A DNA stretch of 64,000 bases from Mesorhizobium sp. (lineage in GTDB: Bacteria > Pseudomonadota > Alphaproteobacteria > Rhizobiales > Rhizobiaceae): assembly GCA_004017535.1 (NCBI GenBank), contig SAJS01000010.1, positions 62,001 through 126,000 of the forward strand, given 5' to 3'. The notes under the pieces were generated by a model. It saw only the letters and a program-made list of their open reading frames with translations. It was not told where the DNA came from and ran no database searches. Below are positions 1 through 64,000 of the stretch, one piece after another. The translations under genes were made by a program, and so were the position numbers. Position 1 is the first letter of the stretch. Every line of letters begins with the position of its first letter.

Positions 1-409
1 TGCCATAGATCGGAGGCGACATGCGAACCAGCCGTCGGGCAGCCTCGGGCGAACCATGCGGCGCCGGCTTCTGTCGCTGGTGCTCACCGGCTTCCGGCTC
101 CGCCGGCGGGATCGAAAGGAAAGTCCGGGCCTCGTCGGCGACGTCTGTGAAGTCGCTGAGGCCGCAGCTTTCGCGGATGACGTCGAGCAGATCGCCATGC
201 TCGCCGGTCGCAGCATCGGTCCATTTGCCGGCTGGACCTTTGGGCGTGTCTTTTAGCCGAACGTACATCGAGCGCCCCGGCGCGTTGCGCACATCTCCCA
301 CCAGCCAGTAACCGCCCTCGCGTCGGCCGCTGGAGAGATAATGCCGGCACACCGCCTCGGCCTGCCGGCCGAGACTGTGCGCGAGATCGGAAGCGTCTTG
401 ACGTGCCAT
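1..409 (-). CDS. Toprim/primase-like plasmid protein, 5' part only
   Basis: Reading from an ATG at 409 towards the left edge gives an open frame of 136 codons that leaves the window. The N-terminus begins MARQDASDLAHSLGRQAEAV and continues with VRNAPGRSMYVRL and GKWTDAATGEHGDLLDVI. This matches the N-terminal domain of Toprim-containing primase-like proteins carried on rhizobial plasmids; the catalytic Toprim part would lie outside the window. The start ATG overlaps the stop of the strawberry-notch gene upstream (ATGA), so the two are probably translated together. In the known family the domain is thought to handle single-stranded or primer DNA during replication or transfer. The family call rests on recognition of the N-terminal motifs only. 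Confidence 0.75.
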   Translation of the reverse strand, partial: MARQDASDLAHSLGRQAEAVCRHYLSSGRREGGYWLVGDVRNAPGRSMYVRLKDTPKGPAGKWTDAATGEHGDLLDVIRESCGLSDFTDVADEARTFLSIPPAEPEAGEHQRQKPAPHGSPEAARRLVRMSPPIYG

Positions 410-3400
410 CACGCGGCTTCCCCCCGCTCGGAGATGCGCGCAACGGGGTAAGTGTCGAGCAGCTTGGCGAGGACGTTCGGACCCGTTGCGTCGACTGGTA
501 CGAAGAAGCGGAGCTTCCACGAGATAATCTCGCTGAAGAGGCCATAGGCCCGCAGCCGATCCCGCATGGCGTCGGTGAAGCCGGTCAGCTCGAGTCGTTG
601 GACGCCCATGACGCGCGCACGGCGAAGCTGCAGCCCATCGGCGAGATCGAGGATCGTGGTGCCGTCCATCAGGGCCGCGAAGGCCTGCTCCGGGTTCAGC
701 GACGCGGCGACCGTGGTTACGGCGGTCGCCGCCCAGGCGGGCGAGACGCGGCGGCCGATGATGCGCTCGCCGGCATCGGTCTGGAGCCGGTAGACGCGGG
801 TCGACTCGTTCGGCAGCCGCTTCCAGATCGGCAACAGCAGGCCGGCGACGATGTGGATCGTGCTGTCGGAGAACTCGGGCACATCGTTCAGCTCGGCCGA
901 CCACGCGGCGACGAAGGCGGCGCGATCTACCTCCTCCCAATGGCTCTCGTCCATCATGCGCAGCGGCGCGTAGTGCCGCTCCATCGGCCGGATCAGGCAG
1001 ACGCGGCGCTCGATCTCGCCATCGTCGAGCATTGTCGAGGGCACTGGAACCTGCACGGCGGCCCGCCCGGAACGGCCGTTGACCAGCAGCCGCGCGCGTT
1101 GATCGGAGAGATGGTCTAGCGCGTCGGCGAGGCTCGTCGGCCAATTGCGCTCCCGACGGGTGATGGTGAGCAGCCGCGTTTCCGCTCCGGTGCCTGGGTG
1201 CGTGTGGATCACTCGGGCGTCTGTGATGACGAAGCTCTCGGCCTGCAGCGTCTCGAGCCCGATGTCATAGACGCCGCTGCGGACCGCGCCTTCAACCTTG
1301 GCGGTCAGCAGCTGCTCGAACGCCGTGAACAGCACGCCCTGCAGGTCAATGGTGAGCGCGAGCAGACGATTCAAGAAGGTGGTGATCGGGGGCAGCTCGT
1401 CCTTGATGCCGTTGTCGTCCATCAGCTTGATGCCTGTGGCTGACTCGAAGCGGTCGAGCGAGCAGCCCTCGACCTTGCCGCGGACAAGCAGCAGATAGAG
1501 CTGACGCAGCGCGTCTCGCGCGTATGGGCTTTCCAGATTGTCCTCGGGCCGAAACAGGCCCTGGCCGCCGGTTTGGCGCTGCCCGCGCGTGATGGCGCCG
1601 AGCGTGTCGAGCCGGCGCGCGATCGTCGAGAGGAAGCGCTTCTCGGCCTTCACGTCGCTGGCGATCGGCCGGAAGAGCGGCGGCTGCGCCTGGTTGGTGC
1701 GGTTGGTGCGGCCGAGCCCCTGGATCGCCGCGTCAGCCTTCCACCCCGGCTCCAGCAGATAGTGGATGCGCAGGCGGTGGTTCCGGGCGGCGAGATCGGC
1801 GTGATAGCTGCGCCCTGTGCCGCCGGCATCCGAGAAGATGAGGATGCGCTTCTGGTCGTCCATGAAGGCCGCGGCCTCGGCGAGATTGGCTGACGCTGCG
1901 CGGTTCTCGACAGCAAGGCGCTCGCCCTTGCGCACCACGCGACGCGACCGGCCGGTGACCTCCGCGACGACGTCGGTGCCGAAGCGCTGGACGATCTGGT
2001 CGAGGGCGCCGGGAACGGGCTCAAGCGATGCGAGCCGCTCGATCAGTGCGTCGCGACGGGCGACGGCTTCCCGGCTCTCGACGGGCTGGCGGTCCCGGTA
2101 GACCGGGCGCGACGACAGATTGCCCTCGCTGTCGGAGAATGCCTCGTAGAGCTGCACCGGAAAGGAATGGGCGAGATAGTCGAGGACATATTCGCGCGGC
2201 GTGATGTCGACGCGGACGTCGTTCCATTCTTCGGTCGGGATCTCGGCCAGACGCCGCTCCATCAGGGCTTCGCCGGTCGAAACGATCTGGATGACCGCGC
2301 TGTGCCCGTCGGCCAGGTCCTGCTCGATCGAGCGGATCAGCGTCGGGGTTTTCATGCTAGTCAGGAGATGGCCGAAGAAGCGCTGCTTGGCGCTCTCGAA
2401 GGCCGAAAGGGCGGCCGACTTCGCCTGCCGGTTCAGCGTGCCGGCCGAGCCGGTGATGTTGGCGGCCTGCATCGCGGCGTCGAGATGATTATGGATGATG
2501 GCGAATGCGCCGGCATAGGCGTCGTAGATACGGGTCTGCTCGGGCGTAAGCCGGTGCTCGACCAGCTCGTATTCAACGCCGTCATAGGAGAGCGACCGTG
2601 AAGTGTAGAGACCAAGGGCGCGCAGATCGCGGGCGAGTACCTCCATGGCCGCGACGCCGCCATTCTCCACGGCCTCGATGAACTCGGCGCGATTGGCGAA
2701 GGGGAAATCGTCGCCGCCCCAGAGGCCGAGCCGCTGGGCATAGGCGAGATTGTGGACGGTGGTCGCGCCGGTCGCCGAGACGTAGACGATGCGGGCGTTA
2801 GGCAGCGCGTGCTGGAGCCGGAGCCCCGCACGGCCTTGCTGCGACGGGGCGACATCGCCCCGCTCTCCCTTGCCACCGCCGGCGTTCTGCATCGCATGAG
2901 ACTCGTCGAAAATGATCACTCCGTCGAAATCGGAGCCCAACCATTCGACGATCTGCTTGACCCGCGAAAGCTTCTCCCCACGATCGTCCGACCGTGGCGT
3001 AGCGTAGGTTAGAAATAGGACGCCGTCGTTCAGGCGAATGGAGGTCCCTTGGGGGAAGCGCGACAGCGGCGTGACCAGCAGGCGTTCCATGCCCAGCGCC
3101 GACCAGTCTCGTTGCGCGTCTTCGAGCAGCTTGTCCGATTTCGAAATCCAGACCGCCTTGCGCCGTCCTTGAAGCCAGTTGTCGAGAATGATGCCGGCGG
3201 ATTGGCGGCCCTTGCCGGCGCCGGTGCCGTCGCCGAGCATGAAGCCACGGCGGAAGCGGACGGCGCCCGGCGCATCGTCCGGCGCAGCGGTTACGAGATC
3301 ACCGGTCTCGTCCACGCTCCAGGCGCCAGCGAGATATTCGCCATGGGCCTCGCCGGCATAGATGATGGTCTCGAGCTGGGCGTCGGACAGCACGCCGTCT

Positions 3401-4731
3401 GTGACGATCGCCGTCGGAAGTATGGGACGGTAGCTCGGCTTCGGCGGCGCGACCGATGCCATTGCGGCCGATTGCACCAGCTTGGTGGGATGCGGCTGCG
3501 CGGCCGGGATGCGGATCGATTGCAGCGCAAAGGCCTCGTAGATCGCGTCCGACAGGTGGCCACCCTCGGCGGGTGTCCAGTCGACGGTCTCATAGGCAAG
3601 CAGCACGCCTTCGATCTCAGCCATACGCCGGCCGGGCGTGGCGGCTGCGGCACGGGCGAGATAGCCGCGAACGGTGCGTGGCGCGGCATCGGGCGCGGTC
3701 TTCGGCAGGGCGACAGCCATGCGCGGCGGGACGTCGCGCTCGATCCATGCGAGCAGCGTCGCCACGTCCGGCGCGACACCGGCGGATTCAGGGAAGCGGG
3801 TCGCATCTTCGGCGGGCGCCTTGTCGATGACCGTCAGACGCGTCTCGATGGTCGTGCCGTGCTTGGCATAGACCGCGCCCGCGATCGCCGCGGTGAACAA
3901 GACGCGGCCGCGCTCCTGCAGCCGGACGAAGTGGTCCCGCCAGGCGGGCAGTTCGGGCGAAAAGTTCGCGCCGGTGATCGCCACCAGCCGACCGCCTGGA
4001 GCAAGCCGCGCCAACGCCGACGCGATGTGGCGATAAACGGCGTCAGCCACGCGACCCGACACGTTCGCCATGACCGAGAACGGTGGGTTCATGATGACGA
4101 CGCTGGGGACGGCGGCCCGATCGAGATGATCGTCGATCTGGGCGGCGTCGAAGCGCGTGACGGCAATAGTCGGAAAGAGGGAGGCGAGAAGATCGGCGCG
4201 GGTCTCGGCTAGCTCGTTCAGGATGAGATCTGAACCGGCGACCTCCGCGAGGACCGCGAGCAGTCCGGTGCCGGCCGAGGGCTCAAGGACCCGGTCGGCG
4301 GGTGTGAGCGATGCGGCAGTCAGGGCCGCCAGACCGAGCGGCGTTGGCGTCGAGAACTGCTGAAGGGCCTGGGCCTCTTCGGACCGGCGCGTATGGGTCG
4401 GCAGCAGGCTGGCGATCTTGCTCAGCGCGGCGAGCCGTGCAGCCGGACAAGCGGCTTTGCGGAAAAGCGGCTTTCCGTATTTGTGCAGGAACAGGACGGT
4501 CGCTGCCTCGCACGCATCGTATGCCATCTTCCAGTCCCAGGCGCCGCTGGCGTCGGACGCGCCAAATGATGTCTCCATCGCGCCGCGCAATAGGGCTGCC
4601 TCAATGCGTTGGCCGCGTTCGAGATGGGGAACAAGCCGCAAGGCGGCGGCATGGATGGCGGCAGCCGGGTTGCAAGCTGTGGAGGCGCACAAGGCGCGAT
4701 TGGCGGCGGTGGCGGGAAGCAAAACGTTCAT
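409..4731 (-). CDS. Strawberry notch-like methyltransferase-helicase
   Basis: A 1440-residue fusion. Residues about 145-215 carry a class I SAM-dependent methyltransferase core (VLEPSAGTGLLAV, then VVIMNPPF, the NPPF catalytic motif of N6-adenine methylases). A superfamily 2 helicase follows with a Walker A variant GTGAGKGR near residue 500, a DESH Walker B box near 604 and a motif VI-like GLGRTNRTNQ near 1004, placed in the strawberry notch C-terminal domain. Proteins of this build are common on alphaproteobacterial plasmids next to parB and ardC. A role in modifying or remodelling plasmid DNA during replication or transfer is inference; no cognate restriction enzyme is visible nearby. It lies 163 bp downstream of parB. 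Confidence 0.88.
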   Translation of the reverse strand: MNVLLPATAANRALCASTACNPAAAIHAAALRLVPHLERGQRIEAALLRGAMETSFGASDASGAWDWKMAYDACEAATVLFLHKYGKPLFRKAACPAARLAALSKIASLLPTHTRRSEEAQALQQFSTPTPLGLAALTAASLTPADRVLEPSAGTGLLAVLAEVAGSDLILNELAETRADLLASLFPTIAVTRFDAAQIDDHLDRAAVPSVVIMNPPFSVMANVSGRVADAVYRHIASALARLAPGGRLVAITGANFSPELPAWRDHFVRLQERGRVLFTAAIAGAVYAKHGTTIETRLTVIDKAPAEDATRFPESAGVAPDVATLLAWIERDVPPRMAVALPKTAPDAAPRTVRGYLARAAAATPGRRMAEIEGVLLAYETVDWTPAEGGHLSDAIYEAFALQSIRIPAAQPHPTKLVQSAAMASVAPPKPSYRPILPTAIVTDGVLSDAQLETIIYAGEAHGEYLAGAWSVDETGDLVTAAPDDAPGAVRFRRGFMLGDGTGAGKGRQSAGIILDNWLQGRRKAVWISKSDKLLEDAQRDWSALGMERLLVTPLSRFPQGTSIRLNDGVLFLTYATPRSDDRGEKLSRVKQIVEWLGSDFDGVIIFDESHAMQNAGGGKGERGDVAPSQQGRAGLRLQHALPNARIVYVSATGATTVHNLAYAQRLGLWGGDDFPFANRAEFIEAVENGGVAAMEVLARDLRALGLYTSRSLSYDGVEYELVEHRLTPEQTRIYDAYAGAFAIIHNHLDAAMQAANITGSAGTLNRQAKSAALSAFESAKQRFFGHLLTSMKTPTLIRSIEQDLADGHSAVIQIVSTGEALMERRLAEIPTEEWNDVRVDITPREYVLDYLAHSFPVQLYEAFSDSEGNLSSRPVYRDRQPVESREAVARRDALIERLASLEPVPGALDQIVQRFGTDVVAEVTGRSRRVVRKGERLAVENRAASANLAEAAAFMDDQKRILIFSDAGGTGRSYHADLAARNHRLRIHYLLEPGWKADAAIQGLGRTNRTNQAQPPLFRPIASDVKAEKRFLSTIARRLDTLGAITRGQRQTGGQGLFRPEDNLESPYARDALRQLYLLLVRGKVEGCSLDRFESATGIKLMDDNGIKDELPPITTFLNRLLALTIDLQGVLFTAFEQLLTAKVEGAVRSGVYDIGLETLQAESFVITDARVIHTHPGTGAETRLLTITRRERNWPTSLADALDHLSDQRARLLVNGRSGRAAVQVPVPSTMLDDGEIERRVCLIRPMERHYAPLRMMDESHWEEVDRAAFVAAWSAELNDVPEFSDSTIHIVAGLLLPIWKRLPNESTRVYRLQTDAGERIIGRRVSPAWAATAVTTVAASLNPEQAFAALMDGTTILDLADGLQLRRARVMGVQRLELTGFTDAMRDRLRAYGLFSEIISWKLRFFVPVDATGPNVLAKLLDTYPVARISERGEAA

Positions 4732-4894
4732 CGGGAAGACCTCGGAGAGCGAGAGTGGGAACGCCCGCCGGCTCTCTCTGACCGCACGGGCTCACCCCGC
4801 CGCGGCCGAACTTTCACTCTGGGTCTTTCCACCAAAGAAATGCCCGGCGCTCTTGCTGCGCCGGGCGATCAGAGTCTGGAGTCGGGAGAAATGC

Positions 4895-7024
4895 CTACTC
4901 GGCAGGATCGAGCTGCTGTTCGCCTTCGCCCTCGGCTAATTGATCTTGCTCGTCGCTCGCGAGGAACTCGGGCAGCGGCTCGCCGTCGTCATCCGAGTTG
5001 GCGGCGGCTTGGATATCGAGATCTGCTAGACGCAGTGGCTCAGGAAGCCACCCGCTGTCCGCAAGCAGTCGTTCCGCCTCCTTGGCCATGTCGCCTTTCT
5101 TCAGGTGATCGATGAGCTGGGCCGCGCGCTCCCCCTCGCCTTCCCGGACGGCCTCAAGGATACGAGCCTTGGTGACGCGACCGAAATAATTGCCAACTGT
5201 CGGCCGCCAACCTGCTTCCACCATGTCCAACCCAAGGACGCGGGCAAGGTGGTCGGCTTCCGCAAGTCGCTGCTCGACGCCATGCGCTGAGATGGCGCCA
5301 TTGCCATAGCGATCGGCCCGTTCGTAAAGGGCATTCACGCCAAAGGATACGCAATGAGCGAACAGTTCGGCTCGTTCGGTGTCGGTGAGAGCCGCAAGCT
5401 TGTCCCACAGGTCGGCAACGTCGCCCAGAAGACGCGCTTCCCAGGCCTTGTGCCGGGCTACGATCGACCGCGCATAAGGCGTATCGCGAAGGTCGGCAGA
5501 CTGTGCTGAGAAAACAGTGCCGCGTACCGAGATCTCCATCGCGACGCCGTGCGAGCTGTGGCGCAAGAACGCGTCACGGGCGAGCTTGTGAAGCACGGCA
5601 AGAAACGCCGTCGCCGGATTGGTCGCGAGTTTATCCCGCAGCGCCAAGGTGCGCTCGGCGGTCAGCTCCATGATCAACCGATCGGGCAATGGCTTGATTG
5701 CCTCCTCATCGTCACCCTCCGGCTCGGTCGACTGGGTACCGAGGGTGATTGTTGACCGCTGTACCGAGCCCGTCGTCGACGCATCGTCGGATCCAGCACC
5801 GCCGCCAGGCTCGCCGTCGGTCTGGGGCGCATCGCGAGCGTCGTCTTCGGGCTTCACATAGCCACGTTCGACGAGAAGCGACCCGTCAGCATCCACGCTG
5901 ATGAAGACGCCGGCGCGCGCCTTATCCGCTGGATCGAAGCGGACGGGACGCGCCTGCAGCGCTTGGAGGGCGGTTTCAAGTTCACCGAACCGCTGATCGA
6001 TCTCGTCCGGCAACTCGTCGGCTTCTTCATATTCGGCCTGCAGCTTATCGTACTCATCCCGCAGCGCATCGAGCGTTGCCTGCTCCTCCTTGGGCAGGTC
6101 GACCGGCGCGCCTTCGAGTTCGCGCAAGCCATTTGCCGCGCCATAGGGGAAACTCACCGCGACTTCGATCCATTTCCAGCCCTCGTTGGCGATTTCGTCG
6201 GCGATCATCTTGAGTTTCTCGGCAACGAGGCGATCAAGTAGAGCTACGTTCTGCAGCCACCCGCCATCATCCGACTGGAAGAGATCGCGCAGTACCTCGC
6301 CGCCCGCCGCCTCGTAGGCGTCGATACCCACGAAGACGGCCCGCTTGTCGGAAGCGCGCACCGTGTTCTCGGTCAACATGCGTCGGATCTGATATGGTTC
6401 CTTCGACCAGCTGTTTCTGATCGCTTCCCAGACCTGTTCCTGTCGAGCGTGGTCAGTGCTGACCGAAAAAGCCTCGAGCTGCGCAATCGTCATGCCGTCG
6501 CCGGCATAGATGTCGAGGAGCGCTGGCGACACAGCGGTGAGCTTGAGGCGCTGCTTGACGATGTTGACCGAGATGAAGAAGGCTGACGCTATCTCCTCCT
6601 CCGACATGCCTTTTTCTCGCAGCTCCTTGAACGCTTGAAACTGATCGAGGGGATGAAGCGGCGCGTGCTCGATATTCTCGGCAAGCGAGACCTCCTCGGC
6701 GAGCACCGAGTTGGACGCATTGCCGACGATGCAGGGAACCGGTGCGGTTTTGGCAAGCCGCTTCTGCTTCACAAGCATTTCAAGCGCGCGGTAGCGGCGA
6801 CCGCCGGCCGGGATCTCGAACATGCCGGTCTCGCAACCCTCGGGGTCGACAACGGGAAGGACATGGATGCTCTGAATCAGACCGCGGCGTGCGATCGAGG
6901 CAGCGAGGTCGTCGATCGAGACGCCGGCCTTTGTGCGCCGAACGTTGCTCTGGGCAAGCACCAGCTTGTTGAAAGGGATGTCGCGCGCGGACGACAAGGT
7001 GATCTTTTGAACGGCAGTAGTCAT
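4895..7024 (-). CDS. parB: ParB/RepB/Spo0J-family protein
   Basis: 709 residues. The N-terminal ParB nuclease-like/CTP-binding fold is clear: QSNVRRTKAG near residue 25, IPAGGRRYRA near 75 and AENIEHAPLHPLDQF near 116. A helix-turn-helix follows (EEIASAFFISVNIVKQRLKL). The long acidic C-terminal half is not found in chromosomal ParB and is typical of the large ParB-like proteins of rhizobial plasmids and integrative elements. No parA is adjacent, so it may be a plasmid-specific DNA-binding or antirestriction-linked protein and not a classical partition partner. The start at 7024 follows a structured leader shared with ardC. Confidence 0.9.
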   Translation of the reverse strand: MTTAVQKITLSSARDIPFNKLVLAQSNVRRTKAGVSIDDLAASIARRGLIQSIHVLPVVDPEGCETGMFEIPAGGRRYRALEMLVKQKRLAKTAPVPCIVGNASNSVLAEEVSLAENIEHAPLHPLDQFQAFKELREKGMSEEEIASAFFISVNIVKQRLKLTAVSPALLDIYAGDGMTIAQLEAFSVSTDHARQEQVWEAIRNSWSKEPYQIRRMLTENTVRASDKRAVFVGIDAYEAAGGEVLRDLFQSDDGGWLQNVALLDRLVAEKLKMIADEIANEGWKWIEVAVSFPYGAANGLRELEGAPVDLPKEEQATLDALRDEYDKLQAEYEEADELPDEIDQRFGELETALQALQARPVRFDPADKARAGVFISVDADGSLLVERGYVKPEDDARDAPQTDGEPGGGAGSDDASTTGSVQRSTITLGTQSTEPEGDDEEAIKPLPDRLIMELTAERTLALRDKLATNPATAFLAVLHKLARDAFLRHSSHGVAMEISVRGTVFSAQSADLRDTPYARSIVARHKAWEARLLGDVADLWDKLAALTDTERAELFAHCVSFGVNALYERADRYGNGAISAHGVEQRLAEADHLARVLGLDMVEAGWRPTVGNYFGRVTKARILEAVREGEGERAAQLIDHLKKGDMAKEAERLLADSGWLPEPLRLADLDIQAAANSDDDGEPLPEFLASDEQDQLAEGEGEQQLDPAE

Positions 7025-7034
7025 CTGGGATCTC

Positions 7035-7080
7035 CGCGACGGGCGCCGAGAGCCTCTCTCTCAGTCCTGAACCCGTCGCG
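7035..7080 (-). promoter_or_regulatory. Structured 5' leader of parB
   Basis: A perfect 9-bp inverted repeat (CGCGACGGG at 7035-7043, CCCGTCGCG at 7072-7080) encloses a smaller GAGAG/CTCTC hairpin and ends 10 nt before the parB start. The same arrangement precedes ardC with one compensatory pair change. A GAGCGGGCTTTC block lies on its upstream side in the minus transcript and recurs before ardC. Confidence 0.55.
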
Positions 7081-7159
7081 AAAGCCCGCTCAAATCTCTC
7101 GCTCTCCTCCGCTGGATCTGCGCCACCTCAGTCCCTCAGCAGCGGCCCGCCGAATCCGT

Positions 7160-8131
7160 TCACCTCGGGATGCCTTCAGCGGCTAAGATAGCCTTGGCGT
7201 CACCGCGATCGGGTATGTCGACGTCCTCAGGCAGGTGGCTGAGGAGCCAGTCGGTTGCTTTGCTGGCTTGGCTCGCGGCGCGGATGATGGCGCGATTGTC
7301 CTCCCGTAACACCTCGAGCCATGATCCGATGTAATCGGCATGCCGTACCGTAGGGTAGATGCCGAGCGCCGCGCAGGCGAAAGCGGCGCCGATCTCGGCC
7401 GCCAGTTCCTCGAACGCATATTTCTTGGTACCGAAAGAACCGGAAAGATCACGAGCAAGCCGTGTTGCATGTCCGGTTGCATGAACAAGTTCGTGGAGGG
7501 CCGTACGATGCCAGTTGATCGGCTCGAAGAAGGCTTGCGGCGGCGGCACCTGAACATAGTCGTGAATCGGCATATAGTAGGCCTTGTTTCCGCCGATGCG
7601 AAACTCGATGCCGGCGGCGTCGATTAGCGCCTTGACCCGCGGCTCGATCAAGCTGTGATCCCGCGGCGGCTGAATCGCGGTCTCTTCAGGCAAATTCTCG
7701 CACTGTTGGACATTGAAGACCGTGAAGCGCTTGACGAACGGGATCGCTCGGGCCTCTTCGTCAGCTGTCCTGGCTTGCTTCTTCTCGTCGTGAGGAACAA
7801 AGCGGTCGGCATAGACAATAGTTGTTCCGCGCTCACCCTTCCGGACATTTCCGCCGAGCGAGATGGCTTGCCGAAAGGTGAGCCAGCTTTGCGTTGCAAA
7901 TCCGTGCTCGACCACGGCGCCCCAGAGGATAAGCACGTTGATCCCGCTATAGGCTTTGCTGGTGGATGCGTTTCTCGGCATCGAGAAAGGTGCCTGTGCA
8001 GCGGCTGTCCCCCAGGGCTGGACCCATGGAAAGCGACCGGCCTCGAGCTCGGCGACGATCTTGTTGGTGATATCGTCATAGAGGTTGCTGCGATTGGCAA
8101 CAGGGCGGGCTCGATCGTTTCGAGAAGGCAT
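7160..8131 (-). CDS. ardC: ArdC-family antirestriction protein
   Basis: 323 residues. The N-terminal ArdC ssDNA-binding domain (residues about 10-130; YDDITNKIVAELEAGRFPWV) is followed by a zincin-like metallopeptidase domain with HELVHATGH near residues 214-222 and a downstream EELAAEIGAAF glutamate ligand segment. Length and domain order match full-length ArdC proteins, which protect incoming plasmid DNA from type I restriction during conjugation. It is the first gene of the minus-strand backbone block and is separated from parB by 135 bp, which holds the parB leader. Confidence 0.93.
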   Translation of the reverse strand: MPSRNDRARPVANRSNLYDDITNKIVAELEAGRFPWVQPWGTAAAQAPFSMPRNASTSKAYSGINVLILWGAVVEHGFATQSWLTFRQAISLGGNVRKGERGTTIVYADRFVPHDEKKQARTADEEARAIPFVKRFTVFNVQQCENLPEETAIQPPRDHSLIEPRVKALIDAAGIEFRIGGNKAYYMPIHDYVQVPPPQAFFEPINWHRTALHELVHATGHATRLARDLSGSFGTKKYAFEELAAEIGAAFACAALGIYPTVRHADYIGSWLEVLREDNRAIIRAASQASKATDWLLSHLPEDVDIPDRGDAKAILAAEGIPR

Positions 8132-8142
8132 CGCGGTTTCTC

Positions 8143-8187
8143 CGTGACGGGCGCCGGAGGACTCTCCTCTGGCTCTCCCCCGTCATG
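8143..8187 (-). promoter_or_regulatory. Structured 5' leader of ardC
   Basis: In the minus transcript CATGACGGG (8187-8179) pairs with CCCGTCACG (8151-8143): seven pairs, one A-C mismatch, then a closing C-G. An internal GAGGA/TCCTC hairpin sits inside. Position relative to the start and the flanking GAGCGGG-TTTTC block match the parB leader. Pair three is T-A here and C-G in the parB copy. Confidence 0.5.
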
Positions 8188-8213
8188 GAAAACCCGCTCC
8201 TCCTCTGACTTTC

Positions 8214-8244
8214 GTCGGGAGGAAGGCCGCGCCTCTCTCCCGAC
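8214..8244. repeat. 8-bp inverted repeat upstream of ardC leader
   Basis: GTCGGGAG (8214-8221) and CTCCCGAC (8237-8244) flank a 15-nt spacer. It lies at the upstream end of the ardC leader and could be part of the 5' UTR structure or an operator; no T-tract follows on either strand. Confidence 0.45.
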
Positions 8245-9256
8245 CTAAGCAAACAAGGGCGTACAAAGCGGAGGTACCGAAATGCCCGCCAGCGGGACCA
8301 AGTCAGTTCGGTGCTGGAGAAAGTTCGTGGCCCTGAGACCGGTTCAACAGGGCGGCCGCAGGAGCATCAGCATAGCGCCGCCGCTCAGGCGAGATGCGGG
8401 ACCGACAGCCCCCGGCGAAGGGCGCCGCGTGAATCAGTGACTCTGACATGGATGTCCTTTGCTTGATCTACGCCGAACCCGGGCCAAAGCGTTCACACCG
8501 ACCGATATGTGCGAAATAGCTGCCCAGAGTACCCAGGCAAAGCTTCCGTTGGTGTCACCCCCGCGAACTCTTGCTTCGAACCGAGGTGGCAGTCCCGCCG
8601 CTTCGCGTTAACCCCCGTTGCGTCATTGGGACTTGGCTGAGGCGCCTCGTTCCGACTTCGCCCGCCGGTCCCATCCGGCGCGCAAAACCTCCCTATGTTT
8701 GCAAAAAGACCTGGCCTCAAAGCGGCTGGGTCAGGCTCAGATACGGTCCGAGGAAGGAGCACGACGGTCGTTTCATTCCTTCACCCCATGCCTCGCGATG
8801 TTTGACCAGTTGCACGATGTGGCGGCGCTGGATTTCGTATTAGGCGCAGGAGCGTTGCGGCTCAGGGAGACGCATCAAATCACGAGAACATAAAGGCTCA
8901 ACTAGCGTCAGCGATCGCGACTGCTTCCTGTGGCTAGCCTTTCTGACCGGCAACGGAAGGCCCGCACAGAGCGCACCGTGCGGGCCTTCGTCGGAGCGAA
9001 CGCAAAGGCGCCAGCTGGTTGCAGGTCGAAAGCCTGAGCGAAAGTGCCGCGCCAACCGAACTGGCGTCGGTTTAAATGTTCGAAATAGGCCTAGCCAGCG
9101 GAGCGAAATGCTTCGCTCAAAATGGGAATGCCAGAGCCAAGCGAAGCTGCTATGCGGCCGGCGCTAGTTCGACCGCCGCTCTCCGTGCTTCGGCCGTTGC
9201 CGTCGCAGCCCGCTACCCTAACTGCCAAACCTTTCCGTGCGGCGGGAGTGTTTGCT
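8245..9256. other. Gene-poor spacer between backbone and stress island
   Basis: About 1 kb without a convincing gene. The open frames present on both strands lack family motifs, ribosome sites or an EcfG-type promoter. The only clear structure is the inverted repeat at 8956-8989. This looks like the junction between the plasmid backbone genes and the stress gene cargo. Confidence 0.5.
8956..8989. repeat. 12-bp inverted repeat, terminator-like
   Basis: GAAGGCCCGCAC (8956-8967) and GTGCGGGCCTTC (8978-8989) form a perfect 12-bp stem with a 10-nt loop. No run of T follows on either strand, so it is either a weak terminator or another structural element. Confidence 0.5.
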
Positions 9257-9778
9257 TCAGCTTTTCGCCGGCTCTCCCGCCTCCTTGAGGTGGGCGTATT
9301 GCAAGGTCACAGCTTCCAGATTTTGGTCCAGCCACGTAGCCATGGCCTGCTCCTCCTCCAAGCTCTGCTGGAGACTGTCCGTCGCCTGATCGTACCCAAT
9401 CGCCCTGCCAAGCGTTATGAGAGATTTGTAGGCTGCGATCTCGTAGTTCTCGAAAGCGAAATTTGCGAAGCTATTTTTCAAAATTTCATCTCCCGCCATG
9501 GAATGGCCCATCGCGGCGACGCTCCCCACCGCCGACATGACGGTGTCCTTTATGGTGGAAGAGTCTTCCTCGATACCTTCCAGCAGATCCTCAAGCCTCT
9601 TTATCTGCCCTTCCGTTTCGGCAATATGCTGTCTCAAGCGCTCCGCTACCTCGGGATAGTTTTCGATGCGCTCTACTTGAGGCCGCATGATCGACAGTGC
9701 CTGGTTCTCCATGGCATGTGCATTGCGCAACCCGGTGACGAAGGTGGAGCGTGTTTCCGATTTTAGATTGGCATCCAT
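9257..9778 (-). CDS. DUF892 (YciE/YciF) ferritin-like protein
   Basis: 173 residues in the all-helical ferritin-like DUF892 family. Diagnostic segments are GLRNAHAMENQALSIM near the N-terminus (paired acidic ligand helix), the long ETEGQIKRLEDLLEGI helix and the ANFAFENYEIAAYKSL stretch holding the second ligand helix. Members are cytosolic stress proteins. The ATG at 9778 is chosen because AAGGAG precedes it by seven bases; the longer upstream frame is not supported. A perfect EcfG-type promoter lies 28 bp upstream, so it is probably general-stress induced. Confidence 0.85.
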   Translation of the reverse strand: MDANLKSETRSTFVTGLRNAHAMENQALSIMRPQVERIENYPEVAERLRQHIAETEGQIKRLEDLLEGIEEDSSTIKDTVMSAVGSVAAMGHSMAGDEILKNSFANFAFENYEIAAYKSLITLGRAIGYDQATDSLQQSLEEEQAMATWLDQNLEAVTLQYAHLKEAGEPAKS

Positions 9779-9805
9779 AATGCAACTCCTTCTTGGAAAT
9801 CGCCG

Positions 9806-9830
9806 AACCTCTCGTTGACCGGTTTGTTCC
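9806..9830 (-). promoter_or_regulatory. EcfG-type promoter of the DUF892 gene
   Basis: On the minus strand GGAAC, 16 bases, GGTT. This matches the alphaproteobacterial general stress sigma factor consensus GGAAC-N16/17-CGTT in spacing and in the invariant GTT. Confidence 0.75.
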
Positions 9831-10129
9831 TCGCTCACGGCCCCAGTGGCAAACGAATGCGTCGCACGTTTCAGCCTTCGCCGTTTGACGCTGATAGTTG
9901 CACCCTCATGTGGCAGCGTTTTCGCCCCTTTGAAGCTACCGCCCCGGCTATAGCGGAGACCTACCGATCTGATGCCTGTAGCCAATCGGCGCAAGTGTGC
10001 AGCATCCCTACCATCCCGGCATAATCGCGAGTGGCAATCTCTTTGAGGCAACGGGTAGCAATCAGCAGCCCACCGGTTCGTTACGAAGCGCCATCGGCTC
10101 CACTTGGCTGCTCGCGCATGAAACCCCAG

Positions 10130-10154
10130 GGAACAACAGGAGGCCGTGCCTGTT
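10130..10154 (+). promoter_or_regulatory. EcfG-type promoter of the flavin oxidoreductase
   Basis: GGAAC, 16 bases, TGTT. The -10 element ends only eight bases before the preferred ATG at 10163, which implies a leaderless or nearly leaderless mRNA. Confidence 0.6.
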
Positions 10155-10162
10155 CGGCGGCG

Positions 10163-11092
10163 ATGATCGATCTGGGCATCAAGCGCTTTTGCGATGTCGC
10201 TGTCGTGGGAGGTGGTCCCGCGGGTCTCGCCGCGGCCGTCTATTTGTCCCGTTTCTTGCGTTCCGTCTTGGTCTTCGACGTTGACGACGGACGTGCGAAA
10301 CTCATTCCCAGGACCAACAATTGCCCAGGCTTTCCCGAAGGTATTTCCGGCAGGGATTTGCTGCACCGCTTGAGGGAGCAAGCTACCGCCTACGGCACCG
10401 AAGTCCTCTCGAGCGGCGTCGAGTCTCTTTCAGGACGTCACGGCGCGTTCGTTCTCCAAACCACTGCCGGCAATGTTCAGGCGTCCCGTATTGTGCTGGC
10501 GACCGGTGTCGTCGATCGGGCGCCCGCGATAAGCGGCCTTCGTAAGGCAATTGCGTCAGGAGCTGTCCGGCTGTGTCCTGTTTGCGATGCCTACGAGGTC
10601 CAGGGACAGCGCATCGCAATCGTCGGCCCGGACCACTCAGCTCTTAGAGAAGCATTGTATCTGCGGCGCTACAGCCCATGGGTATCTATCATATGCAACT
10701 ATCCCCAGGATGTTTCCGCTGCGGTACGCAGGGAGGCGCGGGCCGCCGGTATAGCGGTCTTGGACGCCGTTGATGACCTCGTCTTGCGCGAGGCCGGGCT
10801 CGATGTCGTCATGGCGGATGGATCGAAGACCGAGCGGATCGGCGTGCTCTATGCCGCAATGGGCTGCGACGTTCGATCGGAACTCGCCATGGATGTTGGC
10901 GCACACTGTGATGAAGAGGGCTACATTCTCATCGGTCCACACGCGCAAACCTCGGTCGACGGTGTTTACGCGATCGGCGATGTCGCCAAAGCGCTCAACC
11001 AGATTGCAGTGGGATTTGGCCAGGCGGCTCTGGCTGCCACCCACATTCACAACAGTCTGATGGCAGAGCAGGCTCGCGGCGGTAACGCATGA
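10163..11092 (+). CDS. Thioredoxin reductase-like FAD/NAD(P) oxidoreductase
   Basis: 309 residues when started at 10163. The N-terminus holds a Rossmann FAD motif VVGGGPAGLAAA (residues 14-25), residues 138-141 form a CPVC redox pair in the position of the thioredoxin reductase disulfide, and GVYAIGDVAKA near the C-terminus is the second FAD motif. The family passes electrons from NADPH through FAD to a disulfide; the partner thioredoxin-like protein is not in the window. An in-frame extension to 10031 exists, but the EcfG promoter lies inside it, so the short form is preferred. It converges on the DUF2243 gene. Confidence 0.83.
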   Translation: MIDLGIKRFCDVAVVGGGPAGLAAAVYLSRFLRSVLVFDVDDGRAKLIPRTNNCPGFPEGISGRDLLHRLREQATAYGTEVLSSGVESLSGRHGAFVLQTTAGNVQASRIVLATGVVDRAPAISGLRKAIASGAVRLCPVCDAYEVQGQRIAIVGPDHSALREALYLRRYSPWVSIICNYPQDVSAAVRREARAAGIAVLDAVDDLVLREAGLDVVMADGSKTERIGVLYAAMGCDVRSELAMDVGAHCDEEGYILIGPHAQTSVDGVYAIGDVAKALNQIAVGFGQAALAATHIHNSLMAEQARGGNA

Positions 11093-11186
11093 TCGTTCCA
11101 TCGGCTGAAGCAACCGACCTGAAACATCGAGTTTATGAAAACTGTCGGGACTGAGCCAACGAAAACGACTGAACGTGCTGCCTCGT

Positions 11187-11984
11187 TCAGGCGTTGAATC
11201 GCGACCAACCTAAGCAGCCGCCGACCAACGGCGATGTGCTGACCACAATGGCACCGTTCGCATGCAACTTGAATAGCCCTCCCCATGAGAGCGGCCCAAC
11301 GACCCACACCGATCCGTCGGAGCTGGTCCACTTTAAGCTCGTGCCGGCACCAAGAACCATCTGCATCATGGAGGCCGGCCTCATCCCCTCTTTAAACACC
11401 ACTATGGCTTCGTAGTTTCGGGTGAAGCTCGGTCCGAGCCCTGCCGTCAGTCCTGACAATATTGCGACGCTCATCAAGGCGGCGCCCGCGCTCCCACTTG
11501 CCACCCCGCTCCGGCTCGGGAATGCCCACGCGAGCAGCAAAGGTCCAAGCCCAAAGACAGCGAGCCACCCGACGTCCCAGGCAAGCGGAGTATCACTGTT
11601 CATCTTGATCCGATGGAGCCCCAGCAGCCAATGAAACACGGCCGCATCGACAACGTGCCACAAGCCAAACCCGACCAGTGACAGCCGCAGAATCTCACTT
11701 GTCGTGGCAATGCGCGAGTTGGTTGCGCGTGCGGCTACCAGCAAAATGGTGGCCAACACGAGCAACAGGTACATCGCTAGATGAAAAAGGCCGTCGGCCA
11801 CGATCTGGGCCCGCAGGTCGGACCCGGGAGAGAAGGCTGAGAGCAGGTGGTGCCACTGCAATATCTGGTGGAGAACGATACCGTCGAAAAAGCCCGCAAG
11901 CGCGAAGCCGACCAACAGCCAACCCCAGATCGCTTTGCGATCCAGGCGACGATGCGAGCCGTCAACAGCATCATGGAGCGACAT
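11187..11984 (-). CDS. DUF2243 polytopic membrane protein
   Basis: 265 residues with about seven hydrophobic helices and the family signature FFDGIVLHQILQWHHLLS near residues 33-50, in which conserved histidines sit at a membrane face. A second conserved segment, LWHVVDAAVFHWLLGLHRI, lies near residues 108-126. The function is unknown; members are often found beside cytochrome oxidase genes, as here, where ctaD is divergent. AGGAGG lies six bases before the ATG at 11984. The start overlaps the end of a small upstream membrane gene, so they form an operon driven by the EcfG promoter at 12170. Confidence 0.85.
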   Translation of the reverse strand: MSLHDAVDGSHRRLDRKAIWGWLLVGFALAGFFDGIVLHQILQWHHLLSAFSPGSDLRAQIVADGLFHLAMYLLLVLATILLVAARATNSRIATTSEILRLSLVGFGLWHVVDAAVFHWLLGLHRIKMNSDTPLAWDVGWLAVFGLGPLLLAWAFPSRSGVASGSAGAALMSVAILSGLTAGLGPSFTRNYEAIVVFKEGMRPASMMQMVLGAGTSLKWTSSDGSVWVVGPLSWGGLFKLHANGAIVVSTSPLVGGCLGWSRFNA

Positions 11985-12135
11985 CGGGTCCTCCTACATC
12001 CGTGCCACGGACCGGAGCAAAAAGCCCCTGCTCAGCCGGACCATGAAGGCCATATCGGGCTTCCAGCCAGAACACGAAGATCAGTCCCCCCGAGACCGTT
12101 GAAAGCACCAGTACGGCTGCAAACATCTCAATCAT
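11971..12135 (-). CDS. Small single-span membrane protein, 54 aa
   Basis: Starts at ATG 12135 (MIEMFAAVLVLSTVSG) and has one hydrophobic helix at about residues 4-24 followed by a polar tail. Its stop lies 14 bases inside the DUF2243 gene, a tight translational overlap. It lies 35 bp downstream of a perfect EcfG-type promoter. I do not recognise the family; position suggests a partner of the DUF2243 protein or of the divergently encoded oxidase. Confidence 0.6.
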   Translation of the reverse strand: MIEMFAAVLVLSTVSGGLIFVFWLEARYGLHGPAEQGLFAPVRGTDVGGPDVAP

Positions 12136-12169
12136 CGCGGCACTCCGCCAGGGAGATATCGGGCAACCG

Positions 12170-12194
12170 AACCGATCATCGCTTCTGTTGTTCC
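12170..12194 (-). promoter_or_regulatory. EcfG-type promoter of the DUF2243 operon
   Basis: On the minus strand GGAAC, 16 bases, GGTT. It is back to back with the ctaD promoter 30 bp away. Confidence 0.7.
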
Positions 12195-12224
12195 ACCGGC
12201 GGAAAAATTCGCCGCTAATCCCCG

Positions 12225-12249
12225 GGAACAATGCTTTCAATGCCGGGTT
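12225..12249 (+). promoter_or_regulatory. EcfG-type promoter of ctaD
   Basis: GGAAC, 16 bases, GGTT, ending 61 bp before the ctaD start. Together with the minus-strand site at 12170 it makes a divergent stress promoter pair. Confidence 0.7.
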
Positions 12250-12295
12250 CGGTGCGCCTGGGGCGTGCACAACTCGCTGCCAGTCATCCGGCTGA

Positions 12296-13969
<1,674 letters not shown>

Positions 13970-13988
13970 GATTTAAGCGCGCCGGGCG

Positions 13989-14027
13989 GCAGGGGCCGCG
14001 TGCGGAGCGGCCGCTGCGTGCTTTTTT
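13989..14027 (+). terminator. Terminator after ctaD
   Basis: GCAGGGGCCGC (13989-13999) and GCGGCCGCTGC (14007-14017) pair at ten of eleven positions over a 7-nt loop; a run of six T follows at 14022-14027. Confidence 0.6.
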
Positions 14028-14163
14028 GACAGCTTCGATTTGGCACGCTCGCCCGTCAAGAGTTATTGCCTATGGTCGCCAAGCACAAAAGGTGCTCGAC
14101 CTGTGCCGATCGCTACCCCGCTCTCGGACCGAACTGATGTCGCGCCCGTTCCCTATACGAGCG

Positions 14164-14188
14164 GGAACGAAAAGACCGATCGCGCGTT
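14164..14188 (+). promoter_or_regulatory. EcfG-type promoter of a receiver protein
   Basis: GGAAC, 16 bases, CGTT, a full consensus match ending 28 bp before the ATG at 14217. Confidence 0.75.
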
Positions 14189-14216
14189 GCCCGCCAAAAA
14201 GGGCGGATTTCCTCAA

Positions 14217-14615
14217 ATGAGCATCGGCGCGGTTCTGGTCGTTGAAGACGAAACTATGATCTTGCTCGACCTCGAATCTGCGCTTGAAGAGGCGGGATTT
14301 CAGGTGGTGGGTGTCGGCACCGCTGCGGAGGCGATCACTGCCTTCGATGCCGACCCCGGCAATTTCAAGGCACTACTTTCTGATATTCGTTTAGGGCCAG
14401 GTTTGTCCGGTTGGGAAGTGGCTCGACATGTGCGGCAAACTAACTCCACGATACCGGTCGTTTATGTGAGCGGCGACAGCGCGGGCCAGTGGGGCGCGGA
14501 AGGCGTCCCGAACAGCATCATGATCTCCAAGCCATTCTTTCTGCCGCAAGTCATTACGGCGATATCAACACTGCTCAATGAGCAGTCGACCTCGGACGCT
14601 GGCACCCAAAGCTAG
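14217..14615 (+). CDS. Stand-alone response regulator receiver
   Basis: 132 residues, one CheY-like receiver with no output domain. Acidic pocket residues are E10 and D11, the phosphoacceptor is D56 in LLSDIRLG, and the conserved lysine is in MISKPFFLP near residue 116. VVYVSGDS holds the conserved Ser/Thr position. Single-domain receivers of this type pair with HWE or HisKA_2 kinases in Rhizobiales; two such kinases are encoded at 29.5 and 33.1 kb. Starts further upstream would pass through the EcfG promoter and are rejected. Confidence 0.88.
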   Translation: MSIGAVLVVEDETMILLDLESALEEAGFQVVGVGTAAEAITAFDADPGNFKALLSDIRLGPGLSGWEVARHVRQTNSTIPVVYVSGDSAGQWGAEGVPNSIMISKPFFLPQVITAISTLLNEQSTSDAGTQS

Positions 14616-14942
14616 CGGGAGAAAAATTCAACCTGACCACTACCCGGTCACAACTTCCGCTAGACCGATTGGACTTCTTCCGCCGGATCCGCGAAAACAT
14701 CACTCGAATTCATGGGCCTGTCTAAGAGCGACCATGTTGTACTCCTCGCGCTGAACCAGGGTTTCGGCTTCGTGTGAGTTGGGAAGGCCGTGTTTTGCCC
14801 CAGACGAACGCCTTTCGCTAGTGCTGCGCTTGAGTAGAGATGCTGGCGTTAGCCAGATGCAAGCGACGGCCTGTGATGCTCATCGCCTTGACTTTGGGGG
14901 CGGTCTGGGTGAGGCGAGATACTTAACAAAGGGACCGCTAGT
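14616..14942. other. Spacer without a recognised gene
   Basis: About 330 bp between the receiver gene and a convergent DUF6894 gene. I see no convincing coding frame, hairpin or promoter match. Confidence 0.4.
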
Positions 14943-15179
14943 CTAGTCGAGAATACGTACCTCGAAGGTGATGATCGCTTGGATCAGATTACGCCCACTC
15001 TCATCGCGGACTGTGATCCTCAACTCACGGTGTGTACCACCGGGCGGCACCTGGGCAGTCATCTCCATCAATGATCTGACCGCTTCCGCCTTGGCAACTT
15101 CGAGGTCGCCAAACTCTGCCCCAGCATTGTCGGCAAAACTCTGGCCGGTGTCGTCGAAGTCAAGGAAGTACGTTGGCAT
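14943..15179 (-). CDS. DUF6894 mini-protein, copy 1
   Basis: 78 residues beginning MPTYFLDFDDTGQSF, with the family pattern of an aromatic N-terminal strand, an AKAEAVRSLMEMTA helix and a C-terminal strand pair (ELRITVRDESG, AIITFEV). The fold is likely a small alpha/beta domain; function is unknown. It is 78 residues like the copy at 35205 and closely similar at both DNA and protein level, so the two are recent duplicates. No EcfG match was found in its immediate upstream region, unlike the 35 kb copy. Confidence 0.75.
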   Translation of the reverse strand: MPTYFLDFDDTGQSFADNAGAEFGDLEVAKAEAVRSLMEMTAQVPPGGTHRELRITVRDESGRNLIQAIITFEVRILD

Positions 15180-15369
15180 CTGTCCAAACTCCGCGTCCGT
15201 GAAAGTCGCTCATGCCGAACGAACCCGCCCAACAGGCCGCTTCCGATCCGCTGGAACCTGCCCCATGTTCTGTGGTCGACCACTGCCCTGCGCACTTATG
15301 AAACCATCCCGCTGGGTGCCGAAGGGAGGCACCGGTACCCCGTTCCCAGGCCAGGCTCGACAGGCTTCG

Positions 15370-15555
15370 TCATCCTCGAAGCTTCCTCGCCTCCCGCTCC
15401 CAGAGTTTTCTTGTCGTTGCCGTGCTGTCGGATGAGTTCGCGGACTACCCCGGCGATAGCCGGTGCCTTTTCGCGAAATACTCGACTTCGTAATCTTCGG
15501 CTGCGGTGACCCGGCTACGATCGCGCAAGTTCCCCTTGCTCTTATCGTCTGCCAT
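15370..15555 (-). pseudogene. Frameshifted DUF3606 gene
   Basis: The ATG at 15555 opens MADDKSKGNLRDRSRVTAAE, typical of DUF3606 mini-proteins, but the frame stops after 36 residues at 15445. Shifting frame restores VRELIRQHGNDKKTL, the conserved second half (helix with RQHGN), and a further one-base shift gives EREARKLRG and a stop at 15370. Two single-base indels therefore separate the parts of a normal gene of about 60 codons. The EcfG promoter upstream is intact, so decay of the coding part may be recent. Sequencing error cannot be ruled out from the window alone. Confidence 0.7.
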
Positions 15556-15583
15556 TTTCGCATCTCCGGTCTCTCGCTCTCCG

Positions 15584-15608
15584 AACCCCGGCCGCAACCG
15601 GATGTTCC
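15584..15608 (-). promoter_or_regulatory. EcfG-type promoter of the broken DUF3606 gene
   Basis: Minus strand GGAAC, 16 bases, GGTT, ending 28 bp before the start codon. Confidence 0.7.
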
Positions 15609-15645
15609 CATTAGCCCGAGCTAACGAATAGAAAAGACCGTTGAA

Positions 15646-15673
15646 CGCCCTTTGCCGTCCACGGCAAAGGGCG
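15646..15673. repeat. 13-bp perfect inverted repeat
   Basis: CGCCCTTTGCCGT (15646-15658) and ACGGCAAAGGGCG (15661-15673) are separated by two bases. It sits just upstream of the DUF3606 promoter. It could be a transcription insulator, an extruding hairpin or a binding site; no T-tract adjoins it. Confidence 0.55.
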
Positions 15674-16170
15674 TGGGGCCTATCTGGTCGCGTTCGACAT
15701 GCTTCCTCTGAGCCGCAAGCGCGGCGAGCCGATGGCGCGGCGCCGCGAGATCCCGCTGGCTGACCAGGGTCCGGAACCGGATCTAGCACGGTGAAGCCGT
15801 GTGGCGGACCGGCGACGTTTGTGTTCCACCTGCTCTGCCTAACGGCAGGTCGTGAAGCGGGGCCGCCGCTCGCAACATATCGAGCATAGCCCGACACGAC
15901 GTGAAGTGCCCCAGACAAGGACGCAGGACACCGTCGGCGTCAAGCGCGACCCTGGCCGGGCCCTGCGCGTGCAGATCTCCGCGCAGCTTTCGCCAAAACT
16001 CAAGCAGGACGGCAGCGCTTGAGATCAGTGGTAGGGGTTGGCCGGCGCGCCGTCGTCAAACGAGCTGAAGAAAGCGCACCTGCTGAAGCTTGCCTCGTGG
16101 GGGAGGTCGAAATAGTGAGGACGACGACCGCCTCTCTTCAACGGCTTCGAGAGCTGATTGAGACATCGAG
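15674..16170. other. Spacer without a recognised gene
   Basis: About 500 bp with no frame showing family motifs. It separates the DUF3606 relic from the next small minus-strand gene. Confidence 0.4.
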
Positions 16171-16362
16171 TTATAGGCTCTGGTCTTTGTTGTCCTTCCT
16201 GCAGCCGTCGCTCGGTCTGTCGATCGTCTGGGCGAGCCTGGCAGCCCTAAGCCGCTCGGTCTTTGCCAGACGATCAGCTGCTTGTTTGTCTGTTATCTGC
16301 CGCGCAGCCAACGAGGTTGCTTCGTTCCTGCCTTCTACGCGACATTTCGGCGATCCAGCCAT
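16171..16362 (-). CDS. Small charged protein with AKT-RLR-ARLA motif, copy 1
   Basis: 63 residues, MAGSPKCRVEGRNEATSLAA, with a central helix ending AKTERLRAARLAQ. The same motif (A..I.DKE.ADR..KT.RL..ARLA) recurs in the products at 31109 and 38231. The proteins are basic, predicted helical and without signal peptide or known domain. The shared core in three unlinked loci supports real coding. Function unknown; the setting suggests a stress-related or nucleic acid-associated role (inference). Confidence 0.5.
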   Translation of the reverse strand: MAGSPKCRVEGRNEATSLAARQITDKQAADRLAKTERLRAARLAQTIDRPSDGCRKDNKDQSL

Positions 16363-16469
16363 CGTTCATTCGCCTGCTTGAGCGAGGCCGCAAAGTTTTC
16401 GAGCGTTTTTAACCGCGAGGGTCAATCCGAGCGAGGTTGACGGGCAAATGGGTTCTTCTACTCAGTGGC

Positions 16470-17315
16470 TCATTCGGCCGCCTGTCGGTCGATCATCTGC
16501 TCACTCTGAGCACCCGAATCCGGCCTGGGTGGCGTTAGCACCGGCTCCTCGCCCATCGCCACGCCATCGACAAGCGAGAACTCGCCCTTGCCGTCTATGG
16601 ATGGACCTTCGCTCCAGCGCCCCTCCGCCGGCTTCACGCCGTCGACGAAGCAATTGACGAAGGCATAGGACACTTCCTGCTGCTCTTTCTCCTGCGGGAA
16701 CGAGTTTGGAACCGGCAGGGAGGCCGCCATGCCGCCCATGTCCTCGATCGCGGCAAGCCATTGCTGCTGATGCATGGTGTCGCGCGCGATCAGGAAGGAG
16801 AGCATATCCTTCATGCCGGGATCGTCGGTCATGTTGTAGAGTCGGGTCGCAAGCACGCGCCCACTGCCCTCCGCGGTGACGTTTGCCACCATGTCGGCGG
16901 CGAGATTGCCGCTGGCATAGACATGCGAGGCGTTGAAGGGAACACCGTTTGAATTTTCCGGGGTCGCGGCAAGCCCGGTCGATAGAATGTGGCGGAAGTT
17001 CATGCCGTTGAGAACGGAGCCGCCGACGGCGTCCGACGAGATATCTTCCTGCAGCGACAGCGGCGCGCCTTCCAGATTGAGCGCCACGGCGGTCGCCAGC
17101 ATCTCGATGTGCGACAGCTCTTCAGTGGCGGTGTTCAAGAGCAGGTCGCGATACTTGGCAGGCCCCCGGCATCCCCAGGCCTGAAAGAAGTATTGCAGGG
17201 CGACACGGATCTCGCCCTCGACGCCGCCGATCGCCTGCTGCAGAGCGCGCGCGAAGACAGGGTTCGGCTTTTCCACCCTGACCGGAAATTGCAATTTCTT
17301 GTCGGTAAAATACAT
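16470..17315 (-). CDS. Manganese catalase
   Basis: 281 residues, normal length for the non-haem dimanganese catalases that split hydrogen peroxide. Metal ligands are visible: E35 (GEIRVAL), E66 and H69 (TEELSHIEM), E149 (TAEGSG) and H182 (TMHQQQW). The start at 17315 gives MYFTDKKLQFPVRVEKPNP, the usual N-terminus. It stands alone with its own EcfG promoter 27 bp upstream, in keeping with expression in stationary phase and oxidative stress. Confidence 0.94.
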   Translation of the reverse strand: MYFTDKKLQFPVRVEKPNPVFARALQQAIGGVEGEIRVALQYFFQAWGCRGPAKYRDLLLNTATEELSHIEMLATAVALNLEGAPLSLQEDISSDAVGGSVLNGMNFRHILSTGLAATPENSNGVPFNASHVYASGNLAADMVANVTAEGSGRVLATRLYNMTDDPGMKDMLSFLIARDTMHQQQWLAAIEDMGGMAASLPVPNSFPQEKEQQEVSYAFVNCFVDGVKPAEGRWSEGPSIDGKGEFSLVDGVAMGEEPVLTPPRPDSGAQSEQMIDRQAAE

Positions 17316-17341
17316 GGCTGGTTCTCCGTTGAAGCCAGCCG

Positions 17342-17366
17342 AACCTCGACCATTTTACTTTGTTCC
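17342..17366 (-). promoter_or_regulatory. EcfG-type promoter of Mn-catalase
   Basis: Minus strand GGAAC, 16 bases, GGTT. Confidence 0.75.
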
Positions 17367-17383
17367 GTGAACCACGGACTCAA

Positions 17384-18364
17384 TCAGACTGAGCCGCTTG
17401 GCTCCGCCCCATTACCAACGCCCGCAAGTGCCGCAATCTTGTCGATCATGGCTAAGATCGCCTCAGGCCTGCTTTGATGCACCATGTGCCCGGCGTCCGG
17501 GACGATATCGACCAGCGCCTGGCTTATCTCGGATTGCAGGCGCAGCGCCTGGGCCTTGGCATCGAACAGCTGATCGCCGGCGCCGGCAATTATCCCGACA
17601 GGGATGGCGACGTCGGAATATCGGCGATTTGGTAAAAGTGCCGATGCCAGCATCAGGAAGGATTCAGCGGAGATGGATCGCAGTTGCGAGGGCCGGCTCG
17701 CCAACTCTCTTGTCATCGCAGCGAAGGGCACAGCGATTGTTGCCGGATGAAAAATCTTCCTCATCGCCCAACGCCAGTTCAGCCTGACCAGCGAGGGCAG
17801 AACGGCGTGGCGCAGCACCGTTCCGAGCAGCGGAACCGCCGGCAGCGCGGAGACGGCAAGGGCCAGTCTCGGCGACGGGTAATGATAGCCGGCGACGACA
17901 ACGACGCCGGCAACCGACCGGGGATGCCGGCGCGCCATCTCGAGCGCCACCGCTGCCCGCCAGGAATGGCCGACAACCATGTAGCGCTCGATGCCGAGTT
18001 TCGTGGCCGCGGCATCGATGAGGTCGGCCTGGGCAGCTGCGGTCCAAGGTCTGCCGGCCGGGCGTGGGCTCATGCCGAAGCCGGGCCTGTCGAAGGCAAG
18101 TACGCGGTATCTGGCGGCGGCTCTGTCGAAGATGCCGCTTGTCGTGAAGTCTTGCGCCGATGCGCCATTGCCGTGCAACAGCAGAAGCGGTTGCCCGTGG
18201 CCGACCTCCAGGAAATGCAGCTTCGTTCCTCGAAGATGGACGAAGCGCCCGAGCGGACGCCCAGCCAACGCCCGCCTTGCGAGGATATTGTTGTAGAGCG
18301 CCAGCCCGACCGTTGCGGCGGCAAGAAATAGAAACAGGTACTTCCTGGGCCGGGCTGTCTTCAT
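17384..18364 (-). CDS. Membrane-anchored alpha/beta hydrolase
   Basis: 326 residues from ATG 18364. An N-terminal hydrophobic segment (YLFLFLAAATVGLALY) suggests an anchor or uncleaved signal. The fold is clear: LLLLHGNGASAQDF oxyanion loop, FDRPGFGMS, the nucleophile elbow GHSWRAAVALEMA, and the late histidine in DAGHMVH. The elbow is unusual: the family has GHSWGG or GHSWGA, and here the last glycine is arginine (CGG where GGG would be normal), which could hinder the tight turn. The start overlaps the stop of the small gene upstream (ATGA), so they form a two-gene operon. Confidence 0.8.
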   Translation of the reverse strand: MKTARPRKYLFLFLAAATVGLALYNNILARRALAGRPLGRFVHLRGTKLHFLEVGHGQPLLLLHGNGASAQDFTTSGIFDRAAARYRVLAFDRPGFGMSPRPAGRPWTAAAQADLIDAAATKLGIERYMVVGHSWRAAVALEMARRHPRSVAGVVVVAGYHYPSPRLALAVSALPAVPLLGTVLRHAVLPSLVRLNWRWAMRKIFHPATIAVPFAAMTRELASRPSQLRSISAESFLMLASALLPNRRYSDVAIPVGIIAGAGDQLFDAKAQALRLQSEISQALVDIVPDAGHMVHQSRPEAILAMIDKIAALAGVGNGAEPSGSV

Positions 18365-18558
18365 TCTTGAGAAAATTGCGGGTTGGCGCGCCGCCTCAAC
18401 CGCCCGCCGCACTCCATGGCCTTCGCAAAGCTGCCGGCCTCGTCGAGCAGAGCACTCGCTTGGCCGACCCCTGCCCGTTCCGCGATAAGCTTGATTTCCT
18501 GATCTCGATCGCTCGCGACTTGCATCTTCTTTGGACCGACCGGCACGTTGTTGTGCAT
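18361..18558 (-). CDS. Small hypothetical protein, 65 aa
   Basis: Starts at ATG 18558, chosen because GGAG lies six bases upstream; an ATG two codons earlier abuts that ribosome site. The product, MHNNVPVGPKKMQVASDRDQ, is hydrophilic and helical with no family that I recognise. It is the first gene after an EcfG promoter and is coupled to the hydrolase by an ATGA overlap. Confidence 0.6.
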   Translation of the reverse strand: MHNNVPVGPKKMQVASDRDQEIKLIAERAGVGQASALLDEAGSFAKAMECGGRLRRRANPQFSQE

Positions 18559-18578
18559 GAGCATCTCCTGGTTCTCCC

Positions 18579-18603
18579 AACCATCCCCGCGGTGTCATGT
18601 TCC
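18579..18603 (-). promoter_or_regulatory. EcfG-type promoter of the hydrolase operon
   Basis: Minus strand GGAAC, 16 bases, GGTT. The divergent plus-strand site starts seven bases away. Confidence 0.75.
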
Positions 18604-18609
18604 TTTGGT

Positions 18610-18634
18610 GGAACAATGCTTCAACCATTGTGTT
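18610..18634 (+). promoter_or_regulatory. EcfG-type promoter of the ClpP-like gene
   Basis: GGAAC, 16 bases, TGTT, ending 26 bp before the chosen ATG at 18660. It forms a divergent pair with the site at 18579. Confidence 0.7.
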
Positions 18635-18659
18635 CGGCCATTGCAACGGGATCGCACGC

Positions 18660-19262
18660 ATGGATCGACCATCACCCAGCAATCAGCAATCCACACGAGG
18701 CCCGGATCGACACAGGTTGCTGTTGGATCCGAACTTACGGATTCATGGGCTGATCGACGACCGAGCAGTTATGAACTTCCTTGCCGATCTGAAAGAGGTT
18801 CGCAACGGGGAGAACGACCTCTATGTCGAGATCGACACGCCCGGTGGCGACGCGGATGGCGCGCGCCGCATGGCCCTGGAGATCAAGCTGTTCCTGAAAC
18901 ATTCGGGCCGTGCGGGATACGTCATCGGCAAGAATACGGTGTACTCTGCCGGCATCACGGTTCTAGCCGCGTTTCCGAAAAGCTCTAGGTATCTTTGCCC
19001 ACAGGCGGTCTTGCTAATCCACGAGCGCCGCCTTGAGAAGAACCTGGTGCTGAATGGCCCAATACGCGGGTGCCTTCAGATCATACGCGAGCAACTGGCG
19101 TTGTTGCAGACGGCGGAGCAACTCGAGGACGAAGGCTTTGCTGACCTTGTTCGGGGCTCGAGGTTCTCCCTCGACGAGCTTCGAGATCACGCGATGAACA
19201 GCTGTTATCTCTCGGCGGAAAAGGCGTTGGAGTTGGAGCTTGTCCAAGACATCGCTGACTGA
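18660..19262 (+). CDS. ClpP/S14-like serine protease
   Basis: 200 residues. The core resembles ClpP/crotonase-fold serine peptidases: LYVEIDTPGGDADGARRMAL, the serine in NTVYSAGITVLAAF, and the histidine in AVLLIHERR about 25 residues later. It lacks the N-terminal loops of housekeeping ClpP and has no adjacent ATPase, so it may act alone. The ATG at 18660 is preferred over upstream codons because the EcfG promoter ends at 18634. Its 3' end overlaps the GFA-family gene by 23 bases. Confidence 0.75.
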   Translation: MDRPSPSNQQSTRGPDRHRLLLDPNLRIHGLIDDRAVMNFLADLKEVRNGENDLYVEIDTPGGDADGARRMALEIKLFLKHSGRAGYVIGKNTVYSAGITVLAAFPKSSRYLCPQAVLLIHERRLEKNLVLNGPIRGCLQIIREQLALLQTAEQLEDEGFADLVRGSRFSLDELRDHAMNSCYLSAEKALELELVQDIAD

Positions 19263-19737
19263 TTTTAACGAGCAGACCTGCAGGTCGAGCGAGCCGGCGG
19301 ACAAGGCCTCCAAGAACCCCGAGCGAAGCGGTGGGTGTCTCTGCGGTGCGGCAAGATACGTTGTGACCGGCGAGCCGCTGCGGGTTGGCCTTTGCCACTG
19401 CAAGGATTGCAAAAGAACAAGCGGCAGCGCTTATGCAGCGTTCGCAGTGTGGCCCAGATCAGCCTATCAAGGCACAGGTAAGCTAGGCACGTTTAAGGGC
19501 CGGAGCTTTTGTCCGGACTGCGGGTCACGGGTGGTGAGCCTCCGTGAGGACGAAGCCGAGATTATGGTCGGCCGCCTTGATACAGCGCCAAGTGATCTCA
19601 TTCCATCGTACGAGCTTTGGACACCGCGGCGAGAAGGCTGGCTCCACAATCTGCCCTGGGCAGACCAAAACGAACGCGACCGCACCGACGAAGGCGGCAA
19701 CTGGCGGGAGCCACTGCGCGCTCGCGGCGACGGTTGA
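19240..19737 (+). CDS. GFA-family zinc protein
   Basis: 165 residues if a TTG at 19240 is used; no ATG occurs before the domain. The GFA/CENP-V zinc-site pattern is complete: GGCLCGAARY, CHCKDCKRTSGS and FCPDCGSR. Early members were reported to speed the reaction of formaldehyde with glutathione, but most members, including this, have no proven substrate. It overlaps the end of the ClpP-like gene and is followed 25 bp later by the M42 peptidase gene, so the three look co-transcribed. Confidence 0.8.
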   Translation: MSKTSLTDFNEQTCRSSEPADKASKNPERSGGCLCGAARYVVTGEPLRVGLCHCKDCKRTSGSAYAAFAVWPRSAYQGTGKLGTFKGRSFCPDCGSRVVSLREDEAEIMVGRLDTAPSDLIPSYELWTPRREGWLHNLPWADQNERDRTDEGGNWREPLRARGDG

Positions 19738-19762
19738 GGGTCACCGACCAGAAGGCAATTTC

Positions 19763-20830
19763 ATGCGCGACGCATCCCTTGAATTTTTACAGAAGCTCGT
19801 GGCGACGCCGTCGCCAAGCGGGTTCGAGCGTCCCGTCGCCGAACTCTTTCGCGAATATGTCCGCCCTTTCGCAGACAAAGTGACGACGGATGTCGTGGGC
19901 AACGTGACCGCCATAATCAATCCTGATGCACCTATGCGCTTCATGTATGCCGGGCATATGGATGAGATCGGCTTCATCGTTCACTACATCGACGAGAATG
20001 GGTTTCTGTTCTTCAGCACGATCGGGGGAACGGATGTGGCAACCGAGATCGGGCAACGGGTCTGGGTTCACGGCAAGGAATCCGTTCTAGGCGTGGTCGG
20101 CCGCAAAGCAATTCAGACCTTCAAAGCCTCAGATTCCGCCCAGACGCCTTCGCTGAAGGATTTGTGGATTGATATCGGCGCGCGTTCGCGAGAAGAAGCG
20201 ATGGAGGTCGTGGACGTTGGCAGTGCGGTGACGATCCAGGGCCATTTCGAAGCGCTGAGAGGCGGCCTCGCGGTGGGACGGGCCTTCGACAACAAAGCAG
20301 GGCTCTTCGTCGGTGCCGAGATGCTGCGCTGCCTCTCCGAAGAAGGCGGCGTCCATCCAGACGTCGGTCTGTATATCCTCGGCACGGTCCAGGAAGAGAT
20401 CGGCTCACGCGGAGCGAAAACCGCCGCCTTCAACATCAATCCGAAAACTGGACTGGCAATCGATATGGGGGTGGCGATGGACTTCCCTCGTGGCCGCCCC
20501 GAAGATCAGGGACGGCTGGATCTCGGCAAGGGGCCAGCAATCACTCAAGGTGCGAACACAAATCCGGTGGTCTTCGACCTGCTTCGGTCGGTGGCCGAGC
20601 AAGAGGACATACCTTTTCAGATCCAGGCGTTGGGTAGTTCCAGTCCGACAGACGCGCGTGTAATCCAGGAGGCGGGCGGCGGCGTCGCCACCGGTGTGCT
20701 TTCGGTACCCTTGCGCTATATGCACACGCCGTCAGAAGTTCTCTGCCTCAATGATGTGCAAGCGACCGTCGATCTGGTCTGCGCCTATTGCCGGCGGCTC
20801 ACGCCTGCGCTGGACTTCACACCTTGGTGA
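19763..20830 (+). CDS. M42-family metallopeptidase
   Basis: 355 residues, the expected size for M42 glutamyl aminopeptidase/endoglucanase-like enzymes. The two-metal site is intact: AGHMDEIGF, GRAFDNKAG, VQEEIGSRGA (catalytic Glu pair), AIDMGVA and RYMHTPSE. It is cytosolic and trims N-terminal residues from peptides. The ATG at 19763 follows GAAGG by eight bases. As the last gene after the ClpP-like protease it suggests a peptide turnover unit (inference). Confidence 0.9.
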   Translation: MRDASLEFLQKLVATPSPSGFERPVAELFREYVRPFADKVTTDVVGNVTAIINPDAPMRFMYAGHMDEIGFIVHYIDENGFLFFSTIGGTDVATEIGQRVWVHGKESVLGVVGRKAIQTFKASDSAQTPSLKDLWIDIGARSREEAMEVVDVGSAVTIQGHFEALRGGLAVGRAFDNKAGLFVGAEMLRCLSEEGGVHPDVGLYILGTVQEEIGSRGAKTAAFNINPKTGLAIDMGVAMDFPRGRPEDQGRLDLGKGPAITQGANTNPVVFDLLRSVAEQEDIPFQIQALGSSSPTDARVIQEAGGGVATGVLSVPLRYMHTPSEVLCLNDVQATVDLVCAYCRRLTPALDFTPW

Positions 20831-21112
20831 GAGGCAAATAGAACCTAAACCAGTATCCCGCCACAACAGTCCTTGCCGGCAACGGCAGAGCACACCCGTA
20901 AACGCCAGGCAATGGTGGTGACTGGGAACCGCCCTGCCTGCCGTATTTGCAGCCCAACTCGAAGGTCGCGCTCGGCCGGCCGACAATCTCACGCAGCTCC
21001 CTAGCCGGGACGTAGTGCTGCAGTCGCATTCACCTTGTGAGGCCGCCACCGACCGGGCTGCGATCGGCCCTTCGTTCACAGATTCGTCCAGCTGAGACCC
21101 CGTATACGGAGC

Positions 21113-21304
21113 TCACCGGGGCTTCTGTTTACACGCTCCTGGGTTCCCAAGCGACGTTCGCGCAGTGGCTTCCCGAATGATCTTAGCGGCTTCATCAACG
21201 GTGATCCCACACTTCCGGGCATAGTAGGCGGCTTCACCAAGAATCGGGCATTCAATCGGCACTTCGACCGCTTGCTTGGCCCTAAGTTTTGCCTTCTTTC
21301 CCAT
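21113..21304 (-). CDS. Small protein with DUF3606-like C-terminal half
   Basis: 63 residues. After a basic start (MGKKAKLRAKQAVEVP) comes EAAYYARKCGITVDEAAKII, similar to the DUF3606 helix pair in which a short helix precedes a 'GI--DEA' turn. Its start follows a long leader carrying an 11-bp hairpin and an EcfG promoter 125 bp upstream; the same leader and first codons are duplicated at 22.2 kb. Family assignment is tentative. Confidence 0.55.
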   Translation of the reverse strand: MGKKAKLRAKQAVEVPIECPILGEAAYYARKCGITVDEAAKIIREATARTSLGNPGACKQKPR

Positions 21305-21336
21305 CCGTCGAATAACATCCAGTATTGGTGGTGAGA

Positions 21337-21380
21337 GCCCGCTGCTAGTGATGCCTCAGCCAAGAGAAGTAGCAGCGGGC
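21337..21380 (-). repeat. Leader hairpin element, copy A
   Basis: GCCCGCTGCTA (21337-21347) and TAGCAGCGGGC (21370-21380) form an 11-bp stem. The loop is almost identical to that of copy B at 22220. Similarity extends on both sides, from the start codon to the EcfG promoter. Confidence 0.65.
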
Positions 21381-21428
21381 GGGCAGGTCCCCAACCCGGG
21401 AGCACACGGATTGGCTGCCTGCAGTCCG

Positions 21429-21453
21429 AACCGCCCAGAATGATCTCTGTTCC
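21429..21453 (-). promoter_or_regulatory. EcfG-type promoter of leader copy A
   Basis: Minus strand GGAAC, 16 bases, GGTT; same position relative to the hairpin as in copy B. Confidence 0.7.
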
Positions 21454-21778
21454 ACTGACTCTCACAAAGCTACACGAGCTGGGTGGCGCGCTTCTCCTCG
21501 GCCGCGGGGTGCGCCGGGCCCGGTTTCAGCCACTGCGCATTTTGCTTTTTAGCTCATTGGTCGCGAGGCGGCCCGCCGCTGCATCTCCGCCACCCCTGTT
21601 CCATTGCCGCTGCTCCCGATACCGGCCAAGTCACCAGATGAATACCGCCTCGGCATGGCGGGCCCAATGACAGCCGCGTTTGCGGTGCTTATGCAGCCGG
21701 CCCGGCACTAGACTAGCGATCGCTGGTGAAACCTTAAGGCGGGTCGCTGGTTGATACGGCTGGCGGAGATTTTTAGCT
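21454..21778. other. Spacer without a recognised gene
   Basis: About 325 bp. Near its right end GAAAC, 16 bases, GGTT (one mismatch to the EcfG -35) lies upstream of the DUF3606 gene and may be its promoter. Nothing else was recognised. Confidence 0.35.
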
Positions 21779-21973
21779 ATGGTTAGAGTTCGAGACAGCA
21801 ACGACCGGCGCGCCAAGAAACCCGGGACCCGCCCCCTTAAGGGCGAAGACACCGAGGTCAAGCACGTCGTCGACACTCACGCCGTTTCCGAGAACCAAGC
21901 CCGAGAACTCGTAAGGCGTCACGGCAACGATTGGCGTAAGATCGACGAAGCCGCGAAATCTTATAAGGGGTAA
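21779..21973 (+). CDS. DUF3606-type mini-protein
   Basis: 64 residues. The basic N-terminus MVRVRDSNDRRAKKPGTRP is followed by the family's helix-turn-helix-like core, VSENQARELVRRHGNDWRKI, ending AAKSYKG. Proteins of this type are common in Rhizobiales stress islands; function unknown, with a possible DNA-binding role inferred from charge and helix layout. It is intact, in contrast to the frameshifted homologue at 15370. Confidence 0.7.
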   Translation: MVRVRDSNDRRAKKPGTRPLKGEDTEVKHVVDTHAVSENQARELVRRHGNDWRKIDEAAKSYKG

Positions 21974-21984
21974 AACTGCCCCCT

Positions 21985-22185
21985 TCATGTTTCAAAGCTT
22001 CCAGCCTGTCGGCTCAATGCGGAACTGCCGGGCCGCTGCTTCTGTAGACGCGCGCCACCTTTTTTGGAGCCCAAACCGGTTGCTTTGGGCGTCTGCGAAA
22101 GGCGGTATGCTCTTGCGCGGAACCGCGGGCGATGTTGCATGTCCAGGTTTTTCGACCGACGGGCCAATTTTGCCCCCTTACCCAT
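21985..22185 (-). CDS. Small ORF behind leader copy B
   Basis: 66 codons starting MGKGAKLARRS, parallel to MGKKAKLRAKQ of the gene at 21113, after which similarity stops. The rest is basic and low in recognisable structure. Either a diverged small gene or a remnant whose 3' part was replaced after duplication of promoter, leader and first codons. Coding status is doubtful. Confidence 0.35.
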   Translation of the reverse strand: MGKGAKLARRSKNLDMQHRPRFRARAYRLSQTPKATGLGSKKGGARLQKQRPGSSALSRQAGSFET

Positions 22186-22219
22186 CCGCCGGCCGGATCA
22201 AGCTCACCATTGGAGTGAA

Positions 22220-22265
22220 GGCCCGCTGCTGGTGATGCCTCAGCCAAGAGATGTGGCAGCGGGCC
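22220..22265 (-). repeat. Leader hairpin element, copy B
   Basis: GGCCCGCTGC (22220-22229) and GCAGCGGGCC (22256-22265) pair perfectly over 10 bp. The loop contains the same TGATGCCTCAGCCAAGAGA core as copy A. Confidence 0.65.
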
Positions 22266-22297
22266 GACAGGCAGTGTGTCCAAACTGCCTGCCCCCG

Positions 22298-22322
22298 AAC
22301 TATCCAAAATGATCACTGTTCC
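22298..22322 (-). promoter_or_regulatory. EcfG-type promoter of leader copy B
   Basis: Minus strand GGAAC, 16 bases, AGTT. Confidence 0.65.
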
Positions 22323-22427
22323 GGCGGTTCTCACAAAGCTTCATGGCGTGACCCGATTGATTAACACAGGTTTTGATTGACGTGCTTTTTCGCCGCGCCC
22401 GGCACAGGTTTAATTGGCGAAGATTGA

Positions 22428-22453
22428 GGAACTCAATATTTCGTATTGGCGTT
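22428..22453 (+). promoter_or_regulatory. EcfG-type promoter, target unclear
   Basis: GGAAC, 17 bases, CGTT, the only site in the window with the 17-base spacing. Downstream on the plus strand there is only a possible 35-codon frame (22456-22563) that runs into the 3' end of the yihY gene. It could make a short RNA antisense to yihY, or be a chance match. Confidence 0.4.
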
Positions 22454-22537
22454 GGATGCTCATGCCCCGACATTTGCATTCCCTCACGGGCGGGGACTTA
22501 CCTATGAATTGGCCTCCGGGAGGTGGCGATGGCTGCC

Positions 22538-23359
22538 CTACTCGACCGAATATGCGCGAGTAATTTCAGCTCCCAGCAGAAAGATCAGAGAGGAATAATA
22601 TATCCAAAGCAGCACAATTATAACTGCGCTGGCTCCCCCAAATGACGAGGCAACGGCGCTGCTACCGAGATAGATTCCAATGAGGCTCTTGCCGATTGTG
22701 AACAAGGCAGAGGTTACAAAAGCCCCTACCCAAACGTCCCGCCAGACTAGATCTCGATCAGGAAGAACCTTGTAGATTGCGGCGAACAGCACTGCGATCA
22801 GAAGATAGGAGATCAGCACATTCAAACCCTCGACGAGCACTGATCCAAACGGCAGCCACCGGTTGATCGTCCCGCTGAGAGCTGTGATTGCGGCGCTCGC
22901 CGCGAGAGAAACGATCAGCAAGAAGCCTAGCGCAATCACCAGTCCAAGGCTGGCGGTGCGAGCTTTCACGAGCCGAGAGAACGAGTTTCCTTGGGGCTTC
23001 GTCTTCCAGATCACATTCAACGCGGATTGCATCTCGCCAAAGACGCCAGACGCGGTAAGCAGCAAGGTGCATATGCCGACGACCGTGGCAATAACACCCG
23101 AGCTGCGATTGGACGCGCTCTTCAGCGCGCTTTGCAACACCTCTGCACTCTGTTGACCCATTAAACCGGAAAGCTGGCCAGCTATGGCGTCACGAGCCGC
23201 GTCGTGGCCAAACACCAAACCGGCTACTGCTACTACCAGAAGAAGGATAGGTCCGAGGGATGTGACCGCGAAAAACGCCATTGCTGCGGCATGGCTGAGA
23301 GCTCCATCGGCCATAAAGCCGGAGACACTCGCTTTGGCGATACGCCATGTCTTTAGCAT
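22538..23359 (-). CDS. YihY/BrkB-family inner membrane protein
   Basis: 273 residues with about six membrane helices. Family marks include GALSHAAAMAFFAVTSLGPIL near residue 20, ALNVIWKTKPQGNSF, and IYKVLPDRDLVWRDVWVGA ahead of the last helices. YihY proteins (once called RNase BN) have no settled function; many are small transport-like membrane proteins. No EcfG match lies in its upstream region. It is followed on the same strand side by the cyclase-like and dehydrogenase genes but is separated from them by 74 bp. Confidence 0.88.
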   Translation of the reverse strand: MLKTWRIAKASVSGFMADGALSHAAAMAFFAVTSLGPILLLVVAVAGLVFGHDAARDAIAGQLSGLMGQQSAEVLQSALKSASNRSSGVIATVVGICTLLLTASGVFGEMQSALNVIWKTKPQGNSFSRLVKARTASLGLVIALGFLLIVSLAASAAITALSGTINRWLPFGSVLVEGLNVLISYLLIAVLFAAIYKVLPDRDLVWRDVWVGAFVTSALFTIGKSLIGIYLGSSAVASSFGGASAVIIVLLWIYYSSLIFLLGAEITRAYSVE

Positions 23360-23433
23360 TTCCCTTCCTTTTCACTCAGGGTCAACGCGGATCACCGCCG
23401 AATCGTCCGAGCGTCATGATGGATATCCAACAG

Positions 23434-24021
23434 CTAAGGTGCTGTTGCAGGAACCGCGTCCGCGACGCTGCCCTCTGCCCGGTCGTCTGGTGGCGTGTCG
23501 AAATCCCTCCGAGCGAGACCCCGAGACGCTTGAGGTCCGCGCGGCAAGCCGCTGCGATCGGAATAATCCCGGTGGGTTCCCCGCTCGCGGCGGTGCGAAG
23601 CTTTGACGTCGGCAAATGCGACAAGGTCGAGCAAAGTGACGCCGATCACGAGCGCGAACGCTATCGCAGCATTGTCCCGCTTTGCATTGCCTGGTCGAAG
23701 CGCCGAGGAAAGAGTAGCGAGATCGAGAACGTCGCCGGCAATGCGTGACGCAAGGCCAACTGGTTTGTCCACTGAGAGGGTCGGCACGGCGCTGGCCAGT
23801 TCGCGCGCCCCGTAAGCGCGGATCAATGCTTCCTTGCCCTCGAGGCCGAGCGTCCGAGCGATGAAGCCGGGCGCCATAAGCTCGGTCAGCCCCAGGCCGA
23901 TCGAGAACCATCCGAGTGCGCGCGTCAGCCGGTCGGAGCCGGTCAGCGAGCTTGGGCCTTTGCGTACGACCCGGGGGTCTCCCTTGGAACGTGCGATTTG
24001 CGTGGCATTCGTGATTGGCAT
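23434..24021 (-). CDS. Membrane protein of the 'cyclase/dehydrase-like' rhizobial family
   Basis: 195 residues from ATG 24021 (AGAGG upstream). The middle holds two or three hydrophobic helices (LGWFSIGLGLTELMAPGF; AAIAFALVIGVTLLDLVAF) with the conserved EALIRAYGARELAS between them, and a basic tail with the DYSDRSGLPRGP motif. Such proteins are often annotated as cyclase/dehydrase, but this form has no START-like domain. It starts 23 bp after the alcohol dehydrogenase, so the two form an operon. Confidence 0.65.
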   Translation of the reverse strand: MPITNATQIARSKGDPRVVRKGPSSLTGSDRLTRALGWFSIGLGLTELMAPGFIARTLGLEGKEALIRAYGARELASAVPTLSVDKPVGLASRIAGDVLDLATLSSALRPGNAKRDNAAIAFALVIGVTLLDLVAFADVKASHRRERGTHRDYSDRSGLPRGPQASRGLARRDFDTPPDDRAEGSVADAVPATAP

Positions 24022-24044
24022 GATAGCGCCTCTTGGAATTCGGT

Positions 24045-25220
24045 TCAGGGCTTGAGCATGACCTTGATGCAACTGTCCGCCTTGTCGCGGAATGTGCGAT
24101 ACATCTCTGGTCCGTCGGACAGATCGACCTTGTGGGTGATTACGAAAGAGGGGTCGATCTGATCGTCCTCGATCCGGCGCAACAAATCGTCGGTCCAACG
24201 CGGCACGTGCGCCTGTGCCATCCGGAACGTAACGCCCTTGTTCATGGCCTGGCCCATCGGGATCTTGTCGACCAGGCCCGTGTAGACACCGATGATAGAG
24301 ATCACACCCCCAGGGCGGCAGGCGTAGATCATCTCCCTCAGCACATGAGGACGATCGTTCTCAAGCATCACCATCTGCTTGGCGCGGTCGAGCAACGTGT
24401 CTGGCTGACCCATGTTGACATGGCTTTCAGAGCCGACTGCATCGATACACTTATGCGGTCCCTCACCGCTGGTGAGCTCGTTGAGCCTTTCAATCACGCT
24501 CTCTGTTTCGAAGTTGATGGTGACGGCGCCAGCTGCCGCCGCCATCGAGAGGCGCTCGGGAAGGTGATCGATGGCGATGACCTGCTCGGCGCCGAGAAGG
24601 ATCGCCGAGCGGATCGTCATCTGACCGACAGGGCCGCAGCCCCAAACCGCTACAGTATCACCGGGCTGGATGTCGGCTTGCACCGCCGCTTGCCATCCCG
24701 TGGGGAGGATATCGGACAGGAACAGGAGCTTTTCATCGTCGATGCTATCCGGAACTTTGATGTGCGTCGTGTCGGCGAACGGCACCCGAAGAAACTCCGC
24801 TTGACCTCCCGGATAGCCGCCCGTGAGGTGCGTATAGCCGAACAGGCCTGCCGTCCTGTGGCCGAAGGCCTTGTCGCCAAGGTTTCCCTTTCTGTTCGTC
24901 CGTTGGCACAGGGAGAAGTTGCCACGCTGGCACTGCTCGCACTCCCCGCACTGGATGGTGAATGGGATGACCACGCGCTCACCCTTCTTGAGCGTGGCCT
25001 TTGCCGCGGCGCCGACCTCAACGACTTCGCCCATGGACTCGTGGCCCATGATGTCGCCGGGCAGCATGGCAGGGATCAGGTTGTGAAACAGATGCAGGTC
25101 CGAACCGCAGATCGCGCAACTTGTGACCTTAATGATAGCGTCGCGGTCATCCTCGATCTGAGGGTCAGACACCGTGTCGCAACGAATATCTTCTTTTCCG
25201 TGCCAGACTAGGGCTCTCAT
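24045..25220 (-). CDS. Zinc-dependent alcohol/aldehyde dehydrogenase
   Basis: 391 residues of the medium-chain dehydrogenase family. CAICGSDLHLF and GHESMGEVVEVG give the catalytic zinc ligands, CGECEQCQRGNFSLC the structural zinc site, and VAVWGCGPVGQMTI the NAD-binding loop. The closest types are glutathione-independent formaldehyde dehydrogenase-like enzymes; the true substrate cannot be read from sequence. AGGAGG lies six bases before the ATG. An EcfG promoter about 200 bp upstream implies a long 5' leader. Confidence 0.88.
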   Translation of the reverse strand: MRALVWHGKEDIRCDTVSDPQIEDDRDAIIKVTSCAICGSDLHLFHNLIPAMLPGDIMGHESMGEVVEVGAAAKATLKKGERVVIPFTIQCGECEQCQRGNFSLCQRTNRKGNLGDKAFGHRTAGLFGYTHLTGGYPGGQAEFLRVPFADTTHIKVPDSIDDEKLLFLSDILPTGWQAAVQADIQPGDTVAVWGCGPVGQMTIRSAILLGAEQVIAIDHLPERLSMAAAAGAVTINFETESVIERLNELTSGEGPHKCIDAVGSESHVNMGQPDTLLDRAKQMVMLENDRPHVLREMIYACRPGGVISIIGVYTGLVDKIPMGQAMNKGVTFRMAQAHVPRWTDDLLRRIEDDQIDPSFVITHKVDLSDGPEMYRTFRDKADSCIKVMLKP

Positions 25221-25421
25221 TCAAACCTCCTACCTTAACAATATCGACCCGCCAGAGGAGGATGAACGTCCGGTTGGTGGGCTGCCGGCCGAGCCCATCA
25301 CTGAGCGTCTGGTGCATGTTCGATGTGCCACAACTAAGTCCAGAGGCGCGATCCGCTCTCCGAGCCGAACCAGGATACTTCGATCGCGGCTCCGCGGTGA
25401 TTGTCGATTTCGAGATCACCC

Positions 25422-25446
25422 AACCAAGCGAAGCTGAGGATGTTCC
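25422..25446 (-). promoter_or_regulatory. EcfG-type promoter, probably of the dehydrogenase operon
   Basis: Minus strand GGAAC, 16 bases, GGTT, about 200 bp upstream of the dehydrogenase start. Confidence 0.6.
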
Positions 25447-25759
25447 ATGTATCTTTTCTCAGGGAAACCTCCTCAAACTAAGCAGCCGATTGCTGCGGTT
25501 CGGCGAAAGCGTCGGAGCTGCCTGCGGGAATTGGCGTCGAGGCTAAAACAGATTCCCAAGGGCTGATCTGGCCCGAACCGCTTTGGAGTCCGTGACGTCC
25601 AGCACCCGCCGCCGAGCATGCCTCCCGAATGGACATTCTTTGCCCAAGGCGATCTGCAAGAGGGCGCCGCATCCGGCTCGCCATCTAAGTGTCGAATCGC
25701 GCCGCGGCCAGTCCTGCCATCGGCAAATTCTCTTCGCTGGCTCTTCACGAACTCTCTTT

Positions 25760-25784
25760 GGAACACCCCCAGCGAAGCCCGGTT
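25760..25784 (+). promoter_or_regulatory. EcfG-type promoter of the Gly/Ser-rich protein
   Basis: GGAAC, 16 bases, GGTT, 45 bp before the ATG at 25830. Confidence 0.75.
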
Positions 25785-25829
25785 GGGTCGCTGAGGGAAA
25801 TCACAAAGTCAACCAAAGGAGAATTCCTT

Positions 25830-26300
25830 ATGATCAAGAAAATCCTCGCGGCTTCCGTACTCACCATTGCGCTCACCACTTCGGGCGCAATGGCGCAATC
25901 AGCCGGCACGAGCGGCGGCGCGAACGGGTCGGGCGGTGTGTCTGCTGGCACAAATGGTGGAGTAACCGGCGGCGTGTCGGGTAGCGGTCCAGGCACTGTT
26001 TCTGGCGGTGCCTCGGGTGGCGGATCAGGAACCGCGTCTGGCAGCACTTCAGGCAGCGGCACCGGTGGCGGCTCGACCGGGACGTCAGGTAGCGGTACAG
26101 GCGCTACGACTGGCACCGATTCCGGCGGCACCACAGCCGGCGGCTCGGTGACCGGCACGCCGGACAGCACCACCACCGGTGCCACCCAGGGGAAACCGAA
26201 CGGCATGGAAGATCGCTGCAAGGACGTCGGCGGTGCCGATACCGATAACAATACGCCAAGCGGCGCGGTGACTTCCGACATCCAGAACTGCAACAAGTAG
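25830..26300 (+). CDS. Secreted Gly/Ser/Thr-rich repeat protein
   Basis: 156 residues. A clear signal peptide (MIKKILAASVLTIALTTSGA, cleaved near AMAQ) precedes about 100 residues of irregular GTSGSGTGGGS-type repeats and a short conserved tail with two cysteines (DRCKDVGGADTDNN...IQNCNK). AAAGGAGAA lies at the right distance before the ATG. Low-complexity middle and paired C-terminal cysteines suggest a flexible periplasmic or surface protein; I know no biochemical role. A perfect hairpin follows the gene. Confidence 0.75.
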   Translation: MIKKILAASVLTIALTTSGAMAQSAGTSGGANGSGGVSAGTNGGVTGGVSGSGPGTVSGGASGGGSGTASGSTSGSGTGGGSTGTSGSGTGATTGTDSGGTTAGGSVTGTPDSTTTGATQGKPNGMEDRCKDVGGADTDNNTPSGAVTSDIQNCNK

Positions 26301-26326
26301 TAAGTTTCTGCCTAACTCCCCAAATG

Positions 26327-26350
26327 CCCCGACGGCATCTGCCGTCGGGG
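26327..26350 (+). terminator. Hairpin after the Gly/Ser-rich protein gene
   Basis: CCCCGACGGC (26327-26336) and GCCGTCGGGG (26341-26350) with a 4-nt loop; a C/T-rich tract follows without a true T-run. Confidence 0.55.
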
Positions 26351-26389
26351 CTTCCTGCCGGCAAGCCCGCTGCAGTTGACGCGCCGCAA

Positions 26390-27250
26390 CAGATTCCATT
26401 GTGTGCGAAATCACCCTGCCCTGCTTGTCGAGGCTGGAGGCCACCGAATTCTAGTCGACTGCGGGGAAGGCACGCAGCGCCAGCTGCTCCGCAGCGGCGC
26501 CGGCTTCAGGGGGCTTTCATCGCCTGTTGCTCACCCATGCGCATTTTTGGCATCCCCGGCCTATTCTCGCCACTCCGGTTGCGGCAAAGCGACGATCTCC
26601 TGACCGTCCATGGAAGCCCGGACACCCTCGACGTCGTCGTGCGCATACTCGCCGGCCTATGGAGCACGGCACGAGCGCCTATTCCACTGTAAGACTTGAG
26701 CCGCTTACCCCCTGCCGGTTTTTCGACCCGGACGAATTCGTGATCGACTGCTTTCACGTTCGTCACCGCGACACAGACAGCTATAGCTTCCTGGTCGAGA
26801 CTCCACCGCGCCGCACGTTCTCGGCGAGCACCTCGCTTCTCTCGGCGTGCCAGACGGTCCATCAGGAAGGAACTGGTAGAAGGCCGGTCTATCACCCTCC
26901 CGGATGGCCGCACAGTTGCTCCCGAAGACGTGTTGGGGCCGCTGGAAGCAGACAAGAAGCTGGTCATCATCGGCGATACGGAGTCGACCGATGGGCTGGC
27001 GGAGCATGTCCGCGGCGCCGACCTCCTGGTGATCGAGGCCACATTCCTGGAACGAGATGCGGCCATGGCGCGCGACTACGGTCATCTCACGGCCGCGCAG
27101 GCGGCATCTCTGGCGGCGAGGAGCAATGTGAAGCATCTCGTTCTGATGCATATCTCCGGCCGCTATGCGGACGAAGAAATCCTCGCGGAAGCGATGCGGG
27201 CATTTCCGAACAGCCGTATTGCGGCTGATCTCGATGTGCTCACCATATAG
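26390..27250 (+). pseudogene. RNase Z-like metallo-beta-lactamase relic
   Basis: Pieces of one MBL-fold RNase Z/arylsulfatase-like protein lie in order but in different frames: [20 protein letters not shown] (from about 26400), [20 protein letters not shown] (about 26590), PDEFVIDCFHVRHRDTD (about 26730) and, in one 107-codon block from 26930, LVIIGDTES, ATFLERDAA, GHLTAAQAASLA and MHISGRYADEEILAEA. The N-terminal FLGTG strand and the HxHxDH metal motif (expected after GAGFRGL) are missing or scrambled. At least three frame changes mean it cannot make a full enzyme. The 3' block could still be translated alone. Confidence 0.8.
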
Positions 27251-27259
27251 CGGCCGACA

Positions 27260-27727
27260 ATGACATTCAGGATAGGCATCATCTCTGACACCCACGGCCT
27301 GCTGAGGCCCGAGGCGGAACGACGCCTGGCTGGGGTAAACTACATCATCCACGCCGGCGACATCGGCAGTCCTGACGTTATTCCCGCGCTTCAGCAGATC
27401 GCACCGGTTACCGCGATCAGAGGCAACGTGGATACGGCCGGGTGGGGTTCGACCTACGCCGATACGGCGTTGGTGCGGCTGGCAGGCCGAACATTCTACG
27501 TCCTCCATGATCTGAAAACACTGCAGGTCTCACCAGCAGCACTCGATATCGATATGGTCGTGTCGGGCCACTCCCACGTGCCGAGACTCAAAACCGTTGA
27601 CGGTGTGCTCTACCTTAATCCGGGCAGCGCCGGTCACCGTCGTTTCAAGTTGCCGATCACGCTTGCGACCGTCGATATCAGGCCTGATGGGCTGCAGCCG
27701 GTCATTCACGATCTAAGTAGCGGCTAA
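27260..27727 (+). CDS. YfcE/MJ0936-type metallophosphoesterase
   Basis: 155 residues, complete for this small phosphodiesterase family. Metal motifs are in order: GIISDTHG (D and H), IIHAGDIG, IRGNVD, VLHD, VSGHSHVPR and the final NPGSAGHRR. The family hydrolyses phosphodiester bonds with Mn or similar metals; physiological substrate unknown. It starts nine bases after the RNase Z relic, so it may once have been its operon partner. Confidence 0.88.
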   Translation: MTFRIGIISDTHGLLRPEAERRLAGVNYIIHAGDIGSPDVIPALQQIAPVTAIRGNVDTAGWGSTYADTALVRLAGRTFYVLHDLKTLQVSPAALDIDMVVSGHSHVPRLKTVDGVLYLNPGSAGHRRFKLPITLATVDIRPDGLQPVIHDLSSG

Positions 27728-27912
27728 GGCGCTCGCATTCCAAGCGGGACGGCCAGCTTCGGCTCAAGGCACCGTCGGTGCGCGATCGCTCATGCGGCGC
27801 GGCAAGATGCGGCCGATGCGTCACAGCCTGGTCGACGTGCTCGGGTTCGAAATCACCCGCCGGAACCTTTGCGAGGTTAAGCCCTTCTCCTTCGAACATA
27901 TGGAGGTACCTG

Positions 27913-28407
27913 ATGGCGAATCTCGGAAGACTGGCGATCGCGATGCTTGGCGTTCTGGCGTACCAAAATCGCGACAAAATCGGCGAGTTGATCCGTGGGG
28001 CGGGCGATCGCAACCAAAACCACCCGCAAGGCGGGATTTTAGATCAGATTTCCAAAGGCGTTTCGGGGACCGCGCTCGGCGATATCTTAGATCGGTTCAG
28101 AGAGGCAGGAGCAGGATCCAAGGTGGACTCCTGGCTCGGCAGTGGGCCGAACCAGCCAATCGAGCCGAATGAGGTGGAAGCCGCAATAGACGAAGGCACC
28201 CTGACGTCACTGTCGATGCAGACCGGCCTGTCGCGCGAGGAGCTCGTCCGCAGGATCACTCGGGATCTGCCCGAGGCCGTCAACAAGATGACGCCAAATG
28301 GTGAACTGCCACCAGAGCCAACCCAACGCTCCGGTGAGACAACCTTGCTTGACGACGTGCCTCTGAATGGAACGCAACCTAAATCAACCACGCAAAACGA
28401 TGTCTAG
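27913..28407 (+). CDS. YidB-family (DUF937) protein
   Basis: 164 residues from ATG 27913, with GGAGG six bases upstream. The DUF937/YidB core is visible: QGGILDQISKGVSGTALGDI, VDSWLGSGPNQPIEPNEVEA and LSREELVRRITRDLPEAVNK with the MTPNGELP motif that ends the domain. Members are small soluble proteins of unknown role. Overlaps the next gene by 41 bases at most, suggesting co-translation. Confidence 0.85.
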   Translation: MANLGRLAIAMLGVLAYQNRDKIGELIRGAGDRNQNHPQGGILDQISKGVSGTALGDILDRFREAGAGSKVDSWLGSGPNQPIEPNEVEAAIDEGTLTSLSMQTGLSREELVRRITRDLPEAVNKMTPNGELPPEPTQRSGETTLLDDVPLNGTQPKSTTQNDV

Positions 28408-28861
28408 AACGACAGTCATCCGTCGGCCGAATATGCTAACTCGCACGGGGCCTGGCGGTGGAATACGTGGCCAGGGTCATGGGGGCGGCAAGGCAGCTAG
28501 CGTCGTTGCGGAACTGGATTTTTTGGCGGCCATGCTCGACTCGCGCTGGCGCATTCCCGGGACCTCAATTCGTTTCGGTCTGGATGCGTTGGTAGGTCTG
28601 GTGCCCATCCTCGGAGACGCAGCCACCAGCCTCGTGTCGGCCTATATCGTGTTGCGCGCCCGAAGCTGCGGCGCCGGAAATTTCTTGGTCGCAAGGATGT
28701 TGGGGAACGTCTTGCTTGATACGGTTGCGGGAAGCGTACCTATTCTGGGTTCCATCTTCGACGTCTATTTTAAGGCCAATAATCGCAACATCAGGTTGCT
28801 TCGTCAGCACCTGGCTAAGGCGGACATCAGCAGCCCACGCCCGGCAAAGCACCCGGCCTGA
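28367..28861 (+). CDS. DUF4112 membrane protein
   Basis: 164 residues from 28367; an internal ATG at 28400 is an alternative start and would reduce the overlap with yidB. The DUF4112 domain covers residues about 50-140: LDSRWRIPGTSIRFGLDALVG, LVPILGDAATSLVSAYIV and SVPILGSIFDVYFKANNRN, two glycine-rich hydrophobic hairpins. Function unknown. Placement behind yidB suggests an operon. Confidence 0.82.
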   Translation: MERNLNQPRKTMSRTTVIRRPNMLTRTGPGGGIRGQGHGGGKAASVVAELDFLAAMLDSRWRIPGTSIRFGLDALVGLVPILGDAATSLVSAYIVLRARSCGAGNFLVARMLGNVLLDTVAGSVPILGSIFDVYFKANNRNIRLLRQHLAKADISSPRPAKHPA

Positions 28862-29165
28862 CGATCGGGGTCTGCTCCTTAAGCAGCGTCCCGTTGGGGA
28901 ATCGAGTACTAACGGACCAAAAGCGATGCGAGTCCCCTGCATGTGGGCATAATAGACATTTGGGAAGTTTTCGGGACAGCGTTGGCGTAAGACCCCGGTG
29001 CAGCGCCCGCGAGGCCCACTCGAGCATGTCGTGAGCATGCCGGATGCGGCAAGGATGGGCGGCGAAACCGGCCGTCGCGCTGTTCTGCTACGAACACCGC
29101 GGGGACGGGGAGCGCTTCCTCTAGTGCCGCGCTAAGTGCGACGCTTTAAGCGACGGCTTCGAATG
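28862..29165. other. Spacer without a recognised gene
   Basis: About 300 bp between convergent units; no motif-bearing frame, hairpin or promoter match seen. Confidence 0.4.
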
Positions 29166-29523
29166 TCATGTGCGAGTTAGTTCCCCAAGCACGGCGAGCA
29201 GGCGCCGCTCTTGAGCGGGCTTTCCAACGTTAGGTGCTCCGGCGAGAACTTCGCCCGCGACAAGCTCTGGCCTGTCGTAGGCGCTCGCCACAGCGAACGG
29301 GATATCGAGGCTGGCGCAATTGTTCGGCCACCGGAGTGGCCAATTCGTTGCCCAAATTCACGTCGAGCAAGGCGACGGAAGGCCGTTCACGTTCCAACAG
29401 CAGGGCTGCCGCCGTCACACTCGCGACCGGCCCGATGACACGCCATCCCCGCCGTTCGAGCATGGATTTGAGGTCCATCGCGATCAGAAATTCATCTTCC
29501 ACGATTAGGACCGTCTTTTGCAC
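29166..29523 (-). pseudogene. Receiver protein gene with one frameshift
   Basis: From ATG 29523 the frame gives a normal receiver start: MQKTVLIVEDEFLIAMDLKS, then phosphoacceptor D in VALLDVNLGNE. After about residue 65 it leaves the family. A one-base shift near 29330 restores LDIPFAVASAYDRPELVAG and VGKPAQERRLLAVLGEL, ending at 29166. So a single indel splits a receiver of about 119 residues. It lies 21 bp downstream of an HWE kinase, the usual kinase-receiver order, so the pathway output is probably lost unless the shift is a sequencing error or programmed. Confidence 0.75.
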
Positions 29524-29544
29524 TCGGCGTTCAATTTGGCTGAC

Positions 29545-30576
29545 TCAAGTCGTGAGCGGAATGACCATCTCCACCATTAAACCGGTGGCCGCATAAGTAG
29601 GTTCCACCTTGCCATTCAGATCGTATGCTATTGCCAACTGGATCAACTGGCTCCCAAAGCCCCTGGACGTAGGAGGGCTCACCCGAGGGCCCCCGCTTTC
29701 TGTCCATGTGAGCCGGAGGCGCGGGGTCTCGGCCTCCTCAACCTCCCAAAGCACATGAACTTGTCCGCCCGCTTTGGACAGCGCCCCGTATTTGAGGGCG
29801 TTCGTTGCAAGCTCGTGCAGTGCAAGCGCGAGCGACATCAATTTCTTGCTATCCAACTTAACAGGTGGACCCTTGTCGATCTTTATGGCGTTCGGACTTG
29901 CGGCAAACGGTTCGAGCGTACGCGCTATTAGCTCGGCGAGGTCGCCATCGCCGCCGCCGACGAACCCTTGGTCGTTGGCGTCCACAATGGCTGTAAGCCG
30001 TCCTAGAAAAGCCTCGCGATAAACCTCGGCCGAGACGCCTTCGGCCTTGGTCTGGTTAGCGAGAGCCCGCACCAGCCCGAGCAGGTTCTTCATCCGATGC
30101 CGGAGCTCGCCTAGGAGAATTTCAAACTCGACCTCTCTGCGGGTTCTGTCGCTTGCATCGACGAACGACACCAACATGGTGGTGCCGTTATCGTCCTGGT
30201 TGATGGTGCGCGCCGTAACCAGCATGGTCCGTTTTCCGATGCCGGGGAAATCGTGCTCCACCTTGTAGTCGATGACGGCGGTGCTCTTGGGGATCACGTC
30301 GGTGAGCAGACGACGCAGTTCGGGAATATCCCACTGGCCATCACCCAAGTCGTAAATACGCCTCCCGATGATGTCGTCGCGGTTCACTTTGAAGGTTCGG
30401 AAGAACGCACGATTGACGTCCTCGATGCAGAGGGCGCCGTCCAGCACAAGTAAAGGAAACGGTACAGTATCGACGACTCCCTGCGCCTGCACGTGGCCGG
30501 TCCTCAGGATCCGGTAGAGGTCTTCCAGGTGCACCATGGGGGGCTCCGCGGTTTTCGGGACCATCCTAATACTCAA
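29545..30576 (-). CDS. PAS-HWE histidine kinase 1
   Basis: 343 residues, no membrane segment. A PAS domain at about 35-145 (DTVPFPLLVLDGALCIEDVN, then the FVDASDRT PAC end) is followed by an HWE/HisKA_2 kinase: phosphoacceptor in LLGELRHRMKNLLGLVRAL, N box ALALHELATNALKYGAL and the W-E pair in LTWTESGGP. HWE kinases often feed the PhyR-NepR-EcfG general stress pathway in Alphaproteobacteria. The adjacent receiver gene is frameshifted. Confidence 0.88.
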   Translation of the reverse strand: MSIRMVPKTAEPPMVHLEDLYRILRTGHVQAQGVVDTVPFPLLVLDGALCIEDVNRAFFRTFKVNRDDIIGRRIYDLGDGQWDIPELRRLLTDVIPKSTAVIDYKVEHDFPGIGKRTMLVTARTINQDDNGTTMLVSFVDASDRTRREVEFEILLGELRHRMKNLLGLVRALANQTKAEGVSAEVYREAFLGRLTAIVDANDQGFVGGGDGDLAELIARTLEPFAASPNAIKIDKGPPVKLDSKKLMSLALALHELATNALKYGALSKAGGQVHVLWEVEEAETPRLRLTWTESGGPRVSPPTSRGFGSQLIQLAIAYDLNGKVEPTYAATGLMVEMVIPLTT

Positions 30577-30707
30577 GGGCGCGGCTCACAATCGCATGAG
30601 ACTGCGGTCGATTAGCCTGCTGCCTTGGCAGGCCGGTCTCCTTGGATATCGCGGAGCCAGGGCACCAATAAGCAGAAGCCAAGCGGGCGACAATCGCCGG
30701 GCCCAGC

Positions 30708-31010
30708 TCAAACCAGCTCGAAGCAAAAGTCACAGATGAGGTCCGCAACTTTTACAGCTTCAAAATCTGTCATGTGCGCCGCTGTCTCGACTGCAGTCGA
30801 GACTATGTCATCGTCGTCCACGGCAAGGAGATCGAGGATGCGTGCAAACTTGATCTTGAGCTCCCGATCGCCTTCAAACTCGTCAAGGGTCACGTTCAGG
30901 ATGCTCTCGTTCGCTTCGATCAGCCGGGCTTGAATGCTGTCTGATGAGGCAGCCAGCGCCCTTACCGCGGCGAAGAAATGACCTCGCGCATTGGAATACT
31001 TATGGTCCAT
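30708..31010 (-). CDS. Hypothetical acidic helical protein, 100 aa
   Basis: MDHKYSNARGHFFAAVRALA... a predicted all-helical, acidic protein (LDEFEGDRELKIKFARILDL, AVDDDDIVSTAVETAAHM) without a known family. It lies 131 bp upstream of the HWE kinase on the same strand. Amino acid use is protein-like and the ends are clean, so I take it as coding. Confidence 0.5.
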   Translation of the reverse strand: MDHKYSNARGHFFAAVRALAASSDSIQARLIEANESILNVTLDEFEGDRELKIKFARILDLLAVDDDDIVSTAVETAAHMTDFEAVKVADLICDFCFELV

Positions 31011-31108
31011 CGTTTACCGCCAGGGGTGCTGGTGATTGGAATTCGCTCGCGCGGTCACGTTCCCGCACGTTACGTCTCTCACTAGGGTCTCGCCCCGATG
31101 TTATCTGT

Positions 31109-31336
31109 TTAAGCGCGGCGACGGGCTCTCGCCAAAGCGCGTTTCGGTTTCGGCGAAGCGACAGGCTCTGCAGCTTCTTTGGCGAGGCGCGCCAGCTTGA
31201 GCCGCTGTGTCTTTGACTCGCGATCTGCGGTCTCTTTGTCCAATATGTCTCGGGCAGCTTGTGTGGTCGCGTCGCCCTTGCTTTCCCTTACGGTCGGCTT
31301 CGGCTTGAACGCCGCTTCTGCAATCGCACTATACAT
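31109..31336 (-). CDS. Small charged protein with AKT-RLR-ARLA motif, copy 2
   Basis: 75 residues, MYSAIAEAAFKPKPTVRESK, with a helix AARDILDKETADRESKTQRL leading into KLARLAKEA and a very basic Lys/Arg/Ala tail like that of chromatin-type proteins. The core matches the products at 16171 and 38231. Located just behind the cold-shock gene terminator. Confidence 0.55.
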   Translation of the reverse strand: MYSAIAEAAFKPKPTVRESKGDATTQAARDILDKETADRESKTQRLKLARLAKEAAEPVASPKPKRALARARRRA

Positions 31337-31350
31337 TGTAGATCATCCTT

Positions 31351-31380
31351 AAAACAAAAAAGGCCGGGCGAGCCCGACCT
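31351..31380 (-). terminator. Terminator of the cold-shock gene
   Basis: On the minus strand AGGTCGGGC and GCCCGGCCT form a 9-bp stem with very short loop, followed by a T-rich tract TTTTTGTTTT. It ends 60 bp after the csp stop. Confidence 0.7.
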
Positions 31381-31440
31381 TTCGAAAACCATCAACGGCC
31401 ATTGCCAGTACATCCGTGGTCAAGGCCAGGAGCGATTCCT

Positions 31441-31650
31441 TTAAGCGGCCTGAAGATTGTCGGCCGCGCTCTTACCGTTACGGCGGTCCGGCACGACATC
31501 GAAGTTCAGTTTCTGGCCCTCAACGATTGTGCGCATACCGGCGCGCTCTACAGCCGAGATATGGACAAACACGTCCGCGCCGCCCGTTTCAGGAGCGATA
31601 AAGCCGAAGCCCTTGGTCGTGTTGAAGAACTTTACGGTTCCAGTATTCAT
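31441..31650 (-). CDS. csp: CspA-family cold-shock protein
   Basis: 69 residues, the full length of a single cold-shock domain. RNP1 is KGFGFIAP, RNP2 is VFVHIS, and the N-terminus MNTGTVKFFN is standard. The protein binds single-stranded RNA or DNA and melts structure at low temperature or on entry into stationary phase. Some 150 nt of AT-rich leader precede the start, as usual for csp genes. Confidence 0.93.
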   Translation of the reverse strand: MNTGTVKFFNTTKGFGFIAPETGGADVFVHISAVERAGMRTIVEGQKLNFDVVPDRRNGKSAADNLQAA

Positions 31651-32053
31651 GGCGATTTCCTTTCAAATCGGCATAGAAGTTTACGTCTGGCGACATGCCA
31701 AACGTCACAGTGATCGAATTTGAGAGGAGATCGTCGGGCGCCGGAGCGCAAAAACAAATTCAACAGCAAACATCGATAACAAAGATATAGGCTTGAATTA
31801 CCCTCTACGCAAGGTGCTCGTTCGAAATCGACAATTTAAACGGCCGGGCTGTTCGCCAAGCGCACGCTGCGGCGGCTGATCGCGCCGACAACAGGACGCA
31901 GAAGGAAAACGCAAGGGTTGTTGAAACAGAGCTGGCGATCGCGCGGGCCATGATCCGGGCTGGCGCGCAAAACCCTGATGTTAGCTCCAATGACGCGGAC
32001 TGCTCCGTATACGGCAGAGCGTGGCGTGCCCATATTCAGTCTAAGTTGCAGGA
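31651..32053. other. csp leader and spacer
   Basis: The first ~150 bp is AT-rich and is probably the csp 5' UTR and promoter. The rest contains a plus-strand frame (about 31834-32057) with helical, charged composition but no start codon; I do not call it a gene. Confidence 0.4.
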
Positions 32054-32257
32054 CTAAGACGCCTTTTCCAGCCGCCTCAGATGGGCGACGTGTAACGCCT
32101 GCATCTCTTGGAACAAATCGAGCAATTCCAGTGCCTGCTTGATCGGAGTGCCTAGCTCTGTGAGGTGCTGTCAAATCGCGTGCTGGCGCTCTATGTGACG
32201 CTCTCCCAGGAGAACGTGGCGCTTCAGCATTTCAAGCCGAGTTTCAGGGGTAATCAT
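32054..32257 (-). pseudogene. GERH-type small protein with internal stop
   Basis: From ATG 32257 the frame gives MITPETRLEMLKRHVLLGERH then IERQHAI, a TGA at 32171-32173, and in the same frame QHLTELGTPIKQALELLDLF and LHVAHLRRLEKAS. The parts match the gene at 39300 (HLLDGERHIVRQRERI, LDLLEQVHAFQRQHL). A single nonsense codon therefore truncates the product to 28 residues. Confidence 0.6.
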
Positions 32258-32431
32258 CTGGTCCCTGGGAGGGACCGTATGCCTTTACGCGGTGAAAGTC
32301 GAATGCCGGCCTTTCGGAGGTCGCCCCATTAGTCGATTGGTGTATGCCGCCCCATTTATGATTTCCATGGATGTTCGGGCTTTGCATCAAATTTGATCTC
32401 ACAGGAAAGCCACATCGGCGAAACTGGGCTG

Positions 32432-32626
32432 ATGAAGACATACGTGGTGGAAGTCATGTCGGGTGACACTGTCACCTTGCGGCAAGTCGTTGACGCTCAA
32501 ACAGCTCCAGCGGCTGCTTCGCGCGTGACAGGTCGAGCGGTTCGCATTCGAGTTCATGAGGAACTCTGGGTCAGAGTCACCGACCAAGAACTCAGAGTCG
32601 TCTACAAATACGCGTTTTTCCCCTAG
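32432..32626 (+). CDS. Hypothetical protein, 64 aa
   Basis: MKTYVVEVMSGDTVTLRQVV..., a short alpha/beta-looking protein whose final strand reads WVRVTDQELRVVYKYAFFP. No family recognised. Amino acid pattern (alternating strands, one Ala-rich helix) is protein-like; similar stand-alone genes occur in rhizobial stress islands. Confidence 0.5.
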   Translation: MKTYVVEVMSGDTVTLRQVVDAQTAPAAASRVTGRAVRIRVHEELWVRVTDQELRVVYKYAFFP

Positions 32627-32732
32627 GCCGCGCGCGGGACCCGCCGCCCCGTAGCAAGGGGCGTCGGGCCTTGGACGCAACTAGCCGACCCCGACAGGCG
32701 AAGGACCGCCTGTGGAACAGGCACCGCGACGA

Positions 32733-33116
32733 CTAGCTTAGCGATAGGAGGTGTGCGAGCGCTCGGGTGTCTACCGGCTTCTCGATGCGCGGCACTTCGG
32801 CGTACGCTTCAGGGATGGACCAGACATCGTAACCCGTGGCAAAGATGAAGGGCACTTCACGTTCGCGCAGCGCGTCTGCGATAGGGTAGGCGCGTTCGCC
32901 GCGCAGGTTGATGTCGAGCACGGCGCCGTCGATCCGGTCCTCCGTCCCGAGCAGCTCCAGCGCATCCTCGATTGAGCCCACCGGGCCGATTACGTTCGCG
33001 CCTCTGTCTTCCAGCGCCCGCGCCAGTTCAGCAGCGATCATGTACTCGTCCTCGACCACAAGAAGATGGCGGCCACGCAGGGCATCGGGTTGCGGCTCAT
33101 CCATGTTGCTACTCAT
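32733..33116 (-). CDS. Response regulator receiver paired with HWE kinase 2
   Basis: 127 residues. HLLVVEDEYMIAAELARAL gives the acidic pocket, GAVLDINLRGE the phosphoacceptor aspartate, IFATGYD the conserved Thr and PRIEKPVDT the lysine. Receiver only, no output domain. The start lies inside the 3' end of the kinase gene (8-base overlap), so kinase and receiver are co-translated and almost certainly a signalling pair. Confidence 0.9.
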   Translation of the reverse strand: MSSNMDEPQPDALRGRHLLVVEDEYMIAAELARALEDRGANVIGPVGSIEDALELLGTEDRIDGAVLDINLRGERAYPIADALREREVPFIFATGYDVWSIPEAYAEVPRIEKPVDTRALAHLLSLS

Positions 33117-34527
33117 CCTTGGTCACCGGCACGACGATCTCGTAGCGCACCCCGTCCGATCCGAACTCGATCTTAGTTTTAGCGCCGAGTTCGTAGGGAA
33201 GCGCCCGCTCGAGCAATTCACTGCCGTAGCCCTTCCGGGTGGGGCCGCCCTCCGGCATCGTGACGCCGCTCTCGAGCCATTCAAGTCTCGCGCGTGCCTT
33301 CGACCCGTCGTGCTCTATATTCCAGCTAACGGCGAGCCGGCCCGACGGCTGGTGAAGAGCGCCGTACTTCACCGCGTTCGTCGCGAGCTCGTGCAGCGCT
33401 AGCGCCACGGATTGCGCTGAGATCGCCGGCAACGACGTCGCCGGCCCTTCGATCGTGACGTTGCCCCCGTCCACGCTTCCATCGCCGTGCGCGTGGAGCT
33501 CGCCTTCGATCAGTTCGCGCAGGTCGATCGGCTGATGGTCGGCGCGCGCGAGCAATCCTTGCACCCGCGAAAGCGCGCGTAACCGGCTCTCGTAATCCTC
33601 GGCAAACTCGTCCAGCGACGCGCTTGACCTCATCGTCTGCCGTGCGAGTGATTGGACAACCGCGATGAGGTTGCGCGTGCGGTGCTGAAGCTCGGCCAAA
33701 AGCACCTTCTGCTGGTCCTTCAGTGTGCGTAGGTCGTGGATGTCGGTTGAGGTTCCGACCCATTCGAGTGCCACGCCGCCGGCGTCGTCCAGCGGGACGG
33801 CCCGGGTCTGGTGCCATCGGTACTCGCCATCGACCGATCGGCGGATGCGGTGCTCGCAATAATATTCGCCTTTGGTCGGCGCGTCAGCCCAGGCCGACAT
33901 CGTCGCGTCGTGATCCTCAGGATGGACGGCATCGAGCCAGCCGAAGCCGACGCTGTCAGCAAAGGCCAAGCCCGTGAAGACACTCCACTGTGGACTACCC
34001 CAGGTCCGGTCACCGTTCGCCTTCGAGCGGAAGACGAGCTGCGGGATATTGGTTGCTAGGACCCGGAATAACTCTTCGCTCTGCTCAAGCTGTGCTTCGG
34101 CACGGTGCTGGGCGGTCCGGTCGCGTAGTATTTTGACGAAACCTTGGGTTCTGTCCGCGAGCGGCATCAGCAGCCCCGACGCCCAGAACCGCGTGCCGTC
34201 CTTCTTCATCTGCCAGCGCTCGTCCTCGGCTCGCCCTTCGGCCAGTGCGATCCGGCGCTCCTCTGCGGCGGCGCTAACTCCGCCCTCCTCCGGAGGAAAG
34301 GCTACATCGGCAGACTTCCCGATGATCTCGTCATCGGCATAGCCAAGCACGCGTTCGGCACCCACGTTCCAGCTCGTGGTGATCCCGTTGGGATCAGTGG
34401 TGAAGATCGCAAAGTCGGTCGCGCTGTCAAAGATGAGCCGCAATAGGTCGCTGTCACTGAGCGGCCGCTGACCTTCGCCTTGTTCGTCTTGTTTGTCACC
34501 ATTTTGCACGCGCGGTCTCCGGCTCAT
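33109..34527 (-). CDS. Double-PAS HWE histidine kinase 2
   Basis: 472 residues when started at ATG 34527. Two PAS domains (residues about 30-145: FAIFTTDPNGITTSWNVGAE; about 160-270: LEWVGTSTDIHDLR end) precede an HWE kinase: LLAELQHRTRNLIAVVQSL, N box ALALHELATNAVKYGALH and W-E in ARLEWLESG. The frame stays open upstream to 35001, but that part lacks domain features and contains an EcfG promoter, so the shorter start is chosen. Likely senses a soluble cue through PAS and feeds the receiver at 32733 or PhyR. Confidence 0.87.
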   Translation of the reverse strand: MSRRPRVQNGDKQDEQGEGQRPLSDSDLLRLIFDSATDFAIFTTDPNGITTSWNVGAERVLGYADDEIIGKSADVAFPPEEGGVSAAAEERRIALAEGRAEDERWQMKKDGTRFWASGLLMPLADRTQGFVKILRDRTAQHRAEAQLEQSEELFRVLATNIPQLVFRSKANGDRTWGSPQWSVFTGLAFADSVGFGWLDAVHPEDHDATMSAWADAPTKGEYYCEHRIRRSVDGEYRWHQTRAVPLDDAGGVALEWVGTSTDIHDLRTLKDQQKVLLAELQHRTRNLIAVVQSLARQTMRSSASLDEFAEDYESRLRALSRVQGLLARADHQPIDLRELIEGELHAHGDGSVDGGNVTIEGPATSLPAISAQSVALALHELATNAVKYGALHQPSGRLAVSWNIEHDGSKARARLEWLESGVTMPEGGPTRKGYGSELLERALPYELGAKTKIEFGSDGVRYEIVVPVTKDE

Positions 34528-34581
34528 GGCCGGCACGCACTCGCGGCCCAAATAAACGACCTTCAGCATGGATGAACGCCA

Positions 34582-34606
34582 AACTGCAGAATGCCCACAT
34601 TGTTCC
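34582..34606 (-). promoter_or_regulatory. EcfG-type promoter of HWE kinase 2
   Basis: Minus strand GGAAC, 16 bases, AGTT, 55 bp before the chosen start. Confidence 0.6.
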
Positions 34607-35204
34607 CATCCTCTTAGCCGTGGCCGAGTTTCCGCACAGCCTCCGATTCGACCTGGCGTGTTCCGCTCCATAAGGACCCGCGAAATTAATTGTGAAAGAT
34701 TATAATCCGCCTGTTCGCGGGGAATGGTCTTCGCCCCCGCAAATGAGGGCAACATGGCGAATTCAATATGCTCGTATGCACTGGATGGCGAAATCCCGAA
34801 AAAATCGGCGTTTGACAGTGAGGCTCGGATAAGAAACTGCCCGAGACCCAGTCGCGGGACTTCGCTGCGGCGCTCGTCGAAGGCGAGGCAATAATCGCCC
34901 GCCAGCGCGCTCATTTGAAAGGCTTGCGCGGGATGGGCATCCGACCGTGGAGGCCGAAGAAGCGTAGGTTCATGAAAACGCAAGCCGAGCACGTCGCCCA
35001 CTGGGAACTGATATCAGCTCAGGTTGCATCGAAAAGCCCCGGCGCTGAGGGGGATCAGCACTAGGGGTTTAGGCATGACGCTGATGCTGGCATGACACGC
35101 CCGGCTCGCGGAACACACTGGCAGTTCTCAAGCGCAGGCGCTCGAACTGGTCATGTTGTCTGGCATGAACTGAGCGTCGCTCATGCGTGAGGCCAGAGAA
35201 CTCA
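34607..35204. other. Spacer upstream of HWE kinase 2
   Basis: About 600 bp; the minus frame is open through much of it but has no domain signal. AT-richer around 34680-34810. No other feature recognised. Confidence 0.4.
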
Positions 35205-35441
35205 CTAGTCGAGAACACGAACCTCGAATGTGATGACGGCTTGCGCCAGATTGCGCCCGCTCTCGTCGCGGACGGTCATTGTCAGCTCGCGGTGTGTGCC
35301 TCCGAGCGGCACTTCGGCGGTCATCTCCATCAATGATCTCACCGCTTCAGCCTTGGCAGCTTCAAAGCTGGCAAGCTCAGTGCCTGCTTCGTCCGGGGAG
35401 CTCTCGCCGGTATCGCTAAAGTCGAAAAAGTACTTGGGCAT
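35205..35441 (-). CDS. DUF6894 mini-protein, copy 2
   Basis: 78 residues, MPKYFFDFSDTGESSPDEAG, with helix AAKAEAVRSLMEMTAEVPLG and strand ELTMTVRDESGRN, nearly the same as the protein at 14943. The close DNA-level similarity marks a recent duplication. Unlike copy 1 it sits behind a leader of about 190 nt with two hairpins and an EcfG promoter at 35640. Confidence 0.75.
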   Translation of the reverse strand: MPKYFFDFSDTGESSPDEAGTELASFEAAKAEAVRSLMEMTAEVPLGGTHRELTMTVRDESGRNLAQAVITFEVRVLD

Positions 35442-35480
35442 TGCCCCAACTCGCCACAAACCCAAATGCCCAACCATAGG

Positions 35481-35543
35481 CGGCCCGTATCGGGATAGAC
35501 GGGCCGTCGCATGAAAGAGCCCGCTCCAAATAGCGGGCTCTTT
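35481..35543 (-). promoter_or_regulatory. Two hairpins in the DUF6894 leader
   Basis: CGGCCCGT/ACGGGCCG (35481-35488 and 35499-35506) and the 12-bp AAAGAGCCCGCT/AGCGGGCTCTTT (35514-35525 and 35532-35543). The second resembles the hairpin at 40533 in stem and flank (GGAGGCCC just upstream in the transcript). It could end a short RNA or control translation. Confidence 0.5.
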
Positions 35544-35639
35544 ATCGGGGCCTCCTTGGGTGCCAGCGTCTCCCATCCTCCCGAATAATGGGGGCGACAT
35601 TCCTTTCCCCGACTGGCGCTTGCGCGTCACTGATTTTAG

Positions 35640-35664
35640 AACTCGTTAACATAGGTTGGGTTCC
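35640..35664 (-). promoter_or_regulatory. EcfG-type promoter of DUF6894 copy 2
   Basis: Minus strand GGAAC, 16 bases, AGTT, about 200 bp upstream of the start codon. Confidence 0.6.
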
Positions 35665-35858
35665 GCGGGCCGTCCAAGAGCGCATTGAGCAGCGGGTGAC
35701 GATCGGGCATTCCGGCCGGTTGCGACCATGACGACATCTGCTTCGAGTCTGAATGAGGATTTCCTGCGGCGAGTTGGCCAAACGTCACGCGAGCCGCGGA
35801 AGGGGCAATTGATGTAGCGGCCGAAATCTTCGGCCGGCATTACGCTAATGAAAGCTCC

Positions 35859-35981
35859 TTATCCGGCAGGATGTTGGATCAGCACGGCGCATGCGAGGCC
35901 AACTAGCAGGATGAGCACAAGCCCAGCAATGAGGATGCTAATGGCGATCCAGAGGCGCCTCGATTTCTTGTCGGTGCTCAC
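35859..35981 (-). CDS. Small single-span membrane protein, 40 aa
   Basis: With a GTG start at 35981 the frame gives VSTDKKSRRLWIAISILIAG and a long hydrophobic helix to residue 34. The frame is continuous with the IS110 relic upstream, so a fusion product is possible, but the Lys/Arg-rich start followed by one helix is typical of a free small membrane protein. No strong ribosome site. Confidence 0.45.
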   Translation of the reverse strand: MSTDKKSRRLWIAISILIAGLVLILLVGLACAVLIQHPAG

Positions 35982-35989
35982 TCTGCCGG

Positions 35990-36147
35990 CTGCCCGGTTT
36001 AGGTCGTCGATCGCAGTCATGAACGAGAGCACCGCCACCGGCCCGACGCCGGGGTGGCCATGAAGCGCCAACACACTTCGTTGCGCGACGATCTTCACGA
36101 CGACATCGTGCAGCCGGCAATACTGTTTCCACAGCGCCGGGCGCGCC
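35990..36147 (-). mobile_element. IS110-family transposase fragment
   Basis: The minus frame reads YCRLHDVVVKIVAQRSVLAL then HGHPGVGPVAVLSFMTAIDD, the 'PGVG' segment with downstream ID-D that precedes the transposase_20 domain in IS110 proteins. Only some 50 residues remain; neither end of the element is visible. It abuts the broken diguanylate cyclase, which it may have truncated. Confidence 0.7.
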
Positions 36148-36155
36148 GCCAGCAT

Positions 36156-36699
36156 GGCGTCGCCGAACTGGCCGAAGCGAACGACCGGTTGGCACTCCGA
36201 GCTAGCACCGATCCGTTCACTGGCATCGCTAACAGGCGCTGGATGACGGAGACATTAGATAGGAATGGGGCGCAGAGACGCTGCTTTGGGGGATGCAGCG
36301 ATGCTGATGTGCGACATCGATTATTTCAAGAAGTTGAACGATCACCTAGGGCACGCTGAGGGCGATCGATGCCTAGTCGAGGTCGCAAGGATCATCCAGG
36401 ACAACATCAGGCGCGATTGCGATCCGGTGGCTCGCTACGGAGTCCTTCTACCGGGCGTTAACGAAGACGAGGCCTACTCTGTCGGCGAGCGTATCCGAGT
36501 GGAAGCCGCTGTCATTCACAACCCGGGATCGCGGATGTCCCGCCGAGTCACAATCGGCATCGGCGTGGCAGTTCAAACTGCAGACGAAGTGATCTCACCG
36601 GAGGAGTTGCAGCGTCCGGCGGGTGAGGCGCTCTACCGTGCTAAGCGGGCTGGACGTAATCGCGTTTTTGCTCTACGGACAAGGACCTTCCGAGCATAG
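36156..36699 (+). pseudogene. Diguanylate cyclase relic without GGDEF
   Basis: Starts abruptly in a linker (VAELAEANDRLALRASTDPF then TGIANRRWM), shifts frame near 36275, and continues AMLMCDIDYFKKLNDHLGHA, GDRCLVEVARIIQDN, ARYGVLLPG and RVTIGIGVAV to a normal end (YRAKRAGRNRVF). Where active enzymes read RYGG(D/E)EFAVLLPG this one reads RYGVLLPG: five residues including the catalytic signature are deleted in frame. With truncation, frameshift and active-site loss it cannot make cyclic-di-GMP. Confidence 0.8.
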
Positions 36700-36834
36700 G
36701 TCGGTTGGGTAGCGCCGCGCAGCTTCGTTGGAACCTGCGGGCCGATGCTGAAGCGCTAAGCTTCATGCGACTTTTCGTGGCATCGCCTTGAACGGGTGCG
36801 CAAGCGTGGAAGTGTCCGGTCGGATGCCTGCCTA

Positions 36835-37690
36835 AATCTCCTTCCACGTCACTGGAAGCCGCCCGGGCTCGCGGAGAAAAGGCGCCGACAGCGGTATTGC
36901 CTCGGCCGTTGCGGAGATAATCGACAAAAATGCGACCTCTGCGGGCTGCTGGGTCGGCCGACAGAAGGAAGTGCTCGGGATCCACGCGGATTGAGCAAGC
37001 GATTTGGCCAGCTGCCGCGCTCGGTCGTGAGTCGTCCGGACGGACAGCGCTGCGGTCAGGTGTAGACCTTTGCCGCCGGTGACCTTGGGCCAACTCTCCA
37101 AGCCAGCCGCTTTCATAATGTGACGCAGCCCGACCGTGGCCTCGATCACCGCGTCCCATGGCACGCCTTCGCCGGGACCAAGGTCTAGTGCGAGTTCGGC
37201 ATGTTCAATGTCGTCAATCGTGGCGTTCCACGGGATGAAGCTCGACGACCTCCATTTCGACCGAGCCAAGCAGCCCAACGAGATCGTCTACCCAGACGCG
37301 AACACCTTCGCCGCCTTCGCTTTTTGGACCCGCAACTGGTGCACAGAGGGTGATATCGGCGGCAAAGGTCCCTTGTGGTAGAAGGTGGCCCCGTAGGCGT
37401 TGCGACCAACTTCAATGGTCGGCGACCCAGATGGACGAGCGCTCAGTCGGCCACCCGTCGCCAGTGGCATGTCAGCTCTTCCTTGGACGGCGCGACCGCA
37501 TTGGGTAGCAGCTGAAGCATGTTTTCTAGCGGACGCCGTGCTTGCGTTCCGCCCGGCGCTTAGAAGGAGCCGGGGGTTTGACTGGAATTGGCTGAATATC
37601 CTCGCGCAATCCCTTGAACACGGTCCTCGCGCAAGATGCCCGAAACAGGTGCGACTTCATCAGCCGCTTTGCGTTTTGAAGCTTTGACCA
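36835..37690 (-). pseudogene. LigD (NHEJ ligase/polymerase) relic
   Basis: Segments of the bacterial LigD protein lie in order on the minus strand in several frames: FKGLREDIQPIPVKPPAP (ligase-polymerase linker, about 37600), GATFYHKGPLPPISPSVHQL (about 37390), WNATIDDIEHAELALDLGPG, SWPKVTGGKGLHLTAALSV (about 37080), RGRIFVDYLRNGRGNTAVGA (about 36930) and PVTWKEI at the end. The polymerase domain is recognisable throughout but broken by at least three frameshifts. No Ku gene is nearby. Confidence 0.8.
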
Positions 37691-38177
37691 TTGGCGAGAG
37701 GCGTGCCGAGGTTCCCCAGCTCAGGCGAGCGGCGCGCGACGCAAAGCCGTGGTCACACCCGTCCACAACCGAGTCGTTATGAAATGGGTATTTCACGCGC
37801 AGAGGGTCGGCCAGAGGATTCGAATCACGGTCAATTGCCCGCCATGGCGGAGCGGCTATAGGTGGGCGGCCTCCGCTCTCCGGACGATTTGCTCCGAGGT
37901 CAAAGCACCCTCTTGCACACTCTCCCGGCCCGAGGGCTCGAGCCACAGTCGTACTCAAAACTCAACGACCGTGGTCCGCGCTTACCCACTTGCCTGCCAA
38001 GATGGGCACCCCATTGGTGCAGGCTTGATCATCCTTCGCCCTAACAGAGGTGAATCTGGCCATTGAAAGATTCGCGTGATCCGAGGACGCGGACACTCGG
38101 CCGCGTCACCGCCTGACCAAAACCACCAAGGCGGGGCCGCTTCCGCTGCGCGGCCTTGTTCAGCACATCCGGCCAGA
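37691..38177. other. Spacer without a recognised gene
   Basis: About 490 bp. A GATTCGAATC palindrome near 37820 resembles a T-loop, but no tRNA can be folded around it. No other feature seen until the EcfG promoter at 38178. Confidence 0.4.
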
Positions 38178-38202
38178 GGAACGAGGGGTCTGGCCGAGCG
38201 TT
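38178..38202 (+). promoter_or_regulatory. EcfG-type promoter, full consensus
   Basis: GGAAC, 16 bases, CGTT, 28 bp before the ATG at 38231. Confidence 0.8.
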
Positions 38203-38230
38203 GGTGGTGAGTGTTGGAGACGGAAGTAAC

Positions 38231-38422
38231 ATGAGTAGTCGAGCGAACAATGATCGGGACGAACGAGCAAGGCGTGCGGCTGACGAGATCATGCATACGG
38301 AGCGGGAAGAGCGCGCAGCGAAGACTGCCCGGCTGAGGGAGGCGCGTTTGGCTCGTGAATCTCAACGCCGCACCGCCGAAGCCGACACCAAGCCGAGCTC
38401 AACTCGGCGCACACCAAAATAG
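38231..38422 (+). CDS. Small charged protein with AKT-RLR-ARLA motif, copy 3
   Basis: 63 residues, MSSRANNDRDERARRAADEI, then ERAAKTARLREARLARESQR and a basic tail. Shares its core with the products at 16171 and 31109. The consensus EcfG promoter directly upstream is the strongest evidence that this family is expressed in the general stress response. No known domain; strongly helical and charged. Confidence 0.65.
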   Translation: MSSRANNDRDERARRAADEIMHTEREERAAKTARLREARLARESQRRTAEADTKPSSTRRTPK

Positions 38423-38540
38423 GAATTCGTACGAACTGTTGCCTACACGGCCGGCCGAACACTGAACCTGGCTGCCTAGTTGCCCTCGCCGTGAAGCCGC
38501 CATGGGACTGATGACCTGAAACCTTCCTGATCTCGGCGGG

Positions 38541-38744
38541 TTGCCGTGCCGCCAGCATCAAGGCGGGAGCTCGCATGCAAGGTCTGAACCGAACCGGCAA
38601 TCAGTGGGACCAGGCGGGTCGCGCAAGGCGACAAAAAGGCCCCGCCGGCCCAAGCCAGCGGGTGAAGTGGGGTCTCGACCCGCCACATGGACCAAGAAAG
38701 TAATCATGCGCTCACAGCCGGCCGGGCGCGCCTACAAATGTTAA
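38541..38744 (+). CDS. Possible small basic protein
   Basis: A frame open from a TTG at 38541 ends with RPATWTKKVIMRSQPAGRAY, similar to RPGTWANNMMMRYQAAKRLQ coded at about 43.0 kb. The shared C-terminal pattern suggests a real small-protein family; the true start is uncertain and the first half looks non-coding. Confidence 0.3.
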   Translation: MPCRQHQGGSSHARSEPNRQSVGPGGSRKATKRPRRPKPAGEVGSRPATWTKKVIMRSQPAGRAYKC

Positions 38745-38940
38745 GACCACGCAGGCTGCGGTCGCGCCGCTGTCTACACCGCCTAGAGTTCTACACCGCC
38801 TAGAGTTCGGCAGCCGCTGCCCCGGATATATCGTTCTACACAATCCTCAATTGGTGGACTCGCGCGATGTATCGGCAGCTAGTGTGTTCCGCCGTCAGGC
38901 CAGTAGGAGGGCAATGCCTGCGGAAATCCGGGAGGAAACG

Positions 38941-39144
38941 ATGTCTGCGAACAAAGAAGACTACCGCACGAACAGAGCTGACTATCTGCTTGCCGCGAAG
39001 AAAGGTCGAGCGACCGCTGATGATGATCGCAATGAGTTACTGGCAAGGGAGAAGTGCCAAAGAGACTGGCGCTTAGCCGCATTGGCTGCAAATCCGTGTA
39101 ACAGCTTGCCGGAACCGAGGAAGCCAAACCGCCCGATTCTGTAG
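38941..39144 (+). CDS. Hypothetical basic protein, 67 aa
   Basis: MSANKEDYRTNRADYLLAAK... with a good ribosome site (GGGAGGAAACG) before the ATG. Hydrophilic, helical, LAREKCQRDWRLAALAA in the middle, loosely like the AKT-RLR-ARLA family but without the key residues. No domain known. Confidence 0.55.
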   Translation: MSANKEDYRTNRADYLLAAKKGRATADDDRNELLAREKCQRDWRLAALAANPCNSLPEPRKPNRPIL

Positions 39145-39243
39145 TCAAACGTCCACCGGCGAGTTCAGCAGCTTAGACACCAGGCGGCGGTGGCGCTCGC
39201 CGGGGTCCTAAGCCGCCCTCACTTCGATCGCCCCTCTGGCCCA

Positions 39244-39268
39244 GGAACCACATTCATCTCTTTGCGTT
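39244..39268 (+). promoter_or_regulatory. EcfG-type promoter of the GERH gene
   Basis: GGAAC, 16 bases, CGTT, a full consensus match 32 bp before ATG 39300. Confidence 0.75.
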
Positions 39269-39299
39269 GTTGGCGATGCTTCTCCACGAGCACATCAGC

Positions 39300-39629
39300 A
39301 TGGCGCGACGCCACCTTCTGGATGGCGAGCGGCATATCGTTCGTCAGCGCGAACGAATAGTTCGACTGCGTTCCAAAAATCTCCCGACTGCGAACGCTTT
39401 GAAGTTCCTGGATCTATTGGAACAAGTTCACGCGTTCCAGCGACAACACCTATCGCAATTGTTGTCGAAATCGGACCTCCAGGGATCTGCACGTTCGGCG
39501 ACGCCGAAGCAGCTGTTACAAGGTCTGGTCTCGATTTCCGATCCAATCGTCCGGCTTGCCCTACAGCTTCAGAACGAAATCAGATTGAGGGGGCTGAAAG
39601 CTAAGCCTCCGAAGAGCACGCTTCACTAG
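39300..39629 (+). CDS. GERH-type conserved small protein
   Basis: 109 residues from ATG 39300, chosen because the promoter's -10 ends at 39268 and excludes earlier codons. The conserved core is ARRHLLDGERHIVRQRERIV and ALKFLDLLEQVHAFQRQHLS: two long amphipathic helices that could pair as a coiled coil. Similar mini-proteins are frequent in Rhizobiales, function unknown. An inactivated homologue lies at 32054. Confidence 0.65.
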   Translation: MARRHLLDGERHIVRQRERIVRLRSKNLPTANALKFLDLLEQVHAFQRQHLSQLLSKSDLQGSARSATPKQLLQGLVSISDPIVRLALQLQNEIRLRGLKAKPPKSTLH

Positions 39630-39841
39630 CTGCCGCCCACCATACCTTGTCGATGATGTCCGCCTTCATTAGGCGGATCATGCAGGGTCGGCCTTGAAAG
39701 GAGGGTTTTGGACTCACGGACCAATCTGGCGCTCATTGCGATCACTTCCTGGGTTTGGCGCAACAGTTCGTCGTGCCGCTCTTCCTGTTCCCGCAGATTG
39801 TTGAGCAGGTTGGCTATGCGCATGTGCGGCGAGCGTTCCAT
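39626..39841 (-). CDS. Small coiled-coil protein
   Basis: About 71 residues from ATG 39841 or 65 from ATG 39823. The core MRIANLLNNLREQEERHDEL with LLRQTQEVIAMSARLVRESK is an uninterrupted amphipathic helix. The EcfG promoter (39850-39874) is so close that the first ATG would be leaderless; the second is the alternative. Converges with the GERH gene, overlapping by four bases. Confidence 0.5.
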   Translation of the reverse strand: MERSPHMRIANLLNNLREQEERHDELLRQTQEVIAMSARLVRESKTLLSRPTLHDPPNEGGHHRQGMVGGS

Positions 39842-39849
39842 GATCACCG

Positions 39850-39874
39850 AACTTAGCGCCGCCAGTGATGTTCC
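39850..39874 (-). promoter_or_regulatory. EcfG-type promoter of the coiled-coil gene
   Basis: Minus strand GGAAC, 16 bases, AGTT. Confidence 0.6.
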
Positions 39875-39878
39875 AGGG

Positions 39879-40133
39879 CTAGTGGGGGTTCTTCGAAACC
39901 GGAAACGATTGAGAGACGCTAATGGTGGCAGAATATACCAATTTCCCGGCCTCGTTGTGGACGGATACCGTCATGGCTTTATCCAGATCGCTGGAGGCGG
40001 CCATTTCGTCGATAGCGATGTCATGGAGAGCCTTGAGCGCTTCTCGTCGCACCTCACTCCAACTGTCGAGATCGACCCAGGCATCTCCCAGAGCTTGCCC
40101 GTTTCTCACGACCTCAAAGAGGTACTTTGACAT
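39879..40133 (-). CDS. DUF6894-like mini-protein, copy 3
   Basis: 84 residues, MSKYLFEVVRNGQALGDAWV, then SEVRREALKALHDIAIDEMA and strands KAMTVSVHNEAGKLVYSATI. Same plan as the DUF6894 copies but diverged in sequence. Its 3' end lies next to the promoter of the coiled-coil gene, so any transcript continues into it. Confidence 0.6.
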   Translation of the reverse strand: MSKYLFEVVRNGQALGDAWVDLDSWSEVRREALKALHDIAIDEMAASSDLDKAMTVSVHNEAGKLVYSATISVSQSFPVSKNPH

Positions 40134-40199
40134 GCAGCCATTTTGAGACACAGTGACAGTGGCGGCATTCAAATTTGAGAGCTGGCTTATGGACCAGGG

Positions 40200-40340
40200 T
40201 GTCCAGCCTTTCCGCATCTAAGACGCCACAGGTCACTAGGTTGCGCTGAGATTGGGCGCCGAGCATCCTGCGTTCGCATGGCGGTGCCGTCAATCAACGG
40301 TATCCCCGCCATGGGCGAGGTCGAAGAAAAATCGCGGCAT
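40200..40340 (-). pseudogene. DUF6894 relic, copy 4
   Basis: ATG 40340 opens MPRFFFDLAHGGDTVD, a canonical DUF6894 N-terminus, then stops at 40290. A neighbouring frame continues with a DGT...ARRPISAQ stretch loosely like the expected helix but without conserved end. Probably an inactivated copy; its leader hairpin and EcfG promoter remain. Confidence 0.5.
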
Positions 40341-40532
40341 GCCCCAGCCCCACAACCCGGCTCGCCGATCGAGGTGACACAGGATTGCGCGCCGGGCTGG
40401 CCACCGACATCTCTCCCGAGGAGTAGTGGTTTCAACCATCGGCGGTGGAGCAATAATCTTCGATAACCCCTTGTGCTGCAATAAGGACTGAGGTCTCATT
40501 GCGCTATCCGCGATGGTCCGTTTCACATCGTG

Positions 40533-40573
40533 AAAGAGCCCGCCCGCCATGGGTGCCAGACGGGCTCTTTTTT
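40533..40573. terminator. Hairpin with T-run, like the 35.5 kb leader hairpin
   Basis: AAAGAGCCCG (40533-40542) and CGGGCTCTTT (40561-40570), then TTT. On the plus strand it has the form of a terminator; on the minus strand it lies in the leader of the DUF6894 relic, in the same relative place as the hairpin at 35514. Confidence 0.55.
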
Positions 40574-40679
40574 GGGCCTCCCTGCGGATTCGCAGTTCCA
40601 GTGTGGGCCTGGTTGCGATGAACCCCACCCGACGCAGCACGCGGATGCAAGCAGCCTGTCCGCCGCCACCTACTTGGTC

Positions 40680-40704
40680 AACTTGCCTTGGGGTGCGATG
40701 TTCC
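40680..40704 (-). promoter_or_regulatory. EcfG-type promoter of DUF6894 copy 4
   Basis: Minus strand GGAAC, 16 bases, AGTT; about 100 bp upstream of the hairpin at 40533-40573. Confidence 0.6.
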
Positions 40705-40750
40705 ATTAGCAACATCTTGACGACGCCGGCTGCAGCGCCAGAGTCATGGT

Positions 40751-41011
40751 ATGGCGAAGGGCAGCATCAAGGTCGGCGACGAAGTCGTGATCACCGCGAC
40801 AGTGCGGAAGCGCGTCACGGAGGATCGGGTGAGCGTAATGATCCCTTCCTACAGCCAGCCCCACTCGATCGTTGATCGGACACCACACATCAGCAGCGGG
40901 CAGAAGATCGAGCTTATAGGCGAGGTCATGCGGGTTGATGAGCACACTATCACCGTCGGCGGCCGGGATCTGGGTATCACGGTCAGCCGGGACGCTGTGC
41001 GCAAGCGCTAG
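40751..41011 (+). CDS. Conserved hypothetical beta-rich protein, 86 aa
   Basis: MAKGSIKVGDEVVITATVRK... reads as a small beta-barrel-like protein: KVGDEVVITATVRKRVTEDR, VSVMIPSYSQPHSIVDRT and IELIGEVMRVDEHTITVGGR. I recall similar short proteins in Alphaproteobacteria without assigned function. Coding is well supported by the alternating strand pattern and clean termini. Confidence 0.6.
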   Translation: MAKGSIKVGDEVVITATVRKRVTEDRVSVMIPSYSQPHSIVDRTPHISSGQKIELIGEVMRVDEHTITVGGRDLGITVSRDAVRKR

Positions 41012-41122
41012 CCCGACAGCAACGCACGCCGACGATGGCGAGCGAGGCTATGGGGCTAGGAAGGGCTTACGCGATCACACCATGTCCAAAAGAGGTATCA
41101 GGTTAGTTACATGCCTGAAGCC

Positions 41123-41332
41123 TTAGCGCCGGTCACCCTCCGCGCTGGGGCTTTTCTGTGTCTCCAGAAGGTGTGAGTGCTGGAGGCGCTTGCGGGACTG
41201 TTCAAGGGCAAGCCGCGATTGCTCGACCTTCAATCTTGCATCTTCCACTTCGGCGCGGGTGCGGCCAATCAAGCGGCGCGCGCTATCGACAAGCCGCTGT
41301 TCTGTTCCCCGTGGATGCATCTCTTGGATCAC
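41123..41332 (-). CDS. Small coiled-coil protein, 69 aa
   Basis: Reads from a GTG at 41332 (or ATG 41320 with AAGAG upstream). LVDSARRLIGRTRAEVEDAR and LKVEQSRLALEQSRKRLQHS form one long heptad-like helix. The GTG overlaps the stop of the upstream gene (GTGA), so the two are coupled. Function unknown. Confidence 0.55.
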   Translation of the reverse strand: MIQEMHPRGTEQRLVDSARRLIGRTRAEVEDARLKVEQSRLALEQSRKRLQHSHLLETQKSPSAEGDRR

Positions 41333-41523
41333 CGGGCAACCCGTGCAAGCTCTGCCGATAGCTGGTCAGGATCAATCAAGCCTCGTCCGAAAAGCCCCAG
41401 GACTTTAAGCGCTATGCGCTCGCGCTCATCCTTCCCTGCAACCCGGTGCTTGGCACAATAGTCGTTCAGGGCTTTCGTGAGAGTTGCGAGTTGGGCGGAA
41501 TCCGCCACACCGTATGCCGACAT
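41329..41523 (-). CDS. Conserved small helical protein, 64 aa
   Basis: MSAYGVADSAQLATLTKALN... with GGGGAG six bases before the ATG. The YCAKHRVAGKDERERIALKV and LFGRGLIDPDQLSAELARV segments match a rhizobial small-protein type built as 'DYC...ER...A..V..L...G..... L...L'. Function unknown; first gene of a two-gene operon. Confidence 0.6.
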   Translation of the reverse strand: MSAYGVADSAQLATLTKALNDYCAKHRVAGKDERERIALKVLGLFGRGLIDPDQLSAELARVAR

Positions 41524-41905
41524 GCTTGTCTCCCCGGACGGGGCGAAAGCATCATGACCGCTCCCAAGCATCCGCGTGCCTCTACCCAATTACAGACGAC
41601 GGGAAGAAGATACACCCAGAAAAAGTCAGAAACGAGTCCATTCCGTGCGACCTCGGTCGCACGTGAAGCGCATAGGTCCCTACCATGAAACCTATAGCCC
41701 GCTATCTCATTGTTTTTCCCGGCTGGGCGTTTTGAGTCCCTTTCGCGCCAGTCGAAGGGCCACACTAAAACACCCGCTGCGTCTTATGCAGATTTCAGCG
41801 GGTGTTTTTCGCCAACCCCTGGCACCCTTTGTCGCCGACCAGGCGCCGCGGCTGAATTAACTCTCGCACAAGCTTCGGCTAATACTCTCGGTCCAGCCTT
41901 AGTTT
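41524..41905. other. Spacer with a strong terminator hairpin
   Basis: CACCCGCTG (41771-41779) and CAGCGGGTG (41796-41804), flanked by AAAA and TTTTT, form a bidirectional terminator. No gene clearly ends here on the plus strand, so an unannotated short transcript from about 41.6 kb is possible. Confidence 0.5.
41767..41809. terminator. Bidirectional terminator hairpin
   Basis: 9-bp GC-rich stem with A-tract before and T-tract after; 16-nt loop. Could serve the minus-strand gene at 42071 or an unrecognised plus-strand RNA. Confidence 0.65.
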
Positions 41906-42100
41906 ATGGGAGGCCGAGATGCATCAGCCCACCAGACTCGAGAACCTGCAGTTCGCCAATCGATGCTGAAGGAAGTGCGCCGCAGGTTGGACGCATCGAG
42001 CGAGGCGCTTCTGACGTATCTACTGGACATGGCGGTGATCGAAGCTGACGAGCGCGCGAAGGCCATCCGGCTAGCTCAGCAGTCCAACCCGATGGTTTAG
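41906..42100 (+). CDS. Small protein with coupled upstream mini-ORF
   Basis: The conserved part is MLKEVRRRLDASSEALLTYL followed by LDMAVIEADE, a helical rhizobial mini-protein type. The nominal frame starts at 41906, but the better ribosome site (GGGAGGCCGAG) precedes ATG 41920 in another frame, which reads MHQPTRLENLQFANRC and stops, its TGA overlapping the ATG of MLKEV. Either a one-base frameshift has split the gene or the two frames are translationally coupled. Confidence 0.45.
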   Translation: MGGRDASAHQTREPAVRQSMLKEVRRRLDASSEALLTYLLDMAVIEADERAKAIRLAQQSNPMV

Positions 42101-42313
42101 TCTCCCCGGCTCCCCTCTCGGTCTATTCCTTCGGTCCGATGGCCGAACCAAAGGAGTCCGCACCGGCTTTTGCAGCAACGAGGCTGAGCGAATAATCGCG
42201 CTGAATCCCGTCTTCAGGCTTTTCACCGTGCGCCTGACGGAGCGCTCTGCCTTCTCGATTAGCCGGAGCGACATAAAATACTGCTTCCGGGAATTCGCTA
42301 GCTGCGGGTCCAT
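42071..42313 (-). CDS. Possible small helical protein
   Basis: MDPQLANSRKQYFMSLRLIE... begins like a helical mini-protein (LIEKAERSVRRTVKSLKTGF), while the C-terminal third looks non-coding. An ATG at 42274 with GGAAG upstream is an alternative start. A consensus EcfG promoter at 42390 supports transcription. Confidence 0.4.
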   Translation of the reverse strand: MDPQLANSRKQYFMSLRLIEKAERSVRRTVKSLKTGFSAIIRSASLLQKPVRTPLVRPSDRRNRPRGEPGRLNHRVGLLS

Positions 42314-42389
42314 CTCCTAAAGCCCAAGCCTGAAGCCCTTCCGCCCTACCCCAATTTCAAAATTGACCACACCCAAACGCGCCACCATG

Positions 42390-42414
42390 AACGTTCGCTT
42401 GTCTGGAATGTTCC
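42390..42414 (-). promoter_or_regulatory. EcfG-type promoter, full consensus
   Basis: Minus strand GGAAC, 16 bases, CGTT, about 75 bp upstream of ATG 42313. Confidence 0.65.
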
Positions 42415-42421
42415 GCGACGA

Positions 42422-42592
42422 TCAGTGCCTTGCTTTAAGAAAGCGGGCTTCACGAAGGAGTGACGACCAGTCGGTGCCAATCAGCTCGACAAGCTCGCGG
42501 GCTTGCGTCTCCGAAACGTCCGCCTCTTTGACCAGCCGACGAACCAGCAGATCGACCGGTTCCTTCTTGTCATCTCTGCCGTCGCGACCCAT
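42422..42592 (-). CDS. DUF3606-like mini-protein
   Basis: 56 residues from ATG 42592, chosen because GGAG lies six bases upstream; a longer frame to 42712 is not needed. The sequence LLVRRLVKEADVSETQAREL and VELIGTDWSSLLREARFLK follows the DUF3606 pattern (compare VSENQARELVRRHGNDWRKI at 21779). Confidence 0.6.
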   Translation of the reverse strand: MGRDGRDDKKEPVDLLVRRLVKEADVSETQARELVELIGTDWSSLLREARFLKARH

Positions 42593-42717
42593 GCACAACT
42601 CCGTGACTCGATTGGGAAACTCTTGGTGGATGTGAAGGTTTCGCCACGCGTCTAGCTGCAACAGAGCGTCAAACAAACTGCTCGAGACAGTTCGGTTGCC
42701 GAACAAGGGCAAGCAGC

Positions 42718-42980
42718 ATGACGACCTATTACTTCCACGTCGATAATGGGACTTTCTTTCCCGGCACTGAAGGGGTCGATCTCCCGGATTTGGACGCCGC
42801 GCGGTTGGAAGCAGTGCGCGCAGCCGGTGAGATGATAATCGACAGCGGGCAATCCTTTTGGGAGCATATGACCCCTTGGATTATGAACGTGACGGATGAC
42901 CGGTATCGGCTCCTCTTCACTCTCCAGTTCGCGGCGAAAGTGCCTTCGGGAGAATCGTCTACATCCCTCGGGGGCATTGA
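42718..42980 (+). pseudogene. DUF6894 gene with 3' frameshift, copy 5
   Basis: MTTYYFHVDNGTFFPGTEGV... with helix LDAARLEAVRAAGEMIIDSG and strands MNVTDDRYRLLFTLQF. After KVPSGE the expected end (IVYIPRGH and stop at 42980) is present one base out of frame, so the actual reading runs on to 43110. Because only the last eight residues are affected, the protein may still fold with an extended tail. Confidence 0.6.
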
Positions 42981-43228
42981 CCGCCAAAAAAAAGCTCGCC
43001 GGCCGCAGTCAGCGGCCCGGCACGTGGGCCAACAATATGATGATGCGCTACCAGGCGGCGAAGCGCCTACAAGAGCGTCGTGTGCTCTTTTCCTCGAAGC
43101 TTGGCCCTGAATTGATCCGCTCTTCGCGTTCGGCCAAGTACCAGACCAAAAACACGGCGGCGGCCCCCAGCACGCCGGCAATGAAATCAGTCGACGTCAT
43201 GTCGAGTAGCCACCCGAGCGTTTTCTGA
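42977..43228 (+). CDS. Possible small basic protein behind DUF6894
   Basis: A TTG at 42977 overlaps the DUF6894 restored stop (TTGA) and opens LTAKKKLAGRSQRPGTWANN, like the C-terminal motif coded at 38.7 kb. The frame runs to 43228, but the later part is antisense to another candidate gene and is unlikely to be real. Confidence 0.3.
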   Translation: MTAKKKLAGRSQRPGTWANNMMMRYQAAKRLQERRVLFSSKLGPELIRSSRSAKYQTKNTAAAPSTPAMKSVDVMSSSHPSVF

Positions 43229-43257
43229 AGCACGGCCAGAACCGGGATTGTGATCAC
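43048..43257 (-). CDS. Possible small membrane protein, 69 aa
   Basis: MITIPVLAVLQKTLGWLLDM... with a hydrophobic stretch FIAGVLGAAAVFLVWYL and a charged tail EREERINSGPSF. Reads like a small inner membrane protein; no family recognised. It conflicts with the 3' half of the plus-strand frame at 42977. Confidence 0.4.
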   Translation of the reverse strand: MITIPVLAVLQKTLGWLLDMTSTDFIAGVLGAAAVFLVWYLAEREERINSGPSFEEKSTRRSCRRFAAW

Positions 43258-43895
43258 GGCGAGAGCTGAAGGACCGTGTTGCGCGACATAGGCGCGCGAG
43301 CATAATGGCCCGCCTTATCCACAAGCACCCGCAATTCGGTTTGAGGCGAGGCGCAGAAAGTAGAACCCCAGGCAAACTGGACTCCGCACCGGACACTAGG
43401 TCCCGCTGACATCGTAGCGAACGTCCTCGACCCTCCGGCCAATTTCATCGACAAAAATGCGTCCGAATAGGGCCGTCGGCGGCTCCGCCGTGGGAACGAA
43501 AAAAGAAGAGAAGCAGAACGTTCGTGTGCGATTTTTGCACACGACATCTCGTAAGTGGCTGGTTTTGCTTAAGTGTCCGTCCAGTCCATCATGGGCGCCA
43601 CGGCTACTATATGGTGTTGATTTTTCAGCATTTCTTTCTTTAACAACAAATTCTTAGAACCTGCCTAGCGAACACGAATTTACGCCAAAATACGATCCTT
43701 TTCGCCACGCTTTGATCTCTCAATGCACACGGAGCGCACACGAAATATGGCCGCCGACGCCAGAAATTCTACAAAAAAGGCGGCAGAAAGGTGCCCTATA
43801 TCTCCCATCGCTAAATAGCCCCGTGGACGCTTCCTGCGCCTTCCATATGCTGTCCGGCTTGGCTATGGTCGCCAGCACAACGATGGAGCTGAGGT
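43258..43895. other. AT-richer junction between stress and respiratory islands
   Basis: About 640 bp. From 43540 to 43860 the base composition drops in GC compared with both sides and no motif-bearing frame is present. It marks the border between the mini-protein island and the oxidase operon and presumably contains the oxidase promoter. Confidence 0.5.
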
Positions 43896-44606
43896 ATGAG
43901 CAAGCAGATCCCAATCGCTGTCGCCGTCTGGTCGCTGCTCACTCTCATTCCTGCCCCTTCGCAAGCCAATCCGCCAAATAGCGCACCTGATACGATGGAA
44001 GCGCGCGTGCAAGCTTGCACCATCTGTCATGGCGATGAAGGCAAAGGGACCAACGATGTCTATTTCCCACGATTGGCTGGCAAGCCGGCGGGCTATCTCT
44101 ATAACCAATTGCTCGCATTCAGGACGGGGCGCCGCCACTACCCGCCCATGAACTACCTGCTCGAATTCCTGCCTGAGCCCTACCTGAAGGCGATGGCGGA
44201 ATATTTTGCCGAGCAGCATCCTCCATTACCCGCGATAGCTCCGCCCGAAGTCTCTCAGGGGGTGCTGGCCCACGGACAGGGGCTGGTAACCCATGGCGAT
44301 GCCGCGCGCTCTATCCCTGCCTGCGCCAGCTGTCACGGTGCTTCCCTCACCGGCATGGAGCCAGCCATTCCCGGTCTGCTCGGTCTGCGCCCCGCCTACG
44401 TGAGCGCTCAACTGGGGGCCTGGCGTTACGGCACCCGGACGGCAAAAGCACCGGACTGCATGCAAGTCGTGGCAGGACATCTGACGGAAGATGACGTCAA
44501 GGCCGTTGCGGCGTGGCTCTCCTCGCTCCCCGCGCCTGCAAATGCATCTCCCGCGCCGAAGGGCACTTACACCTTGCCCTTTGACTGCGGAAGCCAGCCC
44601 AATTGA
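43896..44606 (+). CDS. Diheme cytochrome c (c4-like), first of the oxidase operon
   Basis: 236 residues with a signal peptide (cleavage near SQANP). Two class I haem sites, CTICH near residue 41 and CASCH near 144, each with a later Met ligand region, make a c4-like tandem. Periplasmic; likely passes electrons to the CuA subunit of the oxidase encoded downstream. The next gene starts 10 bp later. Confidence 0.9.
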   Translation: MSKQIPIAVAVWSLLTLIPAPSQANPPNSAPDTMEARVQACTICHGDEGKGTNDVYFPRLAGKPAGYLYNQLLAFRTGRRHYPPMNYLLEFLPEPYLKAMAEYFAEQHPPLPAIAPPEVSQGVLAHGQGLVTHGDAARSIPACASCHGASLTGMEPAIPGLLGLRPAYVSAQLGAWRYGTRTAKAPDCMQVVAGHLTEDDVKAVAAWLSSLPAPANASPAPKGTYTLPFDCGSQPN

Positions 44607-44616
44607 AAGGTGAGCC

Positions 44617-45900
44617 ATGCTGAAGGTCAAAATCCTAGTCGGCCTGCTCGCGCTAGCGGGCGCTGTGCCCATCGCACTGGTCGTTGTGTCCAAGCAGACA
44701 GCCGCTCAGGCGCAAGAGCAGAAGTCGGTTGCGCCGGCGTCGACAATAAGCAAAGGCGAATACCTTGCACGTGCCGGCGACTGCATCGCCTGCCATACGG
44801 CACCTGAGGGGAAGCTGTTCGCGGGCGGACGGGCAATGCCCACGCCCTTCGGCACGCTGTACACGTCAAACATCACGCCTGACCCCGAGACCGGGATCGG
44901 CAGATGGACGGCAGAAGAATTCTACGGGATGATGCACACGGGCCGGTCGCGTGATGGTGGGTTGATTTATCCGGCGATGCCTTTCGCCTCCTATACCAAG
45001 GTGACCCGGGAAGACAGCGATGCGATCTACGCCTATCTGAAATCCGTCGAGCCGGTGAAACAGCTGAATCGGCCGCACGACCTCAGTTTCCCCTACAATA
45101 ACCGGTCGCTCATTCTGGGCTGGCGGACCTTGTTTTTCTCCGAGGGCGAATATCAGCCAGACCCGAGCAAGTCCGCGGAATGGAATCGCGGCGCCTATCT
45201 CGTCGAAGGGCTGGGCCACTGCGGCATGTGCCACACGCCGATCAACGCTCTCGGCGGCAACTCACAATCCGATGCCTTCAAGGGCGGCCTGATACCGATG
45301 CAGAATTGGTATGCGCCGTCGCTCACCTCGAACAAGGAGGCTGGCCTGGGCGACTGGACCATCGAAGACATATCCGACCTGCTGCGTACCGGGGTTTCCA
45401 AGCGGGGTGCCGTCTATGGTCCGATGGCCGAAGTTACGTACAATAGTCTTCAATATCTCAGCGACGAAGACACGCGCGCGATGGCCGTCTACCTGAAAGG
45501 CATCGCGCAGGATGCCGCTCCCGACGTCGCTCAACCTTCCGTGCCGCCAAGCGAAGGAAGCCTGCTGATGAGCCTTGGCAAGACGGTTTACGATCAGCGC
45601 TGCGACAGCTGCCACGGCGCGCAGGGGGAAGGCGCTCCGCCGCATTATCCGCCACTCGCTGGCAACCAGTCGATCCAGATGCAATCGGCGGTGAATGCAA
45701 TCCGCATGGTGCTGAACGGCGGCTACCCTCCTGGTACGGCTGGCAACCCAATGCCCTACGGCATGCCTCCCTTTGCCGGCGTCCTTTCGGACAACGAGGT
45801 CGCTGCGGTCGTCACCTACATCCGCACTTCATGGGGCAATAGAGGGGCGGCGATCAGCGCCTCCGAGGCAAACCAGCTGCGCTCCGCGCAGTTGAACTGA
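44617..45900 (+). CDS. Triheme cytochrome c
   Basis: 427 residues. N-terminal hydrophobic signal or anchor (LLALAGAVPIALVVVS), then three haem c sites: CIACH near 59, CGMCH near 203 and CDSCH near 330. The layout matches the triheme cytochrome c subunits of membrane alcohol or gluconate dehydrogenases, but no dehydrogenase subunit is next to it; in this operon it probably links the quinol or dehydrogenase side to the oxidase. Confidence 0.88.
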   Translation: MLKVKILVGLLALAGAVPIALVVVSKQTAAQAQEQKSVAPASTISKGEYLARAGDCIACHTAPEGKLFAGGRAMPTPFGTLYTSNITPDPETGIGRWTAEEFYGMMHTGRSRDGGLIYPAMPFASYTKVTREDSDAIYAYLKSVEPVKQLNRPHDLSFPYNNRSLILGWRTLFFSEGEYQPDPSKSAEWNRGAYLVEGLGHCGMCHTPINALGGNSQSDAFKGGLIPMQNWYAPSLTSNKEAGLGDWTIEDISDLLRTGVSKRGAVYGPMAEVTYNSLQYLSDEDTRAMAVYLKGIAQDAAPDVAQPSVPPSEGSLLMSLGKTVYDQRCDSCHGAQGEGAPPHYPPLAGNQSIQMQSAVNAIRMVLNGGYPPGTAGNPMPYGMPPFAGVLSDNEVAAVVTYIRTSWGNRGAAISASEANQLRSAQLN

Positions 45901-45908
45901 GAGGCGAA

Positions 45909-46082
45909 ATGATCAACTCCGACCTGCCGCATGGAAATGAATCCGGGGACGAGGCTCTCGAAAGGGTTTTGCGGACTGGCCCGCGCGGCGCGTTTGTACT
46001 CGCCGGCGTAACGACGGCGATAGTGCTTGCTCTTTGGCTGGCCTTCTATTTCCTCGTGTTTATACCGCACGCCAACCCATAA
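45909..46082 (+). CDS. Small oxidase subunit, 57 aa (subunit IIa-like)
   Basis: ATG 45909 gives MINSDLPHGNESGDEALERV, one hydrophobic helix (FVLAGVTTAIVLALWLAFYF) and a short end. GAGGCG precedes the start. Placement directly before the CuA subunit and the single-helix plan match the small 2A-type subunits of ba3 oxidases. Family assignment is by context and topology. Confidence 0.65.
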   Translation: MINSDLPHGNESGDEALERVLRTGPRGAFVLAGVTTAIVLALWLAFYFLVFIPHANP

Positions 46083-46100
46083 GGCTCAAGGGCAATCTCG

Positions 46101-46658
46101 ATGAGCGAGCATCCGACCGACCATGCCGCAACCGCGATACGCGCCGAGAAGAACTGGGCGACGATCGCGGTCTTGATCATAGCCTTTCTTGCCGGCATGG
46201 CGGCATTCGCGGGCATACATCAAGCAACGATGCCGCAAGCGCGCGTCGAGACGGCTGATCCGACAACACTTCACCTGTCAGGCGAATTCGTAGAGTCCAA
46301 CCTTGGCAGCGCGCTCGAGCCGGATGGTTCCGTGACGGTCCGAGCGATCGGGCAACAATATTCCTTCACGCCACAGTGCATCCTGATCCCGACGGACACC
46401 ACGATCAACATCCGCGCGACCAGTGCGGACGTCATCCATGGGCTCCTCATTCAGGGCACGACCGTCAACACCATGCTCGTGCCGGGATACATTTCCGTGC
46501 AGAGCGCACGCTTTCGCAAGCCCGGAGAATACCTGATGCCGTGTCAGGAATATTGCAGCTTCGGCCACGAGGGGATGTGGGGAAAAGTCAAGGTCATTGA
46601 CAAATCCGAGTTCATGGCCATGGCGTCCAAGCAAGAGAGGTTGAGCTGTGTTAAATAG
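46101..46658 (+). CDS. ba3-type oxidase subunit II
   Basis: 185 residues. One N-terminal membrane helix (WATIAVLIIAFLAGMAAF) and a cupredoxin domain with the complete CuA site: H113 in DVIHG, then C148, E150, C152, H156 and M159 in CQEYCSFGHEGM. A single anchor instead of two is the mark of B-family oxidases. The last 11 bases overlap subunit I. Confidence 0.93.
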   Translation: MSEHPTDHAATAIRAEKNWATIAVLIIAFLAGMAAFAGIHQATMPQARVETADPTTLHLSGEFVESNLGSALEPDGSVTVRAIGQQYSFTPQCILIPTDTTINIRATSADVIHGLLIQGTTVNTMLVPGYISVQSARFRKPGEYLMPCQEYCSFGHEGMWGKVKVIDKSEFMAMASKQERLSCVK

Positions 46659-48270
46659 CCGGCGCCTGATACTCGCTCACTTCTGGTTGGCATTTGCGGT
46701 ATTCGGGGTCGCACTCGTGCTGGGTGCCTGGCAGATGTTCATCCGCAGCCCGCTCCATACCTGGATCAGCGACCCGGAATGGTACTACCGATCCCTGACG
46801 GCCCACGGAACCGTCATGGGCTACGTCTTCCCGACGCTCATCGCCATGGGTTTTGGCTATGCGATTTCAGAGAGCTCCCTCAAGCAGCCCCTTATTGGCC
46901 GGCGGTGGGCTTGGGCAGGTTTCGGTCTGATCCTGGTCGGCGCTGTGACGGCGATGGTTCCGGTTTCGCTCGGCCGCGCGTCGGTGCTCTACACCTTCTA
47001 TCCGCCGTTGATCGGAAGCGCCTTCTATTACATCGGCGTCGTGCTTGTGGTCGTCGGCTCCTGGATCTGGGTGGCGCTGATGTCCATCAACCTAAGGATC
47101 TGGAAGGGCAACAATCCCGACACGCCGGTGCCTCTGGCAATGTTCGCGAATGTCGCCGGAGCATATCTCTGGGCCTGGACGGCCGTGGGGGCGGCGCTGG
47201 AACTGCTGTTCCAGATATTGCCGGTTGCGCTCGGCCTGAAATCCACCATCGACGCCGGCCTGGCCCGCGTCTTCTTCTCGTGGACGCTGCACGCCATCGT
47301 CTATTTCTGGCTGATGCCGACTTACATCGCCTACTACACGATCGTGCCGCGAGCCATTGGCGGCAAGCTCTACAGCGACACGATGGGCAGGATTGCCTTC
47401 GTCCTGTTCCTGGTGGTGGCGATGCCAATCGGCATTCATCACGCCTTCGCCGATCCCCAGGTCGGTGCCGGCTTCAAGTTCATCCATTCGGCATTCACCG
47501 CGATGGTGGCCTTGCCGACTCTGCTTACGGTGTTCACGATCTGCGCTTCGGTAGAGATCGCCGGTCGACTTCGCGGCGGCCGCGGCCCGCTCGGATGGAT
47601 TGCGGCCTTGCCCTGGAATAATCCGATCATGCTGGCCACCGCCTTCTCCTTCGTCCTGCTGGGTTTCGGCGGCGCCGGAGGCCTGATCAACATGAGCTAC
47701 CAGCTCGACACCACGATCCATAACACGCAGTGGATCACCGGCCATTTCCATCTCATCTTCGGCGGCGCGATCGTCATCATGTACTTCGCCATCGCCTATG
47801 ACCTGTGGCCACATCTGACTGGGCGCACATTCGACAGTTTTCGCCTGATGCGCCTGCAGCTCTGGCTGTGGTTCGTCGGCATGATCATCACGACGTTCCC
47901 CTGGCACTATGTCGGAATCCTCGGCATGCCCCGACGCATGGCCTATTTCGATTACACCGACCCGGCGCTCGCGTCGGAGGCCATGTCGGTGACCATGTCG
48001 GCCTTAGGCGGCTTTATCCTTCTGATCTCCGGAGCGCTCTTCATCCTCATCCTCATCCGAGGCCAGCGGTCTCCTGCGATGGAAGCTGAAGAGTATCGCT
48101 TCAGCATGGCGGTCCATCCTCCAGCCTCTGTGCCTGTGGCGTTGAACAGCTACGGCCTGTGGTTGGCGCTGATGATCGGGCTCACAGTGACCAACTACGG
48201 CTTTCCGATCGCCCAGCTCGCGCTGCGGCAAGGCACTTCAGTTCCGGCCGTCTACATCGGAGCGCAATGA
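46648..48270 (+). CDS. ba3-type haem-copper oxidase subunit I
   Basis: 540 residues from a GTG start. Haem ligands are H53 (TAHGTV), H366 and H368 (TGHFHLI); CuB ligands H215 with Y219 (HAIVYFW) and H264/H265. The HPEV glutamate of A-type oxidases is absent, which places it in the B family, usually of high oxygen affinity. Overlaps subunit II and the next cytochrome gene, so the whole operon is tightly coupled. Confidence 0.93.
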   Translation: MLNSRRLILAHFWLAFAVFGVALVLGAWQMFIRSPLHTWISDPEWYYRSLTAHGTVMGYVFPTLIAMGFGYAISESSLKQPLIGRRWAWAGFGLILVGAVTAMVPVSLGRASVLYTFYPPLIGSAFYYIGVVLVVVGSWIWVALMSINLRIWKGNNPDTPVPLAMFANVAGAYLWAWTAVGAALELLFQILPVALGLKSTIDAGLARVFFSWTLHAIVYFWLMPTYIAYYTIVPRAIGGKLYSDTMGRIAFVLFLVVAMPIGIHHAFADPQVGAGFKFIHSAFTAMVALPTLLTVFTICASVEIAGRLRGGRGPLGWIAALPWNNPIMLATAFSFVLLGFGGAGGLINMSYQLDTTIHNTQWITGHFHLIFGGAIVIMYFAIAYDLWPHLTGRTFDSFRLMRLQLWLWFVGMIITTFPWHYVGILGMPRRMAYFDYTDPALASEAMSVTMSALGGFILLISGALFILILIRGQRSPAMEAEEYRFSMAVHPPASVPVALNSYGLWLALMIGLTVTNYGFPIAQLALRQGTSVPAVYIGAQ

Positions 48271-49085
48271 TGCCGACCGAACGCTTGTTCTCCACAGCCA
48301 ATCGCTGGTTCAGGTTGAGCGTCGGTATCACAGCAGCGCTGGTGATCCTGACGGCGCTTGGCGGATTTATCCTGCTTCCCTATGCGCAGTCTGACCTGAA
48401 GGTGGCAGGCCTGTGGGACGCAATCTGCAGCGCTGCCGGCATTCCCAAGCTGACATCAAGCGCAAGCTCCGTTCAGCCGACGTTCAAGACCTCCGACGTC
48501 ATCATGACGTCGGCAATGCTGGCCAATCCCTCCAGCGAATCCATCGGGCGAGGAGCAACGCTGGCTCAGCAATGCGCGATCTGCCACGGCCCGACGGGCG
48601 TCAGTCGGGCGGATTCGCCAAATCTCGCTGGCCAATATCCGGCCGTGATCTTCAAACAGCTGAAAGATTTCAAATCCGGCGCGCGCACCAACGCCGTGAT
48701 GAGCCCATTCGCGCCGCATCTGACCGATCAGGACATGGTCGATCTCGCGGTCTATTACCATTATCTGCCCCGGTTACCCGCCTACCATCCGACGCAGAAG
48801 ATTCCGGCGCCGCGCATCGTCATCAACGGCGCTCCGATGCGAGGTATCGCCCCCTGCGGCTCCTGCCATGGCGGTCTCGACAACAAGACAGGAAGCCCGT
48901 GGCTCGAAGGTCAGTCGGCGGCCTATATGAAAGCGCAGTTGCGCGCTTTTGCCGATGGAGCGCGTCGCAACGACATCAGCCAGCAGATGCGGAACATCGC
49001 TCGGGCAATGACGGCGGAAGAAATAGAAGAAGCCGCCAACTACTACGCGTCGCAGCCGCCGGATGAATACAGCGCAGCGCGCTGA
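48267..49085 (+). CDS. Diheme cytochrome c (c4-like), last of the oxidase operon
   Basis: 272 residues starting within the oxidase stop codon (ATGA). One N-terminal membrane anchor, a linker of about 60 residues, then two haem c domains with CAICH near 104 and CGSCH near 201. A second c4-like donor in the same operon suggests branched electron input or stepwise transfer to CuA. Confidence 0.88.
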   Translation: MMPTERLFSTANRWFRLSVGITAALVILTALGGFILLPYAQSDLKVAGLWDAICSAAGIPKLTSSASSVQPTFKTSDVIMTSAMLANPSSESIGRGATLAQQCAICHGPTGVSRADSPNLAGQYPAVIFKQLKDFKSGARTNAVMSPFAPHLTDQDMVDLAVYYHYLPRLPAYHPTQKIPAPRIVINGAPMRGIAPCGSCHGGLDNKTGSPWLEGQSAAYMKAQLRAFADGARRNDISQQMRNIARAMTAEEIEEAANYYASQPPDEYSAAR

Positions 49086-49482
49086 GGCCGCATGATCATT
49101 GCCACTTCAGCGCACTGGCAGAAACTCGTTTCCACAGCCCACTTGCACAGGTTTGACTGGCGCCGCCGCTAAAGCGGCGAAGAACGATAGATCAAGCGAA
49201 GGCAGGCAATACAACACGCGACTCAATGCGCCTGGCGAATTGGTCCCGGCGCAACCGCACTTCCCCCGGAGCGAAGGCAGCTGGAAAGCGTTGGGCGACT
49301 TCACCGTGAAGCGCAAGGCAGAGAGCGGCGGCGATTCTGCCGATGACGCGACGAGATGGCGGCATGGCGGCAGCTTCGTCGGGAGCCAGCTGCCGGCAGC
49401 GACCGAAAACCATCGCGCCGCCCAGGTCAATATTGCGGCGATAGACTGAACAAGGAGCGACTGGACCGGCTTGCTTGGCGGG
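49086..49482. other. Convergent spacer
   Basis: About 400 bp between the oxidase operon and the mog gene. A minus-strand frame at 49192-49413 has protein-like composition but no motif, start support or operon context, so it is not called. Confidence 0.35.
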
Positions 49483-49986
49483 TCATCCCGAAGAGGAATT
49501 CAACACGATCGAGCCCGCGCCAATGAGCTCGAGACAGTAGGGCACGGCCGGAAAGACGGCGCTGAGGCACACGTCGATGGAGGACGGCTTTCCGGGCAAA
49601 TTTATGATCAGCGATCGGCCGCGCACCCCCGCGGTCTGGCGTGAAAGGATGGCGGTGCGCACATGCTGCAGGCTTGCCTGCCGCATGAGCTCGCCGAACC
49701 CGGGCAGTTCCTTGATGATGACCTGCCGCATAGCTTCCGGGGTGAGGTCCCTTGGCGAGGGACCGGTTCCGCCGGTCGTCAGGATCAGGTCGGCTCCTGC
49801 CCGGTCGCAAAGCTCGATAAGCACGTCGCGGACACCCTCAAGGCCGTCGGGCACGATGCGGCGAACAAAGTCGCAGGGTTGCGCCAGGACAGGCCGAAGC
49901 CAGCGCTCGATCGCCGGTCCGCCGAGATCTTCGTACTCGCCGCGGCTTGCACGGTCGGAGATGGTCACGATCGCGATCCGGGTCAT
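49483..49986 (-). CDS. mog: MogA/MoaB-type molybdopterin adenylyltransferase
   Basis: 167 residues. The MPT-binding fold is shown by IAIVTISDRASRGEYEDLGG at the start, LILTTGGTGPSPRDLTPEAM (the TGGTG loop) and RSLIINLPGKPSSIDVCL. The enzyme adenylates molybdopterin before molybdenum insertion. It is the last gene of the DUF6455-ubiTUV operon, six bases after ubiV. A link to Mo enzymes such as nitrate reductase would make sense in a low-oxygen operon, but none is in the window. Confidence 0.88.
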   Translation of the reverse strand: MTRIAIVTISDRASRGEYEDLGGPAIERWLRPVLAQPCDFVRRIVPDGLEGVRDVLIELCDRAGADLILTTGGTGPSPRDLTPEAMRQVIIKELPGFGELMRQASLQHVRTAILSRQTAGVRGRSLIINLPGKPSSIDVCLSAVFPAVPYCLELIGAGSIVLNSSSG

Positions 49987-49992
49987 TTGCAG

Positions 49993-50907
49993 TCAGGGGG
50001 AAGCGATTACCTGCCAACCGGGCCTGGCGTGGGCGCACCCGTCGACGAGGGTGCCCGGCAGATCGAGGCACGACAGGGCGAAGCGGGCGTCTTCGGGTTC
50101 CTCCCTGCCGTCGGCAAGTCTTCTATAGATCCTCGCCACCTCGACCATGTCGCATGTCTGCGGGGACAGACGAAGGCGCCTGATGCCCTTTGAGGCAAGC
50201 GCGTCAGGAGCGGGGCAGAAGGCTTGAACCTGATTGGAAAGGGTCTGCACGCCGTTGATGGCGAGGAACTGCTGGTCGTCGAGCGTATCGACCGCGAGAC
50301 CGTCGGGATCCCGTTCGCATGTGAACTGGCACGAATCCTTGTGAAGGCCATGGATTCGCGCATGATAGCAGCGCCCTGACAGAGCGAGCGGCAGCCGCCC
50401 GAAGGCGAAAATCTCGAACTCGGCCTCCGGACATTTCACTGACATGGCGCCGGCCGCCGCAAACGATAATTCCACGGGCGGGCAGATCGTCTGCGCGCCG
50501 AGCTTGATCAGGAATTTCGCGGACGCCTCGTTGTAGACGTTAATAAACGGACCCGTGACGAAGGCTTTGCCGGACCGTGATGGCAAGCCGGATACGTCAT
50601 TGATCTCGACCAGCCGCTCGTCTCCGCAAATGTCCTCGAGGCTTTTTCGTTCCCGCACGGTCGCGGGCGCTGCCAGTGTGGACAGAACCACCTGCTTGCC
50701 GCCGCGCTCCAGCCGTTCGATCGCGGCCGGCCATGCGGGATCGGAAAACGGCATTCGTTTTCCGCAGACGACTTCACCGACGTGGACGCGCTCGACAGGA
50801 GCCTCGTCCGCTATCCTGCGGTAAAAGTCGAGGAGACGGTCGGGGGACCAATGGAAGAAGACCGGCCCAAGCGTCAGCATGGTTTCCGTTCGGGCGATTT
50901 CGGGCAC
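49993..50907 (-). CDS. ubiV: U32 protease-like UbiV
   Basis: 304 residues of the U32 (YhbV) family. Conserved parts are LTLGPVFFHWSPDRLLDFYR, VHVGEVVCGKRMPF and the cysteine cluster SGRCYHARIHGLHKDSCQ with a later CxxC-like pair that holds a 4Fe-4S centre in UbiV. With UbiU and UbiT it performs the oxygen-independent hydroxylations of ubiquinone synthesis. Starts three bases after ubiU. Confidence 0.88.
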   Translation of the reverse strand: MPEIARTETMLTLGPVFFHWSPDRLLDFYRRIADEAPVERVHVGEVVCGKRMPFSDPAWPAAIERLERGGKQVVLSTLAAPATVRERKSLEDICGDERLVEINDVSGLPSRSGKAFVTGPFINVYNEASAKFLIKLGAQTICPPVELSFAAAGAMSVKCPEAEFEIFAFGRLPLALSGRCYHARIHGLHKDSCQFTCERDPDGLAVDTLDDQQFLAINGVQTLSNQVQAFCPAPDALASKGIRRLRLSPQTCDMVEVARIYRRLADGREEPEDARFALSCLDLPGTLVDGCAHARPGWQVIASP

Positions 50908-50910
50908 CGT

Positions 50911-51909
50911 CTATCTCCATTTCTTCTCGTAAGCGCCGGCCGTCTGCCGGGCCCCTTCCGACTGGCCGGCCAGAAGCCGGCCGATGTCGAGGGGCTCACC
51001 GCCCTTTTCGACCGCGTCGACGGCTTTCCTGAAGGCGCGCACCACCTCGCTTACATAGCCCTTGCCGCGCTGACGCCCCTCGATCTTCAGCGCAGTCACC
51101 CCGGCGGCCTTCAAGCCTGCGATCATGCCGCCGGCATTCAGACTGACGGGATCCTCGAACAGATGGGACGTCCTGCCGTCGGCCTTGAACTTGCCTTTGC
51201 AGAGAGTGGGATAACCGACCGGCTGGCCGCGCTCATATCGGTCGATGGTGAAGCCGGACAGCCGCGCCGTCGTGCCGCCCGGCTCTTCGTCGTAGCTCAC
51301 CATCTGCGGCGGCGAGCAGACACCGTTGAGGTTCGGCGATTTTCCCGTGGCGTATGACGAGAGATAGCAGCGCCCCTCGATCATCACGCAAAGGCCGCCG
51401 AAAACGAAGGCTTCGGTTTCCACGTCGATGGCGCGGTTCAGCGCCGCTATCTCCTGGAGCGAAAGTACCCTTGGAAGCACCACACGACGGATGCCGAACT
51501 GAGCCGCATAGAAGCCGATCGCTTCCGGCGTCGCCGCGGCAGCCTGCACCGAAAGGTGAAGGCGGATCTGACTGTGGTTCTTCGCCACATGATCGAGGAC
51601 GGCGAAATCCGCGGCTATGATGGCATCCGCGCCGCTTTCGGCCGCCGCGTCGGCAGCTTTCTTCCAGATGTCGACATCGTCGACGCGCGCGAAAGTATTA
51701 ATCGCAACCAGAACCTTGCTGCCATGATCGTGCGCAAAGCGGACACCTTCGGCGAGCTCATCCCTGGAGAAATTGAGCCCGGGGAAATTGCGGGCGTTGG
51801 TCTCGTCGCGAAATCCGCAATAAACCGCATCCGCGCCGGCCTGGACGGCTGCCCTCAACGTAGCGGGCGTTCCCGCCGGACAGACAAGTTCCAAGCGTGT
51901 CATCGTCAT
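50911..51909 (-). CDS. ubiU: U32 protease-like UbiU
   Basis: 332 residues of the U32 (YhbU) family: LELVCPAGTPATLRAAVQAG, AVYCGFRDETNARNFPGLNF, and the Fe-S cysteines in FGGLCVMIEGRCYLSS with CSPPQ and the later CKGKF. UbiU forms a heterodimer with UbiV. Its start overlaps the stop of ubiT (ATGA). Confidence 0.9.
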   Translation of the reverse strand: MTMTRLELVCPAGTPATLRAAVQAGADAVYCGFRDETNARNFPGLNFSRDELAEGVRFAHDHGSKVLVAINTFARVDDVDIWKKAADAAAESGADAIIAADFAVLDHVAKNHSQIRLHLSVQAAAATPEAIGFYAAQFGIRRVVLPRVLSLQEIAALNRAIDVETEAFVFGGLCVMIEGRCYLSSYATGKSPNLNGVCSPPQMVSYDEEPGGTTARLSGFTIDRYERGQPVGYPTLCKGKFKADGRTSHLFEDPVSLNAGGMIAGLKAAGVTALKIEGRQRGKGYVSEVVRAFRKAVDAVEKGGEPLDIGRLLAGQSEGARQTAGAYEKKWR

Positions 51910-52457
51910 GCTTCCCGTGCTCCGCTGGGGTTCTTGTCGGCCAATCGGCGCGCAATGCTCAAGGCGCCAAGGACACCCGTGTCGACACAGCGGGCCAGGA
52001 TGCCGTGCAGTCCGAGCAGGTCTGCAGGGCGAAGCTCGGCATCCTCTATCGTATTCCTCAAGGCAAGCACCGCTTCCGTGCGCCCGCTTATCGAGATCAC
52101 GCGGCTGAAGAACATCGCATCGCCGTCAAGCGTACCGTCAAGCAGTCCCAACAGGGTCAGAAGCGGTCCTTTGATCTGCACGTCCGATCGAGCAGCCTCG
52201 TCCTTGCTCACCACGCGGACGCTGGATCGTTGTCCCTCCGGAACCACACGGAACGCGAATGCGAGGTCGACAGGATCGATACCGAAGCAGGCCGACCGGG
52301 ATTCGCCAAGGCGCTCGAAAAGTCCGGGACGCCGCCTGGCAAGCGAGCGCAAGGACAATGTCAGCAACGGCCCGAGCGGCAGCCCTGCGACCGCCGGAAA
52401 CAGCTGGCGAAAAAGTCCTGGCAACATTGGCTCGGCGTTTGGCGGCCGCATCTTCAA
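51906..52457 (-). CDS. ubiT: SCP2-domain UbiT
   Basis: 183 residues with an SCP2 lipid-binding domain (FAFRVVPEGQ, SDVQIKGPLLTLLGLLDGTL, ALFFSRVIS-like strand), the hallmark of UbiT (YhbT). It replaces UbiJ as the lipid carrier in the anaerobic ubiquinone complex. It lies 39 bp after the DUF6455 gene and overlaps ubiU. Confidence 0.85.
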   Translation of the reverse strand: MKMRPPNAEPMLPGLFRQLFPAVAGLPLGPLLTLSLRSLARRRPGLFERLGESRSACFGIDPVDLAFAFRVVPEGQRSSVRVVSKDEAARSDVQIKGPLLTLLGLLDGTLDGDAMFFSRVISISGRTEAVLALRNTIEDAELRPADLLGLHGILARCVDTGVLGALSIARRLADKNPSGAREA

Positions 52458-52496
52458 GCGCTTTCCGGTCTGGCTTCGATCAGGAGGTCCCGCGAC

Positions 52497-52919
52497 CTAG
52501 GCGTCGCATCTCTTGCGGAGCAGCTTCAAGAAGTTCTCGCTGTTAGGGCAGAAATCCCGATAGTGGCCTTCGAAATCGAAGGCCTGCATACGATCGTGAC
52601 ATTTGCGGCGACGCGGACATGTGATGCAGGTTCGGGACATGAAATGGCTACGCGCGAACTCCAGCGTGTCAAAATCGTCGGGATCGATCCCGACTGAAAG
52701 CATCGCCAACGTGAGCAAATCCTCCGATGCGTAAGGCGGATGCATGGCCTCATCGAACTCGGCGGGCGACATGCCGATATCGTTCAGCATGCCTGTGCAT
52801 TCCTCTGGCTCAAGCGCCCAGAACTCCCGCCTGGCGGTCTTGCTCCGGCTGCGATCCTTGAAAAGGGCGACTGCGGCCCGGCATGCGTCCAAAGTGCCAT
52901 TGATTAGGTTGTTGGCCAT
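52497..52919 (-). CDS. DUF6455 cysteine-containing protein
   Basis: 140 residues. The C-terminal half carries CITCPRRRKCHDRMQ and YRDFCPNSENF, a four-cysteine set typical of DUF6455 proteins and well suited to bind a metal or Fe-S cluster. The N-terminal half holds a DIGMSPAEFDEAMHPPY motif. These genes are found beside denitrification and ubiTUV genes; biochemical role unknown. It is the first gene after the Fnr/NnrR-type box at 53002, so probably the operon's lead gene. Confidence 0.75.
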   Translation of the reverse strand: MANNLINGTLDACRAAVALFKDRSRSKTARREFWALEPEECTGMLNDIGMSPAEFDEAMHPPYASEDLLTLAMLSVGIDPDDFDTLEFARSHFMSRTCITCPRRRKCHDRMQAFDFEGHYRDFCPNSENFLKLLRKRCDA

Positions 52920-53001
52920 CTGAACCCTTCCGACACTGCCTCGACATCGACCAGCCCTCAGGCGATCGAATCTAAGGTATCGTCCGCAAACGGCCCGTTC
53001 T

Positions 53002-53015
53002 TTGATCTAGCGCAA
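53002..53015. promoter_or_regulatory. Fnr/NnrR-type box between ubiTUV and ubiD operons
   Basis: TTGATCTAGCGCAA, two half sites (TTGAT, CGCAA) spaced as in Crp/Fnr-family operators. It lies 83 bp from the DUF6455 start and about 65 bp from ubiD, so it can serve both directions. Confidence 0.6.
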
Positions 53016-53079
53016 CGTTTTCCAGCGGCCGCCGTGAGAGAACAGCATCGCCGACGGTCCGGTCGTGCCGGATTTTGCC

Positions 53080-54588
53080 ATGCATTATCGCCTTCTTCCG
53101 CAGTTTCCCGATCTCGCATCATTTCTTTCGTACCTAGCCGGAAAGGGCCAGCTTCGCGAAATCCGTGCCCCGGTGTCGATGCGGTTCGAGCTGACGGAGA
53201 TCCACAAAAGGGTGATCGCGGCGCATGGACCGGCGCTGCGCATGACCATGCCGATGGACGATCGGGGCGGCGGTTCGTCCTTTCCGGCCGTGGCGAATAT
53301 TTTCGGGACGCGGGAGCGTGTCGCCTGGGGGCTGGGCACGGACATTCGCGGATTGGAGAGCCTCGGCGCCCTGCTGGCATGGATGAGGTCCCCTCAGGCT
53401 CCGCAGAACTTGCGTCAGGCTCGGCATATGTTCTCGGCTGCGCGCGGCGCCTTGGCAGCGCGGCCGAAGATCGTTTCGTCGTCAAGACTATGGAGAGATG
53501 CGGAGCCGGACTTCGCAATCCTTCCCATCCAGACCTGCTGGCCGGAGGACGCCGGCCCTCTCATCACTTGGCCGGTGGTCGTCACCCGGCCGCCAGGTAA
53601 CGACGATCCCGGCCGATACAATCTGGGTATATATCGGATGCAGGTGATCGCCCCGGACAAGGCGATCATAAGGTGGCTGCCCATGCGAGGCGGCGCTGCT
53701 CACCATCGCATGTGGCAGTCGAGGGGGCTCGAGATGCCCGTCGCCGTCGTCATCGGCGCGGATCCTGCGACTTTGGTAGCAGCGGTAATGCCGGCGCCCG
53801 AAGGCGTATCGGAACTGTCGCTGTCCGGGTTGATCAACGACCGACGGGTTGGACTGTCTCCGTGCAAAAGCATCGAACTCCATGTCCCCGCCAGTGCCGA
53901 GATCGTCCTCGAGGGAACCGTCTCACCCAATGAAACGGCGGAGGAAGGTCCCTTCGGCGACCACACCGGATACTATAACGGCGCAGCACATTTTCCTGTC
54001 TTCAAGCTCAAGCGTATTCGCGTGAGGGACGGCGCAAACTATCTCACCACTTTCACCGGGCGCGCGCCCGATGAGCCGTCCGTCCTCGCCGAGGCGCTGC
54101 TCGACGTCTTCAAGCCCCTGCTGCGCCAGCAGATACCGGAAATTCTCGACGTCTGGCTTCCCCCGGAGGCCTGCTCCTACAGGATCGCGGTCATATCGAT
54201 CGTCAAGAAATATCCAGGACAGGCCCGGCGAGTGATGATGGGGTTCTGGTCGCTGTTGCCGCAATTCTCGATGACCAAGATGGTCGTCGTGGTGGACGAC
54301 GACATCGACATTCGGTCGTGGTCGGACGTGATGTGGGCGGTCGCAACCCGAATGGATTTTTCGCGTGACCTGATGACGCTGGATCGAACCCCTATCGACA
54401 CCCTCGACTTCTCGTCGCCCTTGGAAGGGCTTGGCGGAAAGGTCGGGTTCGACGCGACGCGCAAGATTGGGTCCGAGACGTCTCGCGAGTGGGGGAAGGA
54501 ACTGAAGATGTCGTCTCACACCGTTGAAAGGGTGTCCGAGCGTTGGCATGAGCTCTTTCCGCAGGCAACCGGCTCGGTGCAGACATGA
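53080..54588 (+). CDS. ubiD: UbiD-family decarboxylase
   Basis: 502 residues from ATG 53080 (a GTG at 53065 is an alternative), the usual UbiD length. Landmarks: LPIQTCWPEDAGPLITWPVV, NLGIYRMQVIAPDKAIIRWL (prFMN-site strand), the acidic EGPFGDHTGYYNGA loop and FKLKRIRVRDG. The enzyme uses prenyl-FMN to decarboxylate 3-polyprenyl-4-hydroxybenzoate. It overlaps ubiX, its cofactor supplier, by ATGA. Confidence 0.92.
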   Translation: MHYRLLPQFPDLASFLSYLAGKGQLREIRAPVSMRFELTEIHKRVIAAHGPALRMTMPMDDRGGGSSFPAVANIFGTRERVAWGLGTDIRGLESLGALLAWMRSPQAPQNLRQARHMFSAARGALAARPKIVSSSRLWRDAEPDFAILPIQTCWPEDAGPLITWPVVVTRPPGNDDPGRYNLGIYRMQVIAPDKAIIRWLPMRGGAAHHRMWQSRGLEMPVAVVIGADPATLVAAVMPAPEGVSELSLSGLINDRRVGLSPCKSIELHVPASAEIVLEGTVSPNETAEEGPFGDHTGYYNGAAHFPVFKLKRIRVRDGANYLTTFTGRAPDEPSVLAEALLDVFKPLLRQQIPEILDVWLPPEACSYRIAVISIVKKYPGQARRVMMGFWSLLPQFSMTKMVVVVDDDIDIRSWSDVMWAVATRMDFSRDLMTLDRTPIDTLDFSSPLEGLGGKVGFDATRKIGSETSREWGKELKMSSHTVERVSERWHELFPQATGSVQT

Positions 54589-55169
54589 CGAAACGTATCA
54601 TAGTTGGGGTTACCGGCGCATCCGGCTCCGTGCTGGCCCTCGAGACTGTACGCCAACTGGTCAAGGGCGGAGCGGAAACGCATCTTGTCACCTCGAAAGG
54701 CGCGCGCATGACAATTGCTCACGAGCTTGGCCCCGACGGATTGGCACAGCTTGTCTCGCTCGCCAACCACACCCACTCCCATCAGGACCTGGCCGCGCCC
54801 ATCGCCAGCGGATCTTTCAGGACCGATGGCATGATCGTCGTGCCATGCTCGATGCGAACCCTTGCGGCGATGGCGCATGGCCTGGGCGACAACCTTGTTA
54901 CCAGGGCGGCAGACGTCGTGCTCAAGGAAAGGCGTCGGCTGGTGGTCGTGCCGCGGGAGGCGCCACTGCATGAAGGGCATCTGGATGCGATGCTGAGGCT
55001 GACACGGATGGGAGCGATCATCGCACCGCCGGTGCCGCCATTCTACGTCAAGCCGGCTTCGATCGAGGCGATGATCGTCGAGATGGCGGCACGACTCGTT
55101 AACTGGGCGGGCGTGGACCCCGGCGACAGGCTGACCAGGTGGGGCGAAAAGAACGTCGTAACCCGTTGA
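54585..55169 (+). CDS. ubiX: Flavin prenyltransferase UbiX
   Basis: 194 residues. IIVGVTGASGSVLALETVRQ is the flavin phosphate loop, PCSMRTLAAMAHGLGDNLVT and RRLVVVPREAPLHEGHLDAM the prenyl site, ending with APPVPPFY. UbiX makes prenyl-FMN for UbiD. Coupled to ubiD by a four-base overlap. Confidence 0.94.
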   Translation: MTKRIIVGVTGASGSVLALETVRQLVKGGAETHLVTSKGARMTIAHELGPDGLAQLVSLANHTHSHQDLAAPIASGSFRTDGMIVVPCSMRTLAAMAHGLGDNLVTRAADVVLKERRRLVVVPREAPLHEGHLDAMLRLTRMGAIIAPPVPPFYVKPASIEAMIVEMAARLVNWAGVDPGDRLTRWGEKNVVTR

Positions 55170-55188
55170 TATTTTTACCGAGCCCCCC

Positions 55189-55719
55189 ATGGCAGGAGAT
55201 ACCCCTGCGAATTCTCTGGAACGAAGAGTTGAGGCGTATGATTTGAAGCGGCTCCATGCGGCGAGGAAGCAGTCGGCGATCATGTCGATGTTCGATGGCC
55301 TCCAACCGGGGCAGGCATTCTCGGTCCTGTTGGGTTTCGATCCCGGCCGGCTGAAGGGCCAGTTCGAGGCATTTTTCGGTGACGACTTCGCCTGGGTCTG
55401 TCTCGACCCTGGGCCACCGGAATGGCTGATCGAAATCAGGAAACGACGCATATCAGAGCAATTCCAGGAAAAGTGTGAACGGTTTCTGTCCGGAACTGCG
55501 TCAAAACAAAGAGATAGCGCAGTTCGCCGTTTCCGTGAAACGGTGAAACGCCTAGCGTACAACTGCCGTGAGAGCGGCAAATTGACCAAGCTGCCGCATC
55601 GAAAGCGCGCCGTCCCTTGCGATCGTCGCGATGTCGTCGAAGAGAAGGGCGAAGTCCTGGTAGACACTGCTGTCCCATTCGGCCTCTCCTATCTCGTCGA
55701 GATCCTGCAAGAACAATAG
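55189..55719 (+). CDS. DUF2249-domain protein, copy 1
   Basis: 176 codons. The DUF2249 domain covers about residues 38-85: FDGLQPGQAFSVLLGFDPGR, then DDFAWVCLDPGPPEWLIEI. The part after about residue 120 runs antisense through the minus-strand gene at 55552 and looks non-native, so the natural protein may be shorter and have lost its stop by a frameshift. It starts 19 bp after ubiX, so probably the third gene of that operon. DUF2249 proteins accompany NO- and denitrification-related genes. Confidence 0.6.
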   Translation: MAGDTPANSLERRVEAYDLKRLHAARKQSAIMSMFDGLQPGQAFSVLLGFDPGRLKGQFEAFFGDDFAWVCLDPGPPEWLIEIRKRRISEQFQEKCERFLSGTASKQRDSAVRRFRETVKRLAYNCRESGKLTKLPHRKRAVPCDRRDVVEEKGEVLVDTAVPFGLSYLVEILQEQ

Positions 55720-55929
55720 AATCGCCTCGATATGCGCGCGTTGATGGCGAGCGTTGGTGAGATGTCCACGTGCCGCCGGCACTATCTCCAAACTAGCGAA
55801 GCGGGACAACGTCTCATCGAGCTTGGAGCGGCACCGGCAGTCCAACCCCGCCTCCTCGATCAGCGCTGCCAGCCGGGCAGCGGTGATCGCCATTTCCGCG
55901 GCGCTGTTTTCGGGAAGGCGGTGCTTCAT
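55552..55929 (-). CDS. Hypothetical helical protein, 125 aa
   Basis: From ATG 55929: MKHRLPENSAAEMAITAARL, then ARGHLTNARHQRAHIEAILL and DEIGEAEWDSSVYQDFALLF. Predicted all-helical and soluble; no family recognised, but composition and codon pattern are those of a real gene. Its last 168 bases are antisense to the DUF2249 gene. An Fnr/NnrR-like box lies 164 bp upstream. Confidence 0.6.
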   Translation of the reverse strand: MKHRLPENSAAEMAITAARLAALIEEAGLDCRCRSKLDETLSRFASLEIVPAARGHLTNARHQRAHIEAILLFLQDLDEIGEAEWDSSVYQDFALLFDDIATIARDGALSMRQLGQFAALTAVVR

Positions 55930-56092
55930 AATTCTTCTACTCCCGTCGCAGTCAGCCTGTCTGGAGTCGCTGCGAAGTTGACCTGAGCCTTGGGCAGCCT
56001 GGCCGAGGAGCAAAACACGTCCTCGGCCGGAGCAAGATCGCTGGGGTGCTTCAAGAACAATCTTCAAGATAGTCGATGCTTCCGCGGGATGT

Positions 56093-56106
56093 TTGCGCTG
56101 GAGCAA
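56093..56106. promoter_or_regulatory. Fnr/NnrR-type box upstream of nnrS
   Basis: TTGCGCTGGAGCAA; in the other orientation TTGCTCCAGCGCAA, closely like the box at 53002 (TTGATCTAGCGCAA). The identical 14-mer recurs at 63799. Confidence 0.6.
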
Positions 56107-56215
56107 ACACCAAATCGATCCTCGCACTTATTGCGCCATGCTTGTCCTTCCTGCCAGTCCGTCCATTGGCGGGCGACGCCGGGGGAGACGCATCGCCATT
56201 CCGGAGACTGGTCGC

Positions 56216-57379
56216 ATGGGCGCCGACGGTAATTTCAAGGCCTGTAAAAACAAGCCGGTCCACTTGCCGTTTCGACCGTTCTTTCTCGTGGCTGTTGTCG
56301 ATGCCGTTCTCGGCGGCAGCGGCTGGTTGCAGTCGGCGTTCGGACTGCGAGCCTTCGGCCCGACAGGACTCTCTGCCGGCGACTGGCACCGCGACATGCT
56401 TCTGTTCGGGATGGTTCCGGCGGTGTTGACCGGTTTCCTGCTGACCGCGCTGCCCCGCTGGACGGGACATCGCGCAGTGTCGTCGCACACGACATATCTG
56501 CTCATTCTCCTGTGGGCCTGCGGCCGTGTCGCCTTCCTGCAGCGGTTGCCGTCGCTTGGGCTTGCGTTCTCGGCGATCTGGGTTCTCGCACTGTTGTTGA
56601 TCGCGGCTAAAGCAGTGATCGCCAGTCGGGACCGCCGCAATTTCAAGATACTGCTTCTCCTGGTCGTTTTTTGCGGCAGCAACGGACTCGTTGCGGCACC
56701 ATACCAAGTCGAACTTGCCTTGAGACTGGCGCTCGTCTCGATCATCGGTCTGGTCGTCATCATCGGAGGGCGGGTCGTGCCGGCCTTGACCATCGCCTAT
56801 GTCGAGAGCGCCGGCGGCCAGATCGTCCTGTCCCGCTCTGTTTCCAGGGAGCGCGCGGCAGCGCTGATGACGATTTGTGCCCTCTGTTCGTGGGTTGTCG
56901 CGCCGGCGGCGCAACTCACCGGTATTGCCTGCGTCCTTGCCGCTTTCACCCAGGCGATGCGGGCCGCGCAATGGAAAGGCTGGCGCAGCCTGTCGTCGTC
57001 GACGGTGCTTGGCCTTCACATCGGATACGGCTGGATCGTCGTAGGTTTTGCATCACTCGCGGTCCATATCTTCGCCCCGGCAATGCTGGGCCAGGCGACC
57101 GCTGTTCATGCATGGACCATTGGCGCCATCGGAACCATGGCCCTCGCCATCATGGCGAGCATGATCCGCAAGCATAGCCGGCTCGCCTTCATGCCATCGA
57201 GGCCTGCGACCGGTGCGCTCGCGGCGATGACGACCTGCTCCCTATCACGCCAGCTGATCGAAGCGCTGCCTGGCTATTTCGGCGTGCTGGCTAGCCTTTC
57301 AGGCGCTTTGTGGATAGTCGCGTTTGCCCTGTTTATGATGGCCTATGTCAGAGCGCTGTTCCTGGTGAGCGAGAAATAG
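56216..57379 (+). CDS. nnrS: NnrS-family membrane protein
   Basis: 387 residues with about twelve membrane helices. Family features: PFRPFFLVAVVDAVLGGSGW at the start, WHRDMLLFGMVPAVLTGFLL (the HxxxMLFG-type motif), LTALPRWTG and GGRVVPALTIAYVE. NnrS proteins bind haem and copper and help relieve nitrosative stress. ATG 56216 is chosen over a longer frame because the box at 56093 would fall inside the longer one. Confidence 0.88.
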   Translation: MGADGNFKACKNKPVHLPFRPFFLVAVVDAVLGGSGWLQSAFGLRAFGPTGLSAGDWHRDMLLFGMVPAVLTGFLLTALPRWTGHRAVSSHTTYLLILLWACGRVAFLQRLPSLGLAFSAIWVLALLLIAAKAVIASRDRRNFKILLLLVVFCGSNGLVAAPYQVELALRLALVSIIGLVVIIGGRVVPALTIAYVESAGGQIVLSRSVSRERAAALMTICALCSWVVAPAAQLTGIACVLAAFTQAMRAAQWKGWRSLSSSTVLGLHIGYGWIVVGFASLAVHIFAPAMLGQATAVHAWTIGAIGTMALAIMASMIRKHSRLAFMPSRPATGALAAMTTCSLSRQLIEALPGYFGVLASLSGALWIVAFALFMMAYVRALFLVSEK

Positions 57380-57857
57380 CGTGGCCCGACCAAATACCCC
57401 AGCATCGTTGTTGTGGTGACCATCATAGTTACGATGAGAAACGTCGCTGGAGCGAACGGCTCATTTGCCCGATCTTCACATAAGCAAGATGGCCATTGAC
57501 CGCGAGCTCTTGGAGGTTTCGCCATGGGAAGGCCAAAGCGCGCCGCGAAGGGGGTAGAATTCATATTTGGCTGTCCCACACGCGTGGGCGATGTCACCCA
57601 CCAAAACTGTTCACGCTAGCAAGGTATCCTGACCGCACCGGCTTGCCCGGCTCGGTCAACCAGCTTGCGTTTGAACAAAGATTGGAAAGTCGGGACGGCT
57701 CACAATTTCAAGATATGTTGTCGTTCAGCGCAGTCACATCGATGCTTCCCTCCATTAACATTTTGCGCCCTGACCCGCAGAAACACCGGCCAACAGAGGT
57801 GCTTCGAATGAATGCGGCTCGGACATTGAGCATTGGCAACGCGGCACGGAGCGACCC
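57380..57857. other. Spacer upstream of the second membrane protein
   Basis: About 480 bp without a motif-bearing frame. TTGAGCATTGGCAA at 57826-57839 is a weak Fnr-like match only 18 bp before the next ATG. Confidence 0.4.
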
Positions 57858-59210
57858 ATGATGCACTCCGCGCTATCGCGCTGGACGATGTCTTACTTTG
57901 CCGCGGCGCTGTTCTTTTTTGTCGGGGCGCAGGTGCTGATGGTCGTCGGCTATGGTTTCCCATCGGTGGCGGCGGAGGCTCCCGAAACGCTGGTGGTCGT
58001 GCATATGGTGACTATCGGGTGGCTTAGTTTGTTGATGTGCGGGGCGCTGTTCCAATTCGTGCCCGTGCTGATAGCCCGGCCATTGCGCGGCGAAGGATTA
58101 GTATTGCCCGCCCTGTTGTGCCTTCTGGCCGGCCTTGGATGCCTGCTCGGTGGCTTCATTGAGCTTTCGGGGGCTTTCGAGACGGGCGTTCCGCTGCTTG
58201 CCTTCGCCGGCGTGTTGCTTCCCGCCGGTTTTGTGTTGGCGGCGTACGTGCTCGGCGGCACGCTTTGGGGCGCTCGCCTACCGCTTCCAGCGCGTTTCGT
58301 CACGGTTGGACTGCCGAGCATGCTCGTTACCGCCCTCCTCGGCGCGCTGTTTGCCCTCCTGCTCTCTGGCTACCTTCCAGCACTGGCCGAGTTCGACTTT
58401 CGAGCGCAAGCGCTTCCTGTTCACATCGCGATCGGGCTTGGAGGCTGGCTGAGTTTTTCCGCGATCGGCGTCTCCTACCGGCTATTGCCGATGTTCATGC
58501 TGTCGCCGGACAAGGAGCGGCGGAGCAGCAAGATTGTCTGGTGGGCGGGCGCGATTGCGTTGCTGCCCGTGGCTCTGGCAACGCCTCTTGCGAGCCTGTT
58601 CGGAACTCCCGATGTGGCGCCCTCGGCACGGGTGGTCGCGGTTCTGCTTGGCGGCATATCGCTCGTCTTCTACGGCGTCGATCTGGCTTTCTTTTACCGC
58701 CATCGAAAGCGCCGCGCGGTCGAACTCAATAGCCACGCTGCGAAAGGAGCCTTTCTGGCACTTGTCCTGTCGGCTACCCTACTGCTCGCCTTGCTGGCGA
58801 GCGGGACAGTCGAGCAGCACGCCGGCGCCCTGCTCTATTTGGTCGCGTTCGGCTGGCTTAGCGGCCTTGGCCTTTCGCAACTTTACAAGATCGTGCCGTT
58901 CCTGACCTGGCTTGAATGCTATGGTCCCGTGATGGGAAAGAAGCCCACGCCGCGCGTGCAGGACCTCGTCGCAGAACCGCGTGACCGTATCTGGTTCGTA
59001 GCCTATTTTCTTTGCGTGACGGTCGGTGCCGCCGCATTGCTTGCCGAGCAGCCCGGCCTTTTCCGCATCGCCGCGGGTGGGACGCTGCTCGCAACGCTGG
59101 CCATCGTGACGGAACTCGTTCTGGCCCGTCGCCTCAAGAATGTGCCCTACGCCCAGCGTGCGCCGGAAGGCGCGTTGCCGCCGCGCCTTTTCCTGCCAAG
59201 AACGCATTGA
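57858..59210 (+). CDS. Twelve-helix membrane protein of denitrification clusters
   Basis: 450 residues, about twelve hydrophobic helices. VVHMVTIGWLSLLMCGALFQ, LPVHIAIGLGGWLSFSAIGV and LLYLVAFGWLSGLGLSQLYK place histidines and aromatic residues in helices in a manner similar to NnrS and haem-copper oxidase subunit I, but there is no full ligand set for a binuclear centre. Next to nnrS and DUF2249 genes, so probably linked to NO handling. A haem-binding role is inference. Confidence 0.65.
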   Translation: MMHSALSRWTMSYFAAALFFFVGAQVLMVVGYGFPSVAAEAPETLVVVHMVTIGWLSLLMCGALFQFVPVLIARPLRGEGLVLPALLCLLAGLGCLLGGFIELSGAFETGVPLLAFAGVLLPAGFVLAAYVLGGTLWGARLPLPARFVTVGLPSMLVTALLGALFALLLSGYLPALAEFDFRAQALPVHIAIGLGGWLSFSAIGVSYRLLPMFMLSPDKERRSSKIVWWAGAIALLPVALATPLASLFGTPDVAPSARVVAVLLGGISLVFYGVDLAFFYRHRKRRAVELNSHAAKGAFLALVLSATLLLALLASGTVEQHAGALLYLVAFGWLSGLGLSQLYKIVPFLTWLECYGPVMGKKPTPRVQDLVAEPRDRIWFVAYFLCVTVGAAALLAEQPGLFRIAAGGTLLATLAIVTELVLARRLKNVPYAQRAPEGALPPRLFLPRTH

Positions 59211-59232
59211 ACCAAGCAAAAAGGAGGCTGCA

Positions 59233-59748
59233 GTGACCCAGCCAGACTATGAACTCGATGTCCGCCCGATCATTGCCAAAGGCGGCGAGCCATTCGGCGC
59301 TATCATGGAGGCGGTGGCCACGCTCGCTCCCGGCCAGGGCCTTCGCCTGCTTGCCCCGTTCAAGCCGGTCCCTCTGTTTCACGTCTTGGGCCAGCGCGGG
59401 TTCGAACCCACGGCACGCGAGATCGGCAACGGTGACTGGGAAGTGACCTTCAGGCCGGCTACCGGGGAGCAGAATTCAGGGGCAGAAGTTTCGGCTCCGG
59501 TCCAGAGCGTCGACCCCAGTACCTGGCCTGAACCGGCGGTTGAACTTGATAATCGCGGTCTCGAACCGCCTGAGCCGATGGTGCGGACGCTCGAAGGTGT
59601 CGAGGCGCTGACGTCGGGGCAGACGCTGGCCGCCCTGTTGCCACGCGAACCCCTCTTCCTCTTCGAAGAGTTGGAGGCGCGTGGCCACCTGTGGCGAGGA
59701 TCCTTCGAGCCGGAAGGGCACTATCGCATCCTGATCCGACGGGGCTGA
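59233..59748 (+). CDS. Tandem DUF2249 protein, copy 2
   Basis: 171 residues from a GTG at 59233 with AAGGAGG five bases upstream. Two DUF2249 repeats: residues about 5-75 (YELDVRPIIAKGGEPFGAIM, LRLLAPFKPVPLFHVLGQRG) and about 95-171 (VELDNRGLEPPEPMVRTLEG, LAALLPREPLFLFEELEARG). It starts 22 bp after the membrane protein. Function unknown; small domain related to the sulfur carrier-like fold of TusA. Confidence 0.85.
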   Translation: MTQPDYELDVRPIIAKGGEPFGAIMEAVATLAPGQGLRLLAPFKPVPLFHVLGQRGFEPTAREIGNGDWEVTFRPATGEQNSGAEVSAPVQSVDPSTWPEPAVELDNRGLEPPEPMVRTLEGVEALTSGQTLAALLPREPLFLFEELEARGHLWRGSFEPEGHYRILIRRG

Positions 59749-59855
59749 GCGAACAAGCGGCGTATTCGGCGCCGATGCTGATGGACCTTGTCGACGAGTG
59801 AGTCGTCACCTCGCGGATCGCCAGGCGGTTTGGGAACTGCGCTCGGCTCGCATGT

Positions 59856-60566
59856 TCAGCCGGCAGTTCTTGGGACACGGCCTTCTGCAAGCAGGAGCAG
59901 GCGGTGCGGTTCAACGACGGTCACTTTCTGGCGTCCGCTTCTCACCAGCCCCTCCTCTTCCCAAGCCGACAGAAGACGGCTGACCGTGTGCAGCCTCGTG
60001 CCCGTCATCTCAGCGATGTCCTGGCGCGAAAGCGGGAAGTCTATCAAAAAGCCTTCATCAGTCTTCCTGCCCGTCTGCTTAACCAGCTTGAGCAGGGCAT
60101 GAGCCACTCGTCGGTCTACCTGCTCGGTTGACATTTCGATCACGCGCGCATGGGCATCCTGCAGACGGCTACCGATCGTCTTGTATGCGTTGGCCCCGAA
60201 ACTTGGATAGGAGGACGCGAATTTCGACCAGAGGCTGCTAGGCCACGCCAGCACCACGCAATCGGTGACGGCGATGGCGCTGGCCGGATAAGAGGTGATC
60301 CCAAGCGCGTTGGCAATTCCCATCAATTCTCCGGGGCTGATATACCGCACGATCACATCGTCGCCGTCCGCAGTGGTCTTGACCACGCGTACATGGCCGT
60401 CCAGCAACAAGAAGAAGGAGTGCGCCTCCAACTCCTGCTCGAAGACCGGCTGTTCCTTCGCGATGCGCAGCGCCCGCGCCTGACCGATCATGTCGTCGAG
60501 TTCCCTGGAATTCAGCCCTTGGAATGGCGGCAAGTCGGCAATAAGCGAGCGGTCGAGACGACTCAT
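59856..60566 (-). CDS. Crp/Fnr regulator, NnrR/Dnr-like
   Basis: 236 residues: cyclic nucleotide-binding-like barrel (SFFLLLDGHVRVVKTTADGD; RYISPGELMGIANALGITSY), long dimer helix and a helix-turn-helix LSRQDIAEMTGTRLHTVSRLLSAWEEEG cut here into its core T-V-S-R recognition residues. The N-terminal cysteines of oxygen-sensing Fnr are absent, which fits the NO-responsive Dnr/NnrR group. It is the likely reader of the TTG-N8-CAA boxes in this island. Confidence 0.85.
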   Translation of the reverse strand: MSRLDRSLIADLPPFQGLNSRELDDMIGQARALRIAKEQPVFEQELEAHSFFLLLDGHVRVVKTTADGDDVIVRYISPGELMGIANALGITSYPASAIAVTDCVVLAWPSSLWSKFASSYPSFGANAYKTIGSRLQDAHARVIEMSTEQVDRRVAHALLKLVKQTGRKTDEGFLIDFPLSRQDIAEMTGTRLHTVSRLLSAWEEEGLVRSGRQKVTVVEPHRLLLLAEGRVPRTAG

Positions 60567-60777
60567 GTTGTTTCTCCGCTACGCGACATCTCGCCTCTAT
60601 ATGGGCTTTCTCTTCCGATCCACCATGTAGTGTCTGCGCCGTTGCCGCAAGCTCCTTATGGGGACACCTCCGACGTCGATCGGTTGCTGCTGTCAGTCCT
60701 TAGTGTGCTCAATGTCATTGCGGCGATCAATCACAACTCTGGCCGAACGACCAGATGAAGCGGCGGCAGATGGACGT

Positions 60778-61206
60778 TTAGGCTGCCGGCTGAACCCCGA
60801 AGTCTTCGGGGCGGAGCAGAAGATCGGCCAAGGTGTAGCGGTCGAGCGTCCCCGCGAAGGCTGCGAGCGCCTCCTTGAGCGCTCTGCGCAGGCGGCAACG
60901 AGGAGTGATCAGGCAATGGTTGTCGCTCCTGAAACATTCGACCAGAGCAAAATCGGGTTCCGTGGTGCGCAGGACGTCGCCCAATCGGATCTGTGCCGGT
61001 GCCTTGGCAAGCGTCAAGCCGCCGGAACGACCTCGAACCGCCCTCAAAAAACCGGCACGGGTCAATTGGTTGGCCACCTTCATCAGGTGCGCCCGCGAAA
61101 TCCCATAGACCTTGGAGGTTTCCTCGATGGTGATCAACTGACCGTCCCTGGCCGCGGCGTACAAGAGTACGCGAAGCGAGTAGTCGGAAAAATTCGTCAG
61201 TCTCAT
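60778..61206 (-). CDS. nsrR: Rrf2-family regulator, NsrR-like
   Basis: 142 residues. Winged helix at the start (MRLTNFSDYSLRVLLYAAAR; YGISRAHLMKVANQLTRAGF) and three cysteines at 91, 98 and 104, nearly the NsrR spacing, which would bind an NO-sensitive Fe-S cluster. The gene is divergent from the DUF2249-DUF59 operon, with a 17-bp palindrome between. NsrR rather than IscR is preferred for the NO-related setting. Confidence 0.85.
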   Translation of the reverse strand: MRLTNFSDYSLRVLLYAAARDGQLITIEETSKVYGISRAHLMKVANQLTRAGFLRAVRGRSGGLTLAKAPAQIRLGDVLRTTEPDFALVECFRSDNHCLITPRCRLRRALKEALAAFAGTLDRYTLADLLLRPEDFGVQPAA

Positions 61207-61314
61207 CCAAAAATCCCTTTGCTGGCCACAAGTGAAATGTCGCCCATCCAGTCGCTCCTGAAAGGTGCGCGACCGCTATATGTTTTGCAAGATTGCGCAG
61301 TTGAACGATAAAAC

Positions 61315-61331
61315 ATACATTGACAATGTAT
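61315..61331. promoter_or_regulatory. 17-bp palindrome, candidate NsrR operator
   Basis: ATACATTGACAATGTAT is perfectly symmetric around A61323. It sits between the divergent nsrR-like gene and the DUF2249 gene, in an AT-rich stretch that looks like a promoter. A wider, weaker symmetry (ATGTTTT ... AAAACAT, 61280-61316) lies beside it. Confidence 0.55.
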
Positions 61332-61433
61332 ATTTTAGTGCCGACTATCGCAACGGGAACGAAGCCCGACGTACGCCGCTGGCGGCGAGCGAATGGGGTT
61401 GCCCGCTGGTCAACGCAACCGAAAGATGAACCG

Positions 61434-61685
61434 ATGCCGCATGCGGCCGTACCAAGTGAAATCGATGTCCGCACGCTCGTGCCTATGCAGCGGCACCAGA
61501 AGATCTTCCAGCTTGTCGATGAGCTAGCTCCTGGCGGGAAGTTCGTTCTCATCAACGACCACGATCCCAAGCCGCTCTATTACCAGCTCGAGGCGGAACA
61601 TCCCCAGCAGTTCTCCTGGGCCTATCTCGAAAGCGGGCCGGAGCTCTGGCGTGTCGAGATCTGCCGCCTGTCGAAGGCAGCGTGA
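61434..61685 (+). CDS. DUF2249 protein, copy 3
   Basis: 83 residues from ATG 61434: MPHAAVPSEIDVRTLVPMQR, then FQLVDELAPGGKFVLINDHD, PKPLYYQLEAEHPQQFSWAY and WRVEICR, a complete single DUF2249 domain. A longer frame from 61326 is possible but adds no domain and would start in the palindrome region. First gene of the operon opposite nsrR. Confidence 0.82.
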   Translation: MPHAAVPSEIDVRTLVPMQRHQKIFQLVDELAPGGKFVLINDHDPKPLYYQLEAEHPQQFSWAYLESGPELWRVEICRLSKAA

Positions 61686-61726
61686 GCCGAGCAGCGGGTT
61701 GCAGCGAGGCGGCGGAAGGTGTGGAC

Positions 61727-62065
61727 ATGAGTGCTGGAGCGAAATTGCAGCTGGACGACGAGAGGGTCAAGGAAGCGCTTCGAACCGTGATCGATCCGGA
61801 GCTCGGCTACAACATCGTCGATCTCGGGCTGGTCTACGCTGTCCTGGTCAACGACGGCGGTGTCGTCAACATAGTGATGACCACGACGACACGCGGCTGC
61901 CCAGCCGCCAATTACCTGAAAGAGGGAGCTCGCGACGCGGCTTGGAGTGTACCAGGCGTCGAGTTCGTCGACGTCACCCTAGCCTACGAGCCGGCCTGGT
62001 CGCCACAGAGGATGAGCGCGGCCGCCAAGGAGCACCTGGGCATTTCCGACCGCGATGAGTGGTGA
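61727..62065 (+). CDS. DUF59/MIP18-type Fe-S assembly protein
   Basis: 112 residues with GGAAGG before the ATG. VKEALRTVIDPELGYNIVDL is the DUF59 motif (D-PE), TTTTRGCPAANYLKEGARDA holds the reactive cysteine, and VTLAYEPAWSP is the usual end, as in SufT or PaaD. The family helps mature Fe-S proteins. Beside an RIC repair gene and an NsrR-like gene this suggests Fe-S repair after NO damage. Confidence 0.88.
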   Translation: MSAGAKLQLDDERVKEALRTVIDPELGYNIVDLGLVYAVLVNDGGVVNIVMTTTTRGCPAANYLKEGARDAAWSVPGVEFVDVTLAYEPAWSPQRMSAAAKEHLGISDRDEW

Positions 62066-62303
62066 CATGGGCGCGGACCGGATAGAGGCGGAACCTGGTA
62101 TCGCAACCTTCAGCGGCGGTCATACGGTGTCTGTCCTGACGGATATCCTGGTCACGAGTCTCGAAGCATTGGCGAAGGCCGGACATGCTGACGCGGCCTG
62201 CCGGCAGGCTGGAAAGGCTTGTGCCGCATTGCGGGCCTCGAACCTTGCCCAGTGGCGAAAACTCAACGCGTTGCTGCATCGTTTGAGCAGGCAAGCGCCG
62301 TGA
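62055..62303 (+). CDS. Small conserved helical protein, 82 aa
   Basis: Starts at ATG 62055 inside the DUF59 gene (a second ATG is at 62067). TVSVLTDILVTSLEALAKAG and HADAACRQAGKACAALRASN form two helices with two cysteines. I recognise it only as a companion gene in such clusters; function unknown. Confidence 0.55.
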   Translation: MSGDMGADRIEAEPGIATFSGGHTVSVLTDILVTSLEALAKAGHADAACRQAGKACAALRASNLAQWRKLNALLHRLSRQAP

Positions 62304-62375
62304 AGTGGAACGTGAAATGCGGTGGCGTTCACTGAGAGCCACCGCATCGAGAACCAACACAGGAGTATTCTTGAC

Positions 62376-62498
62376 TTGAGCGGCTTCGATCAGGAGAGCA
62401 AGCTGGATGCCCGGCACGAAAGCTCCTTGCTGCCCATGCTTGTCGGCGGCCTTGTGCTCATCGTGGTCGGGATGCTCGTCGTTGCCTGGCTCGTCTGA
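62376..62498 (+). CDS. Very small membrane protein, 40 aa
   Basis: A TTG at 62376 with AGGAG ten bases upstream gives LSGFDQESKLDARHESSLLP and then one hydrophobic helix (MLVGGLVLIVVGMLVVAWLV) up to the stop. The clean ribosome site and single-helix plan support a real gene. Role unknown. Confidence 0.5.
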   Translation: MSGFDQESKLDARHESSLLPMLVGGLVLIVVGMLVVAWLV

Positions 62499-62528
62499 CT
62501 TCGTTGCGAACCTTTCGGGAGCCTTGAA

Positions 62529-62831
62529 TTGTCCGATCGCTGCCACAAAATCGAGATGAGCGACGGCGAAATAGTGGTCCATGCCGAACTGCTTGGCCCG
62601 CTGCTCGGTCTTGAGCCGGCGGCAATTCCGTCGCTATTGAGGGACCGGACAATCACATCATTTTGTGAACGTGGGTCCGGCGCCGACGAGGGCCGATATC
62701 GTTTGACCTTTTTCCACGCCAATCGCCGTGCCCGCCTCGTCGTCGACTGCGCCGGAATGATCGTGAGCCGCTCGACGATCAACTTCGGGGAGAACAGCTT
62801 GCCGCGGCAGTTGCACCGCGCCGGCACCTAG
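62529..62831 (+). CDS. DUF6522 family protein
   Basis: 100 residues if a TTG at 62529 is used (GGGAG upstream); an internal ATG at 62556 would remove the first strand. The family motifs IEMSDGEIVVHAELLGPLLG, then TITSFCERGSGADEGRYRLT, FFHANRRARLVVD and the end RSTINFG are all present. Function unknown; a frequent neighbour of Fe-S and NO genes in Rhizobiales. Confidence 0.75.
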   Translation: MSDRCHKIEMSDGEIVVHAELLGPLLGLEPAAIPSLLRDRTITSFCERGSGADEGRYRLTFFHANRRARLVVDCAGMIVSRSTINFGENSLPRQLHRAGT

Positions 62832-62969
62832 CTTGGGCACGGCAGTTCCACCGCTGCTTTCTGCTGCACCTCACATCTTGTTTTTCGAAACCGCCCTACG
62901 CTTGGGCGATATGCAAAGGCCGAAGGTCTCGCAAACGCTGCCGCTGACGTTCCGGTCTCAGTCTTGCCG

Positions 62970-63665
62970 TCAGGGCCGGCCTTGCGCCGCAGCGAAGCGC
63001 GGGAAAAGAACGTTGTTCTCCAAGTGGATGTGCTCGACCAAATCCTCGGCGAGTTGCGCAACGCCCACGTAGAGCGCTTGCCATGACCGGCACGCCCCTT
63101 CGGGCACGGTGAAGTTGTCCGTTAGCGTTTCAAGCAGCCGAAGCGTAGTGCCCTGGTCGTCGTGCTCGTGCCGCAGTTCCGAGATAGGAATATCATACTT
63201 GCCCTCGGTCCACTGCAGCATTGCCGGAAACAAGATAGCCTCTTCCTTGGCCATATGCGGCTCCAACTCGCTGCGGAGCAGCCGCAATGCCTCGGAAAGC
63301 CCGGCCGGCACCTTCGCATGCTCCCGATGCACTGCCTCTACCTTTCGCGACAGCGCCATCAGTTCAGGTAAGGCATGCCGGTGAGCCTCGTGGTAGCAGG
63401 CCTGAATATGGTCGATCAGAACCTCGTTGCTCATTGCGGCAGCCGCCGTGCCAGCGCCATCGCGGGCGCCCAGGGCCACCAACGCGCTTTCGAGCTCCGC
63501 TGGATCGACCCCTCTCCTGTGGGCTGCGCTGTCGAGGGTTAGATCGCCGCCGCAACAGAAATCAATCTTGAACTTCCTGAAGACCGCGGTAGCGCCGGGC
63601 AGCGTGGTGGCTATGTCGCCGACGGTACGCTTCCAGAGTTCTGGGCCTGGAAATTGGTCTTTCAT
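62970..63665 (-). CDS. RIC-type di-iron Fe-S repair protein
   Basis: 231 residues from ATG 63665, with AAGGAG nine bases upstream. N-terminal ScdA_N domain with C37/C38 (KIDFCCGGDLTL), then a hemerythrin-like four-helix domain with ligands in YHEAHRHALPEL, HREHAKVPAGL, EPHMAKEEAILFP, ELRHEHDDQG and HIHLENNVLFP. The family (YtfE, ScdA, DnrN, NorA) repairs Fe-S centres damaged by NO. An Fnr/NnrR-like box lies 134 bp upstream. Confidence 0.92.
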   Translation of the reverse strand: MKDQFPGPELWKRTVGDIATTLPGATAVFRKFKIDFCCGGDLTLDSAAHRRGVDPAELESALVALGARDGAGTAAAAMSNEVLIDHIQACYHEAHRHALPELMALSRKVEAVHREHAKVPAGLSEALRLLRSELEPHMAKEEAILFPAMLQWTEGKYDIPISELRHEHDDQGTTLRLLETLTDNFTVPEGACRSWQALYVGVAQLAEDLVEHIHLENNVLFPRFAAAQGRP

Positions 63666-63798
63666 CGAGTTCTCCTTACTTGCTCGCCAGATAAGCCAGA
63701 GACCCAAAAGAGGGTTCATCCGCTTTGATGCAGGCCCAAGACTAGCCAACCATTGTCAGCGGCTGGGTGACAAATGGCCGATATCTGAGGTCAGTTCT

Positions 63799-63812
63799 TT
63801 GCGCTGGAGCAA
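63799..63812. promoter_or_regulatory. Fnr/NnrR-type box upstream of the RIC gene
   Basis: TTGCGCTGGAGCAA, identical to the box at 56093 and close to that at 53002 in the opposite orientation. Confidence 0.6.
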
Positions 63813-64000
63813 TCAGATCCAAACCGTAGCTCGGGGCGCAGCGGCTGGGACATGGGCCGAATATCTGCCACGCCTCATCGGCTTTGTTGTTTGTTCAGCG
63901 ACGGTTATTTGCACTGCAGTGGCGTCGGCCGAGCGACATTGGAACGCTGTCACAACCCGATGCTCCGCCCGAGCTAGCTGCTCCGGTCGACGACGCGACC
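63813..64000. other. Right edge, no gene called
   Basis: Open frames reach the edge on both strands, but none shows a recognisable motif. A gene starting beyond the edge could share the box at 63799. Confidence 0.3.

Follow-up and report, generated by a model that had tools for sequence, protein, structure and literature searches.

Additional EcfG copies are present in about half of the alphaproteobacterial genomes that have been completed, an occurrence described as not satisfactorily explained in the available part of one report (PMC3892343). The same part of that report describes EcfG2 of Rhizobium etli (PF00052, plasmid p42f) as having limited overlap with the EcfG1 regulon and as preferring its own promoter over the ecfG1 promoter; a motif search found none, with the EcfG1 motif at one of 19 units. 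For RpoE5 of Sinorhizobium meliloti, the available text of PMC6180224 gives one putative target, seen only on overexpression, and a NepR-like ORF beside rpoE5. Here we analysed a 64,000-nt stretch of Mesorhizobium sp. DNA (the whole of which we call the window, on contig C1), where promoter-like sites resembling those of EcfG are concentrated.

A sequence-only reading had listed 21 GGAAC/GTT sites between positions 9806 and 42414 of the window (32.6 kb), with minus-strand coordinates given as the low ends of sites. All were present: 20 are GGAAC-N17-GTT and one, at 22428 (+), is N18. None of the 21 lies in the interior of a called gene, and one additional N18 match, at 29605 (-) and absent from that list, falls inside one. 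The -35 sequence of EcfG promoters, GGAAC, occurs in all 21, since the search was built on it. The proposed excess was confirmed, with 20 GGAAC-N17-GTT matches against 1.3 expected from the genome-wide rate of the reversed pattern, and with a mean of 0.7 and a maximum of 4 in 300 first-order Markov copies of the segment. The peak was at N17 to GTT alone, other spacings from 10 to 25 giving 0-3 matches each. Across the whole genome the same pattern occurred 315 times versus 265 for the reversed control.

The window proved to be a hot spot for these sites, though not the sole one. Among the matches listed, the stretches read contain at least the similar clusters C1:56-161 kb, C9:2-25 kb, C6:52-75 kb, C71:24-51 kb, C11:907-965 kb and C33:290-323 kb. 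Some of these islands are mutually paralogous and two of the window sites are alike, as copies of one repeat would be; such copying, chance or base composition is nonetheless hardly credible as the source of the pattern, given the spacing-specific excess, the location outside called genes, the controls, and the differences among sites in both spacer and flank. The earlier statement that nearly all sites precede a gene was correct as a count (for 20 of 21, a correctly oriented ORF of at least 45 aa begins no more than 300 bp away, the exception being 22428 (+)) but carries little weight, since such ORFs are common by chance at this G+C. More telling, 11/21 sites precede genes that match a Pfam family, two of them with a short ORF in between. 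Scanning the window for Rfam families and tRNAs gave no hits.

The sites had been assigned to the canonical promoter GGAAC-N16/17-CGTT, and this assignment holds only in part: C precedes GTT in 5/21 island sites, versus 10/10 sites at the phyR-nepR-ecfG locus of the same genome. The island sites instead have their own consensus, GGAACA-N16-GTTCGG. An A follows GGAAC in 16/21 of them (2/10 at the core locus), G occupies GTTnG in 16/21 (1/10), and GTTnGG is found in 14/21 (0/10). The sites and associated genes are as follows (window coordinates; exact variant sites match the full 12-base motif).

9257..9778, minus: DUF892 (ferritin-like) gene (Pfam PF05974, E 2e-41)
9806..9830, minus: exact GGAACA-N16-GTTCGG promoter-like site, 27 bp upstream of the DUF892 gene
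10130..10154, plus: exact variant site; paralogous copy at C71:41638 retains all 12 motif bases
10163..11092, plus: FAD/NAD oxidoreductase, thioredoxin-reductase-like (PF07992; TIGR01292 below cut-off)
11187..11984, minus: DUF2243 membrane protein (PF10002), behind a 54-aa first ORF
12170..12194, minus: exact variant site, paired divergently with 12225; C71 copy retains the motif
12225..12249, plus: exact variant site; motif kept in C71 copy
12311..13969, plus: cytochrome/quinol oxidase subunit I (PF00115, E 5e-157)
14164..14188, plus: canonical-form (CGTT) site, 28 bp upstream of receiver gene
14217..14615, plus: single-domain response regulator (PF00072)
15584..15608, minus: exact variant site, upstream of 117-aa ORF 15210-15563 (no Pfam match)
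16470..17315, minus: manganese catalase (PF05067, E 7e-88; NF052557 just below cut-off)
17342..17366, minus: exact variant site; motif kept in copy at C1:157877-157904
18579..18603, minus: variant site (GTTGGG), upstream of 67-aa ORF, then alpha/beta hydrolase 17384-18364
18610..18634, plus: exact variant site, diverging from 18603; C71 copy retains the motif
18660..19262, plus: ClpP-like protein, weak Pfam match (PF00574, E 8e-5)
21429..21453, minus: exact variant site, sequence resembles 22298-22322; downstream ORF weak
22298..22322, minus: exact variant site, sequence resembles 21429-21453; downstream ORF weak
22428..22453, plus: N18 site (CGTT with N17 spacing); nearest 300 bp lack an ORF of at least 45 aa
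24045..25220, minus: zinc-dependent alcohol dehydrogenase family gene, ADH (PF08240, PF00107)
25422..25446, minus: variant site (GTTGGG), 201 bp upstream of the ADH gene
25760..25784, plus: variant site (GTTGGG), upstream of 156-aa protein 25830-26300 (no Pfam match)
27913-28407, plus: YidB-like gene (PF20159), also on Mesorhizobium plasmids
28367-28861, plus: DUF4112 gene (PF13430), also on Mesorhizobium plasmids
29545..30564, minus: second PAS-HWE histidine kinase (PF07536), no listed site at its start
32733..33116, minus: single-domain receiver (PF00072), overlaps HWE kinase gene; PFIFATGY fits PFXFATG[G/Y]
33109..34569, minus: PAS-PAS HWE histidine kinase (PF07536, E 2e-22)
34582..34606, minus: variant site (GTTTGG), 12 bp upstream of HWE kinase gene
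35640..35664, minus: GGAAC-N17-GTT site (GTTCTA), upstream of DUF6894 protein 35205-35630
38178..38202, plus: canonical-form (CGTT) site, small ORF downstream
39244..39268, plus: canonical-form (CGTT) site, 117-aa ORF downstream
39850..39874, minus: exact variant site, 71-aa ORF downstream
40680..40704, minus: GGAACA-N16-GTTGAC site, downstream ORF weak
42390..42414, minus: GGAACA site with C before GTT (GTTCAT), 80-aa ORF downstream

The view of this segment as stress cargo agrees with its typical general-stress genes (DUF892 ferritin-like protein, manganese catalase, YidB-like protein, HWE kinases and receivers). The receiver motif PFXFATG[G/Y] was taken from the title of a work cited in PMC5898713. 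The earlier reading had found no ecfG, phyR or nepR in the window, and neither Sigma70_r2 nor NepR has a match on its contig.

The exact 12-base motif occurs 38 times in the genome versus once for the reversed control, and every occurrence lies inside a site cluster. When the pattern was set one base off in spacing, 16 matches were obtained versus 10 in the control, with little clustering. For 7/21 window sites a paralogous copy could be aligned across the site, and 7/7 keep 12/12 motif bases while the spacers differ. A palindromic operator, in which GGAAC and GTTCC would be complementary, was considered and ruled out, as C stands at the required dyad position in 3% of sites.

Twelve of the 38 exact sites sit in the C11:907-965 kb cluster, at whose edge a second EcfG paralogue of this genome, EcfG2, is encoded (C11:906796-907356). 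Its best NCBIfam models are those that EcfG1 also matches best, with scores below the cut-offs (161 versus 270 bits). No NepR was found beside EcfG2, the sole NepR of the genome being on C73, and tblastn with that NepR returned none at 80 EcfG-like loci and in 10 plasmid stretches, a search insensitive to distant relatives, since the reported NepR-like neighbour of S. meliloti rpoE5 escaped it as well. Reading of the element by a different factor, either another ECF sigma or a DNA-binding regulator, is quite improbable. The genome does hold 21 Sigma70_r2 genes and the co-occurrence test described below covered EcfG2 only; against this, the element has the -35 and spacing of EcfG-group promoters, an EcfG-group sigma edges a site cluster, and the asymmetry of the element is unlike a dimer site.

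Among 119 genomes of the genus, the median number of exact sites was 10 where EcfG2 is present (n=55) and 1 where it is absent (n=64), in a test that ignores kinship; reversed-control means in the same genomes were 1.9 and 1.5, respectively. Four or more exact sites were found in 46/55 genomes with EcfG2 versus 3/64 without, again ignoring kinship, leaving as exceptions nine with EcfG2 and fewer than four sites and the three without it. Within 10 kb on each side of EcfG2, 43 named loci carry 74 exact sites versus 0 reversed. At 35 Rhizobium/Neorhizobium-type paralogue loci there are 0 exact variant sites and 156 CGTT sites. The alcohol dehydrogenase gene of the island was present in 22/40 EcfG2-positive and 2/48 EcfG2-negative genomes, in a chosen and biased sample. 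A site lies upstream at 17/28 ADH loci, none of these sites having C before GTT, and both copies from EcfG2-negative genomes have a GGAACA-N16-GTT site upstream (one GTTCGG, one GTTAGC).

Taken together, these results suggest that the island promoters are probably read mostly by EcfG2, with the canonical EcfG of the phyR-nepR locus having at most a lesser part. The earlier proposal that the island relies on the host sigma factor would then stand as far as ECF-type promoter-like sites with an EcfG -35 are concerned, with the second EcfG as the probable reader in place of the main one, because EcfG2 edges another variant-site cluster and co-occurs with variant sites across the genus. It is rather unlikely that canonical EcfG1 under PhyR-NepR control reads all of these sites and that the changed -10 reflects the known looseness of EcfG -10 boxes. 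The two paralogues are nearly identical in the presumed -35-reading helix of region 4.2, and -35 and spacing are shared. A variant site precedes the sigma gene in the same orientation at 0/45 EcfG2-type loci, and a canonical-form N17-CGTT site does so at 3/45 (L078, L080 and L114). CGTT sites are also enriched in the same 43 EcfG2 flanks (49 versus 20 reversed), and relative to control are slightly more frequent in EcfG2-positive genomes (0.85 versus 0.76). Flexible -10 boxes are described in the available parts of two reports, with GGTT in Sphingopyxis (PMC7083833) and C/GGTT in Methylobacterium (PMC4814048). Looseness, however, would not yield a new common GTTCGG together with A after GGAAC; moreover, the 10 core-locus sites are strictly CGTT, and genomes without EcfG2 are on average at chance level for the variant (mean 1.2 versus control 1.5). 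It may also be that sigma and cargo do no more than move together and that EcfG1 reads the sites, ADH itself being rare without EcfG2 (2/48).

A comparison of EcfG1 and EcfG2 for residues setting the -10 choice gave no convincing candidate; none explains the switch, because CGTT sites flank paralogues whose region 2 is almost identical. Plasmids of Chelatococcus and Martelella, and R. etli p42f, carry variant-like sites next to their EcfG paralogues, and no exact site was found in the stretches read of the M. jarvisii and B2-1-8 plasmids, which carry close relatives of EcfG2. In a maximum-likelihood tree the EcfG1 of this genome, the copy from R. etli and several of those from plasmids formed long branches, whose placement is unsure.

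The model that we favour is an accessory general-stress regulon distributed over several islands, one of them in the window. Its putative promoters keep the EcfG -35 (GGAAC, then A) and EcfG spacing, with the -10 CGTT replaced by nGTTCGG, and are most likely read by EcfG2, an EcfG-like sigma encoded elsewhere in the genome with neither nepR nor phyR beside it. Under stress, EcfG2-RNA polymerase would turn on the catalase, DUF892 protein, oxidoreductase and small stress proteins, as well as the HWE kinase and FAT-GUY-type receiver, which might feed back on PhyR. We infer that such cargo could spread yet would function fully only where EcfG2 is present.

The suggestion that the island is mobile was half borne out. 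Conjugation genes lie at C1:37-48 kb, outside the window and 14-25 kb before its start, where parts of a conjugative element (relaxase, coupling protein, T4SS) are represented by a DUF3363 protein with a weak relaxase match, TraG, and TrbE-type and T2SSE ATPases; on the other hand, a crude motif scan found no integrase and there is no tRNA on C1:1-220 kb. Judged from its protein starts, the opposite side of the contig resembles core chromosome. With part of it beside conjugation genes, the regulon cargo can probably spread. If so, a stress regulon would be packaged as possibly transferable cargo dependent on an accessory sigma factor, and the candidate promoter provides a testable motif and gene list for the regulon of one extra-EcfG clade.

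Compared with the canonical alphaproteobacterial general stress response (PhyR-NepR-EcfG, GGAAC-N16/17-CGTT), the -35, spacing, stress cargo and HWE kinase and receiver inputs are alike, whereas here the -10 is nGTTCGG and no NepR was found beside the candidate sigma. S. meliloti RpoE5, the second ECF15 sigma of that species, is likewise an ECF15 paralogue on an accessory replicon, pSymB (PMC6180224, in part); no exact variant site was present in the 30 kb read around a pSymB homologue. Sphingopyxis granuli also has two paralogues, EcfG1 and EcfG2, whose relative use is promoter-dependent, but these share one common consensus, GGAAC-N16-CGTT with a flexible -10, and the available part of the report describes no separate islands (PMC7083833). 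Closest is R. etli EcfG2, a long branch in the tree, which like EcfG2 here is a second EcfG without nepR or phyR beside it, and which adjoins a ferritin-like gene, as does the M. jarvisii pMJ700743a copy. On p42f, whose gene we equated with PF00052 by sequence, 12/22 GGAAC-N17-GTT or N17-CGTT sites (outside called genes, within 250 bp of a called start) fall within 30 kb around EcfG2. With one mismatch allowed there were 7 variant matches versus 4 in the control, and the single katG-like ORF found by sequence motif had no such site upstream; both exact variant sites of this plasmid lie within 10 kb of EcfG2. A broader and more tentative proposal, to which we would give a little under an even chance, is that Mesorhizobium and its relatives possess an orthogonal accessory stress regulon in which a second EcfG has its own promoter code, GGAACA-N16-GTTCGG, and the targets are spread in islands partly on conjugative elements and plugged into the host PhyR pathway by a kinase-receiver pair, and that R. 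etli EcfG2 and other plasmid-borne EcfG paralogues use the same code. The variant site is a concrete candidate for what spare EcfG copies read, the R. etli EcfG2 search having yielded no motif (PMC3892343).

All 21 sites that the sequence-only reading had listed between 9806 and 42414 were recovered, 20 as GGAAC-N17-GTT and one with an N18 spacer. The claimed excess density also held, with 20 sites observed in 9806-42414 compared to 1.3 expected from the reversed-pattern rate of the genome (6.86 Mb in 73 contigs; the window is C1:62001-126000, on contig C1) and a mean of 0.7 GGAAC-N17-GTT in Markov copies of the segment. Among the spacings compared, the 17-base spacer was the sole one enriched. 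None of the 21 listed sites (0/21) lies within a called gene; an extra N18 match at 29605 is inside one. Because the simple in-house gene caller misses short genes, the ORFs following each site were listed separately. Pfam-recognised genes follow 11 of the 21 sites, and nine others are followed by small unnamed or match-less ORFs, some of them weak; the site at 22428 has no ORF of at least 45 aa within the next 300 bp. Several sites are located only 7-14 bp before the first ATG, suggesting either a true start codon further downstream or a nearly leaderless message. Positions 38773-38808 hold a perfect tandem repeat with a 17-bp unit (2.1 copies).

The sites had been described as canonical EcfG promoters. 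While the GGAAC -35 element and the spacing agree with this description, the CGTT element does not, being present in only 5/21 sites. Alignment of 36 N17 sites outside called genes (C1:1-220 kb) showed adenine after GGAAC in 72%, cytosine after GTT in 56%, followed by guanine in 78% and again in 64%, with no preference for cytosine before GTT (22%). At the core phyR-nepR-ecfG locus on contig C73, 10/10 sites have CGTT and 0/10 have GTTnGG. Window and core sites differed in the cytosine before GTT (5/21 versus 10/10, Fisher 7e-5), in GTTnG (16/21 versus 1/10, Fisher 0.001) and in the adenine after GGAAC (16/21 versus 2/10, Fisher 0.006). Clusters on contigs C33 and C6 were nearer background in these features (GTTnGG in 2/17 and 2/8, respectively). 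The C33 cluster of GGAAC-N17-GTT sites (290-323 kb), with its weaker GTTnGG consensus, lies some 9 kb from a sigma gene at C33:281 kb.

The exact variant GGAACA-N16-GTTCGG occurs 38 times genome-wide compared to once for the reversed control: 15 on C1 (10 in the window), 12 at C11:908-958 kb, eight at C71:27-51 kb, two on C9 and one on C6. The excess fades when one mismatch is allowed (110 versus 82 control). Among the islands compared, 7/21 window sites have a paralogous copy alignable across the site, two being each other's partner; all seven retain 12/12 motif bases while their spacers differ. The window and C71 have segments of 75-94% identity in common.

The window had been noted to lack ecfG, phyR and nepR; of the 21 genes found in the genome with Sigma70_r2, none is on C1, and the single NepR match, at C73, adjoins PhyR, the canonical sigma factor EcfG1 and an HWE-type kinase (these three named from sequence). 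The gene for a second paralogue, EcfG2 (C11:906796-907356), lies at the edge of the C11 site cluster. EcfG2 is ~99% identical to EcfG2 of Mesorhizobium sp. ORS3359, which marks the strain as Mesorhizobium-like, and its best NCBIfam models are those that EcfG1 also matches best, with EcfG2 falling below their cut-offs. The two paralogues are near-identical in the segment that we take to be region 4.2 and different in what is presumably region 2.

Co-occurrence was assessed in 119 evenly drawn genomes of the genus. EcfG2 was scored as present in 55/119, with hits accepted up to E 1e-40; this threshold also admits matches of 64-69% identity. Genomes with EcfG2 contained a median of 10 exact sites (mean 10.9, n=55) compared to 1 (mean 1.2, n=64) in those without (Mann-Whitney 2e-19, a test that ignores kinship), with reversed-control means of 1.9 and 1.5. 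Exceptions were 9/55 EcfG2-positive genomes with fewer than four sites and 3/64 EcfG2-negative genomes with at least four. The N16-CGTT form differed little (median 92 versus 85.5, p 0.06), being slightly higher in EcfG2-positive genomes relative to control (0.85 versus 0.76, p 8e-5). The window's zinc-dependent alcohol dehydrogenase family gene (24045-25220, minus strand) was present in 22/40 EcfG2-positive versus 2/48 EcfG2-negative genomes (Fisher 7e-8), in a sample of 40 of the 54 other positive and 48 of the 64 negative genomes that is biased because the 14 positive genomes left out nearly all have few sites. GGAAC-N17-GTT lies within 400 bp upstream of this gene at 17/28 loci, never with cytosine before GTT, and 11/28 have no site. 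Both copies in EcfG2-negative genomes have an upstream site (one GTTCGG, one GTTAGC), suggesting either some independence from EcfG2 or a sigma factor missed at the threshold.

The stretch encodes stress-type cargo (DUF892, manganese catalase, oxidase subunit I, YidB-like, DUF4112, cold-shock and BrkB proteins), three DUF6894 proteins with a further one at 42718-43110, two HWE kinases and two receivers. A variant site precedes the HWE kinase gene at 33109-34569 by 12 bp; this kinase gene is overlapped by a neighbouring receiver gene whose product carries PFIFATGY. In Sphingomonas, according to PMC5898713, the FAT GUY receiver SdrG acts in a kinase-SdrG-PhyT-PhyR relay; the window's pair may act likewise. 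Two ORFs that overlap in different frames at 36641-37278 show partial matches to the LigD polymerase domain, one each, as if this were a decayed ligD copy; a full LigD-type gene lies upstream (C1:54986-56812). The neighbouring respiratory/nitric-oxide-type cluster at 43896-63665 (10 proteins scanned, one without a match) lacks these sites and encodes cytochrome c, COX2-like, COX1-like, UbiD, NnrS, Crp-type and Rrf2 regulators and hemerythrin/ScdA.

The proposal that the island is mobile cargo found partial support. Conjugation genes are present at C1:37-48 kb (TrbE-type and T2SSE ATPases, TraG and a DUF3363 relaxase-like protein), but the far end of C1, judging from protein starts (pyrG, gltX, bamA and others), reads like core chromosome. 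Another conjugation-like module, at C6:49-64 kb, is related to the one on C1 (66-85% identity) and again adjoins GGAAC-N17-GTT sites. Consecutive genes at 409-8131, of a kind that plasmids or conjugative elements typically carry, encode a Strawberry-notch-type helicase, a ParB-domain protein and an ArdC-type antirestriction protein. The phosphoesterase gene at 27254-27771 shares 91.5% identity with the very beginning of C1, where the assembly may therefore have broken at a repeat.

Of 155 EcfG2 relatives, 80 loci were kept, many so closely related that the counts are not independent. The flanks of L073-L115 (43 loci, all from Mesorhizobium except one from Pseudaminobacter) contained 74 exact sites versus 0 reversed, along with 49 N16-CGTT versus 20 reversed. 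No exact site was found in the flanks of L116-L117, nor at 35 Rhizobium/Neorhizobium-type loci (L118-L152), which contained 100 N16-CGTT and 56 N17-CGTT sites versus 6 reversed (N16). Among these paralogues, the variant thus goes with a single clade. Within 420 bp upstream on the sigma gene's strand, the variant was found at 0/45 EcfG2-type loci (L073-L117) and the canonical-form N17-CGTT at 3/45, which would fit input from EcfG1. A tblastn search with the genome's own NepR found none at the 80 loci, but it also found none in the S. meliloti pSymB stretch where a NepR-like ORF is reported to adjoin rpoE5 (PMC6180224).

R. etli p42f has 40 sites overall; 22 of them are near a start and not within a called gene, and 12 of these 22 map to 45-75 kb. 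Only two sites on p42f are exact, both within 10 kb of ecfG2 (one mismatch, 7 versus 4 control). Plasmids of M. jarvisii and B2-1-8, which carry close EcfG2 relatives, had no exact site in the stretches examined. On M. jarvisii pMJ700743a (L153/L154), which carries trb conjugation genes, EcfG2, an HWE kinase, ferritin-like, YidB-DUF4112 and repABC genes lie near one another. Martelella pMM593 contains several GTTnGG sites. On Chelatococcus pCO-6, GTTTGG directly precedes the sigma gene and two GTTCGG sites lie within about 3 kb; this sigma gene has a variant-like site upstream, unlike the 45 EcfG2-type loci L073-L117. None of the literature matches listed, judged by title and start of abstract and with subscription journals mostly uncovered, described GGAACA-N16-GTTCGG. 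Two-EcfG systems are already known from earlier reports (PMC3892343, PMC7083833, PMC4814048, PMC6180224).
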